From positions 36,733,501-36,797,500 of the forward strand of contig NC_080567.1 of the NCBI RefSeq assembly GCF_030253575.1: 64,000 nt of DNA, given 5' to 3'. The translations under genes and the position numbers were made by a program. This DNA comes from Rhododendron vialii (lineage: Eukaryota > Streptophyta > Magnoliopsida > Ericales > Ericaceae). Of the stretch, positions 1 through 64,000 are shown one piece after another; positions within the stretch are counted from its first letter, which is position 1; every line of letters starts with the position of its first letter. The notes below the pieces were generated by a model. The model did no database searches, had not been told where the DNA came from, and saw only the letters and a list, made by a program, of their open reading frames with translations.

Positions 1-1649
1 TAGTATATAATTGGAGACACGAGCAGCCATCGTTCCTTGGAAATTGTGTGATATGTACACTCAAAAGCTCAAAACATTTTCACAAATTCAATTAGGTCGT
101 GGTTTTCCCTATTGTTTAGACAGACTAAACGTAAAGTCTAAAAAACACAAATTTCGAAACAGATTATTTTTCTCGTCTATATCAACTATAAAAGCCTATT
201 TATGTAGCGAATTGAAAATAGTTTATCTAAAGTTCTTAAGTTATAGACACAAATTTTTTTGTGCATGGTCTATGTACTTTGAGAGAAACTTATTCACGGT
301 TTCACCGTGTATAAGCTGTTCAAGGAGTAATCTCACCCGTTTGTACTTCGACAATTAATAGTTGAGATGTGTTTTTAATCTTTGACCGGTAATAAATATC
401 TCTTACTGTTAATAGTTTGTCTTTAATCTGGATCGTCCAAAATACTTTTGGACGGCAGAGATTGGCGTCCGTAAACTTTATTTACAGAACCTCCCTACAA
501 CAATTATTCGTGAAATTCAAGAATTAATTAAAGACAGAAAATTAAAGGTAGCCTGGCCGGGGCACCATTTAACAGGGATATTAGAGGAAAACTTATCAAT
601 TTATCTCTTTAATTTCCCATTCTCTTTCTTAATTTGTGTATCGTTCTCTCTCAATTAACATTAACTAGTAATCATTAAAGATATACTCAAATTTATAATG
701 TCCAAACCATGTCAAAACAAAGAAATATGAATGTCTCTTTTCAATTGTCTACTTACTCACTTGAATTTTAGGGTTTGTTTGGAACCTACAAAAAAAGAAA
801 AAGAAAAGAAACAAATTAAGGAATAATTATTTTCGCTTGTTTAGTTTGAAAGGAAATAGAGAAAACAAAAGCAAAATAGAAAATCAGGCGCAGTAATTAT
901 TTATTTATTTATTGCATATTTTCTTAAATGGACCGTTACGTTCATAGAATCGTGCATGGGTCAAGTGAGTAATATTTGTCCACTTAAAACTAATTGCATT
1001 ATGAAACATGTACTATCAAACATGCATGTAACTAAGACGCTCATAAGAGACCCTTGTGACACAAGAACACAATTAAAACATAGTATGACATTGTAGTCGA
1101 TAAAGTTCTTTTTTGGGTAAAATTGTTATATCCAAATATTGGATGTTGAGTTTTGTAAACTTAAGAATATGACCATGGGTCAAGCCCTAAGACTTAAAAT
1201 AGTAATCTATCAGAATAGACCTTCGCCAAAAGCTTAATCCATGAGAAATCTTTCCTAATAAAGTTTGTTGTCTCACCCTTCCTCCATAGTGGAGGTGGAA
1301 GTTCGAGCCCTACAGAAGGCGAATTTGGGATTAAGGGCTATGGATGACAAAAAAAAAACTTAATCCAAATCCAATTAATCTCAACCGAGGTTGTGAATAC
1401 CGTTCCGTATCGACTGGTACGTACCAGATTGACAAGTAAACAGTACCATGACCCTCCAATACTGTACTGGTCCTAATGCCTGGGCGATACCGCTCGGTAC
1501 TGGCCATTTTGGTATTCGAGATGCTCTTACCAGAAATTTCGGCCAATATTTTGCAATGCTGGGTCATTTTGTTATAACGTCCAAATTAAGTCCTAAAACC
1601 GTATTTTTCCCCTCGATTCGGTGTATCTACACTCTATATATATCTAATA
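1..1649. other. Gene-free AT-rich spacer
   Basis: No reading frame here looks like a real gene: the longest open stretch (11-358, plus) has no recognisable motif and AT-driven composition. Around 1205-1357 there is a short tRNA-like B-box (GTTCGAGCCC, near 1303) followed by an A-rich run, which could be a degraded SINE, but it is too weak to call. Otherwise nothing is seen. Confidence 0.6.
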
Positions 1650-1864
1650 CTCCCTCCGTCCCATAATATTTGTCCGGTCCGCAAAACGGAGACGTAAAAA
1701 TAATACTATTTTTGTAAGAAAAGTTGAAAAAAAAATCAACAATTTACTAGATCTCGACGAGTTTTTTTAACTTATGAAAAAAATTTAAATTTTTTCTCGA
1801 AAGAAATGCATTATTTTGTAGTCCTCGTTTCGCGGACCGGACAAATATTATGGGACGGAGGGAG
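1650..1864. mobile_element. Stowaway-like MITE
   Basis: The ends are long inverted repeats beginning CTCCCTCCGTCCCATAATAT and ending with its reverse complement GGGACGGAGGGAG, and the element is flanked by TA on both sides. The CTCCCTCCGTCCC terminus and TA target duplication are the hallmark of Stowaway (Tc1/mariner-type) MITEs. Length is about 215 bp with no coding capacity. It lies just upstream of the presumed MED32 leader exon. Confidence 0.9.
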
Positions 1865-1879
1865 TAACTCTAACCCAAA

Positions 1880-3676
1880 TCACGCAGACATCGATCAGTG
1901 AATCGACCCTCACCGCTCAAGCTCTACCCTTTTCACCTCATCCACAGCTTGTCGCCGTCGAATCTCATCCACGGCGGAGTCGGTGCAGCGCAGCTAGTCC
2001 CCGCCGCCCGCCGGGATCTGAGCCACCCTCAACCGAAGGTACTCCCTCCAGGCTCGAACACTCTATTTGGTCGTTGTGTACACTGTTAAACCCAGTTTGA
2101 TTTTGATTTTGAACACCCAGTTTCATGGATGTATAATAATTAATATGTATGTGTTCTACTCTTCAATTTGGACACCCCATCCAATTAATATGTTGTGCTC
2201 TTGGAACTTTTTCTTGTTAGTTTGAAGTCAATTATGTGGATTTTGATGTCTTATGAATATTTATTTTATGATGAATAGCATGGTATGGGAAAAAAAGTAA
2301 AAAAAGAACCTTTTTGATTGGCGCCTCCCCTTTCCCACCCAATCTTACAAAAAAATGATGAGATTTGGCGAGGAAGGCTCCCCTTTCTTATCTCATCCTT
2401 TTCTCACATCCAAAGAGTTAGTTCTGGATGATGTAGCTTTTTAATTCTAATTGCAATTCGAATTTCGAACCACATCCCAAGTTAGGGTATTTTGACTGCA
2501 TATTAGACCATTTCATTAGGAAAAGAATCACAAAAGGTCACCCTTTACAGCTTTTTACAATTCATAAATTCGGGGCATTTTCACTTCCCTCCACCTTAAG
2601 CAGAGGCTTTGTAGAATTCATAAAGCCACCCTTTACTGCTTTGTTCCACTACACAAATAGGAAGAGTATCCACTTTGGTGGCTTTGCCAAATTCTGGTAA
2701 CACAAAGATGTGATGTTAAAAATCTATACTCAATTCTGTAGCCTTGATCCCTGGTAGAGGAGTTAAAGGTATCGTGGTTAAGTGGAGTTTTTGTATATGA
2801 ACAATGATAGAACCCCTCAATTTTCTATGTCTAGATAAGCATCCATAGTCCATACGGGTTGGAAGGTTTAAAAGACTCTTGTCAGAATAGCGGTTTTTGT
2901 TAGAAACGAAATTCGCCTACTTTGTGTTCTATCGGGGATGTGATGTGGCAAGAGATCAAATTCCTCCCGGGAACACCTGGTGCTAGAACTTGAGTAGGCC
3001 ATGTGTCTTTACTCTTTAGATGACTCCCGGGAACACCTGGTGCTAGAACTTGAGTAGGCTATGCGTCTTTACTCTTTAGATGACAATCTTTTTGAACAAT
3101 ATAGGTTGCTTACATCTGAACACCTCCACTGGTAAAAATCATTGTTGTCTGCATATCTGTTCCATAAATTTTTTACTTGTTTGATCAGGTAAGTTTCCTT
3201 ATATCATCCTGGTTTTAGATGGCAGTGATGACACAATACAAGTCTGTTTCTTGGTTCTTGCGAAGTTATTAACACCAGCCTTGCCCATCATATTTCGTGT
3301 CTGTGAATAAATGTGTATAGATTAACTCTTTTCTTCTTATGTTGAAAGTCTCTCTCCCATATTGTCCCAGTCGGATGTAGTTAATCTTGTTTTTTTTTTA
3401 CGCTTTTCTTTTCATTTTTGGTTAATGAATATTTTAGCTGAATGAATAGCATTTAAAGAACTGGCATGCTTTGCACATCTCACTCATTCCTAATTTTTGT
3501 TATCGGCTTATAGAGTTCCCACTCCTATATCCTTTTGAAGGTTAGCTGTTTAGGTCCCTACAGATTTATCAGAGAAATATTGCATATCAGGAGCATAATG
3601 CCAACACCATACTATTTCTACTTTTTATCTTACAAAGTTTCATGCTTTGGTTTTTCTGAAGGTTGAGACCTGCACA
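1880..3676 (+). other. Probable 5' leader and leader intron of MED32
   Basis: A GC- and C-rich stretch at about 1895-2040 looks like a transcribed leader and ends in a plausible donor (AAG|GTACTC near 2038). The MED32 start codon lies shortly after a plausible acceptor (TTTTTCTGAAG near 3661). The roughly 1.6 kb between them has no gene-like frame. This 5'-UTR intron is inferred and was not confirmed by transcript data. Confidence 0.35.
2964..3083. repeat. 60-bp tandem duplication (two copies)
   Basis: Two head-to-tail 60-bp copies starting CTCCCGGGAACACC (2964-3023 and 3024-3083) differ at only two positions, so the duplication is recent. It sits in the presumed MED32 leader intron. Confidence 0.95.
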
Positions 3677-4114
3677 ATGGACAACATAGTAGATAGTTTA
3701 AACAACGCATATCAAGATTTTGTTGCAGCAGCAGCTAGTGTTCTTGAGGCCAAGGAGACTTCTGCTGGCCAAAAAACAGCAGCTACTGATGCTGCACTGG
3801 AAAATTTTAAGCAACGTTGGGAACTGTTCAGAGTGGCTTGTGATCAAGCCGAAGAATTCGTAGAATCTGTGAAACAAAGGATAGGTTCAGAGTGCCTTGT
3901 TGATGAAGCCACTGGCTATGTGGCTGGAAAGCCAGGTCAGGCCGCCACCACAGGTCTTCCGCCTATTAGTGCGGTTCGGTTGGAACAGATGAGTAAAGCC
4001 GTTCGGTGGCTTGTGATTGAACTGCAGCAGGGTTCTGGGACCGCCGGTGGTCCATCACATCCCCACTCTTCTGCTCCTTTCGATACTAGATTTTCTGAAG
4101 ATGCAACTCAATAA
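3677..4114 (+). CDS. MED32: Mediator complex subunit 32 (MED32)
   Basis: This single coding exon gives 145 residues, the usual size of plant MED32, a plant Mediator subunit (tail-module region) that connects transcription factors to RNA polymerase II in the nucleus. The start MDNIVDSLNNAY and the core LENFKQRWELFRVACDQAEE, followed by FVESVKQRIGSECLVDEATG, match the family closely. A second conserved block, LPPISAVRLEQMSKAVRWLV, lies near residues 105-124. The first 80 residues are predicted helical. An in-frame upstream codon at 3647 exists, but the conserved N-terminus begins at 3677. The C-terminal tail (Ser, His and Pro rich) is slightly longer than I recall for Arabidopsis. LEW1 follows about 4 kb downstream on the same strand, the same gene pair as in Arabidopsis (At1g11760 and At1g11755). 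No deletion or frameshift is seen. Confidence 0.95.
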   Translation: MDNIVDSLNNAYQDFVAAAASVLEAKETSAGQKTAATDAALENFKQRWELFRVACDQAEEFVESVKQRIGSECLVDEATGYVAGKPGQAATTGLPPISAVRLEQMSKAVRWLVIELQQGSGTAGGPSHPHSSAPFDTRFSEDATQ

Positions 4115-4593
4115 GTATTCTTGGAACTGGTTCTGGTTATACTGCATCTGGGCTTGTAAATAGCTCAATTATTATCAGTTGGTTCCGTATAACATATTGT
4201 ACCCTAGTCTCCCACAATAGTTCCATTAATGTACTGTAAGAACTCCTCTTTAGTCCGCTGTATTTTGTTGCGGTTAGAGAACATCACAACTGCTTTGGTT
4301 TGTAGTACAATTTTCACCGTTATGAAAAGACTGGGCGATTCGAAGTATAAAAGATCAAATCAAGATCCACCGCGGAATCCTAAACCGTTGGTCTTATGAG
4401 TTTCTTTGTATGAGATTGCATCTAATATGCAGAGGGGGACGGAGAGAACTTTTTTCTCCCCCTTAGTTCACAGATGTGGGATGTGATGGTGCACTGAGTA
4501 ACTTTTCCTTTTGAAATACGTCTAATGTGCTGTATCCGACCACAAATCGGCTACAAACGTTGATGGGTTCAAATTAACAACAAAGCTTATAAA

Positions 4594-4745
4594 TGATACT
4601 CTCTTTTGGTTCATCTCTCATTCAGTTTCTTGTTCGTGTGTTTTGTTCGTGTGTTTTGTGGACGTTTTCAAGGTTGGTTTCTGTATTCATAGATTTATTG
4701 ATATAGATGATACTCTCTTTTGGTTCATCTCTCATTCAGTTTCTT
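4594..4745. repeat. 38-bp direct repeat, spaced
   Basis: The segment TGATACTCTCTTTTGGTTCA plus 18 further bases occurs identically at 4594-4631 and 4708-4745, separated by about 76 bp. The rest of the 4115-5207 spacer after MED32 shows no gene. Confidence 0.85.
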
Positions 4746-5207
4746 CCCTTTTCTTGTCCTCACCAAATTGTAGAAATTATGTGGAGGAGAAGATCACCTG
4801 TCAACATCCTTCAAAGATCATTGTAGTAGGGTCTCTGTGTTCGATGCAACAATCAAATCTAAATGGCTTTCCAAAATGGAACAATTACTCCCAATTTTGG
4901 TTGTTAGAATCCACCTATTGGCACTCTATTGTTCTATCAACGTTTTGAGCAAATAAGAAAGCCACTTTGCGTTCATTTCCTCTGTTTTTTTCATCAAACA
5001 ATGAGAGTGTTTTTTTGGGTCGTCTCTCACACCCTCGGAGTTTGCAAGTTTGACTCTACTGCTAGTAAAAAACGCTCAAGGTTACTAGAAGTTTGCGTGG
5101 TCGTTAATTTAAGGACCTCACTGTTAATTGAGGCGCACATTAATTAGTTTAGACACCTCTAAAAAAAAAAAAAAGTAAAAATTCTAAACTTTTATAATCA
5201 TCCCAAA

Positions 5208-5581
5208 TAGGGCTGCAAACGAGCCGAGCCGAGCCGAGTTTTAGAGTGTTCGAGCTCGGCTCGAGCTGCAGGACTCGAGCTCGAGCTCGGCTCGAGAAGT
5301 ATTTACAGAGCTCGAGCTCGGTTCGCTCGGCTCGTTTATGAAACAAATATATATAAATAAATATATAAATAAATATAAATATGTAAAATATATATAATAT
5401 AGTTGAGCTCGCGAGCCAATTCAAGCCGAGTTTCGACTAGCTCGAGCACGGCTCGTTTACGAAACGAGCCCAGGACTTGAGCTCGAGCTTGTTCGTTTGT
5501 GTCTCGAACCGAGCCGAGCCGAGCCGTTGTCGAGCCGAGCTCCGAGCCGCTCGCGAGCGGCTTGGATCGTTTGCAGCCCTA
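5208..5581. mobile_element. hAT-type MITE rich in GAGCCGAGC motifs
   Basis: Terminal inverted repeats TAGGGCTGCAAACGA and TCGTTTGCAGCCCTA are flanked by a perfect 8-bp target duplication ATCCCAAA (5200-5207 and 5582-5589). This identifies a hAT-superfamily non-autonomous element of 374 bp. Both arms consist largely of iterated GAGCCGAGC / GCTCGGCTC motifs, so a transcript would fold extensively. The middle is AT-rich. No transposase frame is present. Confidence 0.92.
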
Positions 5582-6439
5582 ATCCCAAATGTGGCTTCCG
5601 ATATACTTTTCATTTAAGTTATGAAACCATTTGCCTTAGACTTTGTTGGAAATTGTGAGAAAGCAAAGCGAAAGAAAGAAAGGGAAAAATTATTTTTCCT
5701 CCATCACTTATTTGGAACTTACAACAAAGAACGAGAAAGAGAAAAAGAGTCTATATCACTGATATTTTTTTATAAACACAGTATAAAATAATAAATTGTA
5801 CTATATGTAAAAATGTCTACTTTAGATTATTTATTGATGTAAATAAACTGGAAGTTGCATTTTGGTAATCCCGTATCATTCATGATTGAACCAAAGTAGA
5901 CATGTTACCACTTGACCTAGAAGGGGTCAAAGCTATGTTGAATCGTTGTTTGAAAAGACGAGTTTTTTCCTAGTTAAAAACTTGGTCAAGTAATCGCTTG
6001 CGCAATTTGCGAGTTGGAGTATCCCAAAACTCGTGCTGTAAAATCGCGAGTTTTTAACGTCGACTTAAACGAGCCCCGCAGGCTAGCCGTCGGCAGATCG
6101 TTGTGCCTTTCTTGAATTCGTTAAGCTTGTCCTCTTTTCCGTGATCAAAAGAAGCAGCTACTATAACAAGGCTTTGATATGCAACAGGTAATAATTACGA
6201 AAACCCACTTCTTGGCATCGATCTCGGATACTGAAACACACTTGTGTTCCCTTTCTACCTCTCATAAATCCTTTGATGAACACTTGTGTATACTGTGTTA
6301 GATGTTGTGGGTTTCCTTATATTGATTTAAACAGTATGACTATATTGCAAAACTCAGTGATTCAATAAGGTTTGGCAATTGGCAGTACATGTTTTCCATT
6401 TATTTATTTATTTTTTACATCTTTCAGCATGCGTTTAGC

Positions 6440-6490
6440 TGTTCGTAGATTACAAAATTTTAGCAGATGAAATGTTGAAGGGTTGTTGTG
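6440..6490 (+). repeat. Partial duplicate of the LEW1 first coding exon
   Basis: The stretch GTAGATTA... GATGAAATGTTGAAGGGTT... resembles the region 8207-8252 around the LEW1 start, including the acceptor-side bases and the codons for MLKG. In this copy the frame runs into a stop after about 13 codons, so it is not usable as the coding start without further splicing. Confidence 0.5.
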
Positions 6491-7179
6491 TGGCCACAAT
6501 GTTCGAGTAGGTGGCCGAAAGGTTCAAGGGAGTGGCCACAATATTCGAGTACGTGGCGGCAAGGTTGGTTCTTGTCAGTTCACTGGTTTTCGCCAGACCA
6601 CCATTTTGCCGTTCTAAGGTTTATATATGCATATTAGTACACTAAAACAGTGTTAAAGGGATACGGGGAAGGGTTTGGGTACGATAAATCTATCTGTCTC
6701 TTGAAGATTAAGCGGCAGGAGTGTGGTTGGGAGGAGAAAACGATGGAGGGCGGTGGCGGTAATGGAAGCTCTGGCGTGCTGGGGGTGGTGCAGAGGCATT
6801 AGATCCTCGAGAAGCAATTCAATTTGCACATGGTTAGCTTGTTTTGAGATTATGCTGGAAGGTGATCCAAAAGATGTTCTTGAGGCCATAGCTTGTTGCC
6901 AACTAATCTTGGTCTGTTTGAGGTCATTTTGGGGAAATTAGGAAAGAAGCAGTTTTGATTTGGAGGATTGAGTTCAATTAGGTGAAATGCACCAGTAATT
7001 GGGTAGCCCACCATTTGTCTTAGAATGCTCGTTTCGTTTCTTTTGTTGATGGATGGATGGAAGTGGCTCCTGACTTTATGATACCCTTCGTCATTGCAGA
7101 TTTGCCTTTTTTATATATAAAAAAATGCGAATTTAGTTTCCTTGCATTTCGCAAATGCTAGATTATTCCATTCAAGTTG

Positions 7180-8060
7180 ACAGGTTAAGAAAGCAACCCA
7201 AAAAACCGTGTCAAAAAGCCCTTAAAAAGTTAGGCCAAAGGGCCCTCGGTGGGAAGTGTAGTCGGTTCTCGGTTAGGTGTTGTTTTAGTTTTGTATAAAT
7301 ATCTGTGTACTCTCTGCATTTCTCAGCATTGATGTAAAGAATCAGTTTCTTCTCCCAATGAATTCTCTCTTCTCTTCTCTCTTGAATTCTATGGGGCTCC
7401 GATGAATCTAGTTCGCTCCTTCCTTGACCGCGGTTCGAAAATGGCTCCTGAATTGCCCTTCGGTGCGAGGATGAGTACAGTTGCTCAAAGATGAAAGCCA
7501 ATAACTAGGGTTTTTTTGAGTGTAAGAGCATGTACCTTTCTAGGGCTAGCATAATGGGGTATTTATAGGGCACTCCTTAGCTTGGCTTCCAAGACTGTAC
7601 ACGTGCTTGTCAGGTGTCGGTTGATGTCACCCCTCCGTCACGCTAGGGTTTCGTAACCGTTTATAGGGTGAGTTGGCACCTCCACGTGCCCTTGTTCTTA
7701 TCCAAGCTTGTAACCGTTCAGATGACGTTACGATCGTCATCATGGCTACGGTTGTTGCTCCCACGTGGGCGAGCTGACAGCATGGCCCCCACGTCCGTTC
7801 AAGGCCGAACGTGGAGCCCGACCGTCAAAGGGTCGGCATGCTCGACAGATGATTCCTTTTGATTTCTGGAGAGGCTCCGCCGAACGTCGAGATAAGCCGA
7901 GCCAAACCATCAACACGGTTCGGATTGCACAGACCGTTTGCGGGAGGCTCAATGTCTGCTCGGCGCGGGCACGAGCCATTATTTCGGCCTGCTGCAAATT
8001 CTTCTTGGTTGCACCACAAACTAACAATTCATTGAATTCCTCAGAAATAATGGAGGAGGT
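7180..8060 (-). mobile_element. LTR-retrotransposon-like insertion, remnant
   Basis: The segment has higher GC than its surroundings and reads on the minus strand like an LTR. A TATA box (CCCTATAAATACCCC, near 7555-7570) is followed by a pyrimidine/purine-rich R/U5-like stretch. A second TATAAATA-type box in plus orientation lies near 7297. No clear TG...CA ends or target duplication was found, so the borders are approximate and no gag or pol frame is present. Confidence 0.4.
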
Positions 8061-8215
8061 ACAAGGTGCCTACTGCCTAGCTCTAACCAACAAAAGAGGC
8101 CATTGAATGACCCATCTAAATCAACACATGTTTTCCTCATGGGGGACTTCCAAAGTCAACACATGTTTTCCTGTTTTTATATCGTATGGTATTCATTTTT
8201 CTGTTTTGTAGATTA

Positions 8216-11200
8216 ATGGAGTTAGGAGGTGAAATGTTGAAGGGTTTTTGCTGGACTACTCAAGTAAGTGCTTCTGTTATTTACTCTAGTTTTGCAATTG
8301 GACTAAGCCCTTTCTAAAACACCTTCTTAAAAAATAAGTACTTATTTCACATTTTCAAACTCAAAAATAATGTAAACGAAAAATAAATTTTTAATTTTTT
8401 TTGCACCGTATTATAGATCTTATTGAGATCTCTTAAACAAGATCCATATTGCATATTTTTAGATTTCAATAAGCCCATTATTTTTTAGTTTGAAATTATC
8501 TTCTTAAAAAATAAGTACTTATTCGGCTTTCTGGAACAGGGCCTCAATCATTCTCTTCCCAAGCATTAGATAATCAATTCTAGACAAGTATAGAACCTAC
8601 TTCGGAAAACAACCCGATGACAATATTTGGGTCTGCGGAGTTTTTTTGGCCATAGGTAGCGGTAGTGGGTCAGTGAATTAGATTGCTATGAGGGGTGTCG
8701 ATGCTGGTTTAGAGTTTAAGATGTGACTTTCCAAGGCTCGCACCTTTTAGTGTGATGAATGCATTAACACTTTAACACAGATTGAGCAACAGATTGAATT
8801 CTCTTTCTAAGGAACCTTTCTTTGGGAATTCCGTATTCAATGAATTGGGTATTTTCTAGTCATTCACTCTTAGTCATTGGGAATCAGAGGAAAACTGTTT
8901 TTGTGACCTGAAATGCTAGGGGGAAGGGAGGTTTAAAAGTGACATTGGATAATGTGGTAAATAAACGTACAAGATTATGGAATATAACTAACCATATGGC
9001 CTTGATACAGAGGAATTGTTTTTGAAAAAGGATTCTAGGGTAGACACCAATTAAGTAGGAAACACAACTTAGTTTCTCATGTGGCCGAGATCAGGTTCTG
9101 AAAGTTTCTGACATTAAAGACATGCTTCTCATAGTTCTCAAACTAATTGCTCATTTTCTCTTTGAAATTTTCTGCAGGTTGGCTATCTTTTGGTTCTGCT
9201 ACTATGGCATATTTTGCACTTTATCGTGAGCATATGGTACTTTGCTCTGAGTACAGCTCAAGTGCTTGAAAGCTACCTCATTTCTAGTGGTCTATTGAAG
9301 AGGTACAAAGCCCTTAACTTTGATACACTCAAGTACCTGGCAATTGTTGTGGACAGTGAAGAAGCTCACCAGATTTCAAAAGTTACTGAACTGTTGCAGT
9401 GGTTAGCGATCGCTGGAGTGAAGAACGTTTGCCTATATGACACTGAAGGTAAAGGAGCTGTGGTGAAATCGGGTAATATTGGTTCTTTTTGGAGCTGTTT
9501 CTGTATTTCTGTGACTGTATACTTGGACTTTTTGTTGTTCTAGGATTGCTGAAGAGTTCCAAGAAAGTCATCTTGGAGAGATTGTCGGTCGCCAGAGTGC
9601 ACGCGGTATGGTTTTTTCATAGTTCCCCTTTCACAGTTTCTGCTATCCATTCCCATAACTAAGGTTTTCTGTGGTGATTGCAGTTGTGCAATCTTATAAT
9701 GAAGCTTCAGTGCCCTTTTTGTGTTTCGAACTATTTAATAAGAAAACACCTAGCTAATTCTCAAATCAAAAACTTAATTCAGGTTTATAAACCGGTAACT
9801 GTCTTTTTGGCTTTTGCCTGTGGGCTTGACTAGGTTAGACTTCTTACAATCAGTTTTTCTAATTTCCTGACGCTGTTCCTCTGAGTCTAGATTACACAGC
9901 CTTTGCTTGTGTTTTTTTGTTCAGTCTAGATTACTCTCTAGCTGTTAGAATGCAGTCAAATGATGGTTCTGATGTCGTCTCTTACACAATCTAACCCCCA
10001 TGTCACGCAGGAAGTTATTGCAGATGTTCCACTATGCAACCCGAAACGTATAACCGTGGAGTTTGCTTCCTACTCTGATGGGAAGGAAGCAGTGGCCAAA
10101 GCTGCTAATTTACTTTTTGCAAAGTACATTTCTGATGGGGATCAAAAGGACCAAATCTTTACAGAATCGCGGCTAACTGAGGCACTAAAAGCCGTCGGTT
10201 TGGTTTTTTCTTCGACTTCCCGCTTCTTAGTTTTCTGTTTGTCCCGATGGATCTTTTATATCTCACTGTTTGGGTTGATGTCTGTGTATTATCAGGTTGT
10301 GGAAGCCCAGATCCTGATCTCCTATTGGTGTATGGGCCGGCAAGATGCCACATGGGCTTCTCGTCATGCCGAATTCGGTACACTGAGATTATGTGAGTAT
10401 TATGGTACCTGTAGGCTGATTGAATAGGAATTTCTTGGGTATGCTTTCAAGGAGTATTATTGTTTAGGAACCTGTTGAGAAAAAAAAAAGGATTCTTTTG
10501 CTTAAGTTGACTTCCTTAAGTTAGCAGGATGACTGAAAAGATAGAAGCAATACTTACAATATAATCTACCTCCGGAACTTTTGGTGTAAGATTTGTCTAT
10601 ACATGTATGTTTGTGTAACTAAATTCATGCAAAGATTCATGTTTAGCTGCATTTCAAATGCTTTCTAGGCATTTCATTTCATTGTGAAAGTGCATTGACT
10701 ATTGCTTCTTTATTCGTTTGGTCTATTGAGTAAGATCTACGTGTAGCTTAATTGTGGACTCATTTGATGAATGCATGGGCCTATGTAATTCTCATTCCCC
10801 TTCAGGCTATGGACAAACTGTATGCAATAGTGATATAGTTTCTTCAAAATGCGTTCGAATTATTTTTCAGTGTGTTGCTTTTATAGACTCCTGAAGTTTT
10901 ATTGTTTTGATTCCGTTCCTCATCTTCGTGTTCTTTTATTTTCCAGACATATGGGACCATTGAAATCCGTGAAACATGGTTCCTTGATAAAAGCTATCCG
11001 GAAGTTCATGATGGTGCGCCAGAACTACGGTAAAGACATACCCTTATTACTGTTTTTGATGAATGCATTTAGGAGGTCAAATGTATTAGGCTATTATTAG
11101 TATTTTGAGACTTGTATAGGTGTATTAGCTGACCCATTGAGCGCATTAGCTCTTCTTATCCTCATGGAGTAAATTAGGCCTGGTTAATACCCACCCAGTA

Positions 11201-11979
11201 ACCTCTTTCTTTTTCTCCTTTAACCTTGTCGGTTACTGTAATGGCCTTCTCAAGTTGAAATTATCCAAAATCTTTTAGATGATTTCATTGTGGATCTTGG
11301 TTGATAAGTTAGTATCCACATTTTCTGTTCGGTTCTAAATCTCTTTAGCCGTACTAGAGAGCTGGTCAAAGGAGATCAATAAGTGTTACCTCTGTTCCTC
11401 TTCAAATGAAGAAACTCAAAACTCAAAAGATAATCGTCCTGTACTTGACTGCCATTTCTGAATTAGACATGCCTGCATTGACACCTCGGCAAGACCACCT
11501 TCTTAGATGTGTTTTGTATATGAAAGACCTTATGTTTTAGCCTTCCACTCTCTCTGTTACAGTCTCACCTCCTCTTAGCCTTCCACCCTCTCCGTAACAG
11601 TGTCACCTCCTCTCCCTTCCATACCTCTCATCGATTAGTACTGCGAGTGGGCTCTCACCTCCTTTGGAACCTTCCCTCCAAAGGGCTCTCGGTTGAGCCA
11701 AGTAATGTCATCCGGGGGCTTTTCTTTCCTTTCTTTTGCTCTCTGAGTTTGTGCAATGTGGTCTTACAAAAGTTTTCAATGGTGCGCTTTGTTCAACAAA
11801 CGACCCCTCTGGCATTGCCAACACGACATCAAATGTGGAGACAGTTTCTTTTCTTTTTCTTACCCATGACTTGCCTGTTTTCCTTTGAGCCCCCAATGAT
11901 GAACAAAAAATAGCAGAGGTCAAATTTCTAACAAACTGATTCTAGTTGTTCTATAACTTCATTTCGTACAGGTAAGTGA
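8216..11979 (+). CDS. LEW1: LEW1/NUS1: cis-prenyltransferase accessory subunit for dolichol synthesis
   Basis: Seven coding exons: 8216-8263, 9178-9448, 9544-9605, 10011-10197, 10296-10392, 10947-11029 and 11972-11979, giving 251 aa (Arabidopsis LEW1 is about 254). The product is the NUS1/NgBR-type subunit of dehydrodolichyl diphosphate synthase at the ER, needed for the dolichol used in N-glycosylation; plant lew1 mutants wilt and have altered stress responses. A membrane segment lies at about residues 18-40 (LLVLLLWHILHFIVSIWYFA). Family blocks then follow: LKYLAIVVDSEEAHQISKVT, ELLQWLAIAGVKNVCLYDTE, GKEAVAKAANLLFAKY, TEIIHMGPLKSVKHGSLIKA and a C-terminal QNYGK. The last exon supplies only two bases of the Gly codon, Lys and the stop, which restores the C-terminal GK shared with animal NgBR (RLGK). 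Reading through the last intron instead replaces the stop with about 23 unrelated residues. The in-frame ATG at 8234 is an alternative start. Confidence 0.93.
8300..8545. repeat. AT-rich MITE-like segment in LEW1 intron 1
   Basis: Both ends carry CTTCTTAAAAAATAAGTACT, continuing into TATT and containing the palindrome AATAAGTACTTATT, and the flanks are short GC-richer pieces (AAGCCCTTTCT, CTGGAACAGGGCCT). The form resembles small non-autonomous DNA elements, but no target duplication could be defined. Confidence 0.35.
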
Positions 11980-12629
11980 GGAAATGCATTTGGAGGGCTC
12001 TGGCATTGCAAATTTGCAACAAGTGGTAGAAGTAAGGGTTATGGGAAAGGATCCTGCTCCGCTTCATGTCAAGAAGACGATCTCGATCAATTTCTAGATG
12101 AGATTCTGGATGATGAAAATCCAGCATAAAACCTAGTTCCGCTAGATTTGGAGTTTACTTCTCTGTCTCTGTTTATTGAATCTTTATTAAAGTTCGACAA
12201 AACGTAATTAATAAGGATAAGCGATCCCATTGAACTACTAAAGCAGTCATCCCACATCCTACTGTATGTCCGGGTTTAGACAGCTGTTGGATTGCATCGT
12301 GCATTGTAACATATGAATAATAGAGAAAGTCTGTGGAAGGAAGATTGGTGATTCATATAACTTAATGGGAAATGCCCCGAATAAATCCAGGATCCTCTTC
12401 ATTCCATGGAATTGATTGTCTGTTGAGGCCGTGTCCCCGCCTCAGGTCATATTTCCCAGGTGATAGTTTTTGGTTAGCCTTTCTTGCTCGCACGTGTGCG
12501 CCCAAATGCTGTGCCAAAGTGTATTGTAGTTTTTTTTCCCCCTCTTTCGCTTTTTCATTTTGAATTAGAGAAGGAACAATTTCAATTGGGTGAGGGAGCA
12601 AATGAATATGTAACTACAACCCACGGCAC

Positions 12630-12707
12630 GAACGTGGAAAATTCCGTCGCTTGCATATTAGCGTTTGTGAACGTGGGAAATTCCGTCGCTTGCGTATTAG
12701 CGTTTGT
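12630..12707. repeat. 39-bp tandem duplication
   Basis: Two adjacent 39-bp copies (12630-12668, 12669-12707) begin GAACGTGG and contain AAATTCCGTCGCTTGC, followed by TATTAGCGTTTGT. They differ at very few positions. They lie downstream of the LEW1 3' end. Confidence 0.9.
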
Positions 12708-12718
12708 GAAGGCAATGT

Positions 12719-12940
12719 GAGAACCCGCCTAGGAATAGTCCCACATCAAGAAAAATGTGGAAAAAGATGTGAAATATAAGTAAAAGATTGATCAGCTACT
12801 ATTAACTTGAGGCTAATCTTTTAAGTCATGTAGTTAGGCTAAGAGTTAAACAGATCAGCTGGAGCAGATCGTTACAGCATTACATGAAAGCAAGTAGTGC
12901 AACTTGCTAGTAAGTTCAACTTTTTTTTAATAACTCTCAA
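12719..12940 (+). repeat. Dispersed repeat, copy a (LTR/TRIM-like)
   Basis: The stretch from GTGAGAACCCGCC through CCCACATCAAG, an A-rich part, then TTGAGGCTAATCTTTTAAGTC and TTAGGCTAAG..., matches in order the segment at 15830-15990. The GTCCCACATC opening is common to short plant LTR/TRIM-type repeats. No coding content is seen; the family assignment is inference. Confidence 0.4.
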
Positions 12941-13056
12941 ACCACATTACTGAACAATGGAAATGAAACCATTGGATAAATGCCAACAAAATCTGATAGA
13001 CCTTGCCTCAAATTGATTACAATGATGAGTGATAATGCCAAGGTCAAATAACAAAA

Positions 13057-14411
13057 CTAGAGAACGGAAGGTGATGCCACCCAAATGAGATTATCAGCTG
13101 GGAAAAAATGGCACACAGGTGATCCCCCCGGCTGAGTCCCGAGCATGCGAAACGCCGCGTGATCGGGGTCCCACTGAGATGTATCCACGTGGCAAACACC
13201 CGGAGCCTCCACTCTCTCTCCATTTTCCCCACCCAGCAAAACCTCAAACACCTTGTGGTCTCCATCTTTGACATGGCAATAGAAAACTGCATAAGGGTAG
13301 GGCATGGAGTGACATGCCACAATTTCAGGGCTCAAGATCCCATTTGGCTTTTCCAAAACTGTGTAGTTTTGGAAAGCTGCAGTGTGCCTCGAGAGGAGCT
13401 TGGTGGTCAGGACTCTAAACTGGGTTCCCAACCCGAAGACGCCACGCGTTGAGTCGAGCATGGATTCCAGGGAGGTAGCACAGAACTTTGTCTCTCCTCT
13501 GAGGGGTGGAAGCTCACACTGGGACAGGGTGTGTTCCATTGCTTTGGCTTGTGGGGAGTGCTTGGGAAAGGAAAAGAAATCAAGGAGATTTGGGAGTTGG
13601 GATGAGGAGAAAGGAATTGAGTCAGATTCTTCCCTAGGCAGGAGATGAGGGTAGGTGGAAGGGGATTTTGTGGAGAAATATATGGGAATTGATTTTCCAA
13701 CTTTCAGGTCATTGGTAGTGAAGAAAATGTTCTCATCTATGGCAGCTTGTTGCAGATCATGCATCTCTTTGTTAATCTCCCTGGAGCCATTTGAATGGGT
13801 GCAGCAGTACTATAATCACACCACAGCAGTTCATTTAGTCTCCAACCAAAACAAAACAATCCTTGTGGAAATTTTGCATTCAAAACAACAAGAACCATCC
13901 ACGGCCCGATTCTGAGGCCGTGTTTGGATCATGGATTTATAGAGGGTTTTAACGAAGGAACAAGTTTGACGAGGGGGAACGAAAGAAACGAGAGTTTAGT
14001 GTCGTATCTTATTCTTTTTGGCCTTGCCATTTTCTGCGTGATTCTCTCGACGATTCTCTAACCCGGACTGGGAAAAAAATGAACTTTCTCTCAAGTACGA
14101 AGCCGCGATGGATCAAGACTAATACAAATTATACAATGGATTGATATAGGTATGGTATCTTGAAATAGTGGCACTTTTTTGTTGTGGAATTTGTAATGTT
14201 TTCTGTTAATCTAACGAGAAAGGGGAAGATGAGAACAAAAAACAACAGGCAGAAAAACAATAGAGAGAAATCAAAACACTAAGAAGTGAAGAACAATGAA
14301 AGAAATACCCCCAACAAGGATAAAAGGGTCCTAAGAAAAATGTAGAGTTACCTGGGAAACAAGTAGTAGAACATGGAAGAGGAAACTGAAAGAGGCAATT
14401 CTATAACCCAT
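13057..14411 (-). CDS. BURP-domain protein, USPL1-like (pair 1)
   Basis: Two exons on the minus strand: 14352-14411 (20 codons, signal peptide [20 protein letters not shown]) and 13057-13809, phase-0 intron, 270 aa. The whole C-terminal part is a BURP domain: [43 protein letters not shown], then the invariant Cys-His array as CH-X10-CH-X26-CH-X25-CH, ending [11 protein letters not shown]. This array and spacing are complete. USPL1-type BURP proteins are small secreted or vacuolar plant proteins of seeds and vegetative tissue; the biochemical role of the domain is still unsettled. It lacks the YW...TPMP segment and repeats found in RD22 or polygalacturonase-1 beta types. It is the diverged relative of the BURP genes at 22.9 and 45.8 kb, and the next gene to the right (18.7 kb) is an organ-specific protein in divergent orientation. 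The acceptor at 13810 is the best candidate; a few residues at the exon junction are uncertain. Confidence 0.88.
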
Positions 14412-14693
14412 CTTTTATCTTCTCCCCAAGATCTAAATGGAATGGACAGAGCTATAAAACTTAACTGGTTATGGTCCTTATGGAGTTGAGATCAGCCGAA
14501 GAAGATTTTCTAAGAGCAATAAATGTTGGGAAAGTCTCCCGTAGATGATAGCACTAAGGGGAGAGGTAGATCGAAATTGACCTTAGAAGCAATAGTGCGC
14601 AAGGATTTAGGCTTACTGGATATTACGGAAGACGATGCTCTCGATAGAGCTCGATGAAAAACACGGATTCGACCACAATTGATTGAGATTTAA

Positions 14694-15073
14694 GGCTCGG
14701 TTTGGTTTGGTTACTAAATGTTCAGAAAGTTTACAACCAAGCACAAAAATGCATGCACAACATTCACGTTAATGTGTTAATGTGTGCGGCTCACACAAAT
14801 CCAAAAGAGCATTGCTAGGAACACAGTTATGGAAAGAGTTGTATTCGAAACTATTCGATGCACGCATACACACATACATCGTATGGTTCTAAACAAATTG
14901 TTGTCCTGGACTTTTCCGATCCATAAATATGAAGTCAAACACACCAAAATTTAATCAGTTATTACTCTCCTTGCTTTGACAATTGAAAATGCTTAGCTAA
15001 TCACTACGTTATCAAATTCCTCATTTTCTTTTAACGTTTGTTGCTTTCTCCAATTGGTCGAACCAAACAGAGC
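14694..15073. mobile_element. MITE-like element
   Basis: The left end GGCTCGGTTTGGTTTGGTT and the right end GGTCGAACCAAACAGAGC are imperfect inverted repeats of the kind seen in many plant MITEs, about 380 bp apart. No target duplication was resolved and no coding frame is present. Confidence 0.4.
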
Positions 15074-15829
15074 TCTCCACAGGATAAACTACTAGACTTC
15101 CTTTTTAATTTTAATTTTTTTTTTATAATAAGGTGCTTGCAAACTTTTTCTCTTTATCTTTCCCCCCTTTTTTTGACCTTCAATCCCTTTCATGTGCCCT
15201 AATGTTGACAATTTTTTTTGCTTTTGCTACTCTTTTTATTTTTTATTTTTATGCAGAGTGTTCTAGGTTAGTGTGCGTGTACCTCGAATTAATCCTTACA
15301 GCTCTTTCCACAATCTTTTCACATGCTTGCGCGTTGTGGTGAGATGGCTTCAAAAGTTACTAAAAAAAAATCGAACATGAGAAGCAAACTATTCCTACTT
15401 TGTAATAGGTTTTTAGGCCACTGATAGATACTTGTCTAGTTCTACGAGTCAACCGCCCAAAACCAATCAGATTTATGCATTTGTAACAGGAAAGGATATG
15501 TTAAGGAATCTAGCACATTAAAACTGAGATAACCTACAGAAAAAATTCCTCTTTTTCTGACCAATTATATCCAGCCGGCCAAACATATCTTTGTCAAACA
15601 TAAGTTACTTAATTGAATCTGGTGGTGGGTAGTTATTATCTAGGGAAAAATCAAGAAATATATCATTACCAGTTGTAGAAATAGATGCATTTTTTAATGT
15701 CATAAACAGTAATGCCTCAATGGAGGATATCATTTCCGTTTCTGGTGGTTGAAAATATAATTTGCCGACAAAGGCACCAAGTGCAATTGTAACATCAACC
15801 TAAATTCTGAACTATTCTTCCTGAAAGAA

Positions 15830-15990
15830 TTGTGAGGCCCAATTTAGTCCACATCGGGAAACAAGTAGAAGTAATATATAAGTGATTCCAACGAGTTATT
15901 GTATAACTGAGGTTAATTTTTTAAATCACTTGATTAGACTAAAGGATAGCAAATCAACTGGGCTGGGTTTTTACAAGAATGTCATATATA
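15830..15990 (+). repeat. Dispersed repeat, copy b (LTR/TRIM-like)
   Basis: The segment starts TGTGAGGCCCAATTTAGTCC and contains CACATCGGGAAA, AACTGAGGTTAATTTTTTAA and GATTAGACTAAAGG. It matches the order of motifs at 12719-12940, with substantial divergence. The GGCCCAATTTAGTCCACATC opening is typical of short plant LTRs; borders are approximate. Confidence 0.4.
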
Positions 15991-16529
15991 GATTACTAAT
16001 ATTTTTAGATAACATAATTTTGATCAATCCAGTTGCGGACTAGCAATGGATCCGATTTTGAAATCTGGTCAATAGCGTGGACCTAAAATGAAAATTGAGA
16101 CAACGTCTCATATGACTTGTCCCCATAACGGAGGTTTTGACTTGAAACATTAGAGGGAGCAAGCTCCTAATTTCAGGTCCTGGGACATCTTAGGTCCCAG
16201 AGTCCCAGAGTCCCTGTTCCCTTTTCTTGTTCACATTTCAGTTCCATCTCAACACACTAACCACGAACACGATCCAAAATCTTCTCTTATTGCAAACTGT
16301 ATCTTAGCTCATAGCACAAAAATCCAATTCTATGAAGTCAAACACCCACAGCCAATGTCCCTTTCATGTGCCCTAATCTTGACAAAGCCCTTCCTATCAC
16401 AAATCATGGGAGGAAATATTGATAAGCACTAGAAAGATTCTATTTTATTGTGGCCAAGTAAACTAGCTGACTAAACTCTCTAAAATACGTGTCATCAAGA
16501 AGTCCCCAGAGAAAGTCCCCTTGTACGAA

Positions 16530-16609
16530 ATGAAATGGTATTGCCTAAGTCATTTTTTAGCTTGGTGCAATGAAATGGTATTGCCCAAGTCATTTTTTAG
16601 CTTGGTGCA
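16530..16609. repeat. 40-bp tandem duplication
   Basis: Two adjacent 40-bp copies (16530-16569, 16570-16609) begin ATGAAATGGTATTGCC and end TTTAGCTTGGTGCA, with one difference between them. Confidence 0.93.
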
Positions 16610-17214
16610 CTATCAAAATGCCAAGAAGTAGCAATACTATTGCACCCATTTGCTGTCATTTTGGCACAACTTCAAGTCCAAATCATGAAATTAAACTCAT
16701 CTCTTTTACCGATGTAATGAATGACTTAGATGATGTGACAAGTTTAGCAATTACAAACCTTGATGCTCAATTTTGACACTAAAACGGCATTGCCAAAATT
16801 TGGCATCGCATTCGGCCCAAGAGTGGAGAGTGTTTTGCAATTAAATAATGCGAAATATGATTTTAGCATGAAATTTAGCACAAGGCTGAACTAGCTCTAA
16901 AACATCAATCGTTTGTAGTGTGAGTGCGCATGCGCGTGATTGAGATAGAGGGGGGAGAAAAGAGCATATAGGATCACTCCAACGTCCCTCTTTCACATCT
17001 TTCTTTAAGTCAAAACGTTTGATGTGTCAACTTGTAGCCAATGGATTACACCAAGAGTTGCAACCTAATAGTACAGTAAAGGCAACATGTGAAGAGGCAC
17101 AAAAGAGGTTTAATGAAACACGTTGTCATTATAGGGGGGCATTAGAGGTGGGTTCCTTCACTTTTTTCTCTAATCTAAAAGGGTGAAGGAGGGGGGTGAC
17201 CAGATGTAACGGTC

Positions 17215-17420
17215 CTTCTTTGGGCATGACTCACACCAAGCCCCCATGAAAGAGACTCAAAACCTATAAGTGTGCACCGCCCCATCCAAGAACCAAGAAG
17301 GCAATAGGCAGATCATGAGATTCAAACGGGAGCGAGGAGGCGTCGGCACGCTTCGAACCCATGACCACATAAGAGCCAAACGCAACGGGAGTAACCATCC
17401 CTTCTAGAGCTTACTATTTG
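17215..17420 (-). mobile_element. SINE-like element
   Basis: Read on the minus strand this begins ATGGTTACTCCCGTTGCG and has a B-box-like GGGTTCGAAGC at about 17352-17362. This is the layout of a tRNA-derived plant SINE promoter. The remainder has no frame. The A-box is weak and the 3' end is not clearly defined. Confidence 0.4.
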
Positions 17421-17842
17421 TGTTGTTTCTAGTAAAACAATCGGACACAGCGGCTTCTGCGGTTGCAAATCAATGGAATCCAGTTTCACTGTTAGTTTCT
17501 GATATGGCCAAAAACACTTTTGTGTATCTATTCAGCTGGCTTTGTCACTAACTAATACATGGTTTGAGAGGATGATCAGCCACACTGGGATTAAGACACG
17601 GCCCAGACTTGTATTAACAAAAAAAAAATAAAAATGACCAGCGTACCTAAAAGTTCAGAGCATCTCGTTACTCATGTCAGCATTCTCACTCCGGAATAAG
17701 AGTCAAATGCCGAAGATGAAGACTACGGTTGAATAAATATTGTCTGCTAATGCATTTAAGGCTCTGTTTGGCTTGGTTAAAATAAGTTTTGTATGAGCTT
17801 TTTTTGCACCAAAGAGTTCACTGGATCATATACAATAGAAAT

Positions 17843-18090
17843 GTTTTTTTTGACAAGTGTGCTTATGCGCACATTGACTTGTTCCTAGGAGACAAATTCC
17901 ACCGTCCACTCGCAAGGGACCTATTAAACTTGAGGCAAAGTCTTCTATGGACCGGCAACACAAGAGTTAGATAGCACCTTTCGAATATGAGACCTTGGAG
18001 GGATTGAACCCTTAAATCTGAAGCCTTGACCACCATACATGAGAGAGAATGGAGAGGATTGGATCTCCATGGCAGCCATGTCTTTTTCAC
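17843..18090 (-). mobile_element. tRNA-derived SINE
   Basis: On the minus strand there is a B-box GGGTTCAATCCC (plus coordinates 18000-18011). It is followed by the body motifs GTGTTGCCGGTCC, GCCTCAAGTTTAATAGGTCC and CTTGCGAGTGGACGG, which I recognise from plant SINE families, and an A-tract at the end (plus-strand T run near 17845). The borders are approximate to within about 20 bp. It lies in the spacer of the first BURP/organ-specific pair. Confidence 0.6.
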
Positions 18091-18597
18091 GTTAAACTAC
18101 ACCTGTTCACCAAATGTCCAGATGAGGTGAAGTATAGTAATCTAAGACTATTGAAATTTGGTATAAGCAACCTCTAAAAGGAATACCAGCTCCAGCTTTC
18201 CTAATTTATGCTTACAAAAATATATTGGTAATTATTAAGGAGGATACTAATCTTAGGAAAGAAAACACACACAAAAAAAAGTGAAGGAATCATCTTTACC
18301 GAGTTCTCTGCTTCGAAATGACAGTACCCATATCATCTCATAAATTTTCTTCTGCTTGTACCATTAGTCTTTTGCTTGAGGCGGTGTTTGGATCATGGAT
18401 TTATAGGGATACATGGAGGAGAACGAAAAGGTTGATGGAGAGATAAGATGATATAGTGAAGAAGCTACTTTTATTTTATGATCCGAGATCCAAACCTAGT
18501 GTAACGATTTACGAATCCTTGACATGGACCAAGGACCATGACATAATCACCCTTAAATACACACAAAACTATATCAATATGGCCTCTTTGAAATGGT

Positions 18598-18607
18598 CTA
18601 TAAAAAC
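18598..18607 (+). promoter_or_regulatory. TATA box of organ-specific gene 1
   Basis: CTATAAAAAC lies about 70 bp upstream of the ATG at 18673, a normal distance for a short plant leader. Confidence 0.6.
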
Positions 18608-18672
18608 CAAGTCAGAGATTGAAATGGTCCAACAAAATAAAGCAAGTGTAGGTTCCAACAAGGGAGGAAGAG

Positions 18673-18788
18673 ATGAGAGCTCTATCTGCCTTCTTCGTCC
18701 TTTCCTTGCTTTTCTTGGTAAGCACTCTGCTTTCCTGGAAAGCCATGCCTTATTGTCAAATTACATGCATATGTACATAAATAAATAA

Positions 18789-18832
<44 letters not shown>

Positions 18833-19228
18833 GATATCAATTTGTGTATACATGTAGCTATGTTTATTTAAATCCTTCTTGTTTAGAGTTTATCAAGCAT
18901 CTCATTCTAGTTCCTGAATGTTATTTCAATAAGAAAATCAAACACTCCTGTGAATTCTCCTTCTTCTTTTGCTTGTGGCCAGTTTTCCAGCTTCTGTGAT
19001 GCAAGAAAAGATCCAACAGACTACTGGAATAGCATAATGAAAGGCGAGCCAATGCCTGAGTCAATTCAACAACTGGTACTCCATCTAGATCCGTCATCTC
19101 CATCCAAAGAGAAGATCAAAAAATGGCACTCATCTTCTGGTAGTGTAAACATGGACCACTTCAGAAAGGATTTCGATACAAGGCCAAATGCTATAATCTA
19201 TCACAGCCACGGCGAGCCAAAAAATTGA
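18673..19228 (+). CDS. Organ-specific protein (S2/P4-type), short single-repeat member (pair 1)
   Basis: Two exons, 18673-18717 and 18983-19228, phase-0 intron, 96 aa. Exon 1 encodes the hydrophobic signal peptide MRALSAFFVLSLLFL. Exon 2 begins FSSFCDARKDPTDYWNSIMK and continues GEPMPESIQQL, the conserved N-terminal segment of the plant organ-specific protein family (DUF2775). A single copy of the family's repeat motif (FRKDFDTRPNAIIYH) follows near the C-terminus. The duplicated relatives at 25.5 and 48.5 kb have four and five motifs. Family members are small, secreted and expressed in particular organs (originally shoot and pod forms in pea); molecular function is unknown. The frame is intact. 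It is divergently oriented to the BURP gene at 13-14.4 kb, with about 4.3 kb between them. Confidence 0.85.
18778..18826. repeat. Microsatellite (AAAT)n(AT)n in organ-specific gene 1 intron
   Basis: Several TAAA units run into about 16 AT dinucleotides shortly after the 5' splice site of organ-specific gene 1. Confidence 0.95.
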
Positions 19229-19539
19229 GGCCTAAGGTTCCCGATTATAGTAAGGCACAAAAGGAGCTGATATATATGCCTCTTTTCTGAGGGAGGTTGT
19301 GATTAATAGTGTATGTTTAGTTGAAATTTGAAATCATGTCTTGTTTTATCGTGGGAAATACCAATCAAAGGTATTTTGTCTCAGGCTTAGAAGATGGGGT
19401 ATGGGTTGAGCCTGTTTGTGTTTTGTGTCCCATGAGACTTTGCAACACCTGTTTTTGAGTGTAGCTTCTCCAGCAGTATTTGGGAGGCAATATTACACAG
19501 ATTTCAGATTCAAAGGAGGGATGAGGCATCGGACATGGA

Positions 19540-19900
19540 AATTAATCGAGCTATTGGCTTCTGCAGAGGAAAAAACTTTAGGTCTCTGCTGTTAAGTTGG
19601 CTCTGGCTGCTGGGGTCTATCACGTCTGGATTGAGAGGACTACGAGTGTTTTTGGTGGTAGTCCTAGAAGGTCTGATGATGTGTTAGCAAGAATTGACGA
19701 TAAAATTAGACTTAGAGTCTGTACTTGGAAGCAATTCTGGCTACGTAGCCAACGGAATACATCAAGTAGAGTTCTTGGGCCTGCTGTCCCCTAGTTTTGG
19801 TTGTTGTGAGGTTCTGTTTTCTTTGTATAGGTACTTGTATTGTGGGTTTATACTTTGTTTTTTGAGTTGGTTGGTTATAAAATGTGACATTTACCAGAAA
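19540..19900 (+). mobile_element. L1-type LINE 3'-end fragment
   Basis: The frame reading GKNFRSLLLKLALAAGVYHV, then WIERTTSVFGG and DDVLARIDDKIRLRV, matches the C-terminal tail that follows the reverse transcriptase in plant LINE ORF2 (zf-RVT region, LALAA.IYHIW.ERN.R.FG). Only this end is present, as in a 5'-truncated insertion. It is followed by a T-rich 3' untranslated stretch. It separates the first gene pair from the duplicated block. Confidence 0.65.
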
Positions 19901-22865
19901 AAGAGTGTAGTTTGTCTCTGCTAGAATTCGTTGGCCTTCAACTGATCATCTCTACGAAGTTCTAAAATATTGAAAAAACACCGCCTGGGTATATTTTTCC
20001 CTACCAGCCTTGGCTCTTGGTGCAGCCATCATCATATTCTGTACACTAACACATATTCCAATTATAACTGTGCATTTATTTTCTGATGTTCAGTGTTAGT
20101 TTTGGAAACAGGAAGGCTTAATTAGAGATTTTGAGGAAAGAGATTATAAAGCGTTTTGCAGCCTCTTTCCAGCCTCTCCCTGATGCTAGAAACTCTGGAA
20201 CTGGGTCTAAGATATTTTGTGAGTCATCTGTGCTTGCCAATGGCTTTAATGGCTTCCATTCGTGGTATAATTATTCCTGCTCTATCCCTATGTTAAGCAT
20301 CCAATTCTTCATATGTGTCCGGAAGCAGACAACAACAGTGGCAATGACCTATTCAAGTGTTTTCCAGAATAGACATTGCTTGCGCATTACATCCAGACTT
20401 ACTAGTAGACCTGTTTCATGTTACCATACCTGATGATAGTACTGTTTATGAAACAAGAAGATGCTTTCAATTCCACAAGATAATCAAGCCAGACTTATCT
20501 TACACCACATGCCTAGTGAAAGGCACTTGCACTCTGAGGTTGTGTTTTGTATGCTAGAATGATTTTGGAAAGAAATGGAATGATCGATCATTCATTACGG
20601 CCCACATAAATAAAGTATCATATCGACCAACAAACTGGCATGCAAGGATGTTGGACTTGCAATATCGATATTTCAGTACATCAGCTGATACAATTTACTG
20701 TCATACTTTTATATCGACCGAGACCAATACATGGTCGTATGAGCAATACAGATACGCATCCTGATACCCCTACGAATCTGGACAGAAAGCATGATTTCTA
20801 AAATGGAAATTCGAAAACGATCAACTGGTTCAAAAACATGTTAAAACCACACTTAGTGCTCCTTGTCAGCTTTTCTATGTATTATTACCTTTTCTATGTA
20901 TTCTTCATTCTGCTCAAGGCCAGTCTCCTTGTCAGCTTTAAGTTCCACTGCAACTACTTCAGGAAAAAATTCCATTAAACAATGCTCGACTCCCATCTTC
21001 ATTCTCGTTACCCAACTTGGACAGGAGTCTCATGCTCCTTGCAACTTCAACCTCATAAAATCGCCATCGATCTCGTGTAGACATTAACACCATCAGCAAT
21101 TGAGATTTTGCATACCTGAAATGTGATTGGCCAGAATCAATTTGCAGTGACGGTCTTTTGTGACTGAAGATGTAGTGAGATAAAATATGCATACACGGAG
21201 GGAGAGAGCTCAGAGAGAGAGTAAATGGGGACGACGAACTGTTAGAGACGATCTTCCTCGCCATTGGGGCGACTGAAAGGACGTCGACCGGGTTTTCTTC
21301 GGACCACGCCTGTTCAAACGATGGAGATCCATGAAAACGAGTCGTCGAATTTCGTTCAGACTTCGCATCTCCAAACTGAGAAGTCCTACAAGACATGTAA
21401 TTGGCAAATTTCAACCTCGTTCTGGGTTTATTTATTGATCGAAAATGTTCAATTTGAAGATCATGTTCATCGGATTTCAACCAATACATAATCGAAGACG
21501 ATTCTTGTGGATTTATTTTTGTAAAAATAGATTTGGCCACACTTGATGAAACCCACTTCATTGAAAACGACGACGCGTCTCTTTAAAGAACTCATTCCAG
21601 ACCTACGAAGTCTAATTGGTAAAATTGCAAACTCGTGCAGGGTTCATTTCTTGATCGAGACTGTTGGAGTTGTAGAGATTTTCAAGAAGATAAACTGTGT
21701 TGAAGATCGAGTTAATCGGATATCAATTGGTACATAATCGGAGATGATTTTGTCAAATTTATTTTTCTGAAAATAGACTTGGCCAAACTTGATCATGTCC
21801 ACTCCATTACGGAATACAAATTCGCTCCTCCGAGGGAAAGGGAGGTGGTGGGGAGAGAGAAAATGTGGCGGTTCGTTCGTCAGAGGAAGTTATGGAAGGA
21901 AGGAATTGATGGGATCGATCTCATTGCCATAGTAACAGACAGGTCTCTTCTAATCTTCCGCTGTTTGATTTTGTATACTAGCTTTCATTGTTCTTAATCC
22001 GTTGATGAAGGTGTATTTGCACCCATTAAGGTGTATTTGTAGAGAATTTTGAGGCTTGAATTGAGTGGATCCCTAGCCTTGTTGGCTTTGGCTTCCTCTA
22101 TGCATGTATAGAGTAGCATTTTTTTCGTGATGCCTTTCATTTCTTCAACAAATCTCTGTGTAAGACAATGATACCTTCCCAACTGTGATGATGATGTCTG
22201 TTGCATTTCTTTTGGGACTACTGAGTTTCTTGTGCATCTCCAACTTTTGGTGATGGAATCAGTCATATTCTGTCTTCTAACCAAACCGAGCATTGAGTCC
22301 CTATCCATTGTGTTCGGCGACATGAATCCTATTTCTCCTATATTCTGTCTTCTATCTTTGGAATTTCATGCGAACTGGTCGTGACCGTATTTTTGTGTAT
22401 TCAAAGATGTCTTCTTAATGGTACCAGTCATATAAGATGTCTTCAATTTTTTGGTACTCTAGGTGAAAAGTGAAGGCCTTCCTTAGAACATCGTTTCCAC
22501 AATTCCACTCAGCATTTCCAGTGGTTTGATTAACTCAGGAAACATAACTCAATGAGTCATCGTATTATACCAGGTAGAAACCAAATACGGCTTATTCGGT
22601 AGAAGAAGCTGAATGGAAAACAAAAAAGGAAAGCAAAGTTAGCAGTTTTTGGTATGAAACTATTTCTTCAGGGAAATACGAAAAGATTGATTTCTATAGG
22701 CCATATGTTGTCGTACCCAATGATCCGGATTATTTCACTATATTACACTCTTGATCACAGAGTACTTAGCATAACACGATATTTGTTTCAATGGACACAA
22801 GCACTAGTAAGATGCTAGAACAAAGAGAATGAATGATCACACTCAACAATAAGACTACGATCAAA

Positions 22866-24258
22866 CTAGGATGCAATCCACACGAGATTATCAGCTGGAA
22901 AGAAATGACAGACTGGTTTGGACCCTGGCTCGATCCCCAGCACCCGAAAGGACACGTGATCTGGGCTCCACTCAGACGTGTCCAGGTGGCAAACCGCAAC
23001 AGCTTCCACTCTGTCTCCATTATCACCACCTAGCAATACCTTGAACACCTTGCTTTCACTCTCTTGGTAGTGGCAGTAGAAAATTGCATAGGGGTAAGGC
23101 ATGGTGTGACATGCCACCATTTTTGGAGCTGAAATTTCTTCGGGTTTTTTCAAGATAGTGTAATTCTGCAAAAGTGTTGTTGATTCTGTGAAGTGGGTAG
23201 TGGATAGTACTTGGAATTGGGAATTGAATCCGAATATTTCATTTACAAAATCAAGCATCGATTCCAAGGATGTGGCACATAACTTGGACTCTCCCTTTAT
23301 TGGTTTCATCTCACATTGTCTAAGTGTATCTTCCATGGCTTTGGCTTGTGGAGAGGCTTGTGAGAAGGAAAAGATTTGAAGAAGGTTTGGGAGTGATTCT
23401 AGTGAGAAAGGAATGGAATCGGATTCCTCTCTGGGTAGGAAATGAGGAGAGGTAGAGGGGTCTCTCTTTGGGAAGTAAACTGGAATTTCTTTTCCCACCT
23501 TTAGGTCTTCTATAAAGAAGAAAACCATGAGTTGAGGGTCCATGTGATCCATGTGTGATGATGGATAGGCATGACCATGCGCCATATGATATTTTTCATT
23601 AGCATCCATACTATGGAGTCGTAGAACGTTCGTATCCATAGGGATATCCTCATTCAGTGGGTGTCTTGTAGCATTCATCTTATTGTTCCCATTATAGCAC
23701 TGCACAACAAAAACTAGCATTTTATCAAGTTCTATATCCGTAGCATCGTCCTAGTAAAAAAAAATAAGTGAGAAAGCATCCAATTCATTCAAACTACAAT
23801 TAGAATATGAGAACAAGTTGTTTAAATGTTCAATCCAATGATCGTATTTAGAATCGTTCATTTGGTCTGAATTCTCTTGAAATTGAAAAAAAAAAAAAAA
23901 ATGTATGTAGTCTAATTCTGTTGTAGAGTTGAGTTCAAACTTCTCCATCTGCAATCATCATTTCATAGAGAGTTAGAGTCACTTGGGGTTCCCAGATATA
24001 ACCCCTCGTTTTTCTCTCCACTTGTTACTCCCATCTCTATCTATCTCCACTTATTATCCCGAAAACCTCCCTCAAAACCTTTACCGAACAACCTCAAAGA
24101 ATTCCAAGTTTTGCATGTTTCGTAGAAGTATATTTATCAAAGTAGCAAGAACAAGAAGAACAGCAATAGATAAAGGAGTGAATCAAGCACAGCTTAGAGA
24201 TTACCATCACAAGCAGTAGACAAAGGAATATGCTCCTTGAAACATATCCAATTCCCAT
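22866..24258 (-). CDS. BURP-domain protein, USPL1-like (pair 2)
   Basis: Best model: exon 1 at 24205-24258 (MGIGYVSRSIFLCLLLVM, signal peptide) and exon 2 at 22866-23699, both phase 0, 295 aa. A short His/Met-rich stretch (YHMAHGHAYPSSHMDHMDPQ) precedes the BURP domain, whose markers are [50 protein letters not shown] and the complete array CH-X10-CH-X26-CH-X25-CH, ending FPADNLVWIAS. The open frame of exon 2 continues upstream to 23720 and a little beyond, but an in-frame stop precedes it. The acceptor TTTTTGTTGTGCAG at 23700 is strong, and the resulting N-terminus aligns with that of the pair 1 protein. An in-between open frame (23751-23954) could be an alternative exon. The protein is about 95% identical to the copy at 45.8 kb. 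The organ-specific gene starts 1.3 kb away in the opposite direction. Confidence 0.88.
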
Positions 24259-25543
24259 CTTCCTTTTTCCCTTGAAGCTCCTATGAGTTTCTTTCCTCCT
24301 TCTAAGGCCCAAGGAAACACTCCTAGACTTGAAATCTACGGCAATCTTTTGATTATCCTATGAGTTGCTCTACATTTTAAAATTTAGATAACCCTTTTGT
24401 CCACTACACGGATTAGTATTTTACTTGCGGGGCCCATGCAAATTCAACTTGTGAGGTGTAATGTTGTTATACCTTTTTCATTTTCTTTTAACATTTGGCT
24501 AGCTACTTGTTACCTTACCATTCTCCTATACAATTATTTACTTTTCTTGTTCTCATCCTTTTGAAATTCCACACGCATCTGTACTACAGCATTCTGAATT
24601 TTAATTTTGACGTTGCCTAATTAAGAACAAAACACACGACTATTCAGTAGTGCGCAATGAAATTGACACGGTTTGGTAGTTAATTATTGGTAGCTCAAAC
24701 TTTGATCATTTACCTCAAATCTTTCTTTGATCATTTACCTCAAATGTTTCATCACAGCGAGACATCGAATCCATGTGAAAACTCCCTTTTTAATATTTAA
24801 ACTATAGCTGCAATAAAATACAATATCCATTATCCAAATAATTAAGTTATCAAGACAGGCCTCTTGGACTCTTGCTCATAATGCAAAATAAAGAACACAG
24901 ATGGTTCAACTATCTTATCCGGTAATAGCATCTGTATAATTGTTCCAATAAAGCCTGGCCTCGGCTTAAACACAGCCAATGTACCTTTGGACCAACTTTG
25001 TGGTTATTGAACTTATGATCCATTTTTTGATAACTCGGTATCATCCAATAACCGACTAATCTGGAGGACCAATCCTCCCATTCACTTGCAGGGGCACAAT
25101 AAAATCCTGGACAACATAAATATTGATAGCACGCAAATAGGAATCGGAGCCCAAACCAAAGGCTTAATGAGACATTGCTTGTTAGGTGACTTCCGCTGCG
25201 CCAATCTTGGGGTTATGAAGCTGATGATCCATGCTTCCAATAATTCTGTGTATATGGATTGCAGGTATGCTGTCACCATCTTATAATAGGAAAAAAATAC
25301 TTTATCAAGGAAATAATAGCCATAGAAAAATAAATCTATGACGGATCACGAGATTTGTACCCCAACAAAAACAAGTGTTATTGATGCTTTCCTTCTACAA
25401 TAATGGACTGTTTAGAGCCAACGTGAATCCTGTGGTTTCTATTCCACCAAACAAATGTGTTCATCAATTTCCTTGTTGGTCTATATATAGCATGTGGTCT
25501 TAGAACCCTTTAGGAAAATTAAGAGAACTTGAAACAGCTAGAA
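24259..25543. promoter_or_regulatory. Shared divergent promoter region, pair 2
   Basis: This 1.3-kb interval separates the start codons of the minus-strand BURP gene and the plus-strand organ-specific gene, so it must hold both promoters. It is very AT-rich. The organ-specific side has a TATA box (TATATATAG, 25492-25500). It is conserved almost base for base with 47196-48479. A short frame at about 25083-25286 is broken upstream in this copy by a TGA where copy 2 has CGA, and is probably not coding. Confidence 0.6.
25492..25500 (+). promoter_or_regulatory. TATA box of organ-specific gene 2
   Basis: TATATATAG lies 44 bp upstream of the ATG at 25544 and is conserved at 48418-48426 in the duplicate. 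Confidence 0.65.
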
Positions 25544-26358
25544 ATGGGATCACTTTTTGCTTTCTTCATTCTCTTCTCACTTGTCCTGGTAAGACTAAGA
25601 ATACGCTAATGAGTCCATAATTGGCTATGTATAAGTACACTTTGATTCAACTTGAATTATCCCATACAAATTTATAGATAAGTGTTTGTACGTAATGTGG
25701 TAGCATTGCATTCATTATGATACGGAGCGGGCCTCATTTTGAAAGGAATGCAGTTCTACTGTCACAACATTCTGAACGCTTTTTTGAAACAATTTAGCGG
25801 CCTTATCGTTTTCATGACTGACTAATTGTTTTGTGCATCTTCATTCTGCAGTTTGGGAGCACCATTGATGCAAGACCAGACTCCGGAGAATACTGGAAAG
25901 GCGTTATGAAGGATCAACCCATGCCAGAAGCGCTTCACGGCCTACTCCCTCGGGGATCAGTGTCCCCCCTCTCCACCACCGCAAAAACCGACTGTCACAC
26001 ATCAACGGAAGCGACAAACAACGACCAAACTGCTAAAACTTACGTGAAAGACTTTGAACCGAGGCCTAGTACGACTGGCTACCACGAGGATAGTACTAAA
26101 CTAACTGGAGAGAAATCCTTTCACGATGATAGTACTAAACTAACTGGAGAGAAATCATTTGCGAACGACTTCGAGCCGAGGCCTAATGTCTCAGCTTACT
26201 CTAATGATGCTGGTCTGAAAGAGAAGAAGTCCTTTGTGAACGACTTCGAGCCGAGGCCTAATGTCTCAGCTTACCCTGATGATGCTGGTCTGAAAGAGAA
26301 GAAGTCCTTTGTTAAGGATTTTGAACCAAGGCCTAATATTTCTGTTTATGATGATTAA
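25544..26358 (+). CDS. Organ-specific protein (S2/P4-type), four-repeat member (pair 2)
   Basis: Two exons, 25544-25588 (signal peptide MGSLFAFFILFSLVL) and 25852-26358, phase-0 intron, 183 aa. The mature N-terminus has the family segment GEYWKGVMKDQPMPEALHGL. After a Thr/Ser-rich linker come four FEPRP motifs in the pattern (V/A)(K/N)DFEPRPxxxxY, spaced by charged linkers of two kinds, DSTKLTGEKSF and DDAGLKEKKSF. One linker is present twice without an FEPRP between (HEDSTKLTGEKSFHDDSTKL), the scar of an in-frame loss inside the repeat array relative to the copy at 48.5 kb. The protein ends NISVYDD. It is hydrophilic with no further membrane segment, consistent with a secreted wall or vacuolar protein. 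Function is not established for the family. Confidence 0.92.
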
Positions 26359-26739
26359 GGACAATCTATGATAAGTGTATTAAGATTAATTGATCTGGAT
26401 TGGTGAAGCTATGTAAGATGCATATGGTGTGTGTTTATTGTGAGGTGTGTAGCGTGAAGAGAGTGATTACTACGTTTATGGAATAAATAAGGAGCTTGTG
26501 ATGGGTGATTATTTGATCAAATAAATGTAAAAAGTTTTTGATTTTTCCACTCAGATGTTTAGAGATCATCTATTTCTAGTTTTCTTTCTTTTTCTTTTGA
26601 TCGGTATCTATTTCTAGTTTTTGCTGATATTCAAAAAAAAGAATCCTATTCAAAAAAAACATATGAGAATTTGTTCAACCAGCTTGATTCACACCCCAAA
26701 TTTGGTTGTGCCAATTGTGTGTGTGTGAGAGGGGAATAA

Positions 26740-26940
26740 CTCAGTGGCTAATCCGGAGCACTAATTGCATCATTCACTAGCTAGGAGGGGCCACTATAGA
26801 GGGGCTATTTAAAGCCGGAACATAGTCCCCTATATACGGAGTCCAATACACAAATTGATATCAAGCGAATGAGAATCGAACCCCAAATCAAAAGCTTTCT
26901 GAAGCCTCTGGTTGTCAAGGGATTACTACTGCATCGTCTG
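26740..26940 (-). mobile_element. SINE-like element (also in copy 2 near 49730-49995)
   Basis: On the minus strand a B-box-like GGGGTTCGATTCTC (plus about 26872-26885) follows an upstream GACAACCAGAGGCTT stretch, a tRNA-derived layout. Because the same sequence occurs at the matching place in the other block, the insertion predates the duplication. Borders are approximate. Confidence 0.4.
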
Positions 26941-27128
26941 GGGTGAGGGAGAGATGCAGCATCTGAAAACTATTTGTGGAAACAAAGATGCTAAGTATTC
27001 CGTCAAGCCAGTAGTGTGATTTACCATATGGAGTTGGAGGAACAAGGCGGACATGCAAAATCCCTTCATTACTTTATTTTTTTTCATCTTAGGAAAATTA
27101 ATTATACTTCTACATGTAGTTTTCCAAA

Positions 27129-27424
27129 GGGAAAGACTACAATACACACCCTTTATTTGGGTGTGTATCATATGCACCTCCCAAAATGTTATGAATTGCA
27201 GAGAAAATGTTACGAATCGTATTGCTAAAAAGTTACGAATCGTATAAAAGTTACGAGATACACCAAAATGTTATGAATCATAATGAAAATGTTATGAATC
27301 GTATTGCTAAAATGTTATGAATTCTAGAATAAAAGTTACGAAATACATTAAAATGTTATGAATGAACCATAAAATAGGTGCATATGGTACACCATTTTAA
27401 TGGGTGTGTATTGTAGACTTTCCC
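27129..27424. mobile_element. MITE present only in copy 1, 8-bp target duplication
   Basis: Inverted ends GGGAAAGACTACAATACACA and its complement (ending GTGTATTGTAGACTTTCCC) are flanked by TTTCCAAA on both sides (27121-27128 and 27425-27432). The matching place in copy 2 (about 50225-50235) is an uninterrupted empty site. An 8-bp duplication suggests a hAT-type element. The interior repeats AAAATGTTATGAATC-like units. Confidence 0.93.
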
Positions 27425-27934
27425 TTTCCAAAACACAGAACCTATGTGGTTCCAACTTAAAATGAGCTAATAACCCTCTATATATGGCTTCAAATCCATC
27501 GACAAAAAAAAAGTGTCATGATCATATAGAATAGTAAAGGGTCATACGAGGATATAAAATATGTGTATAATATATAAACTTTAGATTCAACTCAAAAGCT
27601 TCGTCTCTTATCAATGTGAGACTTCTATTATGCAAGAAAATGCTAATGTATGATTGAAATTAAGACTGTTTCGTCCAGTATGAAAACTTAGACCGGAGAG
27701 GATTTGAACCATTTGCAAATCTATCCAAGCTCTAAGAATTTTGTGCGCATTCATGTTTTACGAGAAAATTTTTGACACTCCAAACCACAAGAAAGTGACT
27801 ATCCTTTCACTTTTAAATCACACGTGGCCAAGTTTGTTTTCGAAATCAATAATTCAATCATCACACCCACTTACACACTCATTAATTTAAATGAGTCTGT
27901 AACAGTGTAAGTGTGTGTGATTTTAGCATTATTG

Positions 27935-28175
27935 TTCCAGCATAGATATTGCCGGCGTATTACATCCAGACGTATTAGTGGACCTGTTACATGTTACCAT
28001 TCTTGATGATAATAGTATCTATTTATGAAACAAGAAAATGCTTTCAATTCCACGAGATAATGAAGCCAGACTTATATTACACACCACATGCCAGTGAAAG
28101 GCACTTGCACTCTTGAGGTTGTGTTTTGTATGCTAGAAGCCTAGAATGACTTTGAAAAGAAATGGAATAATCATT
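27935..28175 (+). repeat. Third, partial copy of the block-start sequence
   Basis: From AGCATAGATATTGCCGGCGT to GGAATAATCATTCATT this matches 42495-42722 closely and 20370-20590 more loosely. It lies directly at the right end of block 1, where the next unit would start in a head-to-tail array. It has no convincing coding frame. Confidence 0.8.
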
Positions 28176-29160
28176 CATTTTTGCATTTGTGCGGGATTTG
28201 AGAGTGAGTCCACAGTATTTTTCGATATGTAACTATGAAAAGGCCTAAAAGGGGTTGCACCAGATTCGCTTAAAGGGGCAGGAAAATACAACTGTGAATA
28301 GTACGTCGCTACCTTTACCGTAGCACTGTGCACTAGGTTCCCAATATTTTATTCTCTTTCCCCCCCCATTTGTAGTTTGGGTTTTGGTGAAAGGAGTGGG
28401 AAAATGTATATTTTAATTAGTGTTAGGTAAAATAAATAGTATTGGTATAGTTGTGAAAGAAAAAGCTGGTAGCTAAAATAGAATTGTGAACTGTTTACAA
28501 GGAAGTATAACTATCGACTGGTAAACTGGCTCTGAAGCAAATGAATAAAAGAAAGGGGAGGCACCTAGCCAAAAAACTTTTAAACTATTGAATACCTTGT
28601 GAACAGTTCATCGCCATACTTACCGAGCTGATGTTGTTGGAGCAACTCTACGGAGCTTGATACCGAATCTGGTGCAAGATGGTTTTGTTGTTTCCCATAG
28701 CTAAAGTAACTCAAACTCCATTAATACCGAAACTGGTGCGCTCTCTGTCTCTCTGTCTGTCTCTACATTCATACCCATCTCAGCCATTTATAAGCAATAA
28801 TGCAATATATTGATGAAATCCAAAGAAGATAGAGAGCTTTGTTGCGGTTGTGATGGAAAAACTATCAAGCTAAATTGTATATCTTACATCTTGATTATAT
28901 ATTAGAAAATAATTTGGCACTTTACTTTTTTATGATGGCATTCCATTTTTTTGTGTGTGTCTTGCTATATGTGTATAATTTTTTTTACTAAAAGACAAGT
29001 TTTGAAGTGCCTTCATAAAAAAATGAAGTGTCAAAATTATTTTCCTATTTATTTTACCTATCATTGGTGCACTTACTCTAGCAGTTCAGCTAAAAAACCA
29101 ACTAAAAATTAAAAGTTATAACAATTCAAAGCTCCATTTACTAGTGCAGGTCAAAATCAA

Positions 29161-29404
29161 CTGAGGGCTAGCTCAGTTGGTCAAGGCTCCCACCCTTCGT
29201 ATTTGTTGTGATTATTTCCTCCCTTAATGTGGCTAATAGTTGGCTTGGGCTTCTACTGAATGTTTATTTGTTTCAAATTATTTCTCTCCCTCTTGGGTCG
29301 AGCTAGTAGTTGAGTTGGGTTTATAGCTAGTGATTGTGGAATTGCTTCAAGTTTCATGTAATTAATTCTTATACTTGTATTCTTCTGGGGCTTAACAAAA
29401 AAAA
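29161..29404 (+). mobile_element. Possible SINE
   Basis: The start carries an A-box-like GGCTAGCTCAGTTGGTCAAG, typical of tRNA-derived SINEs. It ends in GGGGCTTAAC followed by eight A residues. The B-box (GGGTCGAGCTAG) is poor. Confidence 0.4.
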
Positions 29405-29763
29405 CTTTGTGTTCTGAGTTCACAACTTGTATGTGTAAGCTCTATACCTGTATTTGCACTTGATTAAAATTGAAATTATGATCAATTTGAATTTGCCCAA
29501 ATCAAAGTAAACCAACTGGCCCTTTCACCGCCGGCCCATTCTCGCAGTGAAATATTGGTGGCACAGTACTCAGTTTTGGGTCCTGCATTGACTCCTGATT
29601 GTGATAATAGCGGGAGTCGATCGGTTTTTAAACTTACTATATAAGGCTAATGGCTGTTCAATTTGTTAGTAGATTAGAAGGAAAGTATATTAATGATCAA
29701 ATAAATCATACATTTGAAAATTTTTAAATGATGCATGACAATCTACAGAAGAGTTGGATACAA

Positions 29764-30016
29764 GGCTTGTTTGATAATCTAAATTCAGCACTTAAAACTG
29801 AATCAATTAAGTAATAAGTGATTCAGTAGGTTTGATAACAGCATTATACATTGCTTAACAAATTAAGTGCTACTTAAAATGTAGACTAAAAAGTTGAAAA
29901 AAAATAAGTAGCTTTGAGTTACTTAATTCTGGATGAATTTTTGTGTACTTGCATTCAGCTTTCAAAACTTAATTTTTCAGCATTCAGTTTCAGTTTTCAG
30001 TTTTATCAAACAGGCC
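29764..30016. mobile_element. MITE with GGCTTGTTTGATA ends
   Basis: The left end GGCTTGTTTGATAATC and the right end TTTTATCAAACAGGCC are inverted repeats of a type common in eudicot MITEs. Length is about 253 bp and the interior is AT-rich. The target duplication was not resolved. Confidence 0.65.
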
Positions 30017-33000
30017 CATAGTAGAAGACCGTGCTATATACTAACACAAAATCAAAATAGAAAAAGAAGTTAGGTTGTTGGAATACAATTGCACGTACAC
30101 CAAAACCGGGGACATGATCTATGATTGTTTCGAAATAGTCCAATTACCTTAAAAGAACAATGGAAGGCCGTGTTTTACTGTGGAACTAACACGTACTAGA
30201 AAGCAAGAGTTACTAGATGAATGGTTTGGATAGTTTCCTTTTTTGAGTCCAAGATAGAGCCAATACATAGTTCGGTTTGGTGAGGTATGGAGGATAAGGG
30301 TATGGAGGGGAGCTTAACCCCAATCTAGACGCTGAAAAGGAAAATGGAAGGTAGTTGTACAATAGACTAAGCATCAATCATGAAAAGTGGCAATAATCGG
30401 AAAAAAATGTATCCAATGATTGCGATTTGCGACACGCCATGAATTTGTCTGTGATGACGTTCCAGGTTTTTACTTGTATGAATTTGCTCAGTCCTCGATG
30501 GGAGATCTAGCTATTCTTTGAGTTTAGATAGCTCGGTTCTTCCTCTGAATTGTTTCAAGCCACAAATAAGCTTTAAGGTTTCCGTGCTAATTTTTTACAT
30601 ATTTGTATTACATTTCAACTTAACGTATCTATGCCAATGTGCTGATCCAGTAAAAAACTGTGGCATAGTAATTTTTAGTTTGTATTCTTTTATTTGAAGC
30701 TCATGGTGATTTGTTAATTGGATATTAAAATCTCCACTAGCTATAAAAACTCTTACTTTTTGTATGTACGATTTTTTTTTTTATCGGCAAAAGAAATTCA
30801 TTAATTTTTTAAAAAGATTTATAAAGATTAATCTTGATGGGAGGAATATGATGTACCAGTATAAAAAATGAAATTTTATTGGATTACCCAACCGTGATCT
30901 GCATTTTCTTTTTCGTTTTTGTTTTCTCAGATTGGGTTGGGCCCAACCATTGGGCCTGTGTCCCTTAAGTGTAAAATAGGTGGTTTGGGTATTAAAATGG
31001 GCCTTTAGCGTTGTTATACCTAAAAAGATTGAACATATATAATGGGTACTCAATAAAATAGGAGGTCATATTTATTACACATTTTTGGGGACTTAAGGTG
31101 CGGGCCTCTTGGGCCTTAGCCCAGAGCCGGCCCTGACCCCCACAGAAAATGGGAAATTCCTCTCACAAAAAGATAAATAGAAGCATATTTGCTAGGATAC
31201 GAACGGAATTCCTCAAAAGTCCGAAAACCCGTTAAAGTAAATTTTAATTCACTTGAATAGTGCATCGAAACAGCGCAAATTGGCACAAACATCCTCATAT
31301 TGACCCTAACATATTCCACGAATATGCCGAATCGAACGAAGGACCCGATTGGAAAAATCAAACAAAAAAAAATGTTGAAACCCATGAAATTGGGTTTAAC
31401 GTTCCTTTATATGGGGGTGTGGATTCTGCTTGGAGCAGGATGTCATGGGCCCATGCTGCCAAATGTACTCACAGCGCAACAGCTTCAACTGAAATACTTC
31501 TAAGAAATGCAATTGTACCTGGAAAAAATAAAAGTGGTTCATTCAGTTATTTACGAGAAAATACAGTAGGGTAAGAACCCGAACACCTGATGGGCTAGCC
31601 AGTGGTTGGGTTCTTACAATGCCCAGTTAATCAAAAGGGATTCAATCCCTATCCCTATCTAAAGCTATGTCACGTCGACCCAGTTACGCGTGCAGGAGAA
31701 GTATTTGTGTGGTTTGATTCACCCAATTCTCATGCTAGATACTTAAGCAGTATATTTCTAGAGTGAAATGGTGTTTACATATATAGCACTGTTAGCACCG
31801 AGTACTTATGCATAAAAGGGAGTCATATATAATTATGATTTCCACTCAACTAGTACATTGTTTCATCAAGAAATACTTGTATACGAAAGATATGTCGTTG
31901 TAGTTCAGCTATAAGTCTACCAAGGCTATACGGGCATACTGTTGGCTAAGATATGTTACACTTAACTGAGTAGATAAACAGCTGATGAAATCTTTCTACG
32001 TACTCCGCCAATTTAAATTAAATTAATAGGGTTGCACATTCAGATCAGTTCAATTTCAATAGATAATTAACTTAAAGGATTATTTATGTTCCTTTAATGC
32101 CTCGAATATCACGATTCTCACTAGCTTGACCATACATGTTTGCAAAGCAGTAATTTTGCACTCTGTACTTCCAACAATGCAATCTTGTGAAGGAAGGTTA
32201 ATCCCTGAAGGGTTCAGAAAGTATTGGCTCATACGCAAGGAACCCATTGCACTCCAAACAGAATTAAATAAATTTCCCTGCCCAAACCAGTTACCTCTTT
32301 GCATTCCTTTCACTAATCTGTGATCCTTCTTGTAATTCTTCACAGGCAAGGAAGGTTAACTTTGCAGCGCCAGAAGCAACGGCAACTAGTGATTTAATGG
32401 GAGGAAGGACGCGCAATAGTTTATGAACCTACATTGTTGATATGGAAGATGTAAATATGAATACACGCTATTGCTTAAAAACCCAAAAGAAACATTCGCA
32501 AGAAGTACTGAGCAAAATAAAACCTGATTTTGAGAAACATCTTCCAACCACTCCCCAATTATTGTTTCACACATGCTGCCCCAGCCATAGACACCAACCA
32601 ACAGCATGCACATGCTTAAGTTATAGTTCGACTCCCTGCATCAAAACTCAGACAAATAGCAGCCCAAATTATTCCATCGCAGCTGATTTGCTTTTGTTAG
32701 ATATTTCCACTTTGTCAAGTCCGACAAAGAGTTGAAATGTGAGCTCCAAAAGCAGTTAGATATTTCCACTTTGTCAAGCCTGTCAAAAAGTTTTTGCATA
32801 ATTATAAGGGCAATTCTCATCTCAGACATGCATAGAATCTAATTTGAAAAGAACACAAAGTAAACGCATGTCAAGTAACGAAAAAGATAAATGTGCAGAT
32901 AATAAAATCCTTGTGAAAATTGGTCACAAAACTCTGGAGAAAAGAAGACCATATGTTATTGTAGAGCACATAAGCAACGCTTTTTGCTTGATGAAAACCA

Positions 33001-33600
33001 TAATTTCTGGAGTCGCATACTTTCTAAACTTCTAATAGTTACTTAGAAACCAGAAGACTGGGAATTTTCTTTCCAAGGAACAAGGTTAACAAGTTCCACA
33101 TACTTCCCACCCCTCTTAATGCAGCTAGATCAACATGGCACGGCATGTAGTCAACACGAACAAGCCCGGGCCACACATCAAACTTCTCGGGAAATAGCAA
33201 AAAGGTATTGATCTATTCAGTAACCAGAATACAAGCTATGATAACGTAACTAATCAGATGAAAGCAGCCAAAGTGAAATGTAGATGGACACAAAATCACT
33301 ACAGATAATTTGTCACCATCACTCCCGAGAGAAATTATGGGAATATTTCTTCTCAAAAACTATTCAAAGAAAACACAGCACATATTTGCCATTAGCCAAA
33401 CCTAAAACTACATAGCAAGTGCCTCTGTATGTGATGTTGTATCCAGGATTTTTGTTAATTGTCTTCCTTTGTTCTCCAAAAGTAAGATGAAAAAGAAATA
33501 CAACAGAGAAAGAAATGGAGAGAGGGGTGCAAAAAATTGCAGGATTAAATTTGGATTGTGTTCTGCCTTGCCACATGCTTCTCGAATAGATAGGGCCTAG

Positions 33601-33603
<3 letters not shown>

Positions 33604-33675
<72 letters not shown>
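33604..33675. repeat. (CT)n microsatellite, about 36 units
   Basis: An uninterrupted TC/CT run of roughly 72 bp, the longest simple repeat in the window. Confidence 0.98.
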
Positions 33676-33678
<3 letters not shown>

Positions 33679-34510
33679 TGTAATTATCTTATGCTATCGA
33701 TTCCTTTCCATTTCATTTTCCACTTCTTTTCAGAAGAGATTTATTGTTTTGCTTTAACGCCTTATTTTGACTGAGAATAAGAAGCACTTGGATGTGGCCT
33801 TAGCTGAGCACAGTGAGGCATTCTCATTGCATATTCAAATTAACTTGACATGTTTTCTTGATAGACCTAACTGTGGCCTTTGATTGTTTTCTTTTGTCCT
33901 AATTTTCTTTGTTTTTGCTGTTAGTGCCTACAATGTTTAGTTAAAGTTCAACAGTAGTTCCTTTAATGCTACAGGATGACTTCTTGCCCCGAATAGCAAC
34001 CCCCCTTGGAGGACATTTTCAAGTTGCTTTTCTGGTAAATCTTGGGATTCAGCAATTCAAAAGTGACATTTCCTTTACCTCCCTCTTCTGCAGTTTCTGT
34101 CGTTCCAAATGGACTCCTTGAAAAGAAAGTCAGAGTTGTTTTACTAGTCGAGCTACCCTTTGGGTTATGCACACATTAGAATTGATGAGCGCCCCACGCA
34201 AAACAATTGACAAGAAAATTATAATAAGGCTATATCGGCAGGTAAATTACGTTCACACTGATAAATTGGTTTGGAAACTATGTTGACAGCAATGGGCAAC
34301 TCACAATGTGGAAAGAAGAGACTACAAATTGGTTTGGAAGCTATGCCATGAGGTTTGAGGGCACCCCTGACTTGAGTGGTTGTTATGCCAAGGTTTCGGG
34401 CAGCGGGCAAGGGTGAGGGGCAGCGGCTGGTCAAAAAAGAACTTAAGACTCATGTTCAGGATGTTTGATACGGAAATGTTTTCTGTGGAACCTCTGCTTT
34501 CTGTGCCTGC

Positions 34511-34741
34511 TCAACCTATGTCCTTCTGCTCAAGGTCTTCCACCCATGTGCCGGCACCAGTAACCCCCATTACACCTCCACCGGTGGAGAGACTGCCGGT
34601 GCCTTGACTGCCGCCAATGTCACCACTGCCTGGTTTGCCGCCAATGCCTCGGCTGCCACCACTAGTGCCACTGCCTCCAATGCCACCGATGACATTCTTT
34701 GAAGCTCCTGCTTGTCCATACAAGTAAGTAGAATTTTCCAA
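34511..34741 (-). other. Glycine-rich open frame, probably a relic
   Basis: The minus-strand frame contains IGGIGGSGTSGGSRGIGGKP, then GSGDIGGSQGTGSL, resembling low-complexity glycine-rich proteins. It has no signal peptide in frame, no domain outside the repeat and no clear exon neighbours. It may be a fragment of a glycine-rich protein gene or a chance product of a GCC/ACC-rich tract. Confidence 0.25.
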
Positions 34742-35455
34742 GAATATAAAATGAGAAAATGATTTGCTTTAAGAGCACCCAATATAATCCATTACCACCC
34801 CTAGAATTCAGAACTGAGTAACATGGGCCTTCTTCACACAATCAGATGAATGTAGACAAAAAGGGCAATCACTTGAAAGAAAGTCTTCAAATCGAATCAC
34901 TTGAGGTGAATTGCCCAATTGTGGAGGTCAAAAGAGATGGCAAGTCTCTTGCAAATGAACAAATTACTTGGTTTATTAGATTTAAAATCATTTCACTGTC
35001 AACAAAGTTAAAAGCTTTTGTAGTTCTTTTTAACAACTCAAGACTAATCCTTTTTAAGTTCTTTCAGAGAGAAGAAAAGGCACAAGACTTGGAGTTGTGA
35101 AGATTTGCAAGCTCATCTGCGGGTGCATCGGGACATTAAGAAGAATGAGCTTTATCCCTTTCTTACCATTGGCAACACATTTGGCATGTGTATTGGAGAT
35201 ATACTTACACGTTTGTTTCGCAACTTTTTTTGATTGATATAGAGTTGTTCCGAATAATTATAAATGTGCACAATCAAAGATATATAAAGTGATGGATTAA
35301 AAAACAGAAGAGGATTTAATACCAGATATGAAACAAAATAACCCGTGATCAAAGTACTGAGTGAATCTTGTCCCTCGTACAAATCCGTGAACTCGGTGAA
35401 AAATAGTTAAATTAGACTATACCTTCAAACATGAACAGGATAAAATTCGTCTACT

Positions 35456-36648
35456 CTACACCTCCTTAAGTTCATCTGGCAAATCAGAGAGGTCCTGGAA
35501 TTTATGAGCTTTTTGCCAATAGAGTGTATCATCCTGCGGAATTAGCTGCGGCAAATGACAGAAGAAAACTAAAGGTTAGAAGGGGAGTCCGGTAAAAAAG
35601 AAAAAGAGCAGAAAGGATCAGACAATTTTACAATTCAACATGAAAAAAAGAACCACAAAGAACAATTTTACAAATCATTACTAGTTCCTCTCTTTAGTAA
35701 AACCAAAGCCGGGGTTGAGTGCTCTTTGAGAGGGCCGTTAGAGTTTGTCTGGCTAATTATTAACCTCCAAAATTAATAAACGAGGCTCGACAGCCTTTCA
35801 AGATACTTTAACATGCTATCATAGTTAGGTTTTATGAGGTTTTTGAACAAGACTCTCTTAATTGAATGTCTCCTGGTTTTTGTGTGCCTCTTTTTTCATT
35901 ATGATATAGTATGTCTTATGGACCTTTTGTTGACCATATGCGGGCTAGGTTCACGTGTGCATGTGTGTAAGCGTTAATCTTGGGTTCATTAAAAACTGGA
36001 ACGAAAAGAAAAAGTAAAGAAAAGCGAAGCGAAGCAAAGGGATTAGAGAAAAATCTCACTCACAAGGGCAAGCAATGCCAGTGGCAGAACGGAGATGGCA
36101 ACAATTGCCAGGAAGGAATCGCCCACAAGAAGGAAAATATATGGAACACCAACAGATTGAACCACCAAGCACGATGAGACCAACCATGCATCACAGGGAG
36201 TTGCGATCAACTTGAACGCAGACACAAGCGTCGTAGACATGGCAGAAAGAAGCACAGTGGAAAACAGATCTTCTCTGAGGACAAGCAGGCCCACTACGAA
36301 AGCCCATGCCACGCGACCCAAAAAACGAGTTGTGCCGCGTGATTTTGCGATGGATTCTTCGAGTTTGGTACTGTTAGAGCGTAGCCATAGGATTGTAATA
36401 CGACAACAACCAGCCGACACGATGAAGCACAAAAGGCACCAAGCAATAAGGCTACGGGGAAGAGAAACCACCAAAGTTATTTCTGATACGGCCGGAAAGC
36501 AGTACTCATCACCAAGTACGTATCCAACAAGCCCGGCTCCTGAAGCCATGACTGAGAGACCAAGAAATACTAAAGTCATCATCGCTGTGTACCCTAAACA
36601 GAACATTGATTCGAAAAGAAGAACCTTAAGAGCTGTTGCACGATCCAT
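35456..36648 (-). CDS. Multi-pass membrane protein of unknown function
   Basis: Two exons on the minus strand: 36064-36648 (195 codons, start MDRATALKVLLFESMFCLGY) and 35456-35545 (30 codons), joined by GT-AG splice sites (CTT|GTGAGT and CCGCAG|CTA), 224 aa. I do not recognise the family. About five hydrophobic segments are visible, near residues 8-38, 55-80, 105-130, 133-150 and 158-193. A hydrophilic C-terminal tail carries DDTLYWQKAHKFQDLSDLPD, then ELKEV. The tail is entirely encoded by exon 2, and its composition (acidic, one Trp) looks constrained, which supports the splice. It is the only intact gene in the spacer between the two BURP/organ-specific blocks. A roughly 87-bp tandem duplication and a hAT MITE lie directly upstream. 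Confidence 0.7.
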
Positions 36649-36665
36649 GTTTCTTTTGAAACTAA

Positions 36666-36831
36666 GGAAGTACTCCACAAGAGTTCCATTATTATATACA
36701 AGGAGTTGGGATCAAAGAGATCCGTCCCCTGTTCGGATTAGGAACAGAACAAGGAAGTACAATAGTTCCATTACGTACAAGGAGTTGGGATCAAAGAGAT
36801 CCGTCTCCTGTTCGGGGATTAGGAACAGAAC
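36666..36831. repeat. Tandem duplication of about 87 bp upstream of the membrane-protein gene
   Basis: Copies starting GGAAGTAC at 36666 and 36753 share AAGGAGTTGGGATCAAAGAG, then ATCCGTC and GATTAGGAACAGAAC. The array lies within 20 bp of the start codon on the upstream side, so it doubles the leader or proximal promoter. Confidence 0.85.
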
Positions 36832-36863
36832 AGTTGTTGTTTACTACTGGCTATCGTTCTCGA

Positions 36864-37439
36864 CAGGATGTACACGGTCCGGATTGGTCTGGTTCTCTAG
36901 AAAATCAGTAATCGGACCATTTCAAACGGTTATTAAAAATTAGGAACCAAAACCTAACCAATATATACATGGAACCTAACCAGAACCAAACCGCAAGACC
37001 GGTCTGGTTTTGGTTCAGTTCCGGTTCTATCCAATAAGCATTCAAACAATTATTCACAAAATATGAACTCATAAAATTAAAGAAATAGGAAGATAATCTG
37101 CTGAAATAGGAAATGAATGAAGAAAATAAAAGCTTTCTTAATAAATGAAATTTTATCTCTAAATAAATTAAGTTTAGCAAGGAAATGATTAACCTACCAA
37201 ATTCAAATACATATTTAATTACACACATATGTATATCTATATTTATCTTAGTTTTAAACGGTCCGATTTGGTTCTAACTACGGTTCATTAATTGAGAACC
37301 AGTAACCGAATCAAAATTAACGGTTCTTCTTTTTTTGGAACCATAACCTGATCGTAAAACCACAAAATCGGACCAAATAGGACGGTTCAGTCTGGATCGG
37401 ACTCAGTTTACTGTTCGGACGGTTTTCTTAACACCCCTG
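36864..37439. mobile_element. hAT-type MITE (576 bp)
   Basis: The left end CAGGATGTACACGGTCCGGA and the right end TTCGGACGGTTTTCTTAACA, closing with CCCCTG, form an imperfect inverted repeat. Near-perfect 8-bp target copies GTTCTCGA / GTTCTCGG lie at 36856-36863 and 37440-37447. The interior iterates GGTTCGGTTC-like motifs in both orientations. No transposase frame was found. Confidence 0.8.
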
Positions 37440-37469
37440 GTTCTCGGATAAAGCTTAAAGAAATACTAA

Positions 37470-37668
37470 TGCTCTGTTTGGAAGTTAGGAAAATGAGAGA
37501 GGAAAAGAAGAAAAAAAATGAGGGCGAAACGGAAGAAAATGTGAGGAAAAGTTTCACTGTTCAGAAAACTTGAATTTGTAATTTTCTCTCCAAACCAAAC
37601 AATAAAACAGTAAATTTTTTTACCTTTTCTTTCTTTTTTCTCACTTTTTCTAAGTTCCAAACAAAGCA
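37470..37668. mobile_element. Tourist-like MITE (PIF/Harbinger type)
   Basis: Ends TGCTCTGTTTGGAAGTTAG and CTAAGTTCCAAACAAAGCA are inverted repeats, and TAA is duplicated on both sides (37467-37469, 37669-37671), as expected for Harbinger-type MITEs. Length 199 bp. Confidence 0.85.
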
Positions 37669-37858
37669 TAAAAGAAAGGGAGATGAAAGTACATTATGCA
37701 CGAAAATTCAATATATTTTCGTTCAAAAATTGTACTTATTATCATGATAGACAACCATTTAGGAACAGTTCGGAAAAATCTTAAAATACACCAAAAATTT
37801 AAACTCAATATCTAATAGGCACTTATATTTTAATACGGAGTGTTTCACACGAGGACAA

Positions 37859-38021
37859 CCGCATTTTAAGCTAAAATGCGGACTACTGTTTTGCCTGTTG
37901 GATTGTGTTTCAAATGGTCGAGATTCGTGAATAATCTATTCGTGCGAATAGATTGTCCGCAAATCTTGACCATTCAAAACACAATCCAACGGCAGCTGAG
38001 TAGTTCGCATTTTAAATGCGG
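37859..38021. mobile_element. Foldback element, near-perfect 163-bp hairpin
   Basis: The two arms (37859-37925 and 37961-38021) are complementary along almost their full length, sharing GTTGGATTGTGTTT and CCGCATTTTAA, with a loop of about 35 bp. The sequence is all arm and loop, with no coding content. Confidence 0.8.
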
Positions 38022-38131
38022 GGTCCGTTTCTATTTTAATAAGCTTCAATTTTACACCCAAAGTAATGTTCTGTGAGTCAATTAAACCCCTACCTTCTCA
38101 ATCAGTTAAATAAAAAAAAAAAAATTATTAC

Positions 38132-38225
38132 TTGATAAAGTTTAAACCATGGGGGGTAACCACACATAGCATGAGGGGTTGATAAAGTTTAAACCATGGG
38201 GGGTAACCACACATAGCATGAGGGG
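38132..38225. repeat. 47-bp exact tandem duplication
   Basis: Two identical 47-bp copies (38132-38178, 38179-38225) start TTGATAAAGTTTAAACC and end CATAGCATGAGGGG. Confidence 0.96.
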
Positions 38226-39279
38226 TCAAGTGGACTTTGCCTCAAAAAAAAGTCCCTTTCCAAAACAAGCCTTAGTTTAGAAACCTTAAGTAAAAGAGTG
38301 TACGCTGCTACGAAAAAGCTACTTGTACCGACAGGTTCCCTACCAATGGGTACCGACGGGCACGCGGGGCCCATTCTGAATTCCGCACGTATAATCCAAG
38401 TAGATCAATAATTTATAAAAAAACCCGAGTGGGCCTTATGAAAGATCCTAAAATCTGAATGAAAAAAGAAGAAGATTGGATCGAGTACCTACACATATTG
38501 GATTGAGCTAATTTTTTACGAACCCATTTGAATTTTTTTTTTAATTATTGATAGGCTCGGATCATTCGTGCGGGATCCAGAATGGACCCCATGTGCCTGT
38601 TGGTGCAAGTAGCACGGCTCATGTTGTTAAACTCCAGTTCAACTTGGGTCGTAGTACATTTTTTGTTTTTGCAAAGCAGTGTTAATCCTTATGTAAGTGA
38701 GGGATAAGACGAAAACTTACGTGAGAGCTCTATTTAGGATCATGATGGAATTTATCCTAAAAAGGATATGTATAAGGGTATCTTCTTCAATCAATTGGGA
38801 CTAATTAAGTTGGTCAAGACTCTTGTAACTTACTATGAGGTTTTCTTTCCTATAATGGGCTTATCTTCCATATTGGTTGAAAATTGAATTATTGGCCTTG
38901 GTTGGTTATATTGTGGACTCTCACAATTAATGTAGTGTCCTAGTACTTTTACTTCATATGTGATGTAAGAGTATCCACAATAGCATAACCAAAACTACAA
39001 GATTTTTAAAGTTAACAATATTTGTTCAAAAAAATGCTCACAATAGTATAACTAAACTCAACAAACCCTTAACTAATAACCAAATTTTGGCATTTGAATA
39101 ATCAAAACTAACAACTTTTTTCTCTTTGAATAATCAAATTAAGTGAGAACCACACACTCTCTCTTTCATTTCTTTCTTTCTCTCTTCTCCATCACTATTA
39201 TTTACATTTATTTTCAACTTTTTCTATCTCTCGCTGCTATGAATGAATGAATGATTAACTTTCATTGGGAATTGGAATG

Positions 39280-41015
39280 TGATAAGCACCTAATAATGCA
39301 TATTCTTGGTGCTTCAGTCCTCTAGTATGTTGTGTTTTTACATATATGTTGTCGTTTTTATGCGATATTGCACGTAAGGTATTTTTGTATGTGTTTTAGG
39401 TAAAACGTGCTAATAAGGCGATTTTGTACGTCAAGAGACATTCCGGAATGTCACCAAGAGTTCAAGTGCCCGGCAACATATGGTCATTGTCACCGGAGCC
39501 TAACGGTGTTGCAAGAAGCTTCAGTGGACGGCCGATGGTCAATAATGTCACGAAGCGTGCCAAGGCTTCGGAAGTAATGCAAATGCATCGAGGATGGCCC
39601 TCGAGGATATCTGAGACTCCAAGGCCACTAGGGACACCTCCGCTAAGTCCCGTTGATTATGTAATGAAGCATCGGAAGGCCATTGGACTACAAGAAGGCT
39701 TGGTGAACCAAGCTGTTCAGTTCTACAGTTTTCACACAGAGGTACCAATACCTCATTTTTTAGGTATTGGTACCATCATGCCGAATTGGAAGACGGTTCA
39801 GTTGGTACCAATACCTCATTTTTTAGGTATTGGTACCAAAGCCCGTAGTGCAGATTTTTGTTAACTTTTTCAACTTTCCATTTATAGAAAGTTTCTACTT
39901 TTAGAATGTTTTTGGGATCTTTTGGGAATCTTTTGGTCCATTTTATGGCTGATTTGTAAGACCTATAAATAGCTTTGTAAGCCATTGATGGCCATAGATA
40001 GATAGATAGATAGTTTTTAGGCCTAAAGTTTTCTAGTTTTTTTTCTCTAGGTTTCTCCATAGCTTTGTTCAAGCTTTTCTTGTCATTTCCTTCAAGAACA
40101 CTTCAAGGTATTAGTTATATGTTTAATTCTCAAGTATTAATGTTGTAGCTATGGTTTGGATCTTCTATAAAATCTAGTTTATTTTCGTTTTTATCGGTGA
40201 ATCATGTTTTTCATGCTTAACTCTTTTTCTAGTCTTTTTGCTATGTGTGAGTAGTTGATTAGGCTTGGCATCGGGGTGATTAACGCCTCGTGACTTAGGG
40301 TTAATTTTGCTCTTCTCAACTTAAGACTTGAGGTTTGGTTTGTAAATGTGTGTGGTTTGCCTTTTATGTAACAAAACTTGTCGATGTTAACCTCCGGTGA
40401 TCATATGCTTGCACATATGGTTCCGTGAGCTATGTCTCGACTCGTGTTTGCCAGAAGAACCAAAGAACTTACTCGCTTTCCAAACCATGCTTCTAGTTCT
40501 TGACCTTGATATTTAGTTTGAATGCAAGTCTTGGCGTTGTTAATCTCCGGTGATCATGTGCTCGCTCATATGGTTCCGTGAGCGATGTCACGCCTTGTGT
40601 TTATCTTGTTATTCAAACTCTATATTGAGTCTAACCATTTTCACTGCTAAACCTTCCGGTTGATAACCTATGCCGTGTGATTCAACCGTGTTTTCATTTG
40701 AGAAAAGTTGATTGGCTTAAGTTACGGGTGTTATGAACTTCTTTGCCTTGCCACTTTTAATTCTTAGTCCGAACTCATTTTCTAGTCTTTTTCATAAGGG
40801 TATTTCTCACATTTCAAAGGAAAACTAAAAGTTGGCCGCCTTAACGCCACAAACCCTTACATCTACAATCCGAACAAGCTATATTCGAACTCCCTGTGGA
40901 TCGACTCGGACTTCCTCACTATACTATGCAAATCTTTAGTTGTAGTCCGGTTAATAAATAATTGAATTTGACGGCCGTTTGGTAAACTTCAACGACTACT
41001 GAATGGGCGCAATCA
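39280..41015. mobile_element. Solo LTR, 1736 bp
   Basis: The element starts TGATAAGCAC and ends GCGCAATCA (TGAT...ATCA termini). It is flanked by the perfect 5-bp duplication GAATG (39275-39279 and 41016-41020), the signature of LTR-element integration. No internal gag or pol is present and only one LTR is found, so it is a solo LTR left by recombination. It contains two identical hairpins (GGTACCAATACCT...AGGTATTGGTACC) near 39743 and 39805. It also has a diverged tandem pair around CTCCGGTGATCAT...GGTTCCGTGAGC (40391 and 40540), and a stretch CTCCCTGTGGATCGACTCGG near 40890. Length and internal repeats suggest a large Ty3/gypsy (Tat/Athila-like) family; the family call is inference. Confidence 0.88.
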
Positions 41016-41060
41016 GAATGTTCTAAATCTCATGTTTTTCTGGATACTTGCCACGACACC

Positions 41061-41761
41061 TGTTTGTCTTTTGTTTTACTTGTTGTCGATGGTCGACAGA
41101 AAAATATTCTAAGTATTGGAATGTTGATGTTTGTGGTAGTGAAGTTTGGGTTCTTGCCGTATTTTAGGACATCTCTGGAAGCAAACGTAATGAAGTGAAT
41201 GGAAATGTAAGAAGAATAACAAATAAACTTTATTATACTTCAAAGTAGAAGTCGGTCGACAGTGAGAACATAATTGAGTGGATAGTTACGTTACAAGCTA
41301 CTCTTAGAGTAAGAAAAGTAAAGTACAGATACAAAGTAGAAGCCTTTGGGCGATTGTGTTGGGGTTCTAAATGTCTTCTGTTCTTGTATTTATAGGCTGT
41401 CTTCTTGACTTGAAATTTAAACTTAACAAAGTTCCCACTTTAAATTTGAATCAAGCGGTTACTTCTTTTGTTCTTCCTCTTCTTTCTCCACATTCTGAGA
41501 CAGGTAGTTATCCGGCATGATGCCACATTGTGCACGTCTTTTTCAACTGCTTTCGTCGACTGTCTCAACCACGATTTGCTTGCTCTCCACCATCTGACAT
41601 GTGTCCCAGGTTATGAAAACACATTTTTAATAGTCGATCGGTTTGTTCGATTCTCCGACATGCATAAATTATGCTCAAACTAGTCTAAATATTGTTGACA
41701 CGTGTCACGATTTGACCTAGTCGATCAATATTAACTAATTTACTAAATTATGGTGTAAACA
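41061..41761 (-). mobile_element. Probable second solo LTR, reverse orientation
   Basis: The element starts TGTTTGTC and ends GGTGTAAACA on the plus strand; on the minus strand it begins TGTTTACACC. Flanks ACACC and GCACC match at four of five bases. Read on the minus strand it has a TATA box (CCTATAAATACAAG, about 41390) and then AATAAAG near 41229, as an LTR promoter and polyadenylation region should. No internal coding region remains. Confidence 0.65.
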
Positions 41762-41880
41762 GCACCCTTTCTGGCTTGATTCATCTAACTGCTCAACTTC
41801 AACAGATTTTTGCCTGGAATCAATCATTACTCGCAAACTAGGTGGAATAATGTGCAGAAAGCACAAGGAGAGAAGTTCTG

Positions 41881-42051
41881 TTGAGGGCGGCGAAGTGGAC
41901 GCCAGCGGAGGGGATGAGGGTGGTTGAGGCGGTGGAAGGTGGGTCGGAGGAGACGGTTGCGGCGGCAGTGAGGTTGGGGGAGGAGTTGGCTGGGAGGAAG
42001 TGGGATGGACACGTGTACGGTCAAATTCGGATGGCTGTATTTGTGGATTTG
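41881..42051 (+). pseudogene. GC-rich exon-like fragment, unrecognised
   Basis: A short island with GC content far above its surroundings has a frame reading AAKWTPAEGMRVVEAVEGGS, then EETVAAAVRLGEELAGRKWD and GHVYGQIRMAVFVDL, ending at a consensus donor (TTG|GTGAGT, 42051-42057). It looks like a real exon, but no start, partner exon or upstream acceptor is convincing. It may be a captured or orphaned piece of a gene. I cannot name the source family. Confidence 0.35.
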
Positions 42052-44481
42052 GTGAGTGTCGTCTGATTTGACGAGGAAAAAGACAGCGACGCTGATTTTA
42101 GCATTATTGTTTTGAAATAAACTACAAAAATCAAATAATGGAAATTTATGATTTAAGTTTTTTTTTTTATCAGTATCTATTTCTAGTTTGTGCAGCTATC
42201 ATTATTTTCTGTACACTAACACATTCCAATTGATAACTGTGATGCAATTTTATTTTCTGATGTTCAGTGTTAGTCTTAGAAACATGAAGGTTTAATTAGA
42301 GATTTTGAGGAAATAGATTATAAAGTGTTTTGCAGCTTTCTTTCCAGCCTCTCTCTGATGCTAGAATATCTGGCTTTCACGGCTTCCATTTGTGGTATAA
42401 TTTTTCCTGTTCTATCCCTATGTTAAGCATCCAATTCTTCATATGTGTCCGGAAGCAGACAGCAACAGTGGCAATTACCTATGCAAGTGTTTTCCAGCAT
42501 AGATATTGCCGGCGTATTACATCCAGATGTATTAGTAGACCTGTTACATGTTACCATTCCTGACGATAGTATCTGTTTATGAAACAAGAAGATGCTCTCA
42601 ATTCCACGAGATAATGAAGCCAGACTTATATTACACCACATGGCCAGTGAAAGGCACTTGCACTCTGAGGTTGTGTTTTGTATGCTAGAATGACTTTGGA
42701 AAGAAATGGAATGATCATTCATTAGCCTCTCAATGGAACTTCCATTTACCTAAATCGGTAAACGATGATCCCCTTCAACATTGTCATTTTCTAGAAAACC
42801 AAGCGTCGGAATGAGAATTGGGATGGAATGGCCATTTCATTTTAGCTTTTCAGTTGAATTGCTATGAATAAACCGTCGAACTGTTATAACAACAACGAAA
42901 CTATGCAAAGTGCAATATTTGTCAATTGAAGTTCACTAATCATGGCCGACCCAGTCCCATTCTGGGTCTTCAACATTTATGACAAAATGTCTCCCTAACA
43001 ACCCTTCTTTAATCTTGAAAGACCTCAAGTTGTTAAACAGGAAAGTACGAGTATTTTAGAACTTGAACTGCTGTAATGGATTGTATTTTCTCTCGTCCTT
43101 TCAGTGCGACAGACACCACAACAGTAGTTACACCTGCAGCTGGACCCGTGATTTGAATTTTCACCATTGACTCTTCGATTGCTACAAGTTCACCAGATCC
43201 GTCCTTTTTTCTGTCTAGGTATGGCCTCATTTTTTAAGAACCTAAATGAAACAAATGGAATGTACTTCATTGATTTGGGCACAGACAATCAAGTACACTA
43301 CAAACTATACAAGCTTCTTTATGGACACAATAAAAACATTAAATCAAGTAGCGACTCAAGAATATGTTGTTGATGTCGAGGAAAAACTTTCATAAAATAT
43401 TACCAAACTATACCAGTTTTCAGGACAAACTTTTTTTGCTATGCGCAGTGAAGCTGGTAAGACACTAAAAAGAGCTGTTCAAAATCTAGTCAGGACATTC
43501 TGCTCTCATTAAGTGTCGGCGCGCTTCTCTCTAGCTATACTATGTCCGCTCATATCTCCTCCAATAACATAATAGAGTGCACTAGAATTTTATCATCTAC
43601 AATCCTGTAGCCCTGTGTGACTCAAAATCAGGATTCTTAGTATAGAAGCGTATCGACCAACATATAAGAATTTTGGACCTCCAATACCAACATTTCCATG
43701 ACACCAGCTGATACTGTGCTATACCTGATGACGTATGGACGTATGAGCAATATAGATACATATTCCCAATACCTTATTCAAAACAATGCTGAAACTCTGG
43801 TCAAACTAAAACAAGAGCTAGGCCCATATAAATATACTTGCTTCTCCCAAGATTCATCACTTTCAAGGCATAATGTTTAACATAGATGATGAGAGGCAGT
43901 TTTTTTACCTCTAGTTTCTTGCTTAAAGAATGGAATTCTACTGCTATTACCCTTGTTCCTAAGACTAGTTCTCCCACAAATATAAGCCCAAAATCATCAT
44001 TTGCTAAACAGAGAGAGATTTATACACGATGCTAAATCAATGTTATGTTAACTCTAACCAACAACAATATACACCAGGCATACAATTTAGGCATACAATT
44101 TTTAGCCTGACAGTTAAAACCATCTCAATTCACACGGCTCAGATTGGTTAGCAGATTTTCTTCTGATAAGAAAAACCAAAGCGCTCTGTTCTGAGAGAAT
44201 CCATAGAAGCACATCTACTAAAAGAAATGAAAAGTGAAAGTTTTGGTGATAAAGACAAGAATAGGCAAAAATAATAATAATAATTCAAGCACCAACAAAG
44301 AAGATCGAGTTGAATTAAATTATGTAACATAAAATGATGAAATCCATAGCCTAATTTGAACCAGTACAATGCGGATAAAAATCGAGATTTTACATACCTA
44401 AGATGTGACCAGCCAGAATGAATTCGCAGAGAATTGACCGTCGTTTGTGACCCGAAGATGCGGTGAGATAAAATATGCATA

Positions 44482-44484
<3 letters not shown>

Positions 44485-44521
<37 letters not shown>
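44485..44521. repeat. (GA)n microsatellite
   Basis: About 18 GA units. The matching place in copy 1 (about 21195-21220) has only a short, broken run, so this tract expanded after the duplication. Confidence 0.95.
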
Positions 44522-44524
<3 letters not shown>

Positions 44525-45804
44525 TCAGAGAGAGTACATGGGGACGACGACCTGTGAGATATCTTCCTCACCTTGGCGACGTCCTTGCCTCTGGAAGTGG
44601 AGGTCCATGAAAACGACGTCGTCGAATTTCGTTCAGACTTCGCAACTTCAGACTGAGAAGTCCTACAAGACATGTAATTGGTAAATTGCAAACTCGTTCT
44701 GGGTTTATTTGTTGATCGAAAATGTTCAGTTGGTAGAAATTGACAAAAACTCAAACCTTGATGAAGATCATGTTCGTCGGATGTTAACCAATACACAATC
44801 GGAGACGATATTTGCGGATTTACTTTTGTAAAAATAGATTTGTCCACACTTGATAAAACCCACATCATCAAAACGACGCTGTCTATTCAAAGATCCCATT
44901 CCAGGAACTATGAAGTCGAATTGGTAAAATTGCAAACTCGTGCAGGGTTCATTTCTTGATCGAGACTGTTGAAGTTGTAGAGATTTCAAGAAGATAAACT
45001 TTGTCGAAGATCATGTTAATCGGACTTCGATTGATACATAATCGGAGATGATTTTGTCAAATTTATTTTTCTGAAAATAGACTTGGCCACACTTGATCAT
45101 ACCCACTCCATTACGGAATACAAATTCGCTCATCCGAGGGAAAGGGAGGGGGTGGGGAGAGAGAAAATGTGGCGGTTCGTTCGTCAGAGGAAGCTATGGA
45201 AGGAAGGAATTGATGGGATCGATCTCATTGCCATAGTAACAGACAGGTCTCTTCTAATCTTCCGCTGTTTGATTGTGTGTACTAGCTTTCATTGTTCTTA
45301 ATTCGTTGATGAAGGTGTATTTGCACCCATTAAGGTGTATTTGTAGAGAATTTTGAGGCTTGAATTGAGTGGATCCCTAGCCTTGTTGGCTTTGGCTTCC
45401 TCTATGCATGTAGCATTTTTTTCGTGATGCCTTTCATTTCTTCAACAAATCTCTGTGTAAGACAATGATACCTTCCCAGGAAACATAACGCAATGAGCCA
45501 TTGTATTATACCAGGTAGAAACCAAAGACGGCTTATTAGGTAGAAGAAGCTGAATGGAAAACAAAAAAGGAAAGCAAAGTTAGCTGTCTTTTGGTATGAA
45601 ACTATTTCTTCGGGGAAATGCGAAAAGATTGATGTATAGGCCATATGTTGTCGTACCCAATGATCCGGATTATTTCACTTTTTACACTCTTGATCACAGA
45701 GTACTTAGGATAACACGATATTTGTTTCAATGGACACAAGCACTAGTAAAATGCTAGAACAAGAGAATGAATGATCACACTCCAACTATAAGACTAAGAT
45801 CAAA

Positions 45805-47195
45805 CTAGGATGCAATCCAAACGAGATTATCAGCTGGAAAGAAATGACAGACTGGTTTGGACCCTGGCTCAATCCTCAGCACCCGAAAGGACACATGATC
45901 TGGGCTCCACTCAGACGTGTCCAGGTGGCAAACAGCAACAGCTTCCACTCTGTCTCCATTATCACCACCTAGCAATACCTTGAACACCTTGCTTTCACTC
46001 TCTTGGTAGTGGCAGTAGAAAATTGTATAGGGGTAGGGCATGGTGTGACATGCCACCATTTTTGGAGCTGAAATTTCTTCGGGTTTTTTCAAGATAGTGT
46101 AATTCTGCAAAAGCGTTGTTGATTCTGTGAAGTGGGTAGTGGATAGTACTTGGAATTTGGAATTGAATCCGAATATTTCATTTACAAAATCAAGCATCGA
46201 TTCCAAGGATGTGGCACATAACTTGGACTCTCCCGTTATTGGTTTCGTCTCACATTCTCTAAGTGTATCTTCCATGGCTTTGGCTTGTGGAGAGGCTTGT
46301 GAGAAGGAAAAGATTTGAAGAAGGTTTGGGAGTGATTCTAGTGAGAAAGGAATGGAATCGGATTCCTCTCTGGGTAGGAAATGAGGAGAGGTAGAGGGGT
46401 CTCTCTTTGGGAAGTAAACTGGAAGTCTTTTTCCCACCTTTAGGTCTTCTATAAAGAAGAACACCATGAGTTGAGGGTCCATGTGATCCATGTGTGATGA
46501 TGGATAGCCATGAACATGTGCCATATGATATTTTTCATTAGCATCCATACTATGGAGTCGTAGAACGTTCGTACCCATAGGGATATCCTCATTCGAAGGG
46601 TGTCTTATAGCATTCATCTTATAGTTCCCATTATAGCACTGCACAACAAAAACTAACATTTTAGCAAGTTCTATATCCGTAGTATCGTACAAGTCAAAAA
46701 AATAAGTTAGAAAGCATCCAATTCATTCAAACTACAATTAGAATATGAGAACAAGTTGTTTAAATGTTCAATCCAATGATTGTATTTAGAATCGTTCATT
46801 TGGTCTGAATTCTCTTGAAATTTCAAGAAGAAAAAAAAATGTATGTAGTCTAATTCTTTTGGAGTGTTAAGTTCAAACTTCTCCATCTGCAATCATCATT
46901 TCATTAGAGAGTCAGAGTCACTTGGGGTTCCTTGATATAACCCCTTGTTTTTCTCTCCACTTGTTACTACCATCTCTATCTATCTCCGCTTATTATCCCG
47001 AAAACCTCCCTCAAAACCTTTACCGAACAACCTCAAAGAATTCCAAGTTTTGCATGTTTCTCAAGTATATTTATTGAAGTAGCAAGAACAAGAAGAACAG
47101 CAATAGATAAAGGAGTGAATCAAGCACAGCTTAGAGATTACCATCACAAGCAGTAGACAAAGGAAGAAGCTCCGAGAAACATATCCAATTCCCAT
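45805..47195 (-). CDS. BURP-domain protein, USPL1-like (pair 3)
   Basis: The exon layout matches the copy at 22.9 kb: exon 1 at 47142-47195 (MGIGYVSRSFFLCLLLVM) and exon 2 at 45805-46638, 295 aa. The BURP Cys-His array CH-X10-CH-X26-CH-X25-CH is complete and the end FPADNLVWIAS is kept. It differs from pair 2 at about 14 of 277 exon-2 residues plus one in the signal peptide. These include charge changes beside the domain start (DLKVGKRLPVYF versus DLKVGKEIPVYF) and GIEP to RIEP near the last CH. An alternative, slightly longer exon 2 would begin upstream of 46638, but the AG acceptor available there in copy 1 (ACTAG) is TG here, which favours the 46639 acceptor for both genes. It is divergent from the organ-specific gene at 48.5 kb. 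Confidence 0.88.
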
Positions 47196-48479
47196 CTTCC
47201 TTTTTCCCTTGAAGCTCCTATGAGTTTCTTTCCTCCTTCTAAGGCCAAAGGAAACACTCCTAGACTTGAAATCTAAGGCAATCTTTTGATTATCCTATGA
47301 GTTGCTCTACATTTTAAAATTTAGATAACCCTTTTGTCCACTACACTGGTTAGTATTTTACTTGGGGGCCCATGCAGATTCAACTTGTGAGGTGTAATGT
47401 TGTTATACCTTTTTCATTTTCTTTTAACATTTGGCTAGCTACTTGTTACCTTACCATTCTCTTATACAATTATTTACTTTTCTTGTTCTCATCCTTTTGA
47501 AATTCCACATGCATCTGTACTACAGCATTCTGAATTTTAATTTTGACGTTGCCTAATGAAGAACAAAACACACGACTATTCGGTAGTGTGCAATGAAATT
47601 GACACGGTTTGGTAGTTAATTATTGATAGATCAAACTTTGATAATTTACCTCAAATCTTTCTTTGATCATTTACCTCAAATGTTTCATCACAGCAGACAT
47701 CAAATCCAAGTGAAAACTCCCTTTTTAATATTTAAACTATAGCTGCAATAAAATACAATATCCATTATCCAAATAATTAAGTTATCAAGACAGGCCTCTT
47801 GGACTCTAGCTCCTAATGCAAAATAAAAAACACAGATGGTTCAACTATCTTATCCGGTAATAGAATCTGTATAATTGTTCCAATAAAGCCTGGCCTCAGC
47901 TTAAACACAGCCAGTGTACCTTTGGACCAACTTTGTGGTTATCGAACTTATGATCCATTTTTTGATAACTCGGTATCAGCCAATAACCGACTAATCCGGA
48001 GGACCAATCCTCCCGTTCACTCGCAGGGGCACAATAAAATCCTAGACAACATAAATATTGATAGCACGCAAATAGGAATCGGAGCCCAGACCAAAGGCTT
48101 AATGAGACATTGGTTGTCAGGTGACTGCCGTTGCGCCAATCTTGGGGTTATGAAGCTGATGATCCATGCTTCCAATAATTCTGTGTATATGGATTGCAGG
48201 TATGCTGTCACCATCTTATAATAGAAAAAAATATACTTTATCAAGGCAATAATAGCCATAGAAAAATAAATCTGTGACGGATCACGAGATTTGTACCCCA
48301 ACAAAAACTAGTGTTATTGGTGCTTTCCTTCTACAATGATGGACTGTTTAGAGCCAACGTGAATCCTGTGGTTTCTATTCCACCAAACAAATGTGTTCAT
48401 CAATTCCCTTGTTGGTCTATATATAGCATGTGGTCTTAGAACCCTTTTGGAAAATTAAGAGAACTTGAAACAGCTAGAA
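47196..48479. promoter_or_regulatory. Shared divergent promoter region, pair 3
   Basis: These 1.28 kb between two start codons match 24259-25543 nearly throughout. A TATA box (48418-48426) serves the organ-specific gene. The longer open frame in this copy (47922-48221) is interrupted in copy 1 and has no recognisable domain. Confidence 0.6.
48418..48426 (+). promoter_or_regulatory. TATA box of organ-specific gene 3
   Basis: TATATATAG lies 54 bp upstream of the ATG at 48480, in the same local sequence as 25492-25500. Confidence 0.6.
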
Positions 48480-49337
48480 ATGGGATCACTTTTTGCTTTC
48501 TTTATTCTCTTCTCACTTGTCCTGGTAAGACTAAGAATACCCTAATGAGTCCATAACTGGCTATGTATAAGTACACTTTGAGTCAACTTGAATTATCCCA
48601 TACAAATTTATAGATAAGTGTTTGTACGTAATGTGGTAGCATTGCATTCCTTATGAGACGGAGCGGGCCTCGTTTTGAAAGGAATGCAGTTCTACTGTCA
48701 CAACATTCTGAATGCTTTTTTGAAACAATTTAGCTGTCCTTATCATTTTCATGACTGACTAATTGTTTTGTGCATCTTCATTCTGCAGTTTGGGAGCACC
48801 ATTGATGCAAGACCAGACTCCGGAGAATACTGGAAAGGCGTTATGAAGGATCAACCCATGCCAGAAGCGCTTCACGGCCTACTCCCTCGGGGATCAGTGT
48901 CCCCCCTCCTCACCACTGCGAAAACCGACTGTCACACATCAACGGAAGCGACAAACAACAACCAAACTGCTAAAACTTACGTGAAAGACTTTGAACCGAG
49001 GCCTAGTGTGACTGGCTACCACGACGATAGTACTAAACTAACTGGAGAGAAATCCTTTGCGAACGACTTTGAGCCGAGGCCTAGTGTTACTGGCTACCAC
49101 GACGATAGTACTAAACTAACTGGAGAGAAATCCTTCGCGAATGACTTCGAGCCGAGGCCTAGTGTGACTGGCTACCACGACGATAGTACTAAACTAACTG
49201 GAGAGAAATCCTTTGCGAACGACTTCGAGCCGAGGCCTAATGTCTCAGCTTACCCTGATGATGCTGGTCTGAAAGAGAAGAAGTCCTTTGTTAAGGATTT
49301 TGAACCGAGGCCTAATGTTTCTTTTTATGATGATTAA
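48480..49337 (+). CDS. Organ-specific protein (S2/P4-type), five-repeat member (pair 3)
   Basis: Two exons, 48480-48524 (signal peptide MGSLFAFFILFSLVL, identical to copy 1) and 48789-49337, phase-0 intron, 197 aa. The segment GEYWKGVMKDQPMPEALHGL is kept. The repeat array has five FEPRP motifs. Three near-identical 78-bp units (48990-49067, 49068-49145, 49146-49223) encode FEPRPSVTGYHDDSTKLTGE plus KSFAND or KSFVKD-like ends. They are followed by the FEPRPNVSAYPDDAGLKEKK type and the terminal NVSFYDD. The near identity of the three units points to recent expansion or homogenisation. The copy at 25.5 kb has four motifs and a scar of unit loss. The frame is intact, so the array changes in whole codons. 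Confidence 0.92.
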
Positions 49338-51209
49338 GGACAATCTATGATGAATGTATTAAGATTAATTAATCTGGATTGGTGAAGCTATGTGAGATGC
49401 AAATGGTGTGTGTTTATTGTGAGTTGTGTATTGTGAAGAGAGTGATTACTACGTTTATGGAAAAAATAAGGAGCTTTGTGATGTGTGATTGTTGATCAAA
49501 TAAATGTACAATGTTCTGATTTTTCCACTCCAGATGTTTAGAGATCATCTATTTTTCTAGTTTTTATTTTTTTATCGGTATCTATTTCTAGTTTGTGCTG
49601 GTATTCAAGGAATTGGAAATGTGTTTAAATTATTAGAATTTCCTATTCAAAAAAAAAAAATTAGAATTTGTTCAACCAGCTTGATTCAAATTTCAAACTC
49701 CAAATCTAGTTGTGCCACTTGTGAGTGTGTGAGAGGGGGATATATAACTCGGTGACTTATCCAGAGTACTAATTCCGTCATTCATTAGGAGGGGCCACTA
49801 TAGAGGGCCTATTTAAAGCGGAAACATAGCCCCCTATATTTGGAGCCCTATATTTGGAGCCCAATGTACAATTTGATATAGGATCAAAAAAAAAAATGTA
49901 CAATTTGATATCACGCGAGTGAGAGTCGAACTTCAAATCAAAAGCTTTTTGAAGTCTCTGGTTGTCAAGGGATTACTACTGCGTCATCCGGGGTAAGGGA
50001 AAGATGCAGCATGTGAAAACTATTTGTGGAAACAAAGAGACAAGGTACCCTTTGTCAAGTTTTTTATAATAAATTATTATTTTTGTCGATAAAAAAAAAA
50101 AAGTATTCCATCTAGCCAGTAGAGTGATTTACCATGTGGGGTTGGAGGAATAAGGCAGACAAAATCCCTTCATTACTTTAATTGTTTCATCTTATGAAAA
50201 TTAATTATACTTCTACATGTAGTTTTCTAAAACACATAACCTATGTGGTTCCAACTTTAAACTGAGCTAATAACCCTCTATATATGGCTTCCAATCGATG
50301 GACAAATAGCAGAGTCATGATAGAATAGTACAGGGTGGTAATATGAGGATATAAAATATGTGTACAAAGTATAAACTTTAGATTCAACTCAAAAGCTTCG
50401 TCTCTTACCAATGTGAGATTTCTATTATAAAAGAAAATGCTAACGTATGATCAAAATTTAGACTGTTTTGTTCAGTATAAAAACTTAGATCGGAGAGGAT
50501 CTGAATCCTTTGTAAATCTATCCAAGCTATTAGAATTTTGTGCATTCATGTTTTACAAGAAAGTTTTTGACACTCCAAACCACAAGAAAGTGACTATCCT
50601 TTCACTTTTACATCACACGTGACCAGGTTTGTTTTCGAAATCAATCGTTCAACCACCATACCCACTTACACACCCATTTAAATGAGCGTGTAAGTGGGTG
50701 TAATTCTAGCATTTTGTTTCGAAATAAAACTACAACTATCAAACGATGGAAATTTATGTTTTTCAAAACAGTTTGGTACTCCATTTTGCTAAGTAAGTAA
50801 GTAGTTACTTTAGAAAGAGTAATGACTCGTCTCGCAAAATAAAAATTAAATACTTAAAAAATAAGAATTTTAGCAGAATGAGCTACAAGATTACTAAAAT
50901 ACTGTCCAGTTGGTTATTTACAGTTATTATATTTATCAAGCTCAAACAATTTCCTCATCATTGCGTGACCTCACACGCACCATCATACGGTGACCCACAT
51001 TAGAATACAAAATCATGACCGTCAATCTAAAATACACTTTTCAAATCCACTGTGATCAGTAAACTTCAACGGCGTGGATGAAAAACCCTTGCGGTCTCAT
51101 AACAACGGACGTAGACCGCGTTACACAGGAAAGCCAAGAGAGACACCAGAAAAATGGTGTATATTTTCAAAGAACCCCATTCGAGAGTTCCGAAACAAGC
51201 CCTTGAGAT

Positions 51210-54200
51210 ATGGAAGACAAGCGAAAGGACGGCGGGAACCAACCCCCACACTCCGCCGCCGGAGATTCCGCCGGAACTCCATCTAAGCGTCCGGAGGCGC
51301 CGGCGGCCGAGCCACCTTCTTCGCGGCGGAGAGGCGGAAGCCACAAGAGAAAAGCCAGCGGCAATGGCGCGACCCCTCCGACGACGTCGTCGAAGCGCCA
51401 AGCGCGCGAGAAGAACTCCTCGGCTGCGGCGGCTCCGATCCACAACGGTCCGTTAACCAGAGCTCGGCAGTCTCCCGCCGCCGACGAGGCTGCGAAAGTC
51501 GAGGCGGCTGCGGCAGCGGAGGGAGCCAGTGGTCGGCAAGTGGCGAGGGCGGCGGCGGCGGTGGTGGAAGAGGATTGGGAGGCCAAGGTTGAAGCTGAGT
51601 ATGGAGTGATTATATCGCGTGGTGTTAATGCTCATGCAGTTCCGATTCCCGCTGGTTAGTTGGAAAAAAATGCAACTTTTTTAACCCTAGTTTTTGTTCA
51701 CTTGGGTGAATTTTCCTTTTAACCCTAAAAATTGAATCTTTTTGAGTTTTGGTTTATTTGGTTGAATTTACTGATGTGCGAATGCTTGTGTGGTTGGTTA
51801 GCTGAAGTGCAACTTTTGGAACCCTAATTTCTGTTCACTTGGATGAATGTCTTGATCTGTGAATGCTCATGTAGCTCCGAAATGCAACTTGTTCAAACCT
51901 TTGTTTTGTTAGCCGAAATGCAACTTGTCAAACCCTAGTTTTGTTTCTTTAGTTGAAGTGCAACTTTTGGAACCCTAGTTTTGGGAGGCCAAGGTTGAAG
52001 CGGAGTATGGAGTGATTAGATCTCGTGGTGTTAATGCCCATGCAGTTTGGATTCCCGCTGGTTAGTTGAAAATGCAACCTTTTTCAACCATTGTTTTTGA
52101 TAATTTGGGTGAATGTTTTTTTTACCCTGAAATATGAATCTTTTTATGTTTTTGTTCAGTGGTTGAATTTATTGATGACTGATGAGCGAATGCTTGTGTG
52201 CTTCTAGTTCTTGTTGGTTAGTTGAAGTGCAATTTTGGAACCCTAATTTTTGTTCGTTTGGGTGAATTTCTTTGCATGAGAAGGCTGATCTGGTTCTAAT
52301 AAATGCAACTTGTCAAGCCCTAGTTGTTGTTCATTTAGTTGAAGTACAACTTTTGGAACCCTAATTTCTATTCAGTCGGTTGAAGTTACTGATATGGGAA
52401 TGCTCATGTGGTTCAGATTCCCGCTTGTTACTGATATGGGAATCAATTCTTCTTGGCAAAGATAGTTGATTTCTTTGAATTTGCTTGTATAAAACAATCG
52501 AGGGTGCTTATTCGAAAAGACAAATTTGATTTTCACTTTCTTTCTTTGATAAAGAGTTGAAAAGAGAGAGGCTTGTTCGTTTCTGGACCTAATGTTGGAT
52601 TTCAGGGGTTTTGTATGGAAGTAAAGTTTTTTATTTTAGCTTTCTCCTTAGAAAGCTCTTCTCAAATCTCTCCCTACCTCTCCTGGTATTCAGGTTGGTT
52701 TTCTTGGGCAAAAGTTCATCCGTTGGAAGAACAAGCAATGCCGTCTTTCTTCAATGGAAAGACAGAGAACAGAACCCCAGAAGTATATTTGGACATACGT
52801 AACTGGATCATGAGAAAATTCCATGCGAACCCTAGTACACTGGTCGAATTGAAAGATTTGTCGGATCTCTCTGTTGGGGAGTTGGATGCCAGGCAAGAGG
52901 TGATGGAGTTTTTGGACCATTGGGGTTTAATTAATTATCACCCATTTCCAGAGAATGGTTCTGCTGTGAACCCTTGTGGTGATGGGGAAGCGAAGACAAA
53001 TTCGTTGGTTGAGAAATTGTTTCGATTTGAAACAGAACAATCGTGTGCTCCAGCGGCAACTAGAACTAATGTAATTACACCAGCTGCTCCATCTGGGGTA
53101 TTTCCAGAGTCATCTCTTGCTGAAGAATTAGCAAAGACTGAGGAGGGCCCCTCTGTTGAATATCATTGCAATTCTTGCTCAGCTGATTGTTCCCGTAAGC
53201 GCTACCACTGCCAGAAGCAGGTTCGTTGTTTCCTTCAAGTTTGTTATGTTGATGGTGGAGTGCATACTTTGAATGATGGACTGCCTAGCTAGTTCCATTT
53301 TTATGTAGGTTTAGTGATCCTCCGTGCAACCAAAACACCTCAGCAGTTCATAATTTTTGTGCATATCAGGTTTTCTGAGTTGCTCTTTCTTTTTTTGGTG
53401 CAAAGTTGCTCTTTCAAATAGAGTAAAGGAGGGAAGAAAATTAGTAAATGATTACATGAACTGTGTAGGTATAATGAGAATACCAGGTCGAAGAATTCCA
53501 AATTAGGTTGTGGGAGATAACGAAGTGGAACCATTGGGTAGTTACTAGTCTAACTGTTACAACGTAACTTGGATTATGTGGAATCAAGTAGTTTAGCAAA
53601 TTTACGTGCTTTTTGGTGGAAGTTTTTACCATGTGAGGAAATTCATCTTGATACTTTGATGATAGAAAATATTGAAATCGATTCTGGTACTTTGCTTTTT
53701 TAGCACAAGAATTGGCATCGTGTTATTAGATGAACCAATTTAAAATTATTAGAAATGAACAAATGTGAGAAGTGGTCCGTGCTTCCATATCCCTTTTGCA
53801 AAAAGCATCTAAAACAATTATTTAATTTGTCAATTTCTGGGCTCTGATGTTGCAATTTTCTCTCTCTTGGAATTGTTGTAGTTTCTTTCTTGAAAGGTTT
53901 CCTGTGTGCTGATTCTTTTCTTGTTTGTCACACAGGCTGATTTTGATTTATGTAGTGAATGCTTCACTAACGGGAAGTTTGACTCTGATATGTCCCCAAC
54001 TGATTTTATTCTCATGGAGCCTGCTGAGGCTGCTGGTGTAAGCGGCGGGAAGTGGACAGATCAGGAAACCCTCCTCCTCCTTGAAGCGTTGGAGCTATAT
54101 AAAGAGAACTGGAATGAGATTGCAGAGCATGTCGCAACAAAAACTAAAACTCAATGTATTTTGCATTTTGTACAAATGCCAATTGAGGAGACTTTTATGG

Positions 54201-56807
54201 ACTGTGATGAGGAAATTGATGCTAGTGTTAAAGAAAATGCAGATCCAGCGACACAAAATAATGATTCTTCTGCTCCTAAAGATCCATCTGAAACAACAGA
54301 GAGTACAAGTATTGCAGATGAAAATAAGCCTGATTCTTCCCCAATGGAAATTTTGAAGCTGGAAGATACCAGTGAAGTGAAAGTTGGTCAGGAAACTAAT
54401 GAGAACTGTGCCCTAAAAGCACTCAAGGAAGCATTTGAAGCTGTGGGGTCTTTTCCTGGGCCTGGGGACCAGTTTTCTTTTGCTGAAGCAGGAAACCCTG
54501 TCATGGCATTGGTATGGAGCTTATATGCTGAAAAATTAATTATTTAATTAAGGAAAATGCTAACCACGGACTTTGGGAGGTGGCTATGGACTATGGTGTA
54601 AAAAGTATGTTGGAGTATGCGGAAAGTATACAGAAACATATTTCAAGCTCTAGCTTTTTTGGCATCATTTGCACCTTGACAACTGGACATCAGGCGATTG
54701 TTAGCATGACCCTTGATTTAATGATGTCATTTTGAACTTATTACACAAACTATTCTTCTACATATTGGGAAGGCAGAATGCAATGGTAATTGTAGTCTAA
54801 TTATGGGTTTAAAGTCGCAGGTAGCATGTGTCTGCTACAGAATCTTTGTACTTGTTTTCCAAAGTTGGCAATGAGAGGCTCGCGAACTTGGTTACTTATC
54901 TCTCTGCTTTGTGCTGACATTTCCTTCTACAGGCAGCATTCCTGGTAAGATTTGCTGAACCCAATGTGGCTGCTGCCTTGGTCAGAAGTTCTTTAAAGTC
55001 TATTTCTGGCAACTCTTCCAGCACACAGCTGGCTGCGAGGCATTGTTTTCTTCTCCATGATCCTCCACCAGATGACAAGAAAAAATCAGCTGATTCTGAG
55101 AGGTTTGCGAGTTTCATTGTAGCTTTATGATTTTGAAGAAGCCCACAAATATTATGTCTGACGTTTCTAAGATATGCAGATCTGGTGCTGAAACGGTTGG
55201 ACAGGATGCTCTGAATGATGGGAAGGAAAATCTGGAAAATAAAGAAGAAAAGTCTAAATTGATATTGGACGGCGGCGATTTACCAAGCAGTCACGGTGAT
55301 GAAAAGGACAAAGATTCTAGCAGAAAAGAGGAGCTGTCAATTTCTCCTAATGGTGGATTTATAGAAAAGTCTCATCCAAAAGACCTAGTGACAGCAGGTG
55401 CAAAAGAATCAGATGATTTAACACCCAAACCAGAGATTCGTCGGAGTTCTGTGAAAGTGCCAGCTGATAGCTCAAAAGTGATAACCAATGAGGATGGAGG
55501 ACTAGTTTGTCCAAATGAATCGGATAACCCAGATTTGCCAAAAGACGCGGCAGCAAGATCTGCAAAAGAATCAGATGACTTGACAAGCAAAGAAGACATT
55601 CCTTCAAAGTCTGATGGAGCTTTAGAGGGAAGGCCCTCTAATTGTACAGAGGCTTCAAAGGATGTAGTTGCTGCTCCTGATGCTCTTCCCTCAGAAAAGG
55701 AGGAGTCTAAGGAGCTGATCACGTCAAATTCCATTACAGAAAATGGAAGAAAAACAGGTTTGTTTTGGAAGTCGCTTGACAATGCTAAAGTACAATTCAG
55801 TTATTTGGATATATAGTTTAGTATAGCAAATCTATGTACCTTAGAGGCAAACTTTGATATCAAAACCTAGAGAACAAATATTCTTTTGGCAATCGGTGGG
55901 AAGACTCACTGTCTTATCCATAATTTCAATCCTAATTGCTGTGAACAGATTGGAATTCTAAGAAACAAGAAGATTCAGCCCATGATTTGAATTCCTCGTT
56001 ACAGGTCTCACAGACTGATAAAAAGTTAACCTGCAGTTTGTTCCCATGATTGTTATTATTATGTGTTTTTGGATAGTTGGGAAAGGAAGTGTAGTCGGAT
56101 AGAATTTTTTGTTAGCAGGAAAACTATCCTCGTTTCTTGTTGAATTTCCTTTTCTGATTGTTTAACGCAGGTGAAGAAGGGATTAAAGACTTTAAAAATG
56201 AGAATGAAGAACCTTTGGAGTCCAAAGACTACCACAACATTGATAAGGTGAAGCGTGCTGCTAGTACTGCAATCTCTTCTGCAGCAGTGAAAGCAAAGCT
56301 TCTTGCGGACCAGGAGGAAGACCAAATTCGACAGCTTGCTTCAATGTTGATAGACAAACAGGTACTTCATGCAGTCTTTTGTTAGTTGTGAAAAAAATTC
56401 AATGTTTTCAGAGGTTTCATTAATTGCAGTTACACAAGTTGGAAACCAAATTAGCTTTCTTCAGCGATATGGAAAGTGTGGTTATGCGAGTTAGGGAGCA
56501 AATGGAGAGATCAAAGCAGCGGCTTTACCAAGAGCGAGCACATATCATTGCATCCCGTATGGGCATGCCGGCTCCATCTTCTAGGCCTATGCAACAATCA
56601 ATACCTATCAACAGAGTTGCAATGGGTTTTGCAAACTCACCAGCAAAGCCCCCCATGGGTATGAGCATGACCACTCAAAGGCCACCGATTTCGAGGTCTA
56701 TGATGATGTCATCTCCTTCTGCTCCGAACACATTTGTACCTGCTACATCAGCTGGAAATCCAGTTCGGCCTACCAACCAGGACAAAATTTCTTTTGGCCC
56801 AAAGTAA
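51210..56807 (+). CDS. SWI3D: SWI3D, SWI/SNF chromatin-remodelling complex subunit
   Basis: Eight coding exons: 51210-51654, 52694-53220, 53936-54511, 54933-55102, 55180-55757, 55949-56035, 56171-56361, 56430-56807; 983 aa, almost exactly the Arabidopsis SWI3D length (985). Order: basic, low-complexity N-terminus with GPLTRARQSPAADEA (as in SWI3D); SWIRM domain about 140-235 (WFSWAKVHPLEEQAMPSFFN, EVMEFLDHWGLINYHPFP); ZZ-type zinc finger about 305-340 (YHCNSCSADCSRKRYHC...FDLCSECF), which marks SWI3D among the SWI3 proteins; SANT/Myb about 363-411 (KWTDQETLLLLEALELYKEN); acidic variable region; C-terminal coiled coil about 815-905 (EEDQIRQLASMLIDKQLHKL...RVREQMERSKQRLYQERA). It acts in the nucleus as a scaffold subunit with BRM/SYD-type ATPases. 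The sixth exon is the least certain: its donor at 56036 was chosen because it keeps phase, and skipping it also keeps the frame. A tandem copy of the exon 1 end lies in intron 1. Confidence 0.95.
51575..52390 (+). repeat. 405-bp tandem duplication spanning the SWI3D exon 1 / intron 1 boundary
   Basis: The unit 51575-51979 holds the last 80 bp of exon 1, its donor and the first part of intron 1. It is repeated from 51980. The second copy has GAGGCCAAGGTTGAAGC... and the donor GCTG|GTTAGT again (52059-52060), with a few substitutions (GTT TGG for GTT CCG). Both copies contain further short internal repeats of GAAGTGCAACTTTTGGAACC. Confidence 0.88.
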
Positions 56808-58042
56808 CCATTGCTCAAGAAACATGCAAATACAAAACCTCATTCATGCTTTCTGGTTCTTCACTATTTCCTCCAAGTGAGTATGTCAGTTCTTTTAATT
56901 TTTGCTGTGTTTGGATCCCTTTTTGAAAAAGAAATTTCAACTCAAAAAAATACTCATTACCCCTACTTCCAATCATTACTCTCTACCCATTTACCCCTAT
57001 CTCCGATCATTATTCTCATTGCTCTCTGTATCTATCTCTCTCCACTCATTACCCCTACTTCCAATCATTACTCTCATAAAAAATTTCCCAAAAACTCATC
57101 CAAACACAGCATTTGTAATTCGTATTTCTGTAAGGTTTGAGTTGCCGTGGCCAACTTCCTGTAAGGGGAGTCGAAATTCAGCTGGGAAAATTTGTTTCAG
57201 ATTTCTTGAAATGTGGTTTTCTAAAATGGACCTGAATCTAGGTATGAAAATTTTCTGATAATGCTGGTTTAATTTTACGGCAATTAGAAGGTTTTAAAAA
57301 ACTTGTTGACATTTTGGAACTTGGTTTGATTTGTTTTAAGTTTCCTGATGAAACCTGGAGAATGTTTGATTTTGTGGTGCAATAATAGACAAGGTCCCAT
57401 TTACATAACACAAGAGCTGATCTAGCTGTTCATTTATCCGCATTATACATCTCTCTTATTTATATTACAATTCTGAACGCTTTAATCTCACATTTTCTCC
57501 CCATCAAAAGAAAATCTCAAGAATTCTCTGACATTCATTCCTTTGCAATGTTCTCATCTTTCTTTCTTGTTTCCCCTCTCTAAATAATGTCTGCGACGAA
57601 TTAACAGAGTTGTCCTTTGTTCAGTTTGTTGCCAGTGTTGGATGAAGTCCTTGAAGATCACAAGTGAAGTTATACGCCAAGATTGAGAAGAAAGAAGATT
57701 TAGATTGCACTGGCTTATTGATAAACTCCTTCTGTCCTCCCATGTGGAAGCAGCAGCCATTTCTGAGGACTAGATTTTGTATCTTTGTTTTGACCATTTT
57801 CTTAAGTCATTGAGTAGGTATCTAAGTTAGTTGAATCGATACCCGTTGAAATGTCTGTAGTATTTGTATCCATATCTAAATTATATCAGATGTTTGTTGC
57901 AAGATGTAGGAAAGAACGGCAATGGTGGAGAAATATTTATGCGTGCTTCAGTGTTGTGCTTCCGTCTGGCTTCTGTGTGGATGCTTTTATTTTGCCTTGC
58001 CTACACAAGCTGAATAAAAATTGGATTTCATTTCGCATCTGA
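56808..58042 (+). other. SWI3D 3' region, no further gene
   Basis: No coding frame is supported after the SWI3D stop. A MITE (56903-57111) occupies part of the putative 3' UTR. The stretch 57600-58040 has transcript-like composition and an AATAAA motif near 58012, so it may be an extended 3' UTR or a noncoding exon. Confidence 0.4.
56903..57111. mobile_element. MITE in the SWI3D 3' UTR region
   Basis: Inverted ends TGCTGTGTTTGGAT and ATCCAAACACAGCA enclose a 209-bp segment containing repeated ATTACCCCTACTTCCAATCA. The target duplication is ambiguous because of T-rich flanks. Confidence 0.75.
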
Positions 58043-58266
58043 TGTCACTTTCCTTTGACTTTGTTCTCTGCACATTAACCTGGGGAAGATTTGGTTAAAT
58101 TCATCTGTAGTTTTCTGAGGAGTTTCAAGCATTCAATTGGTCGACCACAACAGAATGCTCTAGCCCAACCAATGGGGAACCTGGGAAAAACTTGCAGAAT
58201 TCAGTTCCTCTGATGATGTTCAAAAAAATCCTCCGATGAACTTATTCATGCAGCTGCACGGTTGAA

Positions 58267-58308
<42 letters not shown>
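58267..58308. repeat. (CT)n(GT)n microsatellite
   Basis: About 16 CT units followed by five GT units, then a GA run (58312-58327), between the convergent SWI3D and RABG3 genes. Confidence 0.95.
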
Positions 58309-58929
58309 CAGAGAGAGAGAAAGAGAGTAATCAGCATCAGACGATCTCACATAGCTTAAAATTCTGGGGACGAGAACTATGATTACCGGCAGCTTTAGCG
58401 TGGGCCGCTTTGGAACATTGCAAAGGGTATCCAATTATGGTTACTGTTAAAGCAACTACTGCGAATGTTTATGACATCCAACCATTCGAATTCAAAACTT
58501 CTCCCCACCAATAGAACTATGATTGTAATTCCAGCTTAAAAGCCGGTGCTTCCTTGAAAGCACAACAGATAAAACTAGTGCCCACCTTTACAATACTTCA
58601 TAACGGTTCATTCAACATCTCATTATGACATTATCCGACTGCAGAAGAAAGAAATGGCTCCAGCTTTATAATGAAAATAATCCTCCTTGCACTCACATCA
58701 TCGGCACAGCTCAGAATTTTGAGCATGCAAAGCAAAATATGGATCCCTATATTGCAACCATAAACCAAGTTCACCAGCACTCAAGAGACCAATTTGCTGT
58801 TCATACAAATACTCTAATGTACAAGTGTATCTTCACGGAAAAGCAATGAAATGACAAACAGTAGCAATACAGGTTTACAATGTTCCCGATGCTTTTTATT
58901 GTCATCCGACAAAATATCAGATAGTAAAT

Positions 58930-61900
58930 TTAGCAGCATCCAGTTGACTTCTGCTGACTGCCGTTTGCTACATCGATGGTGTCTGGCAGGTATCTTCATA
59001 CCATGAAAGCAACAAGAGTAGAAAGAAAGGCCAACAAATGTGAAGTTAATACCAGCTGTGGAAAATTCTCAGAAGGAAAAAATTCAGGGAGTAATTTGGC
59101 CAAAAACAGCAAGCCCTTCTCACTTTACAAATCCTATAATCAACCTTAAATGACTCAAAACACTTGAACGAAGCTACAAATAGGTCAAAAGCATGCCACA
59201 AACTCACATGTTCAGTTCGTTAATCATATTAGGAAGGAGAAACTTTTAACCAACATGAATGCTGTTAATGTGAAGTGGTGCATGCAAAGGTTATGAAATG
59301 TCCATGTTCAGTGATATGATATAATTCTACTTAATTCATTGTTTACTCACATTTCTTCCTCGTCCCCTCTGTTAAGGGCATTCTTTGCTATGAGCTGGAA
59401 AGCTTCTTCAACATTGATCCCCTCCTTCGCTGAGGTCTCAAAGTATGGAATATTCCCTTTTGAGGAACACCAAGCGCGAGCCTTTTTCTCAGAAACCTGT
59501 AGCATCAGAAGCACTTTCTTTTTATCAACATGAGAGAAACTTATATCATTTCACAGAAGTATAAAGCTATGGTTAAACCTAAATGGTTCAAAGAGTTACC
59601 AACCACTCTACTATTCCCTCCATCCACGTCGATCTTGTTTCCAATAACAACAAATGGGAAATTTTCTGGATCCGAAGGGCTTGCCTGCATGAGAGTTGTC
59701 AAAGGATCATCATCTTGTATCCATATTTCAGTTGATTGGTAACGATAAATTTTACACAACCACACAACGAACAAGCTTTTGAATCATTCTTGTTAAATAG
59801 GAACTAAATGGGCAAAACAAAGAATGAACAAAGCATCACAGATAATAACTTGAATTTGGCCTAAGAAACCTTTTTCCATAGTCAACTCTGCAGGGAGCCA
59901 TGGTCTTGGGGATGGTAAAATGAAAACAAGGGGCAAGAAGAATAATGCACTTTTACATCATGAAATATAAAATTTTAAACTGACAGCCCACCAAAACTAA
60001 AATGAAAAAAATGAGCACACAACTTGATCTACTAAATTATATTATGTAGAAGTATCATATGTCCCGCAAAGAAAATGAACACCATTACCTGAATAAGGAA
60101 TTCTTCCCTCCAGTTGTTCAGATTGTCAAATGACTTCATCACATTTACATCATATACAAGAACACAACAATCAGCACCACGGTAGAAAGCAACACCCAAA
60201 CTTTGAAATCTTTCCTGGCCAGCTGTATCCCAGATCTACCAAAACAAAAGTTGAATTTGATCTAAGGCATAAGTCATTCACTTAAACGCAAGTTCCACGG
60301 GTTCCAGAAACTGAGTATGGATGCACACTAAGAATATGATGTGGACCTATGATGCCCATTAACCAACCAGAAGCAACGTTCATATTAATTGTGCCAAACT
60401 TCCAAAGATAGAAACCCAATGGCGTCTCATGTTACGATTTTTGGCTGCAACACTAGGGATTAGGACACCCAATTACGTCTCATGTTACGATTTTTTCCTA
60501 ACACTAGAGATTAGGATCAAGTGCACATTATGCAGATATGTTTGTCACTTCTACGCTATGAAGCACCAACACCTCTAGAGGTCGAAGAATCGCAGTGTCA
60601 GGACACAGGGACACGGGGACACCGCGGGACACTGCGGAGATACGTACGGGACACGCCACGTGGCGTGTCCCATATTTTAATATTAAATTTTGAGGGGGAC
60701 ACGGCGGGACACCGCTGGGGACACGGCGGGGACACCGATGGGGACACGGCAGGGGCCAAACTGCAATTTTAAAAAAAAAATTGGGGGCCAAACTGTAATT
60801 TTTGAAAAAATTGGGGGTCAAACTGTAATTTTTTTAAAAAAAATTTGGGGCCAAATTATTATTATTTTTTAAATTTCTGGGTGCTAAACTATAATTAATT
60901 ATTTATTTATATGTAAATAAATAAATAAATATACACGTGGCGTGTCTCCCGCCGTGTCCGTGTCCCCATTTTTTTAGAATTCCCGTGTCCCGGTGTCGGT
61001 TTCGGTGTCCGTGTCCGTGTCCGTGCATCACTGTTCTACGTTTCCCTAAGACTTGGAATCCTAACAGGAAACAGCCAAGCAGGTGGTTAACTGTACTCAG
61101 TGGAATCATATATTGAGGATCATGCAAAATTATCCTCAGAAGGCTATAACAGACACATAAAGCTGGCCATCTTCATCCATGGTTACACACTTATTCGTGT
61201 CCATTTGAATGGTTCATATTGGAGCAAAAGTGTTGATTCCGGAAGTCTTTCAAACCCAGTTTGGTTCAAGAGAACTGGACAGCATCCTCTACTTTACAGA
61301 CGAAACAGATATGAATTGAATAGCAAAATTGAGCATTACCAATTTACCACTAACCTGTAAAGTGAAGAGCCTATCTTCAAAATGAACTTCCTTTGTCAAG
61401 AAATCAGCTCCGATTGTTGCCTTGTATTGATTGCTAAACTTCTTATTAACATATCTGAGAGCAAATATTCAAGGCAAACCAAGAATTGCAATCCGAAGAT
61501 TCAACAATTAAGTAGCACGGCATTTCTTCCGGGAAGAGACACCATCATATTCAGTAATTAAACTACAAAGCAAGCAAAGAAGGATACTGATTCATCAAAG
61601 AGGTCTTTCCCACCCTGCAATTCACACACAAAAGGAACCACTCTAATTCAGTAAGTTGTAAATGTAGAACCCAACCAACAACCGAATACTGAAACACCCA
61701 TAAACATCTAATCCTGTATCCTGGTGCTGCTCCACTGGGCTTTCATGTATAAATGCACTTTAAAATTTCATATTTTTTTTCAAGTAATTTGATTTTTCTT
61801 TTATATTGTCGGCGCTGGTCATTTGTACAAGTCCTGGAAGAAAACTCAAATTTGTAAGTAAGTAGATCACATAGCTCAATAAAGCAAAATAAATTAGGAC

Positions 61901-62521
61901 CTGTAAGTTTTCCACCAAAATAAATACTCCCTCCGTCCCTAAATATTTGGCACTTTCATGCTTTTTATTGTCCCATATAATTTGTCCATTTTGAAAAGTC
62001 AAAAGCAAAATATAGTAAACTTCCCATGTTACCCTTTTCTTTTGGACACAAAATTTCAAATTCAAATTTTTAAGTACTATTCATAGTACACTAGAAGAGT
62101 AAGATTAGACACTTGATTTTTGCACAATACAATAATATTTCTTCCTTAAAAGTGAGAACTCCCAAAAGTGCCAAACATTTACGGACGGAGAGAGTACTAT
62201 ATTCTCTTATGTAGTGTTTTGTTATACACTTTTATCACTGCTTAGCTAAAATCCTACAACTAACGTCCATGTGAATGGCGCTAAAGAGGTTGATCATTTA
62301 CTTAATAGTACGACTAGAACAGCTTCAAACTAACGTCAATTCAATAAGTGGCAAAGCATCACGAGCTTGAATTCAGAACATACAGCAAAAGATCTAAACC
62401 ATATACACGTGAAAAAAAACCTAGAACTGAAGATCGTGAGTAGCACGGAGATGACGGGTGAAACTCACCCGCTGTCGCCGAGGATTATAACCTTTAGAAG
62501 CGTTCTTCTTCTGGAAGGCAT
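58930..62521 (-). CDS. RABG3: Rab7-type small GTPase, RABG3 subfamily
   Basis: Seven exons on the minus strand: 62469-62521, 61588-61614, 61355-61454, 60089-60235, 59604-59684, 59351-59496, 58930-58993; 205 aa. G motifs are complete: P-loop GDSGVGKTS (about 15-23), switch [17 protein letters not shown] (62-68), GNKIDV (124-129) and ETSAKEG (156-162). [18 protein letters not shown] and [20 protein letters not shown], followed by [16 protein letters not shown], match plant RABG3 (Rab7), which controls traffic to and fusion at the vacuole. The N-terminus [16 protein letters not shown] is family-typical. The last exon encodes YLPDTIDV and ends KSTGCC, so the geranylgeranylation motif is CC, where RABG3f has CEC. 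All introns are GT-AG. Introns 1 and 3 contain a Stowaway-like MITE and a GTGTCC-repeat element. The gene is convergent with SWI3D. Confidence 0.95.
60593..61033. mobile_element. Non-autonomous element with inverted GGACAC/GTGTCC arrays in RABG3 intron 3
   Basis: The left part iterates GGACACGGGGACACCGC-like units and the right part iterates GTCCGTGTCCGTGTCC, its complement. They surround an AT-rich middle with three repeats of TTGGGGGCCAAACTGTAATT. The ends are CAGTG and CACTG. Such foldback elements are common in plant introns. No target duplication was resolved. Confidence 0.65.
61927..62194. mobile_element. Stowaway-like MITE in RABG3 intron 1
   Basis: Ends CTCCCTCCGTCCCTAAATAT and ATTTACGGACGGAGAGAG are inverted repeats flanked by TA. 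It is of the same superfamily as the element at 1650-1864 but with a different interior (GTTTGGCAC-type subterminal), 268 bp. Confidence 0.88.
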
Positions 62522-63368
62522 CGTAAATAAGGGCGCGAATTGGAAAGGAACCGATCTCGAGAGATCCAGAGAGAGAGAGAGAGGAACTGTGAAGCAGGAG
62601 AGTTGCTGTAGTCTGAACTCTGAACTACTCCACTATCTACCCTTCTAGCATGACTCAGTTGAGCTGTGTTTGAAAGGCTCAGATTCGGAGCCAGAGAAAT
62701 GAGAGAGAAAGTGTGGAGAAGAGAAGGTTTCAATTCGAATCGTTCAAAAGTGTATCGAATGCGTAGGATATATCCGTTCGGTACTGAAAAATCACTCCCT
62801 CCTATTGGGTTGCGCCACGTTTTTCCTTTGTTCAACCATTTGTCTATGTTTTCAGCTCCAAAATTGTTAGGAAACATGAAAAAAAACATATGAAAGTGTC
62901 CATAAAACCAAAAAAATAAAGGGCTCAGATTTACGGTGCTTTTATATATTTTTGTTATGGACAGTATCAAGCATCTTTCGACTCACGTTAATGATTGAGC
63001 AATATAGGCTTTGAAGGCAGTCCGAGGTTGTTTTTGAAAATTGATTCCGTAGACGTACTTTTTGTTAAATGATTATTAAAATTAGGCTTCGGTATGTTTG
63101 TGATATATATATTTGTTGTATTTTATATATTTAATTTTTCATCATGATTTTAAAAATCAATTATGTCGAGTGTCAATCAATATCTCACTATCGTAATTTT
63201 TTTTGACGCAATTGATGTTTTGGACGAACCCTAAAAAATGAAGGATAGCCACAAGCAAGTGGGGCGCAACTCCTTGTCCGATGCATGAGGCGTGTGCTGT
63301 TAGAGTCCCACCCTCTTCTCTCCCCTTGATACTCGCAACTTCTAACCACTAACTCGTTGAAAAAAAAA
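62522..63368 (-). other. RABG3 5' leader and promoter region
   Basis: A GA-rich leader (GAGAGAGAGAG at about 62567-62582) precedes the RABG3 start, as is common for plant 5' UTRs. No other gene is seen here. Confidence 0.4.
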
Positions 63369-63697
63369 AAGGGCGCTGCTATTCGCAGCCCTTTATTTTC
63401 TTCCATAGCCCGTTAAAAATTTTGAATTATACTCAACAGTTAGTTACCGAAATTGAGATATATTTTCAGCATCCAATTATCGAAATATAATATTTTTTTC
63501 AACAGCTATTTACCGAAAATGTATGTTCGGCAGTTGTTTACCGAAAGTTAAACATATTTTCGACATGTAGTTACCGAAATATAATATTGTTTTCAACAGT
63601 TATTTACCGAAATATTATGTATGATTTTTAACAACCATTTACCGAAATGTAGTACACTATGGGAGAAAATAAAGAACTGCGAATAGCAGCACCAAAA
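63369..63697. mobile_element. MITE with internal ACCGAAA-unit tandem repeats
   Basis: The left end GGGCGCTGCTATTCGCAG, continuing CCCTTTATTTTCTTCCATAG, is matched by its complement at the right end (CTATGGGAGAAAATAAAGAA, then CTGCGAATAGCAGC). The interior is six to seven degenerate repeats of about 39 bp, each with TTTACCGAAAT and a TTTTCAACAG-type part. Confidence 0.8.
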
Positions 63698-63798
63698 AAA
63701 AATTGGATACCCACGATAGTGCTTTCGTATAGACCCACAAAATTCTCCCTAACCCCAAATTCTAATGCACCCCCTTAAAAATTCAGCCATAGCCAAAA

Positions 63799-64000
63799 GG
63801 GCTGTGCTACGTGCACAGCAGCTGTGCACAGCAGCCTTTTTCTCCCGCCTCGGATCGCGCAAAGATGATCGGAGCCGCTCATTTTGTTCAAAATATGTCG
63901 TTTAAGGTCTTTGTAAAAAATGAGCTTCGTTCGATATCGTTAGAGGCGTTAACAAAACACCCAAAATCACTTTAGAATTTAGGCTGTGCACAGCTGCTGT
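63799..64000. mobile_element. MITE-like element, possibly cut by the window end
   Basis: It begins GGGCTGTGCTACGTGCACAG with CAGCTGTGCACAGCAGCC, and the window ends in GGCTGTGCACAGCTGCTGT, an inverted match. The right border may lie beyond base 64000. Confidence 0.6.

What the first reader, a model, noticed from the sequence alone, without database searches (positions are those of the whole stretch)
13057..49337. Three head-to-head pairs of BURP and organ-specific protein genes
A minus-strand USPL1-like BURP gene is followed by a plus-strand organ-specific (S2/P4) gene three times: 13.1/18.7 kb, 22.9/25.5 kb and 45.8/48.5 kb. In the two recent pairs the start codons are only 1.28-1.29 kb apart with a conserved interval. 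The oldest pair is diverged in sequence but keeps order and orientation, so the pairing predates the block duplication. Both products are small secreted plant proteins of unknown biochemical role. A conserved divergent pair suggests co-expression and perhaps a shared function, which I do not recall being described.
Basis: partly seen in the sequence, partly recalled or inferred. Interest (0 to 1): 0.82.

Follow-up and report, generated by a model that had tools for sequence, protein, structure and literature searches.

The report
Ancient plant cyclase and peptide-precursor pairs
Three neighbouring gene pairs in this plant each combine a likely copper enzyme that ties peptides into rings with a secreted protein that likely carries those peptides, an arrangement already described in other plants but here seen to be old and consistently paired.

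Summary
In detail: three minus-strand BURP genes, each followed by a divergent plus-strand DUF2775 (organ-specific, ST/SST) gene, with clean two-exon models. Pairs 2 and 3 are a recent block copy (BURP Ks 0.07); pair 1 is old. The claim that the pairing is undescribed is wrong: Albornos et al. 2025 (PMC11991032) report Arabidopsis SST1 (DUF2775) beside, and most co-expressed with, the BURP gene USPL1, with similar Medicago loci, and propose DUF2775 proteins as precursors of BURP-made cyclic peptides (split burpitides). Added here: (1) in the window's own genome the four DUF2775 genes that are not truncated all face a BURP gene in the same order, and those four BURPs form one clade; the fifth DUF2775 match is a 5'-truncated SST1 copy (the C5 pair is judged on second exons only). 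(2) The neighbourhood (PI4-kinase, proline-rich/DUF7086, BURP, SST, RAB7, receptor kinase) resembles that of Arabidopsis SST1, and a C5 block keeps BURP, SST, RAB7. (3) Pair 1 has a single IIY core; pairs 2 and 3 have four and five S/T-x-Y cores, so cyclase and precursor seem to duplicate and diverge together. A shared bidirectional promoter is not supported. Product and chemistry are unproven.

The parts
13057..14411 (-). BURP1: exon 1 14352-14411 (signal-peptide-like, judged by eye), exon 2 13057-13809; 270 aa
   Evidence: PF03181 3.5e-77; CH-X10-CH-X26-CH-X25-CH
18673..19228 (+). SST1: DUF2775 protein, 96 aa, exons 18673-18717 and 18983-19228; one candidate core NAIIY at 19187-19201 (counted by hand) after RKDFDTRP
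   Evidence: (PF10950 3.5e-10)
22866..24258 (-). BURP2: exon 1 24205-24258, exon 2 22866-23699; 295 aa
25544..26358 (+). ST2: multi-repeat DUF2775 protein, 183 aa, exons 25544-25588 and 25852-26358; four candidate cores STTGY, NVSAY, NVSAY, NISVY, plus a repeat remnant without a core (39-nt tandem copy, 26083-26160)
45805..47195 (-). BURP3: exon 1 47142-47195, exon 2 45805-46638; 295 aa, 95% identical to BURP2
48480..49337 (+). ST3: multi-repeat DUF2775 protein, 197 aa, exons 48480-48524 and 48789-49337; five candidate cores SVTGY x3, NVSAY, NVSFY (78-nt repeats 48983-49243)
24259..25543 (.). interval between the start codons of pair 2; 96.9% identical to 47196-48479; TATA-like motif about 60 bp before the ST2 start codon, none matching TATA[AT]A within 1 kb before the BURP2 start codon
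59350..62512 (-). RAB7-like gene (six exon pieces placed; Ras family by Pfam, RAB7 label by recall); anchor shared with the C5 block and, by the published text, with Arabidopsis RABG3E beside SST1
   Evidence: Arabidopsis from PMC11991032

Best explanation
The window holds three tandem copies of an old two-gene cassette of the split-burpitide kind. The BURP gene encodes a secreted, stand-alone, copper-dependent peptide cyclase. The DUF2775 gene encodes its secreted substrate: an N-terminal YW...PMP segment followed by one (SST1) or several (ST2: 4, ST3: 5) units made of a recognition stretch (DF[D/E]xxP, mostly preceded by K, R or N) and a pentapeptide ending in Tyr. In the secretory pathway the cyclase would bind the Phe of the recognition stretch and oxidatively tie the core Tyr to a preceding residue; proteases would then free small cyclic peptides. 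Shown here: gene structure, domains, four CH motifs, core layout, pairing, and a shared neighbourhood. Inferred from published relatives: cyclase activity, use of these cores, co-expression, secretion. Unknown: crosslink type, product, role. The cassette seems to have duplicated as a unit: an old split separated the SST-type pair (IIY core) from the ST-type pair (S/T-x-Y cores), and the ST-type pair was copied again recently.
For: CH motifs spaced 10/26/25 in all four paired BURPs; sequence match of BURP1 to 8SY2/8SY3 (6.4e-14), 8SY2 being AhyBURP in PMC12186524. Published split cyclases act on separate precursors with a required recognition Phe and a core ending in Tyr, and often lie near them. 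In the four paired BURPs a Pro lies 5 residues after the first motif His (alignment), the place of ArbB2 Pro242 if His237 is that His and there is no gap (residue numbers). Eleven units of the form DFxxxPxxxxY were found in SST1 (1), C5 (1), ST2 (4), ST3 (5). The four non-truncated DUF2775 genes found all face a BURP gene in one orientation, and those four BURPs form one clade among eight intact BURP genes. Published: AtSST1 and USPL1 adjacent and co-expressed; Medicago SST, ST and BURP genes in one locus.
Against: No peptide product with S/T-x-Y cores is known. Phe-to-Tyr distance is 9 in the 11 units here but 11 in the two published KDF substrate peptides compared, ArbA2 and CamA1, so these cores may sit differently in the enzyme. 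No expression data for this plant. Three of the five distinct ST cores contain N-x-S glycosylation sequons, which would suit an ordinary secreted repeat protein. The structure model was too poor to use (pLDDT 36.5). Split precursors need not lie near their cyclase: a jujube one does not, so proximity is not proof.
Confidence: 0.72

Rival explanations
1. The DUF2775 proteins are ordinary secreted repeat proteins (structural, stress or reserve) that are not cyclised; the BURP neighbours share only location and perhaps expression timing.
For: Roles proposed for ST proteins include elongation, biotic interaction, abiotic stress and N reserve (start of an abstract, PMC5504553). No S/T-x-Y cyclic peptide is known. 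Three of five distinct ST cores hold N-x-S sequons.
Against: Consistent pairing with one BURP clade, recurring recognition-plus-Tyr layout, and proven cyclase activity of related BURPs.
Confidence: 0.2
2. Linkage by descent only: an ancestral neighbourhood was copied by tandem and whole-genome duplication, without selection for pairing.
For: The pairs descend from each other, so four pairs are not four independent events; the interval between the young pairs is no more conserved than introns; the C5 partners are about 20 kb apart.
Against: The order survives in both the C5 and C11 blocks and, by the published text, adjacency survives in Arabidopsis. No unpaired, non-truncated DUF2775 gene was found in this genome.
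Confidence: 0.2
3. Head-to-head pairs driven by one bidirectional promoter.
For: Start codons of pairs 2 and 3 are 1285 and 1284 bp apart.
Against: Pair 1 is 4261 bp apart and the C5 second exons about 20 kb. TATA-like motifs lie 60-74 bp before the ST2, ST3 and SST1 start codons; BURP2 and BURP3 have none within 1 kb, BURP1 one at -716. The interval of pair 1 shares only a 20-bp match with those of pairs 2 and 3, and the C5 interval none.
Confidence: 0.1

Closest known systems
Arabidopsis SST1 (At1g49310, DUF2775) and USPL1 (At1g49320, BURP), PMC11991032
   Same: Adjacent SST and BURP genes; published SST consensus ends in IIYH as SST1 and the C5 SST do; RABG3E flanks SST1 on the other side; PI3/4-kinase, PERK and hydroxyproline-rich genes are named among the neighbours
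   Different: Arabidopsis has one SST and Brassicaceae lack ST; here two ST-type pairs and a SWIRM/Myb gene lie between SST1 and RAB7. Orientation in Arabidopsis, and the side on which each outer neighbour lies, are not stated in the text I read (figure not held).
Medicago truncatula MtSST2, MtST2, MtST3 locus with three BURP genes, PMC11991032 (discussion text; figure S4 not seen)
   Same: SST, ST and BURP genes in one locus
   Different: Pair order and orientation not described in the passages read
ArbB2/ArbA2, split burpitide pathway of coffee (arabipeptin A), PMC12186524 and PMC11253845 (passages)
   Same: Stand-alone BURP cyclase plus separate multi-core secreted precursor with KDF recognition stretch and core ending in Tyr, near each other in the genome
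   Different: Hydrophobic core FLWGY; Phe-to-Tyr distance 11 instead of 9; product isolated
ZjuBURP/ZjuPrec of jujube, PMC12871766 (passages)
   Same: Split BURP cyclase with a co-localised repeat precursor; core FPIY is hydrophobic like the IIY type
   Different: Product proven; decarboxylation and N-methylation enzymes on other chromosomes; sequences not compared here

Membership tests
Split burpitide pathway | BURP domain with four conserved CH motifs (CHX10CHX25-27CHX25-26CH, from PMC11250218) | tested here: met
   10/26/25 in BURP1-3 and the C5 BURP; PF03181 hits for BURP1-3 and C5; BURP1 matches 8SY2 by sequence
Split burpitide pathway | Cyclase stands alone, without core repeats of its own | tested here: met
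   By reading for BURP1-3: short region between exon 1 and the BURP domain, no repeated Tyr core; Pfam finds BURP only. The C5 N-terminus was not resolved.
Split burpitide pathway | Separate secreted precursor with recognition Phe among charged residues and core ending in Tyr | tested here: inconclusive
   11 units of DFxxxPxxxxY found, plus one ST2 remnant without it; Phe-to-Tyr distance 9 against 11 in two published substrate peptides. Signal peptides judged by eye.
Split burpitide pathway | Precursor and cyclase genes co-localised | tested here: met
   4 of the 5 PF10950 places; the fifth is a 5'-truncated SST1 copy without a BURP in 60 kb
Split burpitide pathway | Precursor and cyclase co-expressed | not testable with these tools
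   No expression data for this plant; published for AtSST1/USPL1
Split burpitide pathway | Macrocyclic crosslink made by the BURP protein | not testable with these tools
   Needs enzyme assay or metabolomics
PF10950 ST/SST proteins | DUF2775 above Pfam cut-off; EFEPRPxxxxY-like repeats (ST) or one IIYH core (SST) | tested here: met
   consensus from PMC11991032. Repeats here read DFEPRPxxxxY.
Bidirectional promoter pair | Start sites within about 1 kb (definition as in PMC2648788, start of abstract) | tested here: not met
   Start-codon gaps 1284, 1285 and 4261 bp; C5 second exons about 20 kb apart. True transcription start sites are unknown, so pairs 2 and 3 could still fall near the limit.

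The most novel reading that the evidence does not exclude
The pair is an endogenous cyclic-peptide system conserved across core eudicots rather than a family-specific defence metabolite. The SST-type pair, kept beside RAB7 and near a PI4-kinase gene in this plant and in Arabidopsis, would make one near-invariant small cyclic peptide (xIIY), perhaps a signal. The ST-type pairs are co-duplicated, co-diverged derivatives whose cyclase learned S/T-x-Y cores, a product class not yet seen. With both types side by side and 41 of 219 BURP positions separating the two cyclase types (two genes each), the window would be a ready natural experiment on cyclase-core specificity.
Probability: 0.3. Interest if true: 0.75.

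Novelty: new member of a known kind. Interest (0 to 1): 0.45.

Why it matters
It gives a genome-wide pairing of one BURP clade with a putative precursor family, and an anchored locus for asking what the widespread but orphan DUF2775 peptides become. Both core types (IIY and S/T-x-Y) sit beside their own cyclase, so matched and swapped enzyme-substrate tests can decide whether ST and SST proteins are cyclic-peptide precursors, an open question in the burpitide literature.

Tried and rejected
Bidirectional promoter: rejected as a general feature. 'Conserved interval' as functional constraint: rejected, since it equals intron divergence. The DUF2775 match at C11:36268124-36268366 (minus) as an unpaired gene: rejected. 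It copies SST1 exon 2 and 3' flank (exon 2 97.5% aa; DNA pieces 92.6% and 98.1%), the homology starts inside the intron so exon 1 is not at its expected place, and no BURP was found in the 60 kb around it (tblastn, E up to 0.01; genome-wide). Whether it uses some other first exon was not tested. Structure prediction of BURP2 exon 2 alone gave pLDDT 36.5 and was not used. The intact C7 gene looks RD22-like and C12/C8 PG1-beta-like, labels recalled. C12b shows no repeats in its open frame but groups with C12a in the tree. The 8-row BURP tree joins BURP1 with C5 (95/100), while the root among the four paired genes stays open. Ks of BURP1/C5 (1.11) is well above that of RAB7 on the same blocks (0.46), so dates from BURP Ks are unsafe. 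The 60 kb of C5 gave no match at E up to 1e-6 to the open frames of the PI4-kinase, DUF7086, SWIRM/Myb or receptor-kinase genes, and no ST-type pair, so C5 shares only part of the neighbourhood.
Full report
What was checked. The window is G000:C11:36733501-36797500 of an unnamed plant assembly with 13 contigs and 532.6 Mb. A Rhododendron is likely: PMC6907397 (passages) gives 13 chromosomes and 532.1 Mb for R. williamsianum. The totals differ and the species is my inference. All three pairs exist as described. Each gene has a short exon 1 ending at a GT donor and a long exon 2 after an AG acceptor, in frame. Pfam confirms BURP or Organ_specific in all six.

Age of the pairs. Pairs 2 and 3 lie in one recent block copy, about 20.0-27.9 kb against 42.2-50.7 kb. 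BURP2/BURP3: Ks 0.066, Ka 0.025; ST2/ST3: Ks 0.151, Ka 0.056. The start-to-start interval is 96.9% identical against 94.8% and 96.6% for the introns, so its similarity is recent copying. BURP1/BURP2 Ks is 1.44 and SST1/ST2 2.46, both near saturation.

The rest of the genome. PF10950 gives 7 matches at 5 places: three in the window, one on C5, and one on C11 about 0.48 Mb from SST1. PF03181 gives 22 matches. Both searches score only the best candidates, so they are lower bounds. By reading, nine of the 22 rows make eight intact BURP genes: three in the window, one on C5, one two-exon gene on C7, two on C12, one on C8. The other 13 rows are partial or carry stops; whether some are exons of further working genes was not resolved. 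The C5 BURP is minus-strand at C5:8757797-8758447 and the C5 DUF2775 gene plus-strand at about C5:8778716-8779015: the same divergent order, about 20 kb apart. For both C5 genes only the long exon was found; exon 1 was not located. The four paired BURPs form one clade in the tree of the eight, and C7, C12a and C8 carry other N-terminal repeats. The C11 outlier is a copy of SST1 without the homologous exon 1, with no BURP in the 60 kb fetched around it. Thus the four DUF2775 genes not seen to be truncated are all paired, with the four BURPs of one clade.

Neighbourhood. Just left of the window lie a PI4-kinase N-terminal exon (PF19274, 4.1e-7) and a proline-rich gene with DUF7086 (7.6e-68), both minus. 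Right of ST3 lie a SWIRM and Myb gene (52.6-54.5 kb), a RAB7-like gene (59.35-62.51 kb, minus; Ras hits in 3 of the 7 pieces of that stretch scanned; six exon pieces placed), and beyond the window a receptor-like kinase with a proline-rich stretch before it (kinase hit; PERK label by recall). On C5 a RAB7-like gene, also minus, follows the DUF2775 gene (C5 pieces were not scanned with Pfam). In Arabidopsis SST1 is flanked by RABG3E on one side and USPL1 on the other, with PERK, hydroxyproline-rich and PI3/4-kinase genes among the neighbours (PMC11991032 section 24, read whole; figure not held). I take the loci to be orthologous, which would put the pair before the split of this plant's lineage from that of Arabidopsis. 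Against a full match: C5 showed none of the PI4-kinase, DUF7086, SWIRM or kinase frames in its 60 kb, an unidentified 0.8-kb stretch like one just right of the window lies between the C5 partners, and a gene of window 8.1-11.1 kb lies on the other side and inverted on C5. RAB7 Ks between C11 and C5 is 0.46 over 168 codons, slightly below the Ad-beta means of 0.49-0.67 reported for five Ericales genomes, so C5 and C11 may be products of that duplication. BURP1/C5 Ks is 1.11, which does not fit neatly.

Tree. Eight BURP domains: the four paired genes separate from C7 (95/95) and from C12/C8, and BURP1 joins C5 at 95/100 (the C7 row was joined by eye). This fits an SST-type and an ST-type cyclase lineage older than the C5/C11 split, but the root among the four is open. 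At 41 of 219 positions BURP1 and C5 share one residue and BURP2 and BURP3 another.

Precursor layout. SST1 has one unit RKDFDTRP-NAIIY-HSH and C5 one unit KRDFDTTP-NMIIY-HSH, matching the published SST consensus ending IIYH. ST2 has four cores (STTGY, NVSAY, NVSAY, NISVY) and one coreless repeat remnant; ST3 has five (SVTGY x3, NVSAY, NVSFY). In the 11 units found the recognition Phe lies 9 residues before the Tyr. In the ArbA2 and CamA1 peptides printed in PMC12186524 it lies 11 before. All have Pro at +4 from the Phe; one search prints +2 for ST because EPRP has an earlier proline. ArbA2 turnover is described in the passages I saw; CamA1 is listed there as a substrate peptide and CamB1 said to be active. 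A third listed peptide, CamA2, has Ile in place of the Phe and was not in the script. The spacing is a real departure from these substrates.

Mechanism. BURP cyclases of split pathways are copper-dependent; in ArbB2 three of the four motif His mutants were inactive and the fourth did not express, and the substrate Phe was required (PMC12186524, passages). A jujube pair was shown in planta (PMC12871766, passages). The genes here meet the sequence hallmarks on the enzyme side. The substrate side is the proposal of Lima et al. 2023 (not held; known through) and Albornos et al. 2025 (discussion part 1 of 2, section 24 and passages). Precursors rich in S/T-x-Y are prevalent but correspond to no known molecule (PMC11250218, parts 1 and 2 of 4). 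Cyclisation in this plant is inferred, not shown.

Promoter idea. Start-codon gaps of 1284, 1285 and 4261 bp, and about 20 kb on C5, argue against a required shared promoter. TATA-like motifs stand 60-74 bp before the ST2, ST3 and SST1 start codons; BURP2 and BURP3 show none within 1 kb and BURP1 one at -716. The interval of pair 1 shares a single 20-bp match with those of pairs 2 and 3, and the C5 interval none. Co-expression is not excluded and is reported for Arabidopsis (z 14.1).

Literature scope. Searches: (2 papers; 9 found, 8 listed; 13 found, 12 listed; 1,205 found, 15 listed; 461 found, 20 listed; 5), in open-licence PMC only. In what I read or saw listed, none describes the pair's orientation, its genome-wide pairing or this locus. 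Searches were capped lists of mostly unrelated papers and Lima 2023 was not held, so absence from print is not shown.

Verdict. A true, well-read observation with a mistaken novelty claim: a new member of a known kind, a tandemly amplified split-burpitide-type cassette at an old locus.

Noticed in passing
C11:36238001-36298000 (L015, L014, L008, L009, L012, L013): Sequence like window 21.1-22.4 kb recurs in several copies (about 82-89% identity in the longer matches), and the truncated SST1 copy sits among them; the window ORF 20959-21561 has no Pfam match.
   Followed up: partly
window 8120-11097 (+) and C5 about 8796906-8800768 (-): A multi-exon gene shared by both blocks (pieces 46-77% aa identity) but on the other side of the pair and inverted on C5. 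No Pfam hit for the two exons scanned; it resembles a cis-prenyltransferase subunit by recall only.
   Followed up: partly
26083-26160: ST2 carries a 39-nt tandem copy lacking FEPRPxxxxY, so it has four cores where ST3 has five: repeat number changes fast.
   Followed up: yes
ST2 and ST3 repeats (about 26041-26349 and 48975-49330): Cores NVSAY, NISVY and NVSFY overlap N-glycosylation sequons while SVTGY and STTGY do not; glycosylation could compete with cyclisation.
   Followed up: no
window 52561-54544: SWIRM and Myb-like domains (SWI3-type gene by recall) between ST3 and RAB7; not named among the Arabidopsis neighbours in the text read.
   Followed up: partly
L021:709-1494 and C5 about 8774647-8775432: A stretch just right of the window is 77% identical over 805 bp to one lying between the C5 BURP and the C5 DUF2775 gene; unidentified, perhaps a mobile element.
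   Followed up: no
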